A DNA stretch of 34,499 nucleotides from contig JAFXZY010000028.1 of the NCBI GenBank assembly GCA_017541025.1, forward strand, positions 1 to 34,499, given 5' to 3'. The notes under the pieces are model-generated. The model had not been told where the DNA came from. It saw only the letters and a list, made by a program, of their open reading frames with translations, and did no database searches. The stretch comes from Bacteroidaceae bacterium. GTDB taxonomy: Bacteria; Bacteroidota; Bacteroidia; Bacteroidales; Bacteroidaceae. Made by a program: the position numbers and the translations under genes. The stretch's first letter is position 1. Every line of letters begins with the position of its first letter. Shown one piece after another: positions 1 through 34,499 of this stretch.

Positions 1-116
1 TGTCTATGGAATCATGTCAAAGAACTTGATGCTCAGAAGGGATTCACAAAGGCACTTACAGCCTCACCTCCCTCATTTGCGGGTGCAAAGGTACAACAAT
101 TCCGCAAACCACCAAA
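1..116 (-). promoter_or_regulatory. Leftward promoter and leader, probably of an rRNA operon
   Basis: Read on the minus strand, there is a TTTG box (113-116), a 19-nt spacer and TACCTTTG (86-93), which is a very good Bacteroidota sigma-70 promoter. The transcript would run left off the window and contains GTTCTTTGA (17-25), which resembles the boxA antitermination element of rRNA leaders. No start codon or reading frame follows within the window. An rrn leader is inferred from promoter strength plus boxA; the 16S gene itself is not visible. A leader of another stable RNA is the main alternative. Confidence 0.5.
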
Positions 117-177
117 ATAATACGCAACTTTTTTTTGAAAACTAACCCGTAAAAAAACAATATACCTTATTATTATA

Positions 178-1806
178 TTATAAGGGGGCTTTCCTTTCTT
201 TTTTTAGTCTTGGTTTAACTTTCAACTTGTGCATTTGGTCAGTATCTGTAAACGAGAAGTCACAACCCATATTCATGTGTTTTCGTTTCTCAACCACCTG
301 TCCAACAGCTTCGGAACCATCGCTAACGATTGTTGCCGATATGTTATGCAACGTACCGAGAACACAACTAACTTTCTGCACTTCAGCATCAACCCTTCCA
401 ATGGGCAGTTTGCCACCCTTTTGTCTTCGCATCTGGGCTGTGCGCTGTTTTGATATATCAAAGCGGAAGTTGGCACTGCATCCGATTTCACCCACTTGCG
501 TCATATCCATAACGCGTCCTAATTGAAACGTGCTCGTTTCAACATTTCCGTAAAGGTATTTGTTCAAGCCATCAACGGTAAAGTTCAAATCTATATCACC
601 CACCTCAGTTCCCAGTTTTCCTACAAATACCTCCTTCTTGAACAGCACGTCGAAACACCCCTTAAAGGTCACCTGCCCAAGAGCACCCAACTGTTTCATC
701 ATGTGTTTCTTCGTGGCAAAATGATTCACAATACGTTGCACAGTCTTGTTCTGTGCAACCATCCTTTTCATGTCAAAATGTACTCGTGTCTTATGTTTAT
801 CCTTCAGATTGGTGATACGCCCCCTAGCCTCGATGCGAAGTTTTTTATTAGCTGTTGATACATGCACATTATCAAACCGCAAACCCTCCTTATCACCGCT
901 CATTGAACACTGAGCCATCAAGAGAGTGGTAAAATGGTTCAGTCTGGGTCCGAAAGGCTGGGCAATATCCTTAAGTTGTGTTGCCAGATTGATATCAGGA
1001 ATAGTGTAATGCAACGAGTCGCCAAGCCAAAACCGTCCTTTCGATAGAGTAATGATAGAGTTAGGCAAGCGCACTCTCACCTCGTTTATGCAAATGCTGT
1101 CCTTATTGACATCTGCCAACAGCACCAAGCTGTCCACAAGTAAGCCTGAGCCTCTGTCTGTGGCATGAAAATCAGAGATGGCAACGTGCATAGATTTATC
1201 ATCTGCCGATTGGCACAACATCACATTCATGGCGGCATGAACATCCAGATGTCCTGCATCGAAGGCTCCTCTATGCGGTCTCCCCACATTTTTTCTGGGT
1301 TTCCCGTTATCTGTTTGGTAACAGAAACTGTCAACATTGACGGTAGCTTTTTCCATGCGAAATGTTATAGGCTTTTTTTCTGTATGAGCCCGGTTCACCT
1401 TAAAAGCATCTTTCAGAAACATATAGTTAGCCGAACTGTCCGATGCCGAGGCAGGCTTGCAAAGGAAAGCCTTCAAGCCACTCACGTTAGCCTTCCTTAT
1501 TACGATATTCTTTTGCCAGAGTTCACCAAGGTCCAAGCCCAGCGTCAGTTTCCCCATCTGAAACATCTTACGCCCCTGCCGGTCTTCAATCTCCACATCG
1601 CACAGTGTTACTCCGCCCTTGATTGGACTTATGCTCACGTGTCCTATGCTCAGTTCCGTTTCCAGTTGTTTTTTCAGGATGCCAACAGCATACTGAATCA
1701 GACGGTTCTGCACCCCGTCTGTACTCAGCAACAGCATTGCAGCCAACATAAGAACGACTACTACGCTCAAACATGAACCTACAACTTTCAACACAATTCG
1801 CATCAT
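178..1806 (-). CDS. AsmA/TamB-N-terminal-like envelope protein, short form
   Basis: The 542-residue product has one N-terminal membrane anchor (about residues 5-27). It is followed by the pattern seen at the start of AsmA/TamB-type proteins: an amphipathic segment after the anchor, then beta-rich repeats describing linear periplasmic sheets. Such proteins are thought to handle lipid or outer-membrane protein transport across the periplasm. Bacteroidota TamB homologues usually exceed 1,400 residues and end in a DUF490 domain, which is absent here; the protein stops after a basic tail (about 12 residues with KPRLKKERK). It may be a short AsmA-like paralogue or a truncated TamB. The frame can be extended to a TTG at 1857, but that codon lies inside the probable -7 box (1855-1862), so the ATG pair at 1806/1803 is preferred. 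It sits directly behind the leftward stable-RNA promoter. Confidence 0.65.
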   Translation of the reverse strand: MMRIVLKVVGSCLSVVVVLMLAAMLLLSTDGVQNRLIQYAVGILKKQLETELSIGHVSISPIKGGVTLCDVEIEDRQGRKMFQMGKLTLGLDLGELWQKNIVIRKANVSGLKAFLCKPASASDSSANYMFLKDAFKVNRAHTEKKPITFRMEKATVNVDSFCYQTDNGKPRKNVGRPHRGAFDAGHLDVHAAMNVMLCQSADDKSMHVAISDFHATDRGSGLLVDSLVLLADVNKDSICINEVRVRLPNSIITLSKGRFWLGDSLHYTIPDINLATQLKDIAQPFGPRLNHFTTLLMAQCSMSGDKEGLRFDNVHVSTANKKLRIEARGRITNLKDKHKTRVHFDMKRMVAQNKTVQRIVNHFATKKHMMKQLGALGQVTFKGCFDVLFKKEVFVGKLGTEVGDIDLNFTVDGLNKYLYGNVETSTFQLGRVMDMTQVGEIGCSANFRFDISKQRTAQMRRQKGGKLPIGRVDAEVQKVSCVLGTLHNISATIVSDGSEAVGQVVEKRKHMNMGCDFSFTDTDQMHKLKVKPRLKKERKAPL

Positions 1807-1854
1807 AGAAAAAAGAATATCACCTTCATTTTCGATAATGACGTTTATTTGGCA

Positions 1855-1862
1855 CAAAGATA
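1855..1862 (-). promoter_or_regulatory. -7 box for the AsmA-like gene
   Basis: TATCTTTG on the minus strand, about 50 nt upstream of the ATG at 1806. The upstream box is poor (TTCG-like at the expected distance), so this is a moderate call. It matters because it excludes the TTG at 1857 as translation start. Confidence 0.45.
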
Positions 1863-1955
1863 AAGAATATTTTCGAAAGTACGAGAAAGAAACACCTTAT
1901 TTATTATGCAGGAACGTTATAATTATGCAGGTTAGAGCAAAAAAAGCGGGGAAAA

Positions 1956-1987
1956 TTTGGTACTAAGGCAAAGAAAGTTTACTTTTG
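1956..1987 (+). promoter_or_regulatory. Promoter of the sppA-lpxK-punA-thiL run
   Basis: TTTG (1956-1959), 20-nt spacer, TACTTTTG (1980-1987), then an A/T-rich leader of about 30 nt to the sppA ATG at 2023. This fits the Bacteroidota -33/-7 consensus well. Confidence 0.7.
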
Positions 1988-2022
1988 TTGGAAATATATG
2001 TTAATTTAATAAAGAAAAAAAC

Positions 2023-3798
2023 ATGAAAGAATTCTTCAAGTATGTATGTGCCACAATTGTTGGCATCATCCTGACAAGCGTTATCATGACCGTTATCTGC
2101 ATCGTTTCTATGGCAGGCATGATGGCAAGTGAGAACATGAGTCAACCCGTTAAGGAAAACTCTATTTTGCGCATAAAACTACAAGGCACCATCTCAGAGA
2201 AAGGAGGGGAAGACAACCCTTTGACATTACTTATGAATGATGCGGACATGGAAAACATTTCCCTTGACGTAGCTTTGGATGCGCTGAAAAAAGCTGCCAA
2301 GAACGACAAGGTGAAAGGTCTTTATCTGGAAGGCGGAATTTTGGGAGCCAACCCTGCTGAGTTGCAAGAATTACGTCAGGGACTGGTGGAATTCAAGGAG
2401 AGCGGCAAGTGGATTGTAGCTTATGCCGACCAGTACACTCGTGCTTCCTACTATCTATGTTCAACTGCCGACAAGGTATATTTGAATCCCATAGGAATGC
2501 TTGACTGGAGCGGTATGGCCAGTGAGCCTATCTTCTACAAGGGCTTGTTAGAAAAAGTGGGCGTAAAGATGCAGGTATTCAAGGTGGGAACCTACAAGAG
2601 TGCCGTAGAGCCGTTCATCTGTGACCAGATGAGTGATGCCAACCGCGAGCAGGTGACCAGCTTCCTTGGCAGCATTTGGGGAAACATGCTGAAGGACGTA
2701 GCAAAAAGCAGGAAGATGAAAGTAGAAGAACTGAATGCCTTGGCTGACAGTCTAAGTCCACTTTCCGATGCAGAAGCTTTTGTTAAGAGCGGCATGGTGG
2801 ATAAACTTTGCTATAAGAGTGAGGTGAAGGAAGCGCTGAAGAAGCGTCTGGATTTGAAGGAGGACGACAAGCTTACCTTCACCACCTTAAACGATGTATC
2901 CCACTCAGAGGATTTGAACGAGAAGGTTGCCGACGAGATTGCCATTTACTATGCTTACGGCGAAATCGATGACGACCGCACCTCAGGTTTCAATCAGGAA
3001 CACTGCATCACCTCTAAGGAGATGACAAAAGACCTGCAAAAACTGGCCAACGACAAGGACGTTAAGGCCGTAGTTATCCGCGTCAACAGTCCTGGTGGAT
3101 CAGCATACGCCAGCGAACAGATTTGGCATGAGATTGAGTTGCTGAAGGCCAAGAAGCCCGTTGTAATTAGTATGGGCGGTTTGGCTGCCAGTGGCGGCTA
3201 CTATATCAGTTGCGGTGCCAACAAGATATTTGCCGAGCCCACCACACTGACCGGCAGTATTGGCATCTTTGGTATGATTCCTGATGTCAGCGAACTGATG
3301 ACAAAGAAGTTAGGTCTCACATTCGACGTAGTCAAGACCAACGCGCTAAGCGACTTTGGTGCATTTGGTCGCCCCTTTAATGAGACAGAATGCCGTCTGA
3401 TGCAGGCATACGTCAACAAGGGCTACGACCTCTTTACCGGAAGGGTAGCTAAAGGCAGAGGCATGGCTCAGGATAGCGTAAAGGCCATTGCAGAAGGTAG
3501 AGTATGGACTGGCGAGCAAGCTCTTAAGATTGGCTTGGTTGACAAATTAGGTAATCTGGATGATGCAATAAAGGCCGCTGCCAAGATTGCCAAGGTGGAG
3601 AAGTACACCATAGGAAAATATCCTGACGCTCAGCCCTGGTACGTAGGTTTGTTGGACAAGAACACCAACGACTATCTGGAAGGTCACATACGTGCATTGT
3701 TAGGCGATGAATATTACAAAGCATTTGGTCTGATTCGCAACCTCAAGAATCAGGATCCCATCCAGGCCCGCATTCCCTTTGACCCCAACATTAAGTGA
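2023..3798 (+). CDS. sppA: Signal peptide peptidase SppA, 67 kDa type
   Basis: Membrane-bound serine protease that degrades cleaved signal peptides. The 591-residue length matches the long (two-domain) SppA form. One N-terminal membrane anchor covers about residues 8-33, followed by tandem ClpP/crotonase-like halves. The candidate general base is Lys192 (in GTYKSAVEPF). The nucleophile is Ser390 (in GGLAASGGYY), preceded by NSPGGSA and followed by TGSIGIFG, the usual surroundings of the SppA Ser-Lys dyad. It is the first gene of a rightward run with lpxK, punA and thiL, with a good promoter just upstream. A 60-nt gap containing a G/C-rich palindrome separates it from lpxK. Both dyad residues are present, so it should be active. 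Confidence 0.93.
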   Translation: MKEFFKYVCATIVGIILTSVIMTVICIVSMAGMMASENMSQPVKENSILRIKLQGTISEKGGEDNPLTLLMNDADMENISLDVALDALKKAAKNDKVKGLYLEGGILGANPAELQELRQGLVEFKESGKWIVAYADQYTRASYYLCSTADKVYLNPIGMLDWSGMASEPIFYKGLLEKVGVKMQVFKVGTYKSAVEPFICDQMSDANREQVTSFLGSIWGNMLKDVAKSRKMKVEELNALADSLSPLSDAEAFVKSGMVDKLCYKSEVKEALKKRLDLKEDDKLTFTTLNDVSHSEDLNEKVADEIAIYYAYGEIDDDRTSGFNQEHCITSKEMTKDLQKLANDKDVKAVVIRVNSPGGSAYASEQIWHEIELLKAKKPVVISMGGLAASGGYYISCGANKIFAEPTTLTGSIGIFGMIPDVSELMTKKLGLTFDVVKTNALSDFGAFGRPFNETECRLMQAYVNKGYDLFTGRVAKGRGMAQDSVKAIAEGRVWTGEQALKIGLVDKLGNLDDAIKAAAKIAKVEKYTIGKYPDAQPWYVGLLDKNTNDYLEGHIRALLGDEYYKAFGLIRNLKNQDPIQARIPFDPNIK

Positions 3799-3799
3799 C

Positions 3800-3832
3800 A
3801 GCCCCCCTACCCTCCCCGAAGGAGAGGGAGAA
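3800..3832. repeat. C/G-rich palindromic spacer element between sppA and lpxK
   Basis: An imperfect hairpin with 8-bp arms (3810-3817 and 3821-3828, one mismatch) closes a GAA triloop, with a run of six C just upstream. It is the same style of C-rich/G-rich mini-element as at 16991-17035, 22550-22621 and 22724-22754. There is no T-run after it, so it is not a typical terminator. Confidence 0.5.
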
Positions 3833-3858
3833 CCAAATAGGGATTAGAGAAATAAAAA

Positions 3859-4938
3859 ATGGAAGGAAGCCACATCAAGATAAACAATTGGTTAGCACCT
3901 CTGAGTTGGCTCTACGGAGTCGGCTCAGATGTGCGTAACCAACTCTTTGACATGGGAATCCTTTCTTCCAAGCAATATAACATACCCATCATCAATATCG
4001 GCAACATTACCGTTGGCGGTACAGGCAAGACTCCTCACATTGAATACTTGATCCGACTACTGTCCCCAAAATACAAAGTTGCCGTACTGAGCAGAGGGTA
4101 TAAAAGAAAAAGTAAGGGATATGTATTAGCCCAATCGGACACACCGATGGAATTAATTGGCGATGAGTCCTGGCAGATAAAACAGAAGTTTCCTGAAATA
4201 TACGTTGCTGTTGACAGAAATCGCAGACATGGTATAGAGCAATTGATGTCTGACCAGCAAACACGTGACGTACAAGTCATTCTTTTGGACGATGCGTACC
4301 AGCACCGTTATGTTATACCCAGGCTGAACATTCTGCTAATCGACTATAACCGCATGATAACCGAAGACCAGCTCCTGCCTGCAGGACGACTGAGGGAGCG
4401 GGTCTCCAGCAAGAACAGGGCCAACATGGTGATTGTCACAAAGTGCCCACGTGATCTCACACCCATAGGGTACCGTGTAGTGCAGCAAGCCCTGCACCTG
4501 AAGCCTTTCCAGAGTCTGTTCTTCAGCACCATAAAATACAAGAACCTGAAGAGACTCTTCGGTGAGGGAGAAATGAGTCTGGAACAGATACGTAAAGACA
4601 ATATACATATATTGCTGCTTTCTGGCATAGGGAATCCGCAGCAGATGGAGCAGGATATGAGAAAGTTTGCTCAACATGTAACACCTCTCTCCTACCCTGA
4701 TCACTACTACTTCACGTCCAAGGATGCTAAGACCATAAACCGTGCGTCAAAGGAAATGCCAAAACCCATGATTATTGTCACAACAGAGAAGGATGCCGCC
4801 CGACTCAAGAACTTGAAAGGATTAGACGAGACCGTTCGCGACAATATGTTTGTATTCCCTATAGAAATCGAAATCCTCAAAAACAAAGAAACTACACTAA
4901 ACGAACAAATCATAAACTATGTACACAAAAATTCTTGA
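3859..4938 (+). CDS. lpxK: Tetraacyldisaccharide 4'-kinase LpxK (lipid A synthesis)
   Basis: Phosphorylates the 4' position of the lipid A disaccharide on the inner face of the cytoplasmic membrane. The 359-residue length is normal. The Walker A motif TVGGTGKT is at residues 51-58, within NIGNITVGGTGKTPH, the family signature. The downstream LLDDAYQHR segment is also typical. The N-terminal stretch before the P-loop is hydrophobic/amphipathic, as expected for monotopic membrane attachment. The C-terminal part with VTTEKDAARL is the usual LpxK ending. The gene overlaps punA by 20 nt, so the two are translated from one mRNA, probably coupled. Confidence 0.95.
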   Translation: MEGSHIKINNWLAPLSWLYGVGSDVRNQLFDMGILSSKQYNIPIINIGNITVGGTGKTPHIEYLIRLLSPKYKVAVLSRGYKRKSKGYVLAQSDTPMELIGDESWQIKQKFPEIYVAVDRNRRHGIEQLMSDQQTRDVQVILLDDAYQHRYVIPRLNILLIDYNRMITEDQLLPAGRLRERVSSKNRANMVIVTKCPRDLTPIGYRVVQQALHLKPFQSLFFSTIKYKNLKRLFGEGEMSLEQIRKDNIHILLLSGIGNPQQMEQDMRKFAQHVTPLSYPDHYYFTSKDAKTINRASKEMPKPMIIVTTEKDAARLKNLKGLDETVRDNMFVFPIEIEILKNKETTLNEQIINYVHKNS

Positions 4939-5728
4939 AACCGCAGCATGGATAAAAGAAAGAATGCCCAATAAGCCCACAACCGCCGTTATTCTGGGTA
5001 CAGGTTTGGGGCGTATGGCAGAAAAAATAGAGCAACCATTATTCATACCTTATAGCTCCATCCCCAATTTCCCCGTTTCAACAGTTGAGGGTCATAGCGG
5101 ACAACTCATCTTTGGTAAACTGGGAGGCAAGGACATCATGGCTATGGATGGTCGATTCCATTATTATGAAGGCTACAACATGAAGGAAGTAACCTTTCCC
5201 ATTAGGGTAATGTATGAATTGGGTATCAAGACACTGCTCGCCAGCAATGCTGCGGGCGGCACAAATCCCAGCTTCCGCATTGGCGATATTATGATTATCA
5301 CAGATCATATTAATTACATGCCCGAAAATCCCCTGCATGGCCCCAACATTCCCACTGGTCCTCGTTTTCCCGACATGACCGAGGTTTATGACCCTGATTT
5401 GATAGACCTTGCAGATGTCATTGCTTCAGAGAACAAAATCAAGCTAAAGCATGGCGTTTATCTGGCAACACAAGGTCCCACTTACGAGACTCCAGCAGAG
5501 TACAGAATGTTTGCCCACTGGGGAGCTGATGCCGTAGGAATGAGTACCGTTCCTGAAGTGATTGTCGCCCACCATTGCGGTATGCGCTGTTTTGGTGTCA
5601 GCATCATCACAGACCTGGGCTTAAACGGAAAGATCATCAAGGTTACCCATGAGGATGTGCAGAAAGCAGCAAGTGCAGCCCAACCTAGAATGGCGGTGCT
5701 TTTGGAAGAAATAATAAGACGCTCTTGA
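4919..5728 (+). CDS. punA: Purine nucleoside phosphorylase, trimeric (class II) type
   Basis: Cleaves purine (deoxy)nucleosides with phosphate to free base and (deoxy)ribose-1-phosphate for salvage. The 269-residue length fits the trimeric PNP/MTAP family. Visible motifs are the phosphate-binding GTGLG (27-31), His59 in EGHSG, NAAGG (110-114), GPTYETPAEYR (186-196), and MSTVPE (208-213) in the base/ribose pocket. An Asn rather than Asp follows later, in the GLNGKI segment. The ATG lies inside the last codons of lpxK (20-nt overlap), which fits co-translation. The gene is followed by a 134-nt spacer carrying two heptamer arrays before thiL. Confidence 0.93.
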   Translation: MYTKILETAAWIKERMPNKPTTAVILGTGLGRMAEKIEQPLFIPYSSIPNFPVSTVEGHSGQLIFGKLGGKDIMAMDGRFHYYEGYNMKEVTFPIRVMYELGIKTLLASNAAGGTNPSFRIGDIMIITDHINYMPENPLHGPNIPTGPRFPDMTEVYDPDLIDLADVIASENKIKLKHGVYLATQGPTYETPAEYRMFAHWGADAVGMSTVPEVIVAHHCGMRCFGVSIITDLGLNGKIIKVTHEDVQKAASAAQPRMAVLLEEIIRRS

Positions 5729-5741
5729 ACGCTATCTATAA

Positions 5742-5850
5742 TTGAAAGTTGAAAGTTGAAAGTTTATAGTCAGTTAAATAGTAGATAGAAGAACGTGTGA
5801 AGAAAGAATCATATTAAACTCTAAACTCATAAACTGACTTTAAACTAAAA
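5742..5850. repeat. Two heptamer arrays in the punA-thiL spacer
   Basis: TTGAAAG is repeated three times at 5742-5762. TAACTC-type heptamers (TAAACTC twice, then degenerate copies) occupy 5815-5850 and end about 13 nt before the thiL start. Both arrays have a strict 7-bp period. The stretch otherwise holds no ORF, promoter or terminator that I can see. Confidence 0.75.
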
Positions 5851-5862
5851 ACTATTTGAAAA

Positions 5863-6966
5863 TTGGAAATATCTGAATTGGGTGAGTTCGGGCTCATACG
5901 CCGACTCACGGAAGAACTGAAAATAGAGAATCCTACTACAGCAAAAGGTGTAGGAGATGATTGTGCTGTACTGTCACCCACAGAAGGAACACAGACATTA
6001 GTGACCACCGACCTTCTGATGGAAGGTGTTCACTTTGATTTGATGTATGTTCCCTTGAAACATTTAGGTTACAAGGCTGTTATGGTGAATCTGAGTGACA
6101 TCTACGCCATGAACGGCACGCCCCGACAGATAACAGTCAGCCTGGCCATTAGCAAGAAATTCACCGTAGAAGATATTGAGCAGCTCTATGACGGCATGAA
6201 ACTGGCCTGTGAAAAGCATCATGTTGACATCGTAGGCGGAGATACGACCAGCAGCCTTACCGGCTTGGCCATCAGCATTACCGCCATGGGCGAAGCATTA
6301 CCCCAAGACATCGTATATCGTAATGGTGCCAAAGAAACCGACCTTATTTGCGTCAGTGGCAACCTGGGCGCCTCATACATGGGTTTGCAATTGCTGGAAC
6401 GCGAAAAGATAGTATATAACAATCAAAAAAGAGAGTTGCAAGAGAAGATCGAGAAAGCAAAAGCCAAGGGCAACGACAAAGAACTCTCAACTCTCAATTC
6501 TCAACTCTCAACTATTGCTACGCCTGATTTTTCCGGTTATGAATACCTATTGGAAAGACAGCTGAAGCCAGAAGCCCGCAGGGATATCATAGAAGCATTG
6601 GCAAAGGCCAACATACGTCCCACCAGCATGATGGACATCAGCGACGGTCTGAGCAGCGAGCTCATGCACATCTGCTCACAGAGTAAAGTAGGTTGTCGAG
6701 TATATGAAGACCGCATCCCCCTTGACTACCAGACAGCAGCTATGGCAGAAGAGATGAACATGAACGTCACCACCTGTGCGCTGAATGGTGGCGAAGATTA
6801 CGAACTGCTCTTCACTGTTCCCCTGTCACAGAACGATGCTGTTAACGAATTGGAAGACGTTAAGGTAATAGGATATATCACCAAGGAGAGCCTGGGAAAA
6901 GTACTCATCTGCAGAGACGGCAGCGAATTTGAATTGAAAGCCCAAGGTTGGAATCCGCTTCAATAA
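5863..6966 (+). CDS. thiL: Thiamine-monophosphate kinase ThiL
   Basis: ATP-dependent phosphorylation of thiamine monophosphate to thiamine diphosphate, the last step of cofactor synthesis. Family motifs are clear: GVGDDCAVL (29-37), DLLMEGVHFDL (50-60), NLSDIYAM (76-83), GGDTTSS (125-131), MMDISDGLSSEL and the C-terminal NGGEDYELLF. The start must be TTG at 5863: an in-frame TGA lies at 5857, the next ATG is far inside conserved sequence, and the N-terminus EISELGEFGLI is the family start. At 367 residues it is slightly long for the family. The extra length is a charged insertion at about 185-220, whose DNA contains a heptamer array (6482-6513). Last gene of the sppA run. Confidence 0.93.
   Translation: MEISELGEFGLIRRLTEELKIENPTTAKGVGDDCAVLSPTEGTQTLVTTDLLMEGVHFDLMYVPLKHLGYKAVMVNLSDIYAMNGTPRQITVSLAISKKFTVEDIEQLYDGMKLACEKHHVDIVGGDTTSSLTGLAISITAMGEALPQDIVYRNGAKETDLICVSGNLGASYMGLQLLEREKIVYNNQKRELQEKIEKAKAKGNDKELSTLNSQLSTIATPDFSGYEYLLERQLKPEARRDIIEALAKANIRPTSMMDISDGLSSELMHICSQSKVGCRVYEDRIPLDYQTAAMAEEMNMNVTTCALNGGEDYELLFTVPLSQNDAVNELEDVKVIGYITKESLGKVLICRDGSEFELKAQGWNPLQ
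6482..6513. repeat. Heptamer array inside the thiL reading frame
   Basis: Four full units of AACTCTC (one variant AATTCTC) plus AACT at a strict 7-bp period, encoding ELSTLNSQLST (residues 207-217). The same heptamer style fills intergenic gaps elsewhere in the window (24494-24528, 26335-26389). Because 7 is not a multiple of 3, gain or loss of one unit would shift the thiL frame. Confidence 0.85.
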
Positions 6967-7034
6967 TTTTCACTCAAATATTTGTAGGTTTTGCAAAAAA
7001 CACGGCCCTTCCAGCACTATAAGCAAGAATTCAT

Positions 7035-7089
7035 GGTGTCATAGCTCAGTTGGTAGAGCAAAGGACTGAAAATCCTTGTATCCCCGGTT
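7035..7089 (+). pseudogene. tRNA-Phe(GAA), 3'-truncated
   Basis: The acceptor 5' strand, the D-arm (ATAGCTCAGTTGGTAGAGC), and the anticodon arm with loop CTGAAAA (anticodon GAA at 7068-7070) are intact. The sequence continues through the variable loop into CCCCGGTT. It then breaks into unrelated A/T-rich DNA: no T-arm 3' strand, no acceptor 3' strand complementary to GGTGTCA, no CCA. It cannot fold as a tRNA. Breakage in the T-loop is typical of recombination or deletion at a tRNA gene. Confidence 0.85.
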
Positions 7090-7126
7090 ACTTTGATAAC
7101 TTTTCTACTATCTTGTTTTCTTTGTG

Positions 7127-7163
7127 TAATTATCATACTTACACATGCTAACTATCATACTTA
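7127..7163. repeat. 15-bp direct repeats with 22-bp period
   Basis: TAATTATCATACTTA (7127-7141) and TAACTATCATACTTA (7149-7163) differ at one base and are 22 bp apart. Inverted, degenerate copies overlap the downstream ATPase promoter (7315-7329, 13 of 15 bases; 7301-7315, 11 of 15). Confidence 0.7.
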
Positions 7164-7200
7164 GGGAGAACAAGTAGTATGTTGAGCATTGAGAGTTTTC

Positions 7201-7257
7201 GCTAACCGCTAACCGCTTAACCCTGAACCAAAGATGCCCTCAGCCCTCAGCCTTTAG
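7201..7257. repeat. Two heptamer arrays upstream of the ATPase gene
   Basis: GCTAACC twice plus an 8-nt variant (7201-7222), then CCCTCAG twice plus CCTTTAG (7237-7257). This is the same 7-bp style as in the spacers of the sppA and gls runs. Confidence 0.65.
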
Positions 7258-7286
7258 TGTTCTGACGTTTTATGTTAATTATTATT

Positions 7287-7335
7287 ATAATACGGTTATC
7301 GTATTATGATAATTGAAGTATAATAATTATCTTTG
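7287..7335 (+). promoter_or_regulatory. Promoter and probable operator of the ATPase gene
   Basis: The -7 box TATCTTTG (7328-7335) lies 21 nt before the ATG at 7357. With a 19-nt spacer the upstream box is TATG (7305-7308). A perfect palindrome with 8-bp arms and a 5-nt centre (ATAATACG-gttat-CGTATTAT, 7287-7307) covers that upstream box, a position expected for a repressor site. The regulator is not identified. Confidence 0.6.
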
Positions 7336-7356
7336 TAGCGAGAAAAAACAAAAAGT

Positions 7357-8481
7357 ATGGTAAACAACCCTTTTATACTCTATGGTTATGAGTCAGAAAA
7401 GTACTTTTGTGACAGAAAGACTGAGACGCAAGAACTGAAACGCCTGGTTACAAACGGCAACCATGTAGCATTAATTGCACCAAGACGTATTGGCAAAACA
7501 GGATTGATTGAGAATCTCTTTCACCAGAAAGACATTCAGCGGGATTACTTCACGTTTCTCGTAGATATTTATGCCACAAAGAATATCGAAGAGTTGATAA
7601 TGGCCATGGGGGCATCCATGCTATCCTCTTTGCGCCCAAAAGGTGCCAAGGTAATACAGAAGTTTGTCAACATCCTGTCTTCTTTACGTACAGGCATTTC
7701 CTTTGATGCAATGGGAAATCCCACGTGGAATGTGGAAATTGGAGACATCCACCTGCCAAGGACAACCTTAGACGAGATATTCGAGTATATCAACACAGCC
7801 GACAAACCTTGCATTATTGCCATTGACGAATTCCAGACAGTAGCCGACTACCATGATGATAAGGTTGAAGCTATCCTGCGCACTTATATTCAGCACTGTA
7901 GAAATGCTCAGTTTATTTTTTCGGGTTCTCAACGCACCATGATGGGTGAAATCTTCCTCAGCCCGTCCAGACCGTTTTACCAAAGTACTTCGATGATGAA
8001 CATTGGCTCTATCCCCGTGGAAAAATACTCCAAGTTTGCGCAAGAGTTATTTAAGGAAGCAGACAAAGGTATTACCACCGACATAATTGAAAAAACATAT
8101 CAACGATTTGATGGCATCACATGGTATATTCAGCGCGTAATGAATGAGTTCTTTTCTCTCACGCCTCAACATGGCGTCTGCGATGAGACAATGCTGGATA
8201 CAGCTATTAGGAACATACTACGAGCAAACGAGTTCACATACCAATCCCTGCTGTTCCAGTTGCCTATAAAGCAGAAAGAATTGCTGATGGCTATTGCCAA
8301 GGAAGGAAAGGCCCAAAACCTTACATCATCAGCATTTGTCAAAAAATACCGTCTTACAAGCAGCAGTAGTGTTCAGTCGGCTATGAAGGGCTTACTGGAA
8401 AAGAACTTTCTTACCTCTAATCTTGGTATTTACGAGGTATACGACAAATTCTTCGCACTGTGGTTATTGACGCAAAGATAA
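7357..8481 (+). CDS. ATP-binding protein of the archaeal-type ATPase (ATPase_2) family
   Basis: A 374-residue P-loop ATPase. Walker A is APRRIGKT (41-48), Walker B IIAIDEFQ (153-160), and a sensor-like segment FIFSGSQR is at about 187-194. The C-terminal 80 residues look like a winged helix (TSSAFVKKYRLTSSSSVQSA, then a DKFFALWL ending). This is the layout of the ATPase_2/DUF234-like group, which is abundant and variable in Bacteroidota and archaea and whose job is unknown; AAA/STAND-type regulation has been suggested. It stands alone between a broken tRNA gene and a repeat-rich gene-free stretch, has its own palindrome-covered promoter, and reads like an accessory gene. No partner gene is adjacent. 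Confidence 0.8.
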   Translation: MVNNPFILYGYESEKYFCDRKTETQELKRLVTNGNHVALIAPRRIGKTGLIENLFHQKDIQRDYFTFLVDIYATKNIEELIMAMGASMLSSLRPKGAKVIQKFVNILSSLRTGISFDAMGNPTWNVEIGDIHLPRTTLDEIFEYINTADKPCIIAIDEFQTVADYHDDKVEAILRTYIQHCRNAQFIFSGSQRTMMGEIFLSPSRPFYQSTSMMNIGSIPVEKYSKFAQELFKEADKGITTDIIEKTYQRFDGITWYIQRVMNEFFSLTPQHGVCDETMLDTAIRNILRANEFTYQSLLFQLPIKQKELLMAIAKEGKAQNLTSSAFVKKYRLTSSSSVQSAMKGLLEKNFLTSNLGIYEVYDKFFALWLLTQR

Positions 8482-8648
8482 AACTACTTGTTCCTAAACA
8501 GTAAGATGGAAGAAGTCTGAGGGCTGATTAACCATCAACCCTATCTCTTTGCTTATTCCCCAGCCATCAGACATTAGCCTTTAGAGCATTATTCACAATC
8601 TCCTCTAATCATGTAAATAATTTTCCAAACGGCTTTTGCGATTCTATT

Positions 8649-8714
8649 TTGCCGCCACCTTAGGAAAAACTTGCCGCCTAATTAGGAAATTTTTGTCGGC
8701 ACGTTAGGCAGCAA
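8649..8714. repeat. Three 22-bp degenerate tandem units (TTGCCGCC...TTAGGAAA)
   Basis: Units start at 8649, 8671 and 8693, exactly 22 bp apart. The consensus begins TTGCCGCC, contains TTAGG around base 13 and ends A/T-rich. The third unit has drifted (TTGTCGGC...GTTAGG). The 22-bp spacing places each unit on the same face of the helix. Confidence 0.7.
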
Positions 8715-8929
8715 AAAAATCTTATGCTAAAGAACATGCCATGCCCGTTCTGCCGACTTTCCGATTGTCAAAATATTTCCTTTTTTGCACGTTTCTTCAG
8801 TTGACAGTTGACAGTTTCTGTTTCAGGTACTGTATCTTTTTGTGCAAAAACAAGCTGTTCAATTGTCTCAATTGTCACAACTCTAGCTATTTTTTTCGTC
8901 CTTTCGCTCAATACCCCCCAAAAAAACGT

Positions 8930-8981
8930 GAGTTAACTAAATCGATCAATCGAGTTAACGAAATTGATCAATCGAGTTAAC
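8930..8981. repeat. 22-bp tandem repeat built on GAGTTAAC and GATCAATC
   Basis: Two complete 22-bp units (8930-8951 and 8952-8973, two base differences) plus GAGTTAAC of a third. Each unit contains the palindrome GTTAAC, and the second also contains TTGATCAA. No CRISPR-like spacers are present. Confidence 0.75.
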
Positions 8982-9088
8982 TCACCGCATAAATGTTGTT
9001 TTTGGATGGTTCAATAGTCTCAATAAGCTGGCTCGAGCCAATTGGACCTATATATATTTCACTCTAAGTTTCTTTGATACATACAACA

Positions 9089-9109
9089 TCATTTTTTCAT
9101 AAAAAATGA
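9089..9109. terminator. A/T hairpin downstream of the DMT gene
   Basis: Perfect 9-bp arms TCATTTTTT / AAAAAATGA around CAT. It lies about 47 nt past the stop of the leftward DMT gene, so it could serve as a weak terminator. The stem is almost all A/T, so folding strength is doubtful. Confidence 0.35.
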
Positions 9110-9155
9110 AACTGAGATACTGAGATATGTATTTCGTCGAACTCACGTTAAAATA

Positions 9156-10109
9156 TCATCCTCCAAGAAAGAAAAGACTGACACCTACAACAGAGATAAC
9201 GGCTCCGATGACAGCGCGCCAGGTAATCTTCTCGTGGAAAAGCCAATACGACGGGAGCAGGATTATGATGGGTGTCATTGCCATCAGGGTGGATGCGATG
9301 CCTGCGGCTGTGTACTGAACAGCCATCAGAGAAAAGCCTACACCCACGAAGGGGCCAAAGATAGTTGTAGCTGTAGCTACGGACAAGCCTTTCTTATCGT
9401 GAAAAACAGAACGAAGAGAAACCTCTCCACGTCCCCCGCCAAGAGAAGGGGCCTTTTTTTTACGAAGACTTAACAACAAAGAGAAGCCTATGACACCGGC
9501 TATGCAACGATAGAAGTTGGCACTGAAAGGAACAAGCCACGCGGGCATTCCGTCTGTTACTTGGTAATGGTCCATACCTATTTTGCTTAGCACAAGTCCT
9601 ATTCCCTGACACATGGCAGCAGCAATGGCAAAAAGCACGCCATTAAGCGGCAGGCGAAGCGACACCTTGTGATGCTCGCCTCTTCCAAGCACGGAAATGC
9701 TAATACCGGACAGCGTTACCAGCATAGCCACTATACTCATCTTTGTCATCTGCTGTCCTAATGTTACCCATGCCATCAATGCAGCAGAAAGCGGAGCCAA
9801 TGTCATGAACAACTGGCCGAAACGAGAACCAATGATGATGTAGCATTGAAACAGGCAGAAGTCGCCAATCACATATCCCACGACTCCCGAAAGCAGCATC
9901 CACCCTATTGCCTCGGGAGAAGCACTTAAAGGTAGCATATCACCTGTTACCACACCAAACAGCACCAGTGAAAACAGGAGTGCCAGCGACATACGTAATA
10001 CGTTCAGCGTCAGGTTACCCATACGCTTGCTACCAAATTCACTCAGCAGGGCAGTCGCCGTCCACGAGAATGCCACACCTATGGAAATAAGTTCACCTAA
10101 ATAAGCCAT
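9156..10109 (-). CDS. DMT-superfamily permease (EamA domains)
   Basis: A 317-residue inner-membrane protein with about ten hydrophobic helices in two EamA halves, so a drug/metabolite transporter. The substrate cannot be read from sequence. Between helices 7 and 8 there is a basic, glycine-rich loop (residues about 217-233, KKKAPSLGGGRGEVSLR). It is encoded by a C/G-rich stretch (9422-9453) that resembles the intergenic mini-elements. The rest of the fold looks intact. It is the last gene of the leftward run that starts with two SNF-type transporters, 36 nt behind the HhH gene, and that gap is filled by heptamers. Confidence 0.85.
   Translation of the reverse strand: MAYLGELISIGVAFSWTATALLSEFGSKRMGNLTLNVLRMSLALLFSLVLFGVVTGDMLPLSASPEAIGWMLLSGVVGYVIGDFCLFQCYIIIGSRFGQLFMTLAPLSAALMAWVTLGQQMTKMSIVAMLVTLSGISISVLGRGEHHKVSLRLPLNGVLFAIAAAMCQGIGLVLSKIGMDHYQVTDGMPAWLVPFSANFYRCIAGVIGFSLLLSLRKKKAPSLGGGRGEVSLRSVFHDKKGLSVATATTIFGPFVGVGFSLMAVQYTAAGIASTLMAMTPIIILLPSYWLFHEKITWRAVIGAVISVVGVSLFFLGG
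9422..9453. repeat. C/G-rich mini-element inside the DMT gene
   Basis: The stretch has the blocks CCTCTCC, CCCCCGCC, AGAGAAGGGGCC and a T-run, like the intergenic elements at 16991-17035 and 22724-22754. It encodes the extra-looking loop APSLGGGRGEV of the permease. Insertion is inferred from similarity of style and from loop position, not from an alignment. Confidence 0.5.
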
Positions 10110-10110
10110 G

Positions 10111-10145
10111 AGAATTGAGAATTGAAAATTGGAACTGGGAGATGG
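10111..10145. repeat. Five heptamers filling the HhH-DMT gap
   Basis: AGAATTG, AGAATTG, AAAATTG, GAACTGG, GAGATGG at a strict 7-bp period. They run from just upstream of the DMT start codon to the base before the HhH stop codon (10146). Confidence 0.75.
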
Positions 10146-11096
10146 TTAGAATTCAAGATATGGTTGGAGTTTCTCGATCTTAAGTGGGGTAAAGCCTTCT
10201 AAGCCCTTTAAATCCTCTATACCTTTTATATTACCAAACGCCTTACGATACTCCACCATGGCACGAGCCTGATAGAAAGAGATATAAGGATGGTTCATCA
10301 GGCGTTGCAAAGACAGTTTGTTCACGTTCAGTTTTCTTGTAGGAACATCAGGAGAGACCCTGACCCATTGCAACACAGAATCGGGCAATTCGCAGGCCTC
10401 CATTACTTGTTCCGCATTCTGGAAACCTCCCAATTTCCTTCGGTACTCCACAATCTTATTTGCCCTGTATGTGCCGATTCCAGGAATACGCATAAGCTCT
10501 GTAGTATCTGCCTTATTGATATCAACCTGCGTAAACACGTCGAACTTACGTGGGCGTATTGACATTGTATCTGCTTTCTGGGAAGCAACAGGTATCTCGG
10601 TAACATGAGCCGCCGGAACACTCTTTTCAGGCAAGGAGGAACGTTTGTCGATCTCCTGAATATATTGAAACTGGCGGGCAATCCTGACCTGAGGACCTAA
10701 ACGTTCCCACAACTCATACGTCATACCTGGCAAGCGTTTGAAATCCTCTGGAGTATGATATCTGCCGTGTTTAGCTCTGTACTTATATATGGCACGAACC
10801 TGCCAAGGGGCCAAGCCCAATTTCAGAAGCGTGATACTATCTGCCGTATTGGGGTCAAAAGGGAAAGTCTCTACCTTCTCCTCTGCCACGGCGTAGTTAG
10901 CCGAACGGGATGAAACTGAACGCTTCTCCATACTATCATACAATGTAGGAAATTCTTCCTTTTGGGCCACAGAGCTCTCCTTGGGCTTGTACCACGAATA
11001 AACGAAAACCCCAATAATAACAATGATGATAATCCACTCCAGAAAGAGAAGCCCTCTACGAGCCGAATTAGAAAGGAATGGAAGTCGACGGTTCAT
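10146..11096 (-). CDS. Membrane-anchored helix-hairpin-helix (ComEA-like) protein
   Basis: 316 residues. One membrane segment near residues 15-35 (LEWIIIIVIIGVFVYSW) is followed by three ComEA-type helix-hairpin-helix units: about 75-140 (DPNTADSITLLKLG), 190-240 (VDINKADTTELMRIPGIGTY) and 255-315 (LNVNKLSLQRLMNHPYISF). Such proteins bind DNA without sequence preference, outside the cytoplasmic membrane in ComEA. A role in DNA uptake is possible but not shown by the context, which is transporters. The ATG overlaps the stop of the upstream SNF-type transporter (ATGA, 11093-11096), so the genes are co-translated. Confidence 0.8.
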   Translation of the reverse strand: MNRRLPFLSNSARRGLLFLEWIIIIVIIGVFVYSWYKPKESSVAQKEEFPTLYDSMEKRSVSSRSANYAVAEEKVETFPFDPNTADSITLLKLGLAPWQVRAIYKYRAKHGRYHTPEDFKRLPGMTYELWERLGPQVRIARQFQYIQEIDKRSSLPEKSVPAAHVTEIPVASQKADTMSIRPRKFDVFTQVDINKADTTELMRIPGIGTYRANKIVEYRRKLGGFQNAEQVMEACELPDSVLQWVRVSPDVPTRKLNVNKLSLQRLMNHPYISFYQARAMVEYRKAFGNIKGIEDLKGLEGFTPLKIEKLQPYLEF

Positions 11097-12448
11097 CCTA
11101 ACAGTTCGTTAATAAAGATGAGAGTGATGGCAACAGGCACCACATAACGGATGAGAAACACATAAACGCGGAACAGGCGGAAGGGAACCGTTCCCCCGTT
11201 GGTCAGTTCATTGTATACCAACTTCCTGTCGAGATACCAACCTGTAAAGAGACAGATGATAAGCCCTCCGGCAGGCATAATAATCTTGGAAGCACAGAAA
11301 TCAAAAAGGTCAAAGATGGTAAGACCGCATACTGTAACATCGCTTAGCACACCGAACGAAAGACTACACAACACACCCAGTGACATACAACTGATGGAAA
11401 CCCAGGCAGAAGCCTTCTTTCTGGTAACGCCCCAAGACTCTATAACGTAAGCCGTTACCGATTCGTGCAGGGACATGGCGCTGGTGAGCGCTGCCAACAG
11501 CAAAAGCAGATAGAACATACCCGAGAAAAGATAGCCTAACAAAGGAACATTATGGAAAGCTATATTGAATACGTACGGAAGGGTTACAAAAACCAATCCA
11601 GGCCCCTCGTCGGGGCTCACATCGGGAACACTGAAAACAGCAGGAAAGATAATGAAACCACTCAGAATAGCCACGAACGTATCTATGGAGCATACACTAA
11701 AGGCCGTCTTTACCAACTTGGTGTCAGGGGTAAAATAAGAAGCGTAGGTACACAGGCAACCCATAGCCAGACTCAGCGAGAAGAAAGCCTGTCCCATGGC
11801 ACTCAGCACCACGCTGGCAGTCACCTTGCTGAAATCAGGTTTCAAAAGGAAACGCAATCCTGTTCCAGCACCGGGCATACCAAACGAGCACACCACCAGA
11901 ACGCAGATAATCAGCAGCAGTAAAGGCATCATAATCTTAGAGAAACGTTCGATGCCCGACTGCACTCCTCGCGCTATCACCAGATGCGTCATCAGCATAA
12001 AGGCAACAGCATATAATAGAGGTAAATAGGGGTCGGAGACAAAAGAAGTGAAGCCTGCCGAATAATCCTGATGCTCAAGGAAACTGCCCTTTAGAGACTG
12101 CACCAGATAATAAAGCGTCCAACCGCTGATAATGGTATAGTAAGAAAGGATAAGGAAGGCCACGAAAACACCAGCCACGCCCTCTATGCGCCACCACTTG
12201 CCAGGTGCCAGCTTGGAGAAAGCGGTGATGGTATTGGCATGTGTATGCCTGCCAATCAGGAATTCGCTCATCATAACCGGGACACCTACAGCCAGAACAC
12301 ATATCAGATAGATAAGGATGAAAGCAGCACCACCATTGTTGCCTACCTCTGTGGGAAAGCGCCACACATTTCCCAAACCCACGGCACTGCCGGCAGCAGC
12401 CAACACAACACCCAACTTACTGGTAAAATTCTTTCTTGTTTCTGTCAT
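11093..12448 (-). CDS. Neurotransmitter:sodium symporter (SNF) family transporter, copy B
   Basis: A 451-residue inner-membrane protein with 11-12 helices. The NSS signature is GSAVGLGNVWRFPTEVG near residues 20-36 (TM1, ion and substrate site). Bacterial members carry amino acids with Na+. The length and early C-terminal end suggest the 11-helix form common in bacteria. It is clearly a tandem paralogue of the gene at 12452-13810: the two share WRFPTEVG, the FLLKPDF(S/G)KVT segment, SAMGQAFFSLS, FIIFPAVFSV and LLLLAALTS. Only 3 nt separate them. Which amino acid each prefers cannot be read here. Confidence 0.92.
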   Translation of the reverse strand: MTETRKNFTSKLGVVLAAAGSAVGLGNVWRFPTEVGNNGGAAFILIYLICVLAVGVPVMMSEFLIGRHTHANTITAFSKLAPGKWWRIEGVAGVFVAFLILSYYTIISGWTLYYLVQSLKGSFLEHQDYSAGFTSFVSDPYLPLLYAVAFMLMTHLVIARGVQSGIERFSKIMMPLLLLIICVLVVCSFGMPGAGTGLRFLLKPDFSKVTASVVLSAMGQAFFSLSLAMGCLCTYASYFTPDTKLVKTAFSVCSIDTFVAILSGFIIFPAVFSVPDVSPDEGPGLVFVTLPYVFNIAFHNVPLLGYLFSGMFYLLLLLAALTSAMSLHESVTAYVIESWGVTRKKASAWVSISCMSLGVLCSLSFGVLSDVTVCGLTIFDLFDFCASKIIMPAGGLIICLFTGWYLDRKLVYNELTNGGTVPFRLFRVYVFLIRYVVPVAITLIFINELLG

Positions 12449-12451
12449 TAC

Positions 12452-13810
12452 TTAATTAAACAGTTTTGTCAATTCGTTCAAGAAAACCATTCCAACACCT
12501 ACGGGAGCCACCCATCTTATCAGGAAAATAAGGACTTTAAGGCCTTTTACCTTTAGCGTGCCGTCGTTGGTGAGTTCGTTTTCAAGCAGTCGGCGTTCCA
12601 TAAACCAGCCTACGAATATTGAGATGAAGATACCACCGACAGGCATTATGAACATGGCTGTAGCAAAATCGAACCAAGAAAAGACGGTCATTCCTGCCAA
12701 GGTATAATCCTTCCAAGGCCCAAACGACAGCGTACAGGCAGCACCTAAGACCAAATACACCATGGTTACCAGCGTAGCCGCATGTTTACGTTTCAAGTTA
12801 TAGTGCTCGCTCACGAAAGCTGTACAGATCTCATGCATGGAGATACTGCTGGTTAGGGCTGCCAGCAAAAGGAGTAAGTAGAACAATGTTGAAAAGAAGT
12901 ACCCCACCAAAGGCATCTGGGGAAAAGCACTACCGAAAACATGGGGAAGTGTTATGAACACCAGACCTGCTCCGGCATCAGGCCGGACACCTTCTACACT
13001 GAAGACCGCGGGAAAAATGATGAACCCGCTCATGATGGCCGCCAAAGTGTCAATGGCGCATACATTGAAAGCAGAACCGGCAAGGTTCATATTCTTATCA
13101 CAATAGGAAGCGTACGTTGCCAGACAACCTATTCCCACACTTAGCGAGAAGAATGCCTGCCCCATAGCACTCAGCACCACATAGGGTGTCACCTTGCCGA
13201 AATCAGGCTTCAGCAGAAAACGGATTCCGTCTGCTGAGCCAGGCATAGCAAGTGAACAGCCCACCAATATCAGAATAATCAGAAACAATAAAGGCATCAT
13301 CAACTTTGAATACTTTTCTATTCCGCCTCTAATACCCCGTATCACCACAAAATGGGTAAGCAAAAGGAAAATAGCCATATAAAGCAATGGGCTCCAAGTG
13401 TCCGATACGAAGCTGTTGAAGGCCTGCCCGGGATCTGCTCCGCCAATACGGTTCAGGGCAGCATCAACCGTATATTTCAGCGTCCATCCTGCAACCACAC
13501 TATAAAAAGACAACACCATAAAACCGCCCATCACTCCCATGAGACCAACCAGCACCCACCATTTGGCAGGAGCCAGTTTCTGAAAGGCATGAACGATGTT
13601 AGAGCCAGAAGAACGCCCGATGACAAATTCGCTGACCATAACGGGCAAAGCCAAAAAAAGCACAAAGGCTATGTACACCAGAATGAAGACTGCTCCGCCA
13701 TTTTGTCCGACTTCGGTAGGGAAACGCCAGATGTTGCCAAGACCCACGGCACTTCCTGCCGATGCCAAGACCACCCCAAGCTTGCTTCCAAAACTTCCTC
13801 TGTTATTCAT
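12452..13810 (-). CDS. Neurotransmitter:sodium symporter (SNF) family transporter, copy A
   Basis: A 452-residue inner-membrane symporter with the TM1 signature GSAVGLGNIWRFPTEVGQNG at the N-terminus and 11-12 helices. It is the first gene of the run SNF-A, SNF-B, HhH protein, DMT permease. Its promoter (13850-13880) lies in a short intergenic region shared with the rightward VanZ-ThuA gene. The pair with SNF-B looks like an old tandem duplication, since identity is scattered rather than in long exact blocks. A rightward frame opposite this gene (from 13352) is only the antisense continuation of the VanZ-ThuA frame. Confidence 0.92.
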   Translation of the reverse strand: MNNRGSFGSKLGVVLASAGSAVGLGNIWRFPTEVGQNGGAVFILVYIAFVLFLALPVMVSEFVIGRSSGSNIVHAFQKLAPAKWWVLVGLMGVMGGFMVLSFYSVVAGWTLKYTVDAALNRIGGADPGQAFNSFVSDTWSPLLYMAIFLLLTHFVVIRGIRGGIEKYSKLMMPLLFLIILILVGCSLAMPGSADGIRFLLKPDFGKVTPYVVLSAMGQAFFSLSVGIGCLATYASYCDKNMNLAGSAFNVCAIDTLAAIMSGFIIFPAVFSVEGVRPDAGAGLVFITLPHVFGSAFPQMPLVGYFFSTLFYLLLLLAALTSSISMHEICTAFVSEHYNLKRKHAATLVTMVYLVLGAACTLSFGPWKDYTLAGMTVFSWFDFATAMFIMPVGGIFISIFVGWFMERRLLENELTNDGTLKVKGLKVLIFLIRWVAPVGVGMVFLNELTKLFN

Positions 13811-13849
13811 CTAATATGGAAAAAACTGATAATTTACGCTAAAAACGCA

Positions 13850-13880
13850 CAAAAGTACAAAGTTTTTTATAACTTTGCAA
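13850..13880 (-). promoter_or_regulatory. Promoter of the SNF run with a palindromic spacer
   Basis: On the minus strand there is TTG (13878-13880), a 20-nt spacer, then TACTTTTG (13850-13857). The spacer is itself an inverted repeat with 7-bp arms, CAAAGTT / AACTTTG (13858-13864, 13871-13877). On the plus strand the right arm forms TAACTTTG (13870-13877), a -7 box for the VanZ-ThuA gene, with no good upstream box. A regulator bound here could control both directions. Confidence 0.55.
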
Positions 13881-13906
13881 CAAAAATATATGTTTATACT
13901 TACAAA

Positions 13907-15082
13907 ATGGAAACAAACCACATGAAAACCTATCCACTTTCACTGCTCATTGCATGTGTTATTATCTTTCTTTCGCTGTATCCCTTTCCTGAGCTACCGG
14001 AAGTTGATGTACCTCTGGCTGACAAGTGGACACACATGGTGATGTACGGCGGTTTCTGCCTAATCATCTGGTACGAATACCTGAAAGCACATAAAAGTAT
14101 AAACAAAGGTAAGATAACCTTATATGGATGGTTCTGCCCCATCGTAATGAGCGGTTTGCTGGAACTGGCTCAGGCATATCTGACCACCAGCCGTAGTGGT
14201 GAATGGATGGACCTTTTAGCCAATGCCATTGGTGCCACACTGGCATACGTATTAGGTTGGGCAGTACTGAGAAAGCTGATTTCGCCAAAGACCGTCGTCA
14301 CCTTGCTGATGCTGCTGGTTTCATTGCCCACATTGGCACAGGACGGATATCCTGCCAATTATGCACGCGGTCCCCGTTTCAAAGCCCTTATCTATTATAG
14401 TAATAATGTAGAATCGGCTCACAAGGAGTTTGCCGAGCAGGCTTTGAAGTTCTTCCATAAGCTATCATACGGCGAGGGATTCCTCTACGACAAGACCACA
14501 GATTTGTCCCAATATACCGATGAGCAACTGGCTGAGTACGATGTACAAATCTGGCTCAACAATTCTGTTCACGGAGAGAAGGAACGTAAAGCATTTGAGC
14601 GCTACATGGAGAACGGCGGAGGATGGATTGGCTTCCACGCTGCTGCTTACAACGACAAGAATACCCGCTGGCCCTGGTTCGTTAATTTCCTGGGCGGAGG
14701 TGTCTTCTACTGCAACAACTGGCCCCCTCAACCGGCTTTAGTGGTGACAGATACCGACCAGCACACGGTTACCAAAAGTCTGCCTCGTGAATTTGTCATA
14801 CCCTCCAGCGAGTGGTACCAGTGGAATCCCAGCCCACGTAAGAATCCTGATGTGGAGGTGTTGCTGAGTATCTCACCCAAAAACTATCCTCTTGGCATAA
14901 AGGATGTGGTGAAATTCGGCGACTTCCCCATTGTCTGGACCAACAAGAAGTATCGTATGGTTTACCTGAACGGCGGACACGGCGACGAATGTTTCTCTGA
15001 CGCCACCACCAATCTGCTATACGTTAATGTTTTCCGCTGGGTTGTGAGTACATCGCCCAAGGGAAATCCGTTTGAGAAATAA
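13907..15082 (+). CDS. VanZ-like membrane domain fused to a ThuA-like domain
   Basis: 391 residues from the ATG at 13907 (386 from the ATG at 13922); upstream in-frame sequence is antisense to the SNF gene. Residues 10-121 form a VanZ-like unit with four helices and the conserved pattern DKWTH (39-43), E-x-x-Q (86-89) and the S-R-S-G-x-W-x-D-x-x-x-N segment (95-106). A fifth hydrophobic stretch (128-143) ends LPTLAQDG, a signal-peptidase-like junction. Residues about 155-391 are a ThuA-like (class I glutamine-amidotransferase-like) domain: RFKALIYYS, GGGWIGFHAA, and EWYQWNP. ThuA-like domains are linked to sugar metabolism, usually as separate secreted proteins. I infer a fusion in which the ThuA signal peptide became an internal helix, placing ThuA in the periplasm. 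Confidence 0.8.
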   Translation: METNHMKTYPLSLLIACVIIFLSLYPFPELPEVDVPLADKWTHMVMYGGFCLIIWYEYLKAHKSINKGKITLYGWFCPIVMSGLLELAQAYLTTSRSGEWMDLLANAIGATLAYVLGWAVLRKLISPKTVVTLLMLLVSLPTLAQDGYPANYARGPRFKALIYYSNNVESAHKEFAEQALKFFHKLSYGEGFLYDKTTDLSQYTDEQLAEYDVQIWLNNSVHGEKERKAFERYMENGGGWIGFHAAAYNDKNTRWPWFVNFLGGGVFYCNNWPPQPALVVTDTDQHTVTKSLPREFVIPSSEWYQWNPSPRKNPDVEVLLSISPKNYPLGIKDVVKFGDFPIVWTNKKYRMVYLNGGHGDECFSDATTNLLYVNVFRWVVSTSPKGNPFEK

Positions 15083-15093
15083 TAACGGGAACG

Positions 15094-15573
15094 TTAACTT
15101 CCCCACAACTTGTATGGATTCTTGCGCATGTGGGAGTTGTAGTAACGACGGTCGCCGGTTACTTCCTTACCTATAAAGGCGGGCTTACTGAAAGCCTCAT
15201 CTTCAGAGCCTAACTCTATCTCAGCCATTATCAGGCCGTCGTTGTCGCCATGGAACTCATCCACCTCCCAAGTGTGGATGCCGTCATCGGCCTTAACCAG
15301 ATAACGGGTCTTGTCGATGATACCTGGCTCACAAATCTGCATCAGATCCTGTGCGTCCTGCAAGGAAATCTCACGTTCGAACTCGTAACGCGAGAGACCT
15401 TCAATTCCACTGGGGCCTTTAATAGTAAGGTACCCCTTGTCGTCACGAATACGAACACGCACTGTACGACCGTTTCCCGATGCGATATACCCTTGCTGTA
15501 TATGCGTATGATTATATGCCTGGCTCTTGAACTCTCCAACAACCAGGAACTTACGCTCTATCTCGAAATGCAT
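15094..15573 (-). CDS. CYTH domain protein
   Basis: A 159-residue protein of the CYTH (class IV adenylate cyclase/thiamine triphosphatase) fold. The N-terminal EIERKFLV is the ExExK metal- and phosphate-binding motif, followed by alternating basic and acidic strands (RVRIRDDKGYLTIKG, YEFEREI, KTRYLV, WEVDEF, AEIELGSEDE) that line the tunnel. Bacterial members hydrolyse triphosphates such as tripolyphosphate; the true substrate is unknown. The start is ATG at 15573. A longer frame to 15666 runs through a hexamer array and over the stop of the next small gene, and is rejected. It converges on VanZ-ThuA with an 11-nt gap and is the last gene behind prfB. Confidence 0.88.
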   Translation of the reverse strand: MHFEIERKFLVVGEFKSQAYNHTHIQQGYIASGNGRTVRVRIRDDKGYLTIKGPSGIEGLSRYEFEREISLQDAQDLMQICEPGIIDKTRYLVKADDGIHTWEVDEFHGDNDGLIMAEIELGSEDEAFSKPAFIGKEVTGDRRYYNSHMRKNPYKLWGS

Positions 15574-15592
15574 TATTCTATATATTCTAGAA

Positions 15593-15640
15593 GTTAACGC
15601 TTTCGTTATCGTTATCGTTGACGTTCCCGTTAACGTTTTA
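15593..15640. repeat. Hexamer array (GTTAAC/GTTATC/GTTCCC) between the CYTH and 45-aa genes
   Basis: Eight consecutive 6-bp units: GTTAAC, GCTTTC, GTTATC, GTTATC, GTTGAC, GTTCCC, GTTAAC, GTTTTA. The last contains the stop codon of the small membrane peptide gene. The same hexamers recur at 16955-16990 and inside a reading frame at 30130-30159. Confidence 0.8.
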
Positions 15641-15775
15641 CTCAAAGAGATAAGCTGCTCCAGCAAAAATTAGCACAAACATCACTATCAGGGCAATAGC
15701 AACGTAAGCAACTACTTTTTTACCATTAGCGGCAACTCTCTTAGAGATCTTCTCTGAATTCTTGTTCTTTTTCAT
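15638..15775 (-). CDS. 45-aa single-pass membrane peptide
   Basis: The frame from ATG 15775 to TAA 15638 starts MKKNKNSEKISKRVAANGKK, a strongly basic lead. One membrane helix follows (about residues 22-43, rich in V, A, I, L, F), ending AAYLFE. This basic-then-hydrophobic layout predicts a cytoplasm-in N-terminus and a single span. It begins 21 nt after the prfB stop and is followed by the CYTH gene, so all three probably share a transcript. I do not recognise the family. Codon use and the clean start, helix and stop support a real gene, which is below usual length cut-offs. Confidence 0.7.
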   Translation of the reverse strand: MKKNKNSEKISKRVAANGKKVVAYVAIALIVMFVLIFAGAAYLFE

Positions 15776-15796
15776 TGTATTTAAGTTTAAAAGTTA

Positions 15797-16909
15797 TTAA
15801 TCCTGTCCTCCAAATTCCATCAGGTAGGCCTTGATGAAAGCGTCTATCTTGCCATCCATTACACCGCCCACATCGCTGGTCTGGTAATTGGTACGGTGAT
15901 CCTTCACGCGACGGTCGTCAAAGACATAGCTGCGAATTTGGCTTCCCCATTCAATTTTCTTCTTGCCTGCCTCTACCTTAGCCTGCTCCTCCATACGGTG
16001 CTTCATCTCCTTGTCGTAGAGCATAGATCGAAGGATTCGCATGGCGTTTTCCTTATTCTTGGGCTGGTCGCGAGTCTCGGTATTCTCAATGAGGATTTCC
16101 TCTTCTTCGCCTGTATAGGGGTCCTTATACTGATAACGCAGACGAACGCCGGACTCCACCTTATTTACATTCTGTCCCCCGGCTCCACTACTGCGGAAAG
16201 TATCCCATGAGATGCGGGCGGGCTCTATATTCACCTCGATGGTATCATCTACCAATGGCGTAACGAAGACACTGGAGAAACTGGTCATACGCTTACCCTG
16301 AGCATTATAGGGGGAAACACGTACCAGACGGTGAACGCCATTCTCACTCTTCAGGTAACCGTAAGCATATTCGCCTTGAATCTCCAATGTACAGGTCTTT
16401 ATTCCGGCATCGTCACCGTCTAAGAGGTTGCTCACCACACATTTATATCCATTGTTTTCTGCCCAGCGCATATACATACGCATCAGCATCTGCGCCCAGT
16501 CCTGTGCTTCGGTTCCGCCGGCACCAGAATTAATCTTCAGCACGGCATCCATAGCATCTCCCTCTCCACGAAGCATATTCTTCAGTTCAAGGTCTTCAAT
16601 AGCTTTGATGGCACGGGCATAGAGGTCATCCACCTCCTCTTCCGTTACCAGTTCTTCTTTATAGAAATCGAAGGCAGTCTCCAGTTCATCTGCCAAAGTC
16701 TTTACTTCTTCGTATCCCTTTATCCACTTTTCCAATCCCTTTACCAACTTCATCTGTGCTTCAGCACGTTTCTGGTCGTCCCAAAATTCAGGAGCTTGTG
16801 TTCTGAGCTGCTCCTCCTCGTACTGCATCCGCTTGGCATCTATGTCCAAATAGCGGTTCAACTGTTCAGTACGTTCTTTTACTTCTTTTAATTGATCTGC
16901 TGTTATCAC
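15797..16909 (-). CDS. prfB: Peptide chain release factor 2 (RF2)
   Basis: Terminates translation at UGA and UAA. The 370-residue length is normal. The catalytic GGQ is at 244-246 (SSGAGGQNVNK). The codon-reading tripeptide is SPY at 199-201 where E. coli has SPF, within RLVRVSPYNAQGKRMTS. The start is GTG at 16909: an in-frame stop lies a few codons upstream and no ATG intervenes. At the place where many prfB genes carry the in-frame UGA and +1 frameshift (after RYL, residue 21) this gene reads straight through as RYLDID, so RF2 autoregulation by frameshifting is absent. It is followed closely by the 45-aa peptide and the CYTH gene. Confidence 0.95.
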   Translation of the reverse strand: MITADQLKEVKERTEQLNRYLDIDAKRMQYEEEQLRTQAPEFWDDQKRAEAQMKLVKGLEKWIKGYEEVKTLADELETAFDFYKEELVTEEEVDDLYARAIKAIEDLELKNMLRGEGDAMDAVLKINSGAGGTEAQDWAQMLMRMYMRWAENNGYKCVVSNLLDGDDAGIKTCTLEIQGEYAYGYLKSENGVHRLVRVSPYNAQGKRMTSFSSVFVTPLVDDTIEVNIEPARISWDTFRSSGAGGQNVNKVESGVRLRYQYKDPYTGEEEEILIENTETRDQPKNKENAMRILRSMLYDKEMKHRMEEQAKVEAGKKKIEWGSQIRSYVFDDRRVKDHRTNYQTSDVGGVMDGKIDAFIKAYLMEFGGQD

Positions 16910-16954
16910 TTTTGTTTATTCTTTTTAGTTAAGTAACGAGTTAACGAGTTGTTT

Positions 16955-17041
16955 GTTTTAGTTTTAGTTTTCGTTCCCGTTATCGTTCCCCACCTCCCAT
17001 TTGGGAGAGGAGGGGTTAGGGGTTAGAGAGGGGCCGTTCCC
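16955..17041. repeat. Hexamer array plus C/G palindrome between prfB and the acyl-CoA synthetase gene
   Basis: Hexamers GTTTTA, GTTTTA, GTTTTC, GTTCCC, GTTATC, GTTCCC (16955-16990) run into a C/G-rich element with the palindrome CTCCCATTTGGGAG and the blocks GAGGGGTTAGGGGTTAGAG. GTTCCC returns at 17036. This fills nearly all of the 134-nt gap. An 8-mer pair AACGAGTT occurs just before it (about 16935-16950). Confidence 0.75.
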
Positions 17042-17043
17042 GT

Positions 17044-18855
17044 TCAACTCTCCTCGTACATCTTATCTATCTGTTCTTTATAAATCTCGTTTATCACGGG
17101 TCGTTTAACCTTTAGCGTGTTGGTTAGTTCACCGCGCTCTAAGCTGAAAGGTTCGGGCAGCAGCGTGATACGCTTCACTTGCTCGTAGTAAGCAAGGTCT
17201 TGCTGCATGGTCTCCAGTCTGTCTAACACGAACTGCTCCACCTGCTTATTCCGGCAAAGGTCTGCCCTGTCCTGATATGTTATGTTATGGCTCTTGGCAT
17301 ATTGCTCCAGGAGTTTGTATTCAGGAATTATCAGGGCCGACACAAACTTCTTCTGGTCGGCAATGATTACGGCCTGATCTATGTAACGGTCCACACACAG
17401 CCTTGCTTCCAGCATTTGGGGAGCGATGTATTTTCCGTTGCTGGTTTTGAACAGGTCTTTTATGCGATCGGTCAGGAAGAGTTCCCCGTCCTTCAGGTAT
17501 CCGGCATCGCCCGTATGGAACCATCCTTCGTTATCGACCACCAGACCTGTCACCTCTGCCTTACGATAGTAGCCCTTGGTGATAGTATCGCCTTTGAGCA
17601 GAATCTCATTATTCTCACCGAATTTCAGTTGAACGCCATCCAGCAGTCTTCCTACGGAACCAATGGTGATGGGCCGGTTCCATCTGTCGGCCGAAACGGT
17701 GGCTGTGCTCTCTGTAAGGCCGTAACCCACTATCATCATGATGCCTGCCGAATGGATAAACTCCTCCACTTCCTTAGATATGGCAGCTCCTGCCGTTGGG
17801 AAGAAGTTATGACGTTCCAGACCCAGCATCTTTAGCAGCAGTGCAATGACCGTCTTCTCGTAGAAAAGATATTGCATCTTCAGGGTCAGAGGAGGCTCCA
17901 AGCCCTTCATCTTATAGTTTACATTATATTCCTTGCCTACTCGCAACGCATCCTCTAACATCTTGCGCTGAATGGGGCTGCTGGTGTTTATCTTCTCCTG
18001 CACACCGGCATACACCTTCTCCCAGAAACGGGGAACAGCACACATGCAAGTGGGATGTACCTCGCGAAGGCTCTGAAGGATTTCCGTTGGACGAAGATTT
18101 ACTGCCAACGTACAGCCGGTGGCAATACACAGATAAGACCATCCCCGTTCAAAGACATGCGTAAAAGGCAGGAAATTCATCACCAGGTCAGAGTCGGACA
18201 GGTTGAGCACACCTTCATGGGCACGAATGGCTGCATTAAACATACGGTGTGTTAACATGACGCCTTTGCTCAGGCCCGTTGTTCCGCTGGTATAGAGGAT
18301 GTTGGCCAGATCGTCCTGGTCCAGTTCTGCAGTTCGCTGTTCTATCTCGGTCTGATGCTTGAAGGATTGTCCCAGCTTCAGAAACTCATCGAAATACATA
18401 CTTACCTTATCCTGCTCATCCTTCTTTACCGAGCGGTCAAAGATAATCAGTCCGCACACACAATGTTCTATCTTCAGCACACGATAGGCTGTATCGTACT
18501 GGTACTGTTCACCCACAAAGATGTAGCGTATCTTGGCATCACTTACCATATACTTCACCTGCGTCTCGCTGCTGGTTGCATAGAACGGAATGGTTACGGC
18601 ACGGATGGCATAGGCGCCGAAATCTACGTACATACATTCCGGCATATTCTGCGAGAACACGGCTACATTCTCCTGAATGCCGATGCCCAGTTCCATCATG
18701 GAATTACTGACCAGTCGGACCGTTTCTGAGTAGGTATTCCACGAGATGTCCTTCCACTTATTTTCCGTGTAATCCTTGTACTTCATAGCTGTCCGGCTAC
18801 CGTAAATCTTAGCCTGACTATGAATAAGTGTAGATAAAGGACTGTTGTTCTGCAT
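17044..18855 (-). CDS. Long-chain fatty acid-CoA ligase (AMP-forming)
   Basis: Activates fatty acids to acyl-CoA via acyl-AMP. 603 residues with the AMP-binding motifs in order: YTSGTTGLSKG (P-loop, TSGTTG at 189-194), GYGLTESTATVSADRW, GWFHTGDAGYLKDGELFLTD, and RIKDLFKTSNGKYIAPQMLE at the hinge to the C-terminal lid. The segment NLRPTEILQSLREVHPT and the C-terminal LKVKRP are typical of the long-chain FadD15-like subgroup widespread in Bacteroidota. No signal peptide is present; it should be membrane-associated in the cytoplasm. It has its own promoter (18880-18911), divergent from the ArgE-like gene. The exact chain-length preference is not readable. Confidence 0.92.
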   Translation of the reverse strand: MQNNSPLSTLIHSQAKIYGSRTAMKYKDYTENKWKDISWNTYSETVRLVSNSMMELGIGIQENVAVFSQNMPECMYVDFGAYAIRAVTIPFYATSSETQVKYMVSDAKIRYIFVGEQYQYDTAYRVLKIEHCVCGLIIFDRSVKKDEQDKVSMYFDEFLKLGQSFKHQTEIEQRTAELDQDDLANILYTSGTTGLSKGVMLTHRMFNAAIRAHEGVLNLSDSDLVMNFLPFTHVFERGWSYLCIATGCTLAVNLRPTEILQSLREVHPTCMCAVPRFWEKVYAGVQEKINTSSPIQRKMLEDALRVGKEYNVNYKMKGLEPPLTLKMQYLFYEKTVIALLLKMLGLERHNFFPTAGAAISKEVEEFIHSAGIMMIVGYGLTESTATVSADRWNRPITIGSVGRLLDGVQLKFGENNEILLKGDTITKGYYRKAEVTGLVVDNEGWFHTGDAGYLKDGELFLTDRIKDLFKTSNGKYIAPQMLEARLCVDRYIDQAVIIADQKKFVSALIIPEYKLLEQYAKSHNITYQDRADLCRNKQVEQFVLDRLETMQQDLAYYEQVKRITLLPEPFSLERGELTNTLKVKRPVINEIYKEQIDKMYEES

Positions 18856-18879
18856 CTGGTTTGCTCGTTAATTTTTCCA

Positions 18880-18911
18880 CAAAGGTAACATCTTTTAAGA
18901 TAAATGCCAAA
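18880..18911 (-). promoter_or_regulatory. Promoter of the acyl-CoA synthetase gene
   Basis: On the minus strand there is TTTG (18908-18911), a 20-nt spacer and TACCTTTG (18880-18887), about 25 nt before the ATG at 18855. Confidence 0.7.
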
Positions 18912-19001
18912 TAAATTTGGTATTTTTGGAATTACAACGTAACTTTGAGATTAAAAATCCCGTACTTATTCCGTCTCGACATAAAAAAGAATAGATTTTC
19001 T

Positions 19002-19032
19002 TTTGTTCTGTTCCCGACTTTTCGTAACTTTG
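19002..19032 (+). promoter_or_regulatory. Promoter of the ArgE-like gene, close to the start codon
   Basis: TTTG (19002-19005), 19-nt spacer, TAACTTTG (19025-19032): a full consensus match. Transcription should begin around 19036-19040. The ATG at 19043 would then have almost no leader, and the in-frame ATG at 19055 about 15-19 nt. Confidence 0.75.
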
Positions 19033-19054
19033 CTCAACATAAATGGCAAGAAGG

Positions 19055-20107
19055 ATGAGTACAGAAGCATTAACAGAACAGGCAATTGAGCTTTTAAGCG
19101 CTCTTATCAGGATTCCCAGAACCAGCAGAAACGAGACTGAAGCAGCACAGTTCCTGAAATCTTTTATGGAGCAGGAATGCAAACTGCCCACACAAGCCGA
19201 CGGTTGTAACCTATGGTCCATTGCTCCAGATTATAACCCTCAGAAACCCACCCTCCTACTGAATGCCCACATCGACACAGTAAAGCCTGTGGATGCCTGG
19301 ACGCACAACCCATTCTGTCCCGTCATCGAGGACGGCAAGCTGTACGGCCTGGGCAGTAACGACGATGGTGCCAGCCTGGTTTCCCTGCTGCAAGTGTTCC
19401 GTGTGCTCCGCGAACAGCCACTACCCTATAACCTTATATATTTAGTCAGTGCCGAGGAGGAGGTCAGTGGCATGAACGGTATCGAGCACGCCCTTCCCCT
19501 GCTACCCCATATAGATGTAGCTCTGGTAGGAGAGCCCACAGGCATGCAGCCCGCCATAGCGGAGAAGGGACTTATGGTACTGGACGTTACCGCCCACGGA
19601 AAGGCCGGGCATGCAGCCCGCAACGAGGGCGACAATGCCATCTACCACGCCATCAAGGATATTCAGTGGTTCCAGACCTACCGTTGGGAGAAGGAATCCC
19701 AGCTCTTAGGTCCCGTTAAGATGACGGTCACTGTCATCAACGCCGGAACTCAGCATAATGTCATCCCGGACAAGTGCACGTTTACCGTTGATGTACGGTC
19801 TAACGAACTTTATTCTAATGAGGAACTTTTCAATGAGATACGTCAATACATTGAGAGCGACGTCCAAGCCCGTTCCTTCCGGCTGAACTCTTCCCGCATA
19901 GCGCTTTCCCATCCACTGGTTCAGAAGATTATCTCCCTTGGCGGCAAGCCCTTTGGCTCCCCCACCCTCAGCGATCAGGCCCTCATGCCCTTCCCCAGCT
20001 TGAAGATGGGTCCCGGCCAGAGTTCCCGCAGCCACACAGCTGATGAATTTATCGAAATCCAGGAAATCCGGCAAGCTATAGAATTTTACCTAAAGGTGCT
20101 TCTTTAG
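19055..20107 (+). CDS. argE: M20 family deacylase, ArgE-like
   Basis: A zinc-dependent amidohydrolase that removes an acyl group from an N-acyl amino acid. Counting from the upstream ATG (19043), metal and catalytic residues are His76 and Asp78 (NAHIDTVKPVD), Asp107/108 (GSNDDGAS), the Glu pair at 138-140 (SAEEEVSG), Glu164 (VGEPTG) and a C-terminal His (SHTADEF). The dimerisation domain is present, and the length (350-354) fits ArgE/DapE. In Bacteroidota, arginine synthesis runs through N-acetyl or N-succinyl citrulline, so the substrate may be one of those rather than acetylornithine. No other arg gene is nearby. Start choice: 19055 gives a usable leader after the promoter, while 19043 adds four residues. 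Confidence 0.8.
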   Translation: MSTEALTEQAIELLSALIRIPRTSRNETEAAQFLKSFMEQECKLPTQADGCNLWSIAPDYNPQKPTLLLNAHIDTVKPVDAWTHNPFCPVIEDGKLYGLGSNDDGASLVSLLQVFRVLREQPLPYNLIYLVSAEEEVSGMNGIEHALPLLPHIDVALVGEPTGMQPAIAEKGLMVLDVTAHGKAGHAARNEGDNAIYHAIKDIQWFQTYRWEKESQLLGPVKMTVTVINAGTQHNVIPDKCTFTVDVRSNELYSNEELFNEIRQYIESDVQARSFRLNSSRIALSHPLVQKIISLGGKPFGSPTLSDQALMPFPSLKMGPGQSSRSHTADEFIEIQEIRQAIEFYLKVLL

Positions 20108-20160
20108 GAATTATCTTCATCTATTAACGTGAGTCCGACGTAATATAATTGTCTGTAAAT

Positions 20161-20192
20161 AACCTGACACGAGGGTAGCAGGTTCCTCTTTT
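20161..20192 (+). terminator. Possible terminator after the ArgE-like gene
   Basis: AACCTG (20161-20166) and CAGGTT (20179-20184) form a 6-bp stem, followed by CCTCTTTTC. It lies between convergent genes. The stem is short and the T-run imperfect, so this is weak. Confidence 0.3.
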
Positions 20193-20198
20193 CGTCAC

Positions 20199-21605
20199 CT
20201 ATCGCCCTATCCAGCTTTCGGGATTCAGTTTGGTAGTTTCCTTGCGGAGTTGGAAATGGAGGACGCATTTGCCCGTTCCATCGTCGGCAACGGTGCCGAT
20301 GATGTCCTTGGTATTAACCTTCTGACCCTTGGAGACCGTTACGGAGGAAAGGTTACAGTAAACGGATATGTAACTGCCGTGACGGATGAGCACATTGCGT
20401 GAGCCTCCAAACTGGAATACTGCCGAAACTTCACCGGTGAAGATGGAACGCGCACGGGCTCCGGGACGGCCCACATAGTTGGTTCCCTTATTTTCGAGCT
20501 GCACATTCTTCAGTCCGGGAACGTTATATGTACCAAAGCGGTTTCCTATCATGTACTGGCCGGTAATGGGAACGGGCAGGCGGCCACGATTCTGCTCGAA
20601 GGTGCCGTTCAGCTGCCGATCCTCGGCTGTGAGCCATGTATCGGGCTTCAGAGGCGTAGGCTTGCTGGTTGACTTGGGAGCGGGCGTAGTTTTTCCACCC
20701 GTCTTTCCTGCCTTTTTACGTGCAGCTTCCTCGGCAGCTTTCTTGCGAGCTGCCTCTTCAGCAGCCTTCTTTCGGGCCGCAGCTTCAGCAGCCTTTCGGG
20801 CCTGCTCTATCTCATAAGCTATCAGGTCGTCAATCTTCTTGTTCAGCGCATTCAGTTGCTTCTGTTGCTCGGCAATCTTTCCTGCTAATCCCGACTCCTG
20901 CTTCTTCAGGCCCTCCACTTTTTTCTTCTGCTGCACTTGCTGAAAGCCCAAATCCTTACGCTGCAGCATTACCTCGTGAACCAGACTGCTCTTCTTGCTC
21001 TTGGTATTCAGGAGTTTATTCTGCTCTTCCAGCAATTCGGCCTGCTTCCTGAGAATCTGCTCGCCTAAGTTATGCTCGAACGACACATATTCCTTGGCAA
21101 AGCGGGAACGGCGGAACATCTGCTTGACATTCTGGGCTGAAAGGATAAAGATCAGGGATGAATTCTGGTTCTTCTGGGTACGGGCATAGCGCATAGCCTG
21201 CTTTAGTTTCTCGCGTTTTTCCTTCAGTTCACCCTCCTTCTCACGAATCTTTCCCTGTAGTTGAATGGCAAGCGAATCCAATTCATCTATTTCCTTTTCC
21301 AGTCCTACAATCTGGTCCAGACGGTTATTCAACTGAATACCTATGTAATGGATGTTCTGCTGGCCTACCTTCACTTGCTGCTTGGTCTTGGTCAGCTCAG
21401 CCTTGGATTTCTTAAGGGTATTCTGCAGCTCCACCTTCTGTTTCTGCAACGCCTTCACCTTCTTACTGTTCTGGGGAAAAACGGCTATGGGAAGCAGTAG
21501 GAAAATGGCAAGGAGAGCCGTTTTTATGTAAGGAGTTAAAGGAGTTAGAGGAGTTAAAGGAGTTAAAGGAGTTAAAGACGATACTTTAGACTTCTTGAAC
21601 GTCAT
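20199..21605 (-). CDS. EnvC-like murein hydrolase activator (coiled coil + degenerate LytM/M23)
   Basis: 468 residues from ATG 21605. The signal peptide h-region is about 28-44 (ALLAIFLLLPIAVF); a long coiled coil follows (about 46-290), ending in an Ala/Lys/Glu-rich stretch made of repeats of KKAAEEAAR. The C-terminal LytM/M23 domain (about 350-468) ends LNPESWIGR as in EnvC. The usual HxH zinc site is not intact (HFQ), so it probably activates cell-wall amidases during division rather than cutting peptidoglycan itself. The residues before the h-region are five LTP repeats encoded by 9-bp DNA repeats. An alternative ATG at 21719 overlaps the upstream stop (ATGA) but would add 38 residues encoded by 19-bp repeats. 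Last gene of the leftward run. Confidence 0.85.
   Translation of the reverse strand: MTFKKSKVSSLTPLTPLTPLTPLTPYIKTALLAIFLLLPIAVFPQNSKKVKALQKQKVELQNTLKKSKAELTKTKQQVKVGQQNIHYIGIQLNNRLDQIVGLEKEIDELDSLAIQLQGKIREKEGELKEKREKLKQAMRYARTQKNQNSSLIFILSAQNVKQMFRRSRFAKEYVSFEHNLGEQILRKQAELLEEQNKLLNTKSKKSSLVHEVMLQRKDLGFQQVQQKKKVEGLKKQESGLAGKIAEQQKQLNALNKKIDDLIAYEIEQARKAAEAAARKKAAEEAARKKAAEEAARKKAGKTGGKTTPAPKSTSKPTPLKPDTWLTAEDRQLNGTFEQNRGRLPVPITGQYMIGNRFGTYNVPGLKNVQLENKGTNYVGRPGARARSIFTGEVSAVFQFGGSRNVLIRHGSYISVYCNLSSVTVSKGQKVNTKDIIGTVADDGTGKCVLHFQLRKETTKLNPESWIGR
21531..21575. repeat. Five 9-bp units encoding (LTP)5 in the EnvC-like signal region
   Basis: AGGAGTTAA x5 (second unit ...TAG) on the plus strand, read as TTAACTCCT on the coding strand. 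The period is a multiple of three, so unit gain or loss keeps the frame. They sit immediately before the hydrophobic core of the signal peptide. Confidence 0.85.
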
Positions 21606-21630
21606 TGGGGAGCATGTGTAGAACAAACGT

Positions 21631-21708
21631 CCTAGCGAAGCGATAACTCCTAGGCCGCAGGCCGATAACTCCTTAGCGAAGCGATAACTCCTTAGCGAAG
21701 CGATAACT
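21631..21708. repeat. 19-bp tandem units with GNA-triloop hairpins
   Basis: Four units of CCTTAGCGAAGCGATAACT (18, 22, 19 and 19 bp; the last two identical). Each normal unit contains GCGAAGC, a GC-GAA-GC mini-hairpin. The divergent second unit has GGCCGCAGGCC instead, a 4-bp stem closing a GCA loop. They lie between the DUF4292 stop and the preferred EnvC-like start, and remain in an open frame. Confidence 0.8.
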
Positions 21709-21715
21709 CCTTCCT

Positions 21716-22687
21716 TCATTTCGCCAAACTCATGATTTTCCTGAACGCAGTATCTAAGGAAACCTCGGTGTAACGGTTCTTATTTATCTCGGTACGCGTC
21801 TCCCAACTGGAATCGGGCTTAACGGAACTGATACGGAAGGTTGCCTCTACATTTTCGTATAACAGTTCAAAGGAGAGTTTCATTGTACCAGGGAAATCCT
21901 GCTCACCCAGTTTGGTCCAGTCGGCATACTGCCATTTTACGACAGCATCCTCGGAATAGGCTCGCGAAAAACGTGTTTCTTCCACCAGTTGGTTTGCTGC
22001 ATTCAACACGAATGTTAAGGCAACATTTCTGTCCTGCGAATTAACCAGTTTAACGCCATCGGCATCTTTCTTCAGGTTGTAACTACCGCTCTCAGGCGCA
22101 TTACCATCACCATTCAGGACAAACAATTCATCCCAAAACAGGGATTGGAACGTATAGAAATCTATTCCCGCCTCGCGGAAGAAATTCACTTCGTCATAGT
22201 CGCACTTCACATACTGATGGTTCATACGGTCCACCAACATCATGTAGTCTGGTGTCAGCTCCAGTCGGCCAACCTCCATCAGGCCCAATGCCACCAGTGA
22301 TATCTGTATAACATCGTTGCGTTTCATCCTCAAGGAACCGCCCACCCTGGTACTATTCTTGGAGGTACTTAGGTTAAGGCTCATCTTTGCAGATATGCAG
22401 GGTTCTGTTACGCGCTTTGAGTTAACAGCCTGAACGACATCGACTAAACTGGGTTGCTTTTCCAACATGGGGTTACCACCAGCAACAACGTTCTTCTTGC
22501 TGCCACAGGAAGCGAGAAACAAGACAGTGGCGAAAAGGAGAAGCAGCCCCTCTCCCCGCTTTTGCCCACCGTCGCAAAGCTCCCCAATCGCTACGACTCC
22601 GCGATTGCCCAAAGGGGAGAGCCAACTAGTAGAAAACACTTGTCCTACACGTGAGAATGTTCTGTTAACAATATGAGTAAATTTCAT
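21716..22687 (-). CDS. DUF4292 lipoprotein
   Basis: 323 residues from ATG 22687. A lipobox LASC (LLLLFATVLFLASCGSKK) predicts a lipid-anchored periplasmic or outer-membrane protein. The body shows a LolA/LolB-like beta pattern (ISAKMSLNLS, GGSLRMKRNDVIQISLVALGL, VGRLELTPDYMMLVDRMN), as in DUF4292. That suggests lipoprotein- or lipid-handling, unproven. The n-region is abnormally long (about 48 residues). Its middle part, SPLGNRGVVAIGELCDGGQ, is encoded by a palindromic G/C-rich element (22550-22621) that looks inserted. A TTG at 22717 would lengthen it further. It lies between the TPR and EnvC-like genes, an arrangement common in this phylum. Confidence 0.85.
   Translation of the reverse strand: MKFTHIVNRTFSRVGQVFSTSWLSPLGNRGVVAIGELCDGGQKRGEGLLLLFATVLFLASCGSKKNVVAGGNPMLEKQPSLVDVVQAVNSKRVTEPCISAKMSLNLSTSKNSTRVGGSLRMKRNDVIQISLVALGLMEVGRLELTPDYMMLVDRMNHQYVKCDYDEVNFFREAGIDFYTFQSLFWDELFVLNGDGNAPESGSYNLKKDADGVKLVNSQDRNVALTFVLNAANQLVEETRFSRAYSEDAVVKWQYADWTKLGEQDFPGTMKLSFELLYENVEATFRISSVKPDSSWETRTEINKNRYTEVSLDTAFRKIMSLAK
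22550..22621. repeat. 72-bp palindromic element inside the DUF4292 signal region
   Basis: The outer arms CTCTCCCC (22550-22557) and GGGGAGAG (22614-22621) are perfect complements. The inner arms CAATCGC / GCGATTG (22585-22591, 22601-22607) close a 9-nt loop. 72 bp is exactly 24 codons, so insertion preserves the frame. It lies between the N-terminal Met segment and the hydrophobic core of the lipoprotein signal. Confidence 0.75.
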
Positions 22688-22723
22688 CTTGAATTGTATA
22701 ATAAAGACATTGTCCAAATCTCC

Positions 22724-22754
22724 CCTCTCTCCCCCTAAAGGGGTTGGGGGGCTT
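22724..22754. repeat. C/G-rich element with CCCC-TAAA-GGGG hairpin upstream of DUF4292
   Basis: CTCCCCTCTCTCCCCCTAAAGGGGTTGGGGGG, followed on the plus strand by CTTTTT, lies between the TPR stop (22775) and the DUF4292 start. It would look like a terminator on the plus strand, but both flanking genes run leftward, so it is better read as one of the dispersed C/G elements. Confidence 0.6.
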
Positions 22755-22774
22755 TTTCACTATTACCTTTCCCT

Positions 22775-24493
22775 TTATTTTATATACTTCTTTTTCTTAA
22801 TTTTCTTCTTTATCAGCGGAGTACAGGTGCCATCCTTCTTCTGAAGAGCTAAGTTCCAATAACGGAGAGCCGTGTCCAAAGAACCGCACTCAGCATATAT
22901 ATCCCCAGCATGCTCAATCAGGTTTCCCAAAAGATCTTCCACTTGCAGCAGTTCCTCGTCAGAGAAATTCGGATTCACCACCCTATCCATATAAATACGG
23001 GCATTGGTATAGTCCTGCTTCATGAACAGAATCCAAGCGTATGTATCCAGATACGTGATGTTATCAGGCTCCGCCTTTATGGTTCGGTAACTCATCTCCT
23101 CTGCCTTGTCTAACTGCTCGTTTCTCAGGCTCAGGTAGTAAGCGTAATTGTTCAGGCAACTGATATTGTCATCTTTATAAACAAGGGCAGAATCGTATGC
23201 CGCGAAAGCCTCCAGCGGTTTGTTCTCCTGATAATACAGATCACCCAAAACAGCATACATATCGGAAACCAATGCGGGCCGAGCCTCCTCAGTCTTTGTC
23301 CTTAGTCCCTGCAGGAACGCTTCAGCAGCCTCTTTCTTCTTATCCTGCTGATATAATGAAAGGCCCAAATAATAGGCATAAGCCAACTCCTCGGGATGAT
23401 AGTTGACGCCCTTGCGACAAATATCCTCAATAGCCGCGAAATTATTCTTGGGAGCATAATACTGAAGCATGTGCGACAAAGCCATCTGATTTCCCGGCTC
23501 TACTTCCAGTACCTTATTCATCAGTTCAGCCACCTTGTCGTCACCCGCCTTGACATAAGTAAGATAGGCCGCCTTCAGCATCAGCAGTTGCGCATCTTTC
23601 TGCGGCTTTGACAACAATGAGTCAAAGGCATGGAGCATAGCATCACGTTTGGTAGAATCCTGAAGGGACTCATCGATATAGTCTCTCATGAGAGCCACCC
23701 TCAGTTCGCTGGAATTACCCTCATCATAAAGCAGAGAGTCGCGTAATTGAACGAAACGTTCATTGTTCTCCGTCGTCCTGTAATAGTTCATCATGGCCAA
23801 TAGGAGATTCAGGTTATGAGCATCCTTCTGCCTTACATAATTATATATCTCCATTGCCTTGTCGGAATAACCTGCCTGCTGATACTGGTTGGCCATTATA
23901 ACACGGTAGTTCAAATCATGAGGGTACTCATCACATAGGCTCTGCAATTCCATAAAAGCAGAATCCTCCTCTTCCTTGCTCATATAAAGCGTGAACTTTT
24001 CCATGCTCAACTGCACCGACTTCCTCTCCTGCATTTCTATGCGGTTCAGGACTTCTATCGCCTTATTGGTATGGCCGTCGTCACGATAAATACTGGCAAG
24101 CTGCGATAACACATCAGTCCGTTTGGTCTGAAACTTTGACAGTTTCTCCAGATAAGGAACAGCCTTACTTGTCTTTCGTGCATTCAGATAAATGGTCGCT
24201 AACGTCTCCAAATACCAAGGGTTGCAGGAATCTAATTCACAAGCTTTCTTAAGCATGTCAATACCGACCTCCAGACTATCCTGCCTAAGGAACAACTTCA
24301 TCAAACCCAGATTGTAAACAGCTTCAGCAGCTTGGGGATTAATGTCCTGGCAATGCTGATAGAGTTCCAAAGCAGAAGCATAATCACCGGCAAGGCGACT
24401 CTTCTCTGCCTCAAGATAAAAATAGTCGAACCTTGTCTGTCCCAATAAAGTTCCACTAAAAAGGAGTAATATGATCAGCAGTTTACTCTTCAC
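22775..24493 (-). CDS. Secreted tetratricopeptide-repeat protein
   Basis: 572 residues. The signal peptide (LLIILLLFSGTLLGQ, cleavage near residue 19) is followed by about a dozen TPR units along the whole length (for example YASALELYQHCQDINPQAAE, YYQENKPLEAFAAYDSALVY, DIYAECGSLDTALRYWNLAL). TPR arrays are protein-protein scaffolds; the periplasmic location and neighbours (DUF4292 lipoprotein, EnvC-like activator) suggest envelope assembly. The start is GTG at 24493, directly abutting a heptamer array that fills the whole gap to dut. The tail is very basic (IKKKIKKKKYIK). No partner can be named from sequence. Confidence 0.88.
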   Translation of the reverse strand: MKSKLLIILLLFSGTLLGQTRFDYFYLEAEKSRLAGDYASALELYQHCQDINPQAAEAVYNLGLMKLFLRQDSLEVGIDMLKKACELDSCNPWYLETLATIYLNARKTSKAVPYLEKLSKFQTKRTDVLSQLASIYRDDGHTNKAIEVLNRIEMQERKSVQLSMEKFTLYMSKEEEDSAFMELQSLCDEYPHDLNYRVIMANQYQQAGYSDKAMEIYNYVRQKDAHNLNLLLAMMNYYRTTENNERFVQLRDSLLYDEGNSSELRVALMRDYIDESLQDSTKRDAMLHAFDSLLSKPQKDAQLLMLKAAYLTYVKAGDDKVAELMNKVLEVEPGNQMALSHMLQYYAPKNNFAAIEDICRKGVNYHPEELAYAYYLGLSLYQQDKKKEAAEAFLQGLRTKTEEARPALVSDMYAVLGDLYYQENKPLEAFAAYDSALVYKDDNISCLNNYAYYLSLRNEQLDKAEEMSYRTIKAEPDNITYLDTYAWILFMKQDYTNARIYMDRVVNPNFSDEELLQVEDLLGNLIEHAGDIYAECGSLDTALRYWNLALQKKDGTCTPLIKKKIKKKKYIK

Positions 24494-24528
24494 CCTAATC
24501 TCTAATCTCTCAACTTTAAACTCTAAAC
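24494..24528. repeat. Five heptamers filling the dut-TPR gap
   Basis: CCTAATC, TCTAATC, TCTCAAC, TTTAAAC, TCTAAAC. They begin at the base after the TPR start codon and end one base before the dut stop codon. There is no other sequence in the gap. Confidence 0.85.
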
Positions 24529-24529
24529 T

Positions 24530-24964
24530 TTACTTCACCCCACTATGTCCGAAGCCGCCTGCTCCGCGTTCTGTTTCATCCAACACCTCTACCTGTTCCC
24601 ATTCTGCCTGTTCATGACGGGCAATAATCATCTGGGCGATACGTTCACCGTCCTCAATGATAAAAGGTTCCGTTGAGAGATTTATCAGAATCACACACAC
24701 CTCGCCACGATAATCGGCATCGATGGTTCCAGGAGTATTCAGTACCGTTATACCACGTTTCAGAGCAAGTCCGCTTCTGGGGCGCACCTGTGCTTCGTAG
24801 CCTTTGGGCAAGGAGAGAAAGATACCCGTAGGAATCAGATGCCTCTCCATAGGTCGCAACTCGATGGGAGCCTGCAAATTAGCTCTTAAATCTACGCCTG
24901 CTGACTGTTCAGTAGCATATTGGGGCAGTGCATGATGACTGCGATTAACTATCTTTATTTTCAT
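24530..24964 (-). CDS. dut: dUTP diphosphatase
   Basis: Hydrolyses dUTP to dUMP and diphosphate, keeping uracil out of DNA. 144 residues from ATG 24964, with the five trimeric-dUTPase motifs in order: [40 protein letters not shown] and the flexible C-terminal [10 protein letters not shown]. The frame can extend to 24982, overlapping the dgt end by 8 nt, but MKIKIVNRS is the family N-terminus. The neighbour dgt also acts on dNTPs, so the pair forms a nucleotide-sanitation unit inside the leftward run. Confidence 0.96.
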
Positions 24965-24974
24965 GTCTTTTTTT

Positions 24975-26330
24975 TTATACATCTGGCAAACTCATGCCGT
25001 TAATCTTTCTATATAAATCCAGGGCAAAGACATCCGTCATGCCACTGATATAATCCAAGACCGCCATTACACGCTCATAGAGTGTAGGAGCCAGGATCTG
25101 ATATTGCGAACTCACCCTGCTGATTAGTAACTTAGAGAAAGCTTTCTCAGGCTCTGTCACAGCCTTTATCATCAAATCCGTCAGCTGAGTAATTACCTTA
25201 TAACCGGCAATCTCAATATCCACCACATCCTTGCAGTGGTAAATGCTGGAATAAGCTACTTTCTCGCACTCCATATATGCATTCCTGGGAATCTCAGCAA
25301 CATACTTAATCAGCGGACCGGGGAAAGTGCCGGACAGGAATTCATCCTCATGCTCCACAAAAACACGCACACACTCCTGCACCAGACAGTTGATTACACA
25401 GGAACGCAGATAAACGATCTGTTCATTAACATCGTCCAGTGTTCCCATACGCTCTGCTATGAGGTTACGCTGATTTTCCTCAAAATAATTCAGGAAGAGT
25501 TCCCTTACCTGTTCCGTTGTCAGAAGTTTCAGTTTATGGGCATCCTCGATGTCCATTATCTGATAACAGATATCATCGGCTGCCTCAACAAGGTAAACCA
25601 ACGGATAACGGACATATCTGCAGGAGCCTTCAGGTGCATCCAGTTTCAGGATTCCCAATTCGTCAGCAATCTTACAATAATCCTCCACCTCGCTGCGGAA
25701 GAAGCCGAACTTATGCAAATCTCCAGCCAAATCGGAAGTGTATGGGTACTTAACAATGCTGGCAAGGGTGCTGTAAGTCATAACAAAACCTCCCTTTCTG
25801 CGACCACTGAAATGATGGGTAAGCAAACGGAAGGCATTGGCATTACCCTCAAAATGAATCAAATCCTCCCATTGTTTGGGATTCAGGCAGTCGCCTGTGT
25901 CTTCACATACATAGTGCTTCAGGAACTGGCCGTCGCCTTCACTGAAATAAGTTCCTATGGCATTCTCACCACTATGTCCGAAGGGAGGGTTCCCCAAATC
26001 ATGTGCCAAGCAAGCAGCACTGACAATGCTACCCAGTTCCGAAAAATGTGTTTCGATCAGTTGTGGATGACGTTCCAGCAAAAGCCTGCTTACATCATTA
26101 CCCAAGCTACGCCCCACACTGCTAACCTCCAGACTATGCGTCAAGCGGTTATGCACAAAAATGCTACCAGGAAGGGGAAATACCTGGGTCTTGTTTTGCA
26201 GACGGCGGAAAGGAGCAGAGAAAATCAGTCGGTCATAATCACGCTGGAACTCTGTTCTGTCATCATTCCTATTCGACTGTCCCTCCTGTCCCAACCGCTT
26301 ATTGGAAAGCAACTGATTCCAGTTCATCAT
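24975..26330 (-). CDS. dgt: Deoxyguanosinetriphosphate triphosphohydrolase-like HD protein
   Basis: Removes triphosphate from dNTPs. 451 residues from ATG 26330. The HD metal site is visible as His in [16 protein letters not shown] and the HD pair in [17 protein letters not shown]; the downstream [15 protein letters not shown] segment is typical. The N-terminal [19 protein letters not shown] and [13 protein letters not shown] are family signatures. GTG at 26345 extends the frame into a heptamer array and is less likely. It overlaps or abuts dut and follows glsB. Confidence 0.93.
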
Positions 26331-26334
26331 CTTA

Positions 26335-26389
26335 TCTAAACTCACAACTCTAATCTCTATTCTCTAATCTCTAAACTCTAAACTCAACA
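26335..26389. repeat. Eight heptamers filling the glsB-dgt gap
   Basis: TCTAAAC, TCACAAC, TCTAATC, TCTATTC, TCTAATC, TCTAAAC, TCTAAAC, TCAACAT at a strict 7-bp period, from 4 nt upstream of the dgt ATG to the base before (and touching) the glsB stop. The unit sequence matches the array at 24494-24528. Confidence 0.85.
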
Positions 26390-27379
26390 TCACTCCGGTT
26401 TATAGAAAAGACGATTGGCACCGCTGGTAATTTTAACCAACTCGGGATGTTCTGCCGCAAAGGTATCAATGTGTCTCATGCGCTTTTCCTGTAAGATTTC
26501 ATCAACGGCTATCAGAATACCCGTTTCCTCTACGTCGCCAAACCCGTCATTGATAGCTGTTCCGAACAACTTCATGGTGGGACTCAGGCCCATGTAGGCA
26601 TTTACCAAGGGAGGAATGTTATAGCCAAGGGCACGCACCTCACCGTTAAGGATACGGTAGTCTGCCTTGAAATCGTCCTCCACAAAGATTTTTTCGAAAG
26701 CCGCCGTATCATGTTCCAGTTGCAGAGGCTTCATGGGGAAAATCAGATTATCAGGATCAGGGAAATGCTTTTTAAGGAAATACAATATCATATCGCGTGC
26801 CATGCGATCGTAGCTGGGATACATGGTAAACTTGCCAAACAGATAACGGACTGTTGGCTCAATTACTACGATGGCGCCCAAGCCGTCCCAAAGATTATCA
26901 AGGGCAAAGATTCCTTTTCGGCCACGCAACGTACTCTGATACTCCAGGGTAACAAAACTGCGACCCAATTCAATCGTCCAGGGAGCATATTCCTTCAGGA
27001 ATTTATCGCTGAATCGGAACATGTGGCTGGTAGCCAGAATAGGTTGGCCTTCCTCGTCGTATTGCCAATCCTTACCTAATATATATCTGTAGCCTCCAAC
27101 TATTTCCTCTTCCTCAGGATCCCAAACCAGAATCTGCTTGTAGGGATTCTCGCAAGTATCAAACTCATCAAGGTCCATGCTTTTGCCCGTTCCTCCACCA
27201 GCGGCACGGAAAGCTATCTCGCGCAACCGGCCAATCTCCTTTACTACGTTAGGAGAATCCTGCCATGTAACAACATAGACCTCGTTGCTGCTTTTGTTAG
27301 TCATGCGCAACTTCTTGTCAGGCGTCAGTTCCGCCTTCAATATCTCACGTGGAATACTGTCAATAATCTCTTCCATCAT
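26390..27379 (-). CDS. glsB: GlsB-like N-acyltransferase (glycine lipid synthesis)
   Basis: A 329-residue GNAT/OlsB-type acyltransferase. In Bacteroides thetaiotaomicron GlsB N-acylates glycine with a 3-hydroxy fatty acid, giving commendamide-type monoacyl glycine. Supporting features are the IGRLREIAFRAAGGGTGKSM core, the acyl-ACP-binding-like YKQILVWDPEEEEIVGGYRY segment, SHMFRFSDKF, ELGRSFVTLEYQ, ALDNLWDGLGAI and FGKFTMYPSYD, the hemolysin/OlsB-like pattern. It overlaps glsA by 4 nt (ATGA), the same pairing as in Bacteroides. Assignment rests on the family pattern plus the neighbour; biochemistry is transferred from that genus. Confidence 0.82.
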   Translation of the reverse strand: MMEEIIDSIPREILKAELTPDKKLRMTNKSSNEVYVVTWQDSPNVVKEIGRLREIAFRAAGGGTGKSMDLDEFDTCENPYKQILVWDPEEEEIVGGYRYILGKDWQYDEEGQPILATSHMFRFSDKFLKEYAPWTIELGRSFVTLEYQSTLRGRKGIFALDNLWDGLGAIVVIEPTVRYLFGKFTMYPSYDRMARDMILYFLKKHFPDPDNLIFPMKPLQLEHDTAAFEKIFVEDDFKADYRILNGEVRALGYNIPPLVNAYMGLSPTMKLFGTAINDGFGDVEETGILIAVDEILQEKRMRHIDTFAAEHPELVKITSGANRLFYKPE

Positions 27380-28197
27380 ATTTCATAAACTTTACTCCGC
27401 ACCCACTGCGCCCATTGCAATGGGGTTTGGGACTTGTCAAATGTTTGCCATGGAATTGGCTTTCCTATCTTAACTGTATAAACGTTCCCGTTACTCTTAT
27501 ACATTTCGTCAGGCAAAAGAATCTGCGCAAAGTTGGGCAGATGAAATTTCTTACAGAAACGGGCCACCTTATAGAAACGCGGCGTTAGCCGGCCTTCAAA
27601 ATGTATGGGAACAACATCGCGCTGATGCTGTACGGATTTTGTGATAAATGATTTGCTCCAGGCAACGTCCCTTATCAAACCTTCGTCATTCTTACGACTG
27701 CACAGACCCGCAGGAAACATTATAACGTGGTTCTCGCCGGAGAATGCACTCTCCACCATAGCCGGAAAATTCCTTCCGTTTTTACCAAGTTTGTTAATAG
27801 GGACGCACAATGGAGCCAGTCCTTTCAGGTTCATCAGCAAATCATTAACCAGATATTTTATTTTGCCTTCGTACTGTTCACCTATCACCCAACCTAAGGT
27901 TACGCCATCTACAGCTCCTAAAGGATGATTGCTCACGAAGGTGTAATAGCGACCGTCGGAAGGCAAGTTTTCCCGTCCTTCCACATTAACCCTGACACCC
28001 AAGTACTCTACACAATGCTTACAAAAATCCACACCCACATATCCCTGACGCAGGTAAACATTGATGAACTCCTGATGAATGATACGTTTAAGCCAGTTGA
28101 TGACAAACTGGGGAATATACTTTGCCTTCTTACCCGCCCTGTTACGGATAATTTTGTCAAGGTCCACTTCCTGAATAGTACATTCTTGCTCCGACAT
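27376..28197 (-). CDS. glsA: GlsA-like O-acyltransferase (glycine lipid synthesis)
   Basis: A PlsC/hemolysin-like acyltransferase of 273 residues from ATG 28197. In Bacteroides GlsA adds the second acyl chain to the hydroxyl of N-acyl glycine. Motif I is NHPLGAVD (90-97), an H-x5-D spacing where classical PlsC has H-x4-D. Motif III is FPAGLCSRKNDEG. The segment PINKLGKNGRNFPAMVE lies between them. The C-terminal VYTVKIGKPIPW is also family-like. A longer frame starts at 28257 but overlaps the upstream gene's stop; SEQECTIQEVDLDKII is a better start. glsB follows with ATGA overlap. Glycine lipids are membrane lipids of this phylum. Confidence 0.82.
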   Translation of the reverse strand: MSEQECTIQEVDLDKIIRNRAGKKAKYIPQFVINWLKRIIHQEFINVYLRQGYVGVDFCKHCVEYLGVRVNVEGRENLPSDGRYYTFVSNHPLGAVDGVTLGWVIGEQYEGKIKYLVNDLLMNLKGLAPLCVPINKLGKNGRNFPAMVESAFSGENHVIMFPAGLCSRKNDEGLIRDVAWSKSFITKSVQHQRDVVPIHFEGRLTPRFYKVARFCKKFHLPNFAQILLPDEMYKSNGNVYTVKIGKPIPWQTFDKSQTPLQWAQWVRSKVYEI

Positions 28198-28201
28198 GGT
28201 T

Positions 28202-28561
28202 TCAGTTGATAGTAATTGGGCGGTTGTTAATAAAATAATGTCCGCGCGGCAGTCCATTCAGCCAGTTCACACCTTTAGTCAGGCGTACTGCCATAAAGAA
28301 AACGCCGGTACTGGTATAAATAGGAAGGATCTGGTTATGGTCGCTCTGAACCTGAACAGCCCTGCCAATGGTCTGAATCTTGACGGGAAAAGTAGAACTG
28401 CTCATACGTCCTGTCCGGCCAAGGTCCTGTATTTTCTCCACAAGGGGAATTGTATCAGGTTTGACTATTGCACGCTTCTTACGCACAGAAGCGCCCATGG
28501 GTAACAACACCAATAGTGCTAAAGTCAAAACAACCAGACGAACAACTGTGCTTTTTAACAT
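28202..28561 (-). CDS. Small secreted protein of unknown function
   Basis: 119 residues. A signal peptide (about 1-24, VVRLVVLTLALLVLLPMGAS) is followed by a basic patch (VRKKRA) and a short body. The last 40 residues (VQVQSDHNQILPIYTSTGVF... GLPRGHYFINNRPITI) resemble the small beta-sandwich ends of Bacteroidota secreted proteins (T9SS-CTD or DUF3244-like), but without the terminal basic residues of a sorting signal. I do not recognise the family with certainty. First gene of the leftward run; glsA starts 4 nt after its stop, so it may be tied to the lipid genes. Confidence 0.65.
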   Translation of the reverse strand: MLKSTVVRLVVLTLALLVLLPMGASVRKKRAIVKPDTIPLVEKIQDLGRTGRMSSSTFPVKIQTIGRAVQVQSDHNQILPIYTSTGVFFMAVRLTKGVNWLNGLPRGHYFINNRPITIN

Positions 28562-28588
28562 AAAATCCTTCTACACCTTTACAAATTA

Positions 28589-28620
28589 CAAAAGTACATC
28601 TTTTACCTTAAAAGGACAAA
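28589..28620 (-). promoter_or_regulatory. Promoter of the leftward gls-dgt-dut-envC-like run
   Basis: On the minus strand there is TTTG (28617-28620), a 20-nt spacer and TACTTTTG (28589-28596), about 28 nt before the ATG at 28561. No internal promoter of this quality was seen down to 20199, which fits one long transcript. Confidence 0.7.
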
Positions 28621-28659
28621 TATTTTAAAGAAAATATACTTTGATTTACATAAAATAGC

Positions 28660-28667
28660 TATCTTTG
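28660..28667 (+). promoter_or_regulatory. -7 box for the membrane AraC-type regulator
   Basis: TATCTTTG, 32 nt before the ATG at 28700. The best upstream TTTG (28640-28643) is only 16 nt away, shorter than usual, so the promoter is probably weak or activator-dependent. Confidence 0.45.
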
Positions 28668-28699
28668 CCCGCGAATCTCTCAAGAGTTGACAAAAGAAA

Positions 28700-29803
28700 A
28701 TGAGTTCAAACACGATACTTCTGATACTGGCATGTAGTGCAACCGCCCACCTGATGGTGAGTGCTACAACTGGTATTTACGCACGTCACAAGGTACAATA
28801 TCTCTGTCTTGCCTGGGTAAATGGCATCTTTGGATTCCTATTGGCATTTGTAGCATTTCTCAGCCATCAGATAGCCGAGGGCGAGCCTGGCATCATGCAT
28901 CCTGCCATGATTATGCCCCTATTATGTGGTGTATATCTTCAGAGTATCTTCCCCCTTAGCATTCCCATGCCAGGTTTCCTACAGGTAAAGCGTATGGTTA
29001 AATATGCCAGACCTGTTATAGCTCTTATTGCGGTTTATACTGTGGCAAGACTTTTGGGAAGCAAGATTGTTATCATGAACAGTTTTAACGAAGTGATTCA
29101 GAATCTGCTTTCCAGCGATGTGTTACTGCGTATTCTGGCTCTTGGAATCAGTATCTACTACATTGTCAATATATTCCTGCTTCCTCGCAGACTGGTTCAT
29201 AAAACCGACATCCCCAGCTATCTGATCGGCTATTGTGTGTGCTTAGGCTTCTCGGTGGTTTTCTTCACCATCGTCTCCATTCTGTATAATCCTACAGCAC
29301 TCATGATTTACATCATAATCTTCACACTTCTGAATACGTATCTGGCTTTTCGCACCTTGGAAGAAATTGCCATTCATTTGCCCCAGCCAGTCTTGATAGA
29401 GGTAGAGGAAGAGCCTACAGAGGACACTGTGGAGAAAGCAGAAAAGGAGGATTTTAACGAAGCCAACCTGTTACGTTTTAAGCGTCTTGAATTCTGGATG
29501 CAAAACCACAAGGAAGAATGGACCAATAACACCTTTGGCCGAGACAAGCTCTGCGAGGCTGTTGGCTACAACCGTCACCTTATTCTTCAATGTGTACGAA
29601 GCCAGGGATATAATAATGTACACGAGTACATCAACCGTTACCGCATAGAGGAACTCAAGTACTTAATCACGAAAGGCAAAATATCTGCTCTTGGCGAAGT
29701 TGTTGATGCCGGCTTCGGAACCATTCAGACAGCCCGCTCCTGTTTCCTGAAGATGGAAGGTACCACCTTAGATGAGTTCTGGAACCTGTACAAGAAAGAT
29801 TAA
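28700..29803 (+). CDS. Membrane-anchored AraC-type transcriptional regulator
   Basis: 367 residues. The N-terminal 225 hold six to seven hydrophobic helices, with no periplasmic sensor domain of size. An acidic linker follows (about 233-255, EVEEEPTEDTVEKAEKEDF). The C-terminal 100 residues form an AraC-like double helix-turn-helix: FGRDKLCEAVGYNRHLI, then EYINRYRIEELKYLI, then LGEVVDAGFGTIQTARSCF and LDEFWNLY. This architecture places DNA binding at the membrane face, with sensing through the helices. It is divergent from the gls run, with starts 139 nt apart, so that run is a candidate target. It ends at a strong bidirectional terminator. Confidence 0.82.
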   Translation: MSSNTILLILACSATAHLMVSATTGIYARHKVQYLCLAWVNGIFGFLLAFVAFLSHQIAEGEPGIMHPAMIMPLLCGVYLQSIFPLSIPMPGFLQVKRMVKYARPVIALIAVYTVARLLGSKIVIMNSFNEVIQNLLSSDVLLRILALGISIYYIVNIFLLPRRLVHKTDIPSYLIGYCVCLGFSVVFFTIVSILYNPTALMIYIIIFTLLNTYLAFRTLEEIAIHLPQPVLIEVEEEPTEDTVEKAEKEDFNEANLLRFKRLEFWMQNHKEEWTNNTFGRDKLCEAVGYNRHLILQCVRSQGYNNVHEYINRYRIEELKYLITKGKISALGEVVDAGFGTIQTARSCFLKMEGTTLDEFWNLYKKD

Positions 29804-29808
29804 AAAGA

Positions 29809-29846
29809 ATCCACGGCAACCGTTAATTGGTCACCGTGGATTTTTT
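29809..29846. terminator. Bidirectional intrinsic terminator
   Basis: ATCCACGGCAACC pairs with GGTCACCGTGGAT (8 bp, two mismatches, 3 bp) over a 7-nt loop. TTTTTT follows on the plus strand and, on the minus strand, CTTTTT. It lies between the convergent AraC-type gene and the 51-aa gene. Confidence 0.85.
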
Positions 29847-29876
29847 ATATAAACCTAAAAAGTAATGCAGGGGAGA

Positions 29877-30032
29877 TTATTCATCTTCCAACCAATCATC
29901 CCATTCTACGCGTTCCCTGCCCAATACAACATTATCGGGGTCAGCATCTTCATCATACATGCTGACTGCCACCATTTTACTCACCTGTATCTCACAAACC
30001 TGCATGGCAGGCATCATATATTCCTTTTTCAT
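29877..30032 (-). CDS. 51-aa acidic peptide of the MKKxYxxP type
   Basis: ATG 30032 to TAA 29877. The N-terminus MKKEYMMPAMQVCEIQVSKM matches a pattern seen in many short Bacteroidota ORFs (MKK-x-Y-x-x-P-x-x-x-V). The C-terminal half is acidic and Trp-rich (DEDADPDNVV, then EWDDWLEDE at the end). There is no hydrophobic signal. It begins 1 nt after the stop of the large T9SS protein gene and so is probably the last gene of that run. Function unknown; the conserved head and variable acidic tail would also fit a small precursor or a partner peptide. Below most length cut-offs. Confidence 0.7.
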   Translation of the reverse strand: MKKEYMMPAMQVCEIQVSKMVAVSMYDEDADPDNVVLGRERVEWDDWLEDE

Positions 30033-30033
30033 A

Positions 30034-32382
30034 TTACTTAAGAATCTTTTTACCGTTAATAATGTTAATACCCTTCTGCAACTTGTTGATACGCTGACCA
30101 GCCACGTTGTAAATTGCTTCTGCTCCTTCGTTAAGGTTATCGTTAACGTTAACGTTTTCTATGGCAGTTGCATCTTCTTCGTTAAAGTAGAATGCCTTAA
30201 CGTTAGAACCTTGATCTTTGAGATAACAGCGGTTTTTACCAACAATCGGAAGTTTATTGCCCTGAGCAACCTTAAAGAAACCTACCTTGCCGTTGTTGTT
30301 CTGAAGAACATAACTACCCACAGGAGCATGTTCGCCATTAGGCTCATAAACACCGGTGAGGAGACCTGCTTCTGGAGTACCCTTGACATAAATGCCGGTG
30401 ACATCCAAATTAAATGCTTGAGGAGCCTCAACAACAACAGGAGTATTAGCAGGGATGATACCATTCTGAACAGGCTCGAGAGCCAAAACGCCATTAGTCT
30501 GACCAGTAACAGTACTTGCAGTAACAACAGACTGATAGTTGGAAGGAATAGCTACTGTGAAGGGAGCGCAGAACGTGCCTTTAAGGGCTTCACTAACACT
30601 AACGGTTGCATTTGCCAAGTCACCGGCCTCAACCACAACATCCTGACCAGCCATACTAATGCCAATATGAACATAGAAATAGTCATCCTTGATGGTACCA
30701 TTCAAAACAACAGGAATGGGACCCATTTGCGGGCCAACCCACATATTTACGCCTTCTTTGTCTCCTGCGGTTATATTAATATTACCATCATAAGAGAAAT
30801 TGCCTTGATCATCTATTGTGAGGCCTGAAAGTGTAATGTTACCTACATTTATAGTTGTGCTACCATCATCAAGAATGAAGTTCTTCAGATTAAAGTCGAT
30901 GGTACCATTCTTATTATCGGTCACTTCAATAGGAGCTGCGACAGGAGCATTTTGTGCACCATTTACAGAAATGCCGATATACTTGTTATAGACAACAGTT
31001 TCTGGTGCAGTAGGATCAGGATAAACAAGTTCGATATCGTCAATATACAAGTGGTCACCTGCTTGTCCTTCACCAGGATCAGCATTGGTAGAGATGTTGA
31101 CAAGGATGTACATCTGTCCATTGGTAGTATTACCTGTCGGAACAAAAGGAATCGTCAGCTCTACCCATTCACCATTGGTAGAGGGGAAATCATACACCGC
31201 TTCGGCAATAGCCAACTTTTTATTATTCTCATATTCTTGGTTGTCATTTTCAGCGTTACTATATGTTCTGTAGTTACCATTTCCATGAACAATCGCTTGC
31301 ACATGTGCATTGGGATGTTGGGCATTAACTGCTGCAGGAACGAACTTCACCCATAGCTTGAGGGCAGAAGGAACCTTAGAAAGTGTTTCGCTCTTCTTTG
31401 TATCTGATGTTTTGGAATAGTTATAGTTACCATTATCAGAAGCAGACATTGCACCTGCATTGACACAACCTGTTGTAAGATTGCCTTGTGCAACAACCCC
31501 AAAAACAGTGCGTGACCAAATGTCAGCACAATATAAACCGTCACTTCCAGGACGTCCACCCTCTACTATCGCAACCTGCACTGCACTCGCTGTGCTCGCT
31601 AAACCACCCTCTGCTGTCTCGAATGAATTCCAATTGTTGGGTGCATGATTATCTGAAGTAACGCTGCTCCAGTTTTCAAAGTCACCATTACCAATCTGAG
31701 TTACGCCAGCAGCGGCATCATCAATGACAGTGAGGATATAAGAACCTTCACCCTCACCTGACTTTGCCTTAATGTAGCAAGAACCGTTCTTTTTAAGCGT
31801 CACTGTTCCATCAGCTGCAACAGTAGCGACATTGGTGTTGCTCGACTCATAGGTTATTGTTTCTGTAACATTATCTGTCTTCAGCGTCTCATTTTTATAC
31901 GTGCCAACACTAAGGTTTACATAAACATGATCATTGCCATATACAAGAGAAGGTGCGCCCTTCTTTTGAAACTTAGCATAGAGATTTTGAACTGTAGGGT
32001 TGTTTTCTTCTGTTGAATTCGCAGTAAACTTCACCTCATATGAAGTGTTAGTAGAGACTGCGTTGCCCGTACACTGTGCATTATCAAACCAGCCAACAAA
32101 TTCAGATCCGTCATTTGCCTGTGCATAGACATAATAAGTATGAGTGGGAGCTGTCGACAAAGCAGTAGATGTAGAAGTGCTGTTTTTTGCTTCCGAAGAT
32201 CCTTCCTTGTATGAAGGATTCTTGATTGAACTTTTACTTGCATAAACTTTTCCTTCTCCAACAGCAGTTGCCACCACCTTTGAATAATAGGTGCTTCCTC
32301 CTGCTAATGCCGACGTGCTAAACATGGTGAACATCACCACAAAAAGACTTAAAAGCCTCGTAATTTTACATTTCATAATCAT
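30034..32382 (-). CDS. Large secreted multidomain protein with calycin-like domain and T9SS-type C-terminus
   Basis: 782 residues. Signal peptide 1-27 (LLSLFVVMFTMFSTSALA). About 30-135: InlB-type repeat-like (AQANDGSEFVGWFDN). About 145-220: bacterial Ig-like (TYESSNTNVATVAADGTVTL). About 225-460: carbohydrate-binding-like beta-sandwich ending HLYIDDIELVYP, as in PCMD-type domains. About 465-595: calycin-like domain (IDFNLKNFILDDGSTTINVG, VNMWVGPQMGPIPVVLNG). Residues about 760-782 end IYNVAGQRINKLQKGINIIN and a basic tail, the T9SS type A sorting pattern. It is therefore probably an outer-surface or secreted protein, perhaps glycan-binding. A short Asn/Val linker (ENVNVNDNLN) before the sorting domain is encoded by a hexamer array. 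It sits 24 nt after the DUF4105 gene. Confidence 0.8.
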   Translation of the reverse strand: MIMKCKITRLLSLFVVMFTMFSTSALAGGSTYYSKVVATAVGEGKVYASKSSIKNPSYKEGSSEAKNSTSTSTALSTAPTHTYYVYAQANDGSEFVGWFDNAQCTGNAVSTNTSYEVKFTANSTEENNPTVQNLYAKFQKKGAPSLVYGNDHVYVNLSVGTYKNETLKTDNVTETITYESSNTNVATVAADGTVTLKKNGSCYIKAKSGEGEGSYILTVIDDAAAGVTQIGNGDFENWSSVTSDNHAPNNWNSFETAEGGLASTASAVQVAIVEGGRPGSDGLYCADIWSRTVFGVVAQGNLTTGCVNAGAMSASDNGNYNYSKTSDTKKSETLSKVPSALKLWVKFVPAAVNAQHPNAHVQAIVHGNGNYRTYSNAENDNQEYENNKKLAIAEAVYDFPSTNGEWVELTIPFVPTGNTTNGQMYILVNISTNADPGEGQAGDHLYIDDIELVYPDPTAPETVVYNKYIGISVNGAQNAPVAAPIEVTDNKNGTIDFNLKNFILDDGSTTINVGNITLSGLTIDDQGNFSYDGNINITAGDKEGVNMWVGPQMGPIPVVLNGTIKDDYFYVHIGISMAGQDVVVEAGDLANATVSVSEALKGTFCAPFTVAIPSNYQSVVTASTVTGQTNGVLALEPVQNGIIPANTPVVVEAPQAFNLDVTGIYVKGTPEAGLLTGVYEPNGEHAPVGSYVLQNNNGKVGFFKVAQGNKLPIVGKNRCYLKDQGSNVKAFYFNEEDATAIENVNVNDNLNEGAEAIYNVAGQRINKLQKGINIINGKKILK
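30130..30159. repeat. Hexamer array inside the T9SS protein gene
   Basis: GTTAAG, GTTATC, GTTAAC, GTTAAC, GTTTTC: the same units as the intergenic arrays at 15593-15640 and 16955-16990. Here they encode ENVNVNDNLN between the last folded domain and the sorting domain. Six is a multiple of three, so the frame is safe. Confidence 0.8.
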
Positions 32383-32406
32383 TTGTTTTGTTTGTTAATT
32401 ATTGTA

Positions 32407-33576
32407 TTATTTGATTTGTTTTCTTAATTGATTCCATTGTCCCATATAATTGACAGCAAGTGCCAACACAAAAACAACAAAGGCGTTATCTACCAAAGGG
32501 TTCCCTATCCGAGTCAGCATAACTACGCTCCATCCAATACAAATTACAGCAAAGGGTACCAGCCACCATTTACGCCAATGCCACAGAAAGAGTGGTAATG
32601 GGTTAAATGGAATGATGAGCCAACTGAAACTGGTATTAGGGAGTGCTGAGAAGACAACCAGATAGGTAAGTGCAATACCAAGAACCGACTGCAAAGCCAA
32701 CAATAAGATTGATAACGGACCTTGCATCCAGAAGCAACTGATAATAGCCAACAACAGGAGGATGCAAGCTAAAGTCATAGGCGTAAACCAGCCTGCCGGT
32801 TCTACCTTGACGGCCTGACTAACCAATGAATTCTTAGTCAGCACCACTGGCTCTCCATTAAATGTAGTCTTCTGCAGAACTTCTATCAAATCAGATGGGA
32901 TAACAACCTTGTCCATAACGGAACAAGCCTTATCTGCCTCTATACCTGTGATAGAATAAATAATGAGGCGGTTCCATGGGAAGTCTTCTGTCTGATCACC
33001 CAACAAGGCACGACGTGACTTCTTGATAAGCCTTTCATCCCACACTCCAAAAGAAAGTGTATCAGGATACACGGCCTCACTAACAGCACGCAGACACATT
33101 AGAGCACAACTACGGTTGAGGTAATCATAGGGGAGATTCATACCCTCCTCCACTTTACCGTCAAGATACTGCCAAAGTTGCTTACGCTTTTCCAGGGGGA
33201 TATTGAGAACGTACTCTGTGATACCTCTGCCTTCGCTGGCATAATCCGCCAAAACACGCTCTGTAGGAACTGCTGTCATCCCCATCTTCAAATCGCCCAT
33301 AAAAAAGGTAAGCACCCTATTCGTAACGGACTCTGACTCGTAAGTATAAACCATGTCAAGGTCGTAGTGTGGGCACTGCAAACGAATGCTGGCGTGACCG
33401 ACACAGGAATAGAGTACATCGGAAGGCGTTGCAACCAATATGCTTGCCGTAACGAAGTCGTCAGCCTCGGTAATAGCCAGAGAATCCTGCCTTGCCTGTT
33501 CCAGGCTGTCTACCTGTGCATGCAAACACACAGGCAACAACAAAAACATTATTATGTGGCAGAAGACCTTCATCAC
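32407..33576 (-). CDS. DUF4105 / Lnb-type periplasmic protein with C-terminal membrane helices
   Basis: 389 residues. The signal peptide (IIMFLLLPVCLHA) is followed by a DUF4105 domain (about 40-250), then four to five membrane helices (about 265-385). DUF4105 is the predicted permuted papain/NlpC-P60-like peptidase fold also called Lnb N-terminal. The candidate catalytic His is in CVGHASIRL and the candidate Cys in YLNRSCALMCL. The DNA lies between two genes for calycin-like T9SS proteins, with gaps of 24 and 34 nt, so a role in processing or anchoring of those proteins is possible but only inferred from context. Confidence 0.82.
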   Translation of the reverse strand: MMKVFCHIIMFLLLPVCLHAQVDSLEQARQDSLAITEADDFVTASILVATPSDVLYSCVGHASIRLQCPHYDLDMVYTYESESVTNRVLTFFMGDLKMGMTAVPTERVLADYASEGRGITEYVLNIPLEKRKQLWQYLDGKVEEGMNLPYDYLNRSCALMCLRAVSEAVYPDTLSFGVWDERLIKKSRRALLGDQTEDFPWNRLIIYSITGIEADKACSVMDKVVIPSDLIEVLQKTTFNGEPVVLTKNSLVSQAVKVEPAGWFTPMTLACILLLLAIISCFWMQGPLSILLLALQSVLGIALTYLVVFSALPNTSFSWLIIPFNPLPLFLWHWRKWWLVPFAVICIGWSVVMLTRIGNPLVDNAFVVFVLALAVNYMGQWNQLRKQIK

Positions 33577-33610
33577 CTTATCCCTTTTTACCGTATATTA
33601 TATATATGCT

Positions 33611-34499
33611 TTAGAACAACACCTTCTTGCCATCAACAACGTAAATGCCATGTGACGGGTTCTTTACCTTGCGACCAGAGAGGTCGTAAACAGCAGCAGA
33701 AGACTTGAGAACTGGAGCAATGTCCTTAATTGCATCCTGCTCCTCTGGGAAATCATCCGTACCAAACTGAACGAAGAGTACCTGACCGAAAGTCTCACGA
33801 ATATCAATGTCAATGACTGCATACATCTTATCGTCTGTCATCTTACCATGAAGGTCAAGAGGTATTTCGCCAAATTCAGGCCCTACCCAAAAATCAACCC
33901 CTGGCATATCACCAGGCTGAATAACCAGATTGCCTTTAAAGGTTAATAATTTCACGCCGTTCTCGCCTTCTGTTACAGGAAGGTTCTCAATAACAATATT
34001 TCCAACAGGAACTGAGTTCTCACCAGCAACCATGAAGAAGTTTTTCATGATGAAGTTAATTGTTCCATCCTCGTTGTCAACAACTTTAACGTCAGCGGTC
34101 TGGGGTTCTGAACTCTGGTCATTGATGGTGATAACAAGCTGCTCAGTATAGATTTTGCTGGGCAAGAATTCATCACTTCCAAACTTCACCTCAATAACCT
34201 GCCCCATACCTGACATACCAAGATCTGAAATATCGAGATTGATGATGACATACAGTTTGTCGTTATTTACTTTGCCTGACAAGTCTATCTTCAAGCCGTC
34301 AGAAAACAAGACGGGGCCTAACCACATATCTGTCCCCTCAGGAAGTGCATCCTTATCGCCCTCCTCCATGATAATCTTGTCATGGAATTCAAATGTGTCG
34401 TATTTCTCACCCTTGGTAAGATTCATATTATTAACGCGGATATTACCTACTGGAATATAGTTAGTACCGCTGGCAAGGCAGAAGTTCTTCAGCAAGAAA
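33611..34499 (-). CDS. Calycin-like repeat protein with T9SS-type C-terminus (N-terminus off the window)
   Basis: At least 295 residues are visible; the frame stays open through the window edge, so the start is missing. Two calycin-like (lipocalin-like) repeats are seen, each with the pattern N-F-x-L/M-V-A/S-G-x-N-x-V-P-V-G-N-I, a D-x-W-x-G-P turn and an N/T-D-D/N-K-(L/M)-Y segment: visible residues about 1-95 and 115-230. The protein ends AVYDLSGRKVKNPSHGIYVV with a basic/hydrophobic tail (DGKKVLF), a type IX sorting signal. It is probably surface-exposed. The calycin-like unit is shared with the protein at 30034-32382, two genes downstream, so they look like members of one surface system with the DUF4105 protein between them. 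Confidence 0.8.
   Translation of the reverse strand, partial: FLLKNFCLASGTNYIPVGNIRVNNMNLTKGEKYDTFEFHDKIIMEEGDKDALPEGTDMWLGPVLFSDGLKIDLSGKVNNDKLYVIINLDISDLGMSGMGQVIEVKFGSDEFLPSKIYTEQLVITINDQSSEPQTADVKVVDNEDGTINFIMKNFFMVAGENSVPVGNIVIENLPVTEGENGVKLLTFKGNLVIQPGDMPGVDFWVGPEFGEIPLDLHGKMTDDKMYAVIDIDIRETFGQVLFVQFGTDDFPEEQDAIKDIAPVLKSSAAVYDLSGRKVKNPSHGIYVVDGKKVLF

Follow-up and report, generated by a model that had tools for sequence, protein, structure and literature searches.

Seven-base tandem repeats are prevalent in certain bacteria for reasons still to be settled, and the 34,499-nucleotide stretch analysed here (the window), a contig of an uncultured, rumen-type gut Bacteroidaceae, raises the question directly: how do short tandem arrays come to lie between its genes, and sometimes within them? 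A sequence-only reading had listed arrays of several periods in the window, and all of them are present at or near the positions it gave, near-exactly for those beginning at 5742, 6482, 15593, 16955, 21530, 21633, 24495, 26335 and 30129 and more loosely for those given as 5815-5850, 7201-7257 and 10111-10145.

On the plus strand, the gap 5′ of thiL contains a TTGAAAG heptamer array of 3.3 copies (5742..5764) together with an imperfect array of the TAAACTC type in about three copies (5815..5850), and the same gap in relatives holds other units. Within thiL itself, 4.6 copies of AACTCTC (6482..6513, plus strand) encode the peptide LSTLNSQLST; 110 thiL loci were examined, and an array in this loop (periods 6-10, low threshold) is found in 30 of the 90 distinct loci that could be resolved. 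What had been read as one array at 7201-7257 is in fact two short plus-strand heptamer arrays, CGCTAAC and GCCCTCA (7200..7252), separated by unrelated sequence and scoring below the cut-off of the detector used for the genome sample. CAGTTGA is repeated 2.7 times at 8798..8816 (plus strand).

The remaining arrays are assigned to the minus strand. Between the EamA and HHH-protein genes, an array of 3.3 TGAGAAT units (plus-strand letters; 10109..10131) ends at 10131, not at 10145 as read earlier, and the closest relative found, G041, carries an AATTAAC-type array at this site. A hexamer/12-mer array of the GTTAAC type (15593..15637) lies close to the start of a CYTH-domain gene. In the composite gap at 16930..17043, a dispersed palindrome accompanies 8-mer, hexamer (GTTTTA/GTTCCC, 16955-16990) and 7-mer repeats; the unaligned stretch of this gap measures 0 bp in G041, 2 bp in G042 and 8 bp in G043, and in G044 it spans 47 bp and contains other repeats. 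The 9-mer array AAGGAGTTA (5.3 copies, plus-strand letters; 21530..21577) encodes (LTP)n in an extended M23/EnvC-like frame because that frame reads through an inserted element, which is absent at this place in G042-G044; the array is 48 bp long in the window compared to 39 in G041. A 19-mer array of 4.1 copies (21633..21712) forms the other half of a dispersed composite element. A CTAAACT-type heptamer array (24495..24529) fills the gap between the dUTPase and TPR genes, and a CTCTAAT/CTCTAAA-type array (26335..26387) that between the GNAT and HD-domain genes. Finally, a GTTAAC/GTTATC hexamer array (30129..30156) lies inside a long Big_2/calycin-like protein gene, where the compared stretch is 31 bp in the window and 25 in G041.

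A sample of 710,755 bases, 22% of the window's genome (87,191 bp intergenic and 623,564 bp genic), contains 130 period-7 arrays compared to about 0.2 in dinucleotide shuffles, so that the shuffle check proposed by the earlier reading comes out far above chance. Intergenic sequence, 12% of the sample, holds 103 of these arrays and genic sequence 27 (shuffles 0.1 and 0.1), although with the simple gene caller used some genic arrays may sit in false genes. An excess is also seen at periods 6, 8, 9 and 12, with period 7 the commonest (130 arrays; period 6 has 17, period 8 has 10 and period 9 has 8), and the habit of sitting between genes holds for several period lengths, as had been claimed. At the genome-sample score the window itself contributes six period-7 arrays, or five with a harsher mismatch penalty. 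Five of the 20 own stretches of the second batch (C18, C22, C41, C74 and C78) were picked for known matches; nevertheless this batch is less dense (16.7 arrays per 100 kb) than the first, taken by contig number (19.9), so the match-guided choice did not inflate the density.

The earlier reading had described several gaps as made of nothing but whole units. This holds for two gaps of the window (24494-24529 and 26346-26389) and is uncommon genome-wide, where 10 of 63 array-bearing gaps consist of more than 50% array and two of more than 80%. It had also left open whether arrays are targeted to gene boundaries or tolerated there. Of the 67 arrays in co-directional gaps, 18 come within 15 bp of the start of the downstream gene and 21 within 15 bp of the stop of the upstream one, compared to 15.3 ± 2.9 and 15.1 ± 3.2 under random placement within gaps. 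Targeting is accordingly rejected: the arrays are tolerated between genes, not aimed at boundaries. Divergent gaps are poor in arrays (6 in 16.5 kb vs 67 in 41.8 kb of co-directional gaps), and for genic arrays with a placed frame the stop-bearing strand faces away from the coding strand in 14 of 21.

This distribution bears on the idea that arrays between operon genes are selected regulatory or spacer elements tuning translation or mRNA stability. The scarcity in divergent gaps would suit such a role, as would the weak folding of the arrays (on average -0.041 kcal/mol per nt, where random intergenic sequence gives -0.094, with no predicted structure in 57% vs 21%). Nevertheless the arrays' own shuffles reach -0.032 kcal/mol per nt, showing no higher structure, so that the low structure follows from composition and selection for unfolded RNA is rejected. 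As neither start nor stop codons are preferred, and the closest relative lacks arrays or has replaced them, we regard a regulatory role as very unlikely.

That the arrays seem to change quickly emerges from comparing them site by site with relatives. At the dUTPase/TPR gap (24495..24529) the array is 35 bp in the window, 42 in G041, 35 with other letters in G042, 28 in G043 and absent in G044; at 26335..26387 the compared stretch is 38 bp in the window and 31 in G041, with different units in G042 and none in G043 and G044. Unit numbers thus differ between relatives, so the second check that had been proposed does not refute the earlier reading either. G041 offered anchors on both flanks for 26 of the 113 own array clusters: none is identical, 6 keep the unit in an altered array, 3 are one letter apart, 10 have a different unit and 7 have no array, one of these last calls being wrong (window:5742, where G041 has TTCATAA x3 in the gap) and one gap entering the count twice (L113:8218 and L113:8618). 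The detection threshold was lower for relatives than for own arrays, L113 and L127 were chosen for array richness, and L121, with a single weak match in G041, lies outside the comparison. In the reverse direction, 30 of 117 G041 clusters were anchored (again none identical: 5 keep the unit in an altered array, 7 differ by one letter, 10 have another unit and 8 lack an array); some G041 places occur twice in this count (L002/L166 and L132/L167 overlap), and we rely on the forward direction. The active duplication suspected from the window alone is therefore borne out by whole-unit differences between relatives and by the lack of a single identical array among the 26 sites.

The gaps that are occupied nevertheless tend to coincide. 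Of 48 orthologous gaps, 12 are occupied in both genomes, 5 only in the window's genome, 5 only in G041 and 26 in neither (odds ratio 12.5, p = 0.0003), and each of the four length classes points the same way. The mean distance between units of orthologous sites is 1.08 compared to 2.05 in permuted pairs (p = 0.001), which shows descent, and the words are identical in 5 of the 12 sites occupied in both. An assembly artefact of metagenome bins is scarcely credible: the window's genome is a 95-contig assembly, 83.85% complete, with some arrays at or near contig ends, yet separate assemblies carry arrays at the same sites, and Prevotella sp. ne3005 (L033), a record not titled MAG, shows three period-7 arrays within 21 kb, including the one in ThiL. 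Whole arrays can also be lacking in the relative. At L127:15512, sequence otherwise colinear with G041 is interrupted by some 95 bp, most of it made up of two arrays, and neither unit occurs at the G041 site. For 16 arrays whose 10 partner gaps hold no period-7 array, the unit is found in the gap for 4 (expected 1.5), and the other 12 face an unoccupied gap without a single unit copy; some of these partner gaps contain repeats of other periods.

The earlier reading left out two observations: words at the same site differ by genome, and unlinked sites of one genome share words. The 130 own arrays use 46 different words. Within one genome, different stretches share words at a level of 0.031 compared to 0.021 when permuted (reached by 0 of 500 permutations), and 0.034 compared to 0.020 with G041 excluded. 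By pair, sharing is 0.0323 for own-own, 0.0257 for own-G041, 0.0124 for own-G018, 0.0051 for own-G016 and 0.0019 for own-G346, the last close to the 0.0020 among random intergenic 7-mers; many of the G041 stretches, and some from G018, G016 and G230, had been selected for the matches lying on them, and high pattern counts were the reason for taking G018 and G346. G004, of the same genus and picked for a zero count, has no period-7 array in 139,435 bp. The pattern in question, TTRRRRR, covers part of the words, so zero matches do not equal zero arrays; a long array yields several overlapping matches, so match counts are not array counts, and the reversed pattern, being nearly symmetrical, is useless as a control.

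We give an even chance to the reading that these are dispersed short-unit arrays, mostly of period 7, which are added, stretched, shrunk and replaced through seeding, partly with words that the genome already has, followed by whole-unit slippage. First, a few copies of a frequent word of the genome would enter a gap between genes, with another array perhaps acting as donor through template switching or patch repair. The word sharing within the genome, the sites without a prior unit and the unrelated units of neighbouring arrays in one gap (mean distance 2.59, compared to 2.60 at random, over 37 pairs) speak for this. The array then changes by whole units with its letters drifting together, as the species comparison shows, probably through slipped-strand events or unequal exchange. 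Selection, to judge from the distribution, would purge coding arrays unless the frame stays open and thin those in divergent (promoter) gaps, and elsewhere the arrays may act as near-neutral spacer.

Several observations restrain this seeding model. Variant-bearing 18-mers common to unlinked arrays number 67 compared to 55.6 ± 5.4 in unit-order shuffles (maximum 63 in 30 shuffles), a mild excess that makes shared internal variants a weak sign of copying. In masked gaps the common words stand as lone units 1652 times against 1379 expected, only a 1.2-fold excess. An array lost entirely from the relative would mimic insertion, and a lineage-specific slippage preference could also yield shared words. 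Two more specific routes of spread were tried. A repeated 150-bp flank of some kind accompanies 75 of 130 arrays, many of the flank matches being other arrays; a repeated flank lies beside a same-unit array in only 14 of 130, so movement with duplicated flanks is rejected, and these rarely shared flanks also count against seeding. Spread as multi-word blocks finds no recurrent ordered pair of neighbouring words (0 of 39), a weak test given that permutations average 0.7.

Local slippage alone, with arrays growing from chance duplication at the site and shared words reflecting a preference of the lineage's polymerase or repair system, is a possible though minority reading. Mismatch repair would ignore loops of 7 nt. 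The descent of units at orthologous sites is what slippage would produce, and a sequence preference fits the over-representation of TTRRRRR-type words (0.31 of own arrays vs 0.062 of random 7-mers). The prevalence of heptamers in many bacteria has been attributed to polymerase interaction (Mrazek 2007, as cited in PMC4679880 and PMC4692102). Yet the preference would have to vary within one genus, as the own-own, own-G018 and own-G016 values show, be off in G004, and act at the 12 sites whose orthologous gaps hold no unit copy.

These seedless sites would suit a dedicated writer, a putative polymerase, reverse transcriptase or mobile element laying heptamer arrays from a genome-specific template. 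Telomerase and repeat-making defence reverse transcriptases write repeats in this way. Genome-specific word sets (partly judged from the matches listed), presence or absence of arrays within one genus, and TT in nearly all units (0.95 of own arrays vs 0.80 random) point in the same direction. Nonetheless 46 words in 130 arrays fit a single template poorly and dispersed recombination accounts for the same facts, which leaves a writer unlikely. We are similarly doubtful, if slightly less so, of the wider proposition that in some Prevotellaceae a dedicated process would write such words into gaps, giving each species its own dialect, with the process active in some members of a genus and inactive in others, and, through occasional in-frame arrays, new repeat peptides in unrelated proteins.

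The arrays are known in kind, as the earlier likening to bacterial heptamer repeats rightly implied, and no description of the present variant was found in the literature. Cyanobacterial STRR are degenerate intergenic heptamers, of several kinds per group, with the unit CCCCAAT. The present arrays resemble them in being degenerate, intergenic and of several kinds; the STRR host belongs to another phylum, CCCCAAT arrays number zero among the arrays examined, and we know of no site-by-site comparison of STRR between relatives. TAACTGA direct repeats occur in Beggiatoaceae, cyanobacteria and five Bacteroidetes (MacGregor 2015; PMC4679880) and are likewise heptameric, mainly intergenic and partly within reading frames. 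That system uses a single word, placed in its main genome mostly within several nucleotides 5′ of a start codon, whereas here dozens of words per genome show no start-codon preference. TAACTGA arrays are absent from the 130 own arrays, from the 117 of six other samples (none of them in G004; G041 by its first batch of stretches only) and from 120 arrays in thiL loci. In Xanthomonas and Nostoc, the GGGAATC and GGGGA(C/T)T repeats (PMC4692102) are also abundant intergenic heptamers varying in length and sequence among relatives; each is one G-run word lying closer to the 5′ neighbouring gene, and neither forms an array among the own, other-sample and thiL-locus arrays examined. Archaeal Borg repeats (PMC9879509) evolve fast, arise independently and lie in gaps and frames, giving repeat peptides, all of which recalls the rapid change, location and peptides seen here. 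The Borg elements are extrachromosomal and have archaeal hosts (Methanoperedens), whereas the present arrays, mainly of 7-base units, lie on bacterial genome contigs, among housekeeping genes (thiL, dUTPase, release factor) on a Bacteroidales-type contig. Phase-variable contingency repeats differ in unit number among cells or strains of a single species and thereby switch expression; the unit differences seen here are between species, each represented by one genome. The excess at periods 6-9, with heptamers commonest, places them with the 5-11 nt class of long simple sequence repeats in prokaryotes, where heptamers are also commonest (Mrazek 2007, via PMC4679880).

Within one genus, about 18 arrays per 100 kb in one species and none in 139 kb of another make the question of heptamer prevalence testable. 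The arrays of close relatives can be aligned site by site, so that gain and loss, and local or copied origin, become measurable. They flag fast-changing gaps and may help strain typing. Arrays retained in genes would yield short repeat peptides rich in S, T, N, Q and L, as in ThiL, and ThiL and the M23/EnvC-like protein show a route by which non-coding repeats enter proteins.

The source genome (3.28 Mb in 95 contigs, 83.85% complete; the window is contig C50) has as its nearest named relatives, judged by ThiL (85-91% identity), mainly Bacteroidaceae/Prevotellaceae bins from the ruminant gut. The arrays first listed from the sequence alone were recovered by Tandem Repeats Finder and direct reading, with slightly corrected coordinates. 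By Pfam, they sit amid ordinary genes: LpxK, ThiL (AIRS), EamA, CYTH, release factor, AMP-binding enzyme, M23 peptidase, TPR, dUTPase, HD, GNAT and Big_2/calycin-like proteins. Using a lag-match detector (match +1, mismatch -2, score >=12) on the window and 40 further stretches of this genome (710,755 bases in total), we found 103 period-7 arrays in 87,191 bp of intergenic and 27 in 623,564 bp of genic sequence. Ten dinucleotide shuffles, made segment by segment, gave a mean of 0.1 for either class, and the abundance suspected from the window is thus far above that of shuffled sequence across this sample. Per base, period-7 arrays are about 27 times denser in gaps than in genes, with a median of 4.4 and a maximum of 36 copies; extrapolation gives around 600 in the whole genome. 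An excess is likewise seen for periods 6 (17 arrays), 8 (10), 9 (8), 12 (15), 14 (15) and 22 (12); 22-bp repeats (GAGTTAACTAAATCGATCAATC) are found in the window at 8930-8982.

In the same sample, arrays occur in 49 of the 313 gaps between co-directional genes, 8 of the 53 between convergent genes and 6 of the 59 between divergent genes (67 arrays in 41,750 bp, 12 in 8,670 bp and 6 in 16,491 bp, respectively). Among the 67 co-directional arrays, 18 lie within 15 bp of the downstream start codon (15.3 +/- 2.9 under random placement) and 21 within 15 bp of the upstream stop codon (15.1 +/- 3.2). The sequence-only reading was therefore right to place arrays between genes and wrong to place them at gene boundaries.

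Unit numbers, which that reading had proposed to compare, differ between relatives. For example, the heptamer array at 24495 spans 35 bp in the window, 42 in the closest relative found (G041), 35 in G042, where the letters differ, and 28 in G043, and is absent from G044. The one at 26348 spans 38 bp compared to 31 in G041, has a different unit in G042 and is absent from G043 and G044. A 9-mer array measures 48 bp against 39 in G041, and a hexamer stretch 31 against 25. The gap before thiL carries TTGAAAG and TAAACTC in the window, TTCATAA in G041 (stretch L002), and TTGARAG-type, GGTTAGC with AACAGTA, and TTCAAAA words in relatives' stretches L003, L004 and L005, respectively. A 36-unit TTAGCGG/TTAGCGA/TTAGAGG array (L113:8218-8503, own genome) directly abuts an AACGGTA array; the same gap in G041 holds different arrays, of TTAGAGG and AAAACG types. 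A tRNA-like gene at 7035-7101 (Rfam tRNA match, none by ARAGORN) diverges from the relatives' tRNA inside the T-arm; after it come short arrays and a gene for an AAA-type ATPase.

Both flanks could be anchored in the G041 sample for 26 of the 113 array clusters of our genome: none of these was identical, 6 kept the unit but changed, 3 were one letter apart, 10 had a different unit and 7 faced no array, a tally in which window:5742 is scored as no array despite TTCATAA x3 in G041, and L113:8218 and L113:8618, in one gap, count twice. At the gap level (48 of 375 gaps paired), arrays are present in both genomes in 12, in ours only in 5, in G041 only in 5 and in neither in 26 (odds ratio 12.5, p=0.0003), with the direction unchanged across all four length classes. 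Paired gaps differ in length by a median of 91 bp when either holds an array (n=22) compared to 5 bp otherwise (n=26; p=0.002). At paired sites the words lie 1.08 letters apart, against 2.05 for permuted pairs (p=0.001), and are identical in 5 of 12, so the pattern is in part one of descent, with the whole array's unit changing.

Period-7 density per 100 kb is 18.3 in our genome, 18.4 in G041 (first batch), 12.7 in G018, 9.1 in G016, 10.7 in G346 (another genus) and 8.3 in G230 (another class), a range rather than averages, as genomes were chosen by pattern counts and some stretches for their matches; G004, of the same genus, had no period-7 array in 139,435 bp sampled. The probability that two unlinked arrays in a genome have a word in common is 0.031, compared to 0.021 when genome labels are shuffled by stretch (maximum of 500: 0.026), or 0.034 compared to 0.020 (maximum 0.025) without G041. 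Sharing is 0.0323 within our genome, 0.0257 with G041, 0.0124 with G018, 0.0051 with G016 and 0.0019 with G346 (random intergenic 7-mers, 0.0020). Three TTRRRRR units, overlapping matches counted, match 161 times in our genome, and at all in 65 of the 197 further genomes scanned across the phylum (maximum 40), 70 of 150 within the family and 50 of 60 within the genus (maximum 411, G018). Among the matches listed, words look genome-specific: TTARRGA in G016, TTAGGGG/TTAGAGG in G418, TTGAAAG/TTGAAAA in G400.

As period 7 passes through all three frames, a unit with a stop codon shuts every frame. Six of the 27 genic arrays have no gene spanning them whole; the remaining 21 comprise 14 with the stop-bearing strand opposite to the coding strand, 4 with a stop in the coding-strand unit and 3 with no stop on either strand. 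Translations of ten of the 21 contain STLN or SILN (compare LSTLNSQ, a seven-residue repeat). Among 110 ThiL loci examined, 90 were kept (start resolved, duplicates removed; periods 6-10, lower threshold): 30 carry an array in the same loop, with units such as AACTCTC, AACTCGTC (an 8-mer), AGCTCTC and CAAATCT, and 17 upstream of thiL. The window's loop (6400-6530, ELQEKIEKAKAKGNDKELSTLNSQLSTIATPDF) is closer to the loops of Prevotella-labelled records (around 70-73% ThiL identity) than to those of L002-L005, the window's closest relatives; this likeness may point to recombination.

A dispersed composite element at 21492-21719 (9-mer array, unique core, 19-mer array) is shared with G041, and both genomes carry further copies of it, complete or partial, elsewhere. 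In both, the M23/EnvC-like frame is open through it up to an ATG that overlaps the stop codon of the preceding gene, gaining around 60 residues including (LTP)n; in G042-G044 the gene's ATG stands where the element lies. The palindrome-bearing repeat at 16986-17034 (CTCCCATTTGGGAG...GAGGGGC) is flanked by GTTCCC hexamer-repeat stretches; it is dispersed, with several copies in G041 and at least one in other relatives.

Bacterial heptamer repeats are already known (PMC4679880, PMC4692102, PMC4060949, PMC9879509): PMC4679880 describes TAACTGA repeats, including in five Bacteroidetes, and cites Mrazek 2007 on heptamers being the most frequent class in the majority of genomes. Among the papers listed by literature searches, a partial coverage that leaves novelty unproven, titles and abstract openings held no description of multi-word heptamer arrays in Prevotellaceae or of unit replacement at orthologous sites.

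That arrays change by whole units is well supported, and slippage would be the cause. New arrays would also begin from words present elsewhere in the genome, as suggested by words common to unlinked loci, unrelated neighbouring words (mean distance 2.59 in 37 pairs of arrays at most 60 bp apart, vs 2.60 at random) and seedless partner sites: of 16 arrays (10 gaps) facing G041 gaps without a period-7 array, 4 have at least one copy of the unit in the partner (1.5 expected). Repeats of other periods are present in two of the partner gaps. In one clean case (L127:15512-15600, own genome), around 95 bp, mostly two arrays, break otherwise G041-colinear sequence. Direct signs of copying between arrays are weak, and the main rival is a lineage-specific slippage preference. 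The low RNA structure of arrays, considered as a sign of function, is accounted for by composition. No function is needed to explain the arrays.
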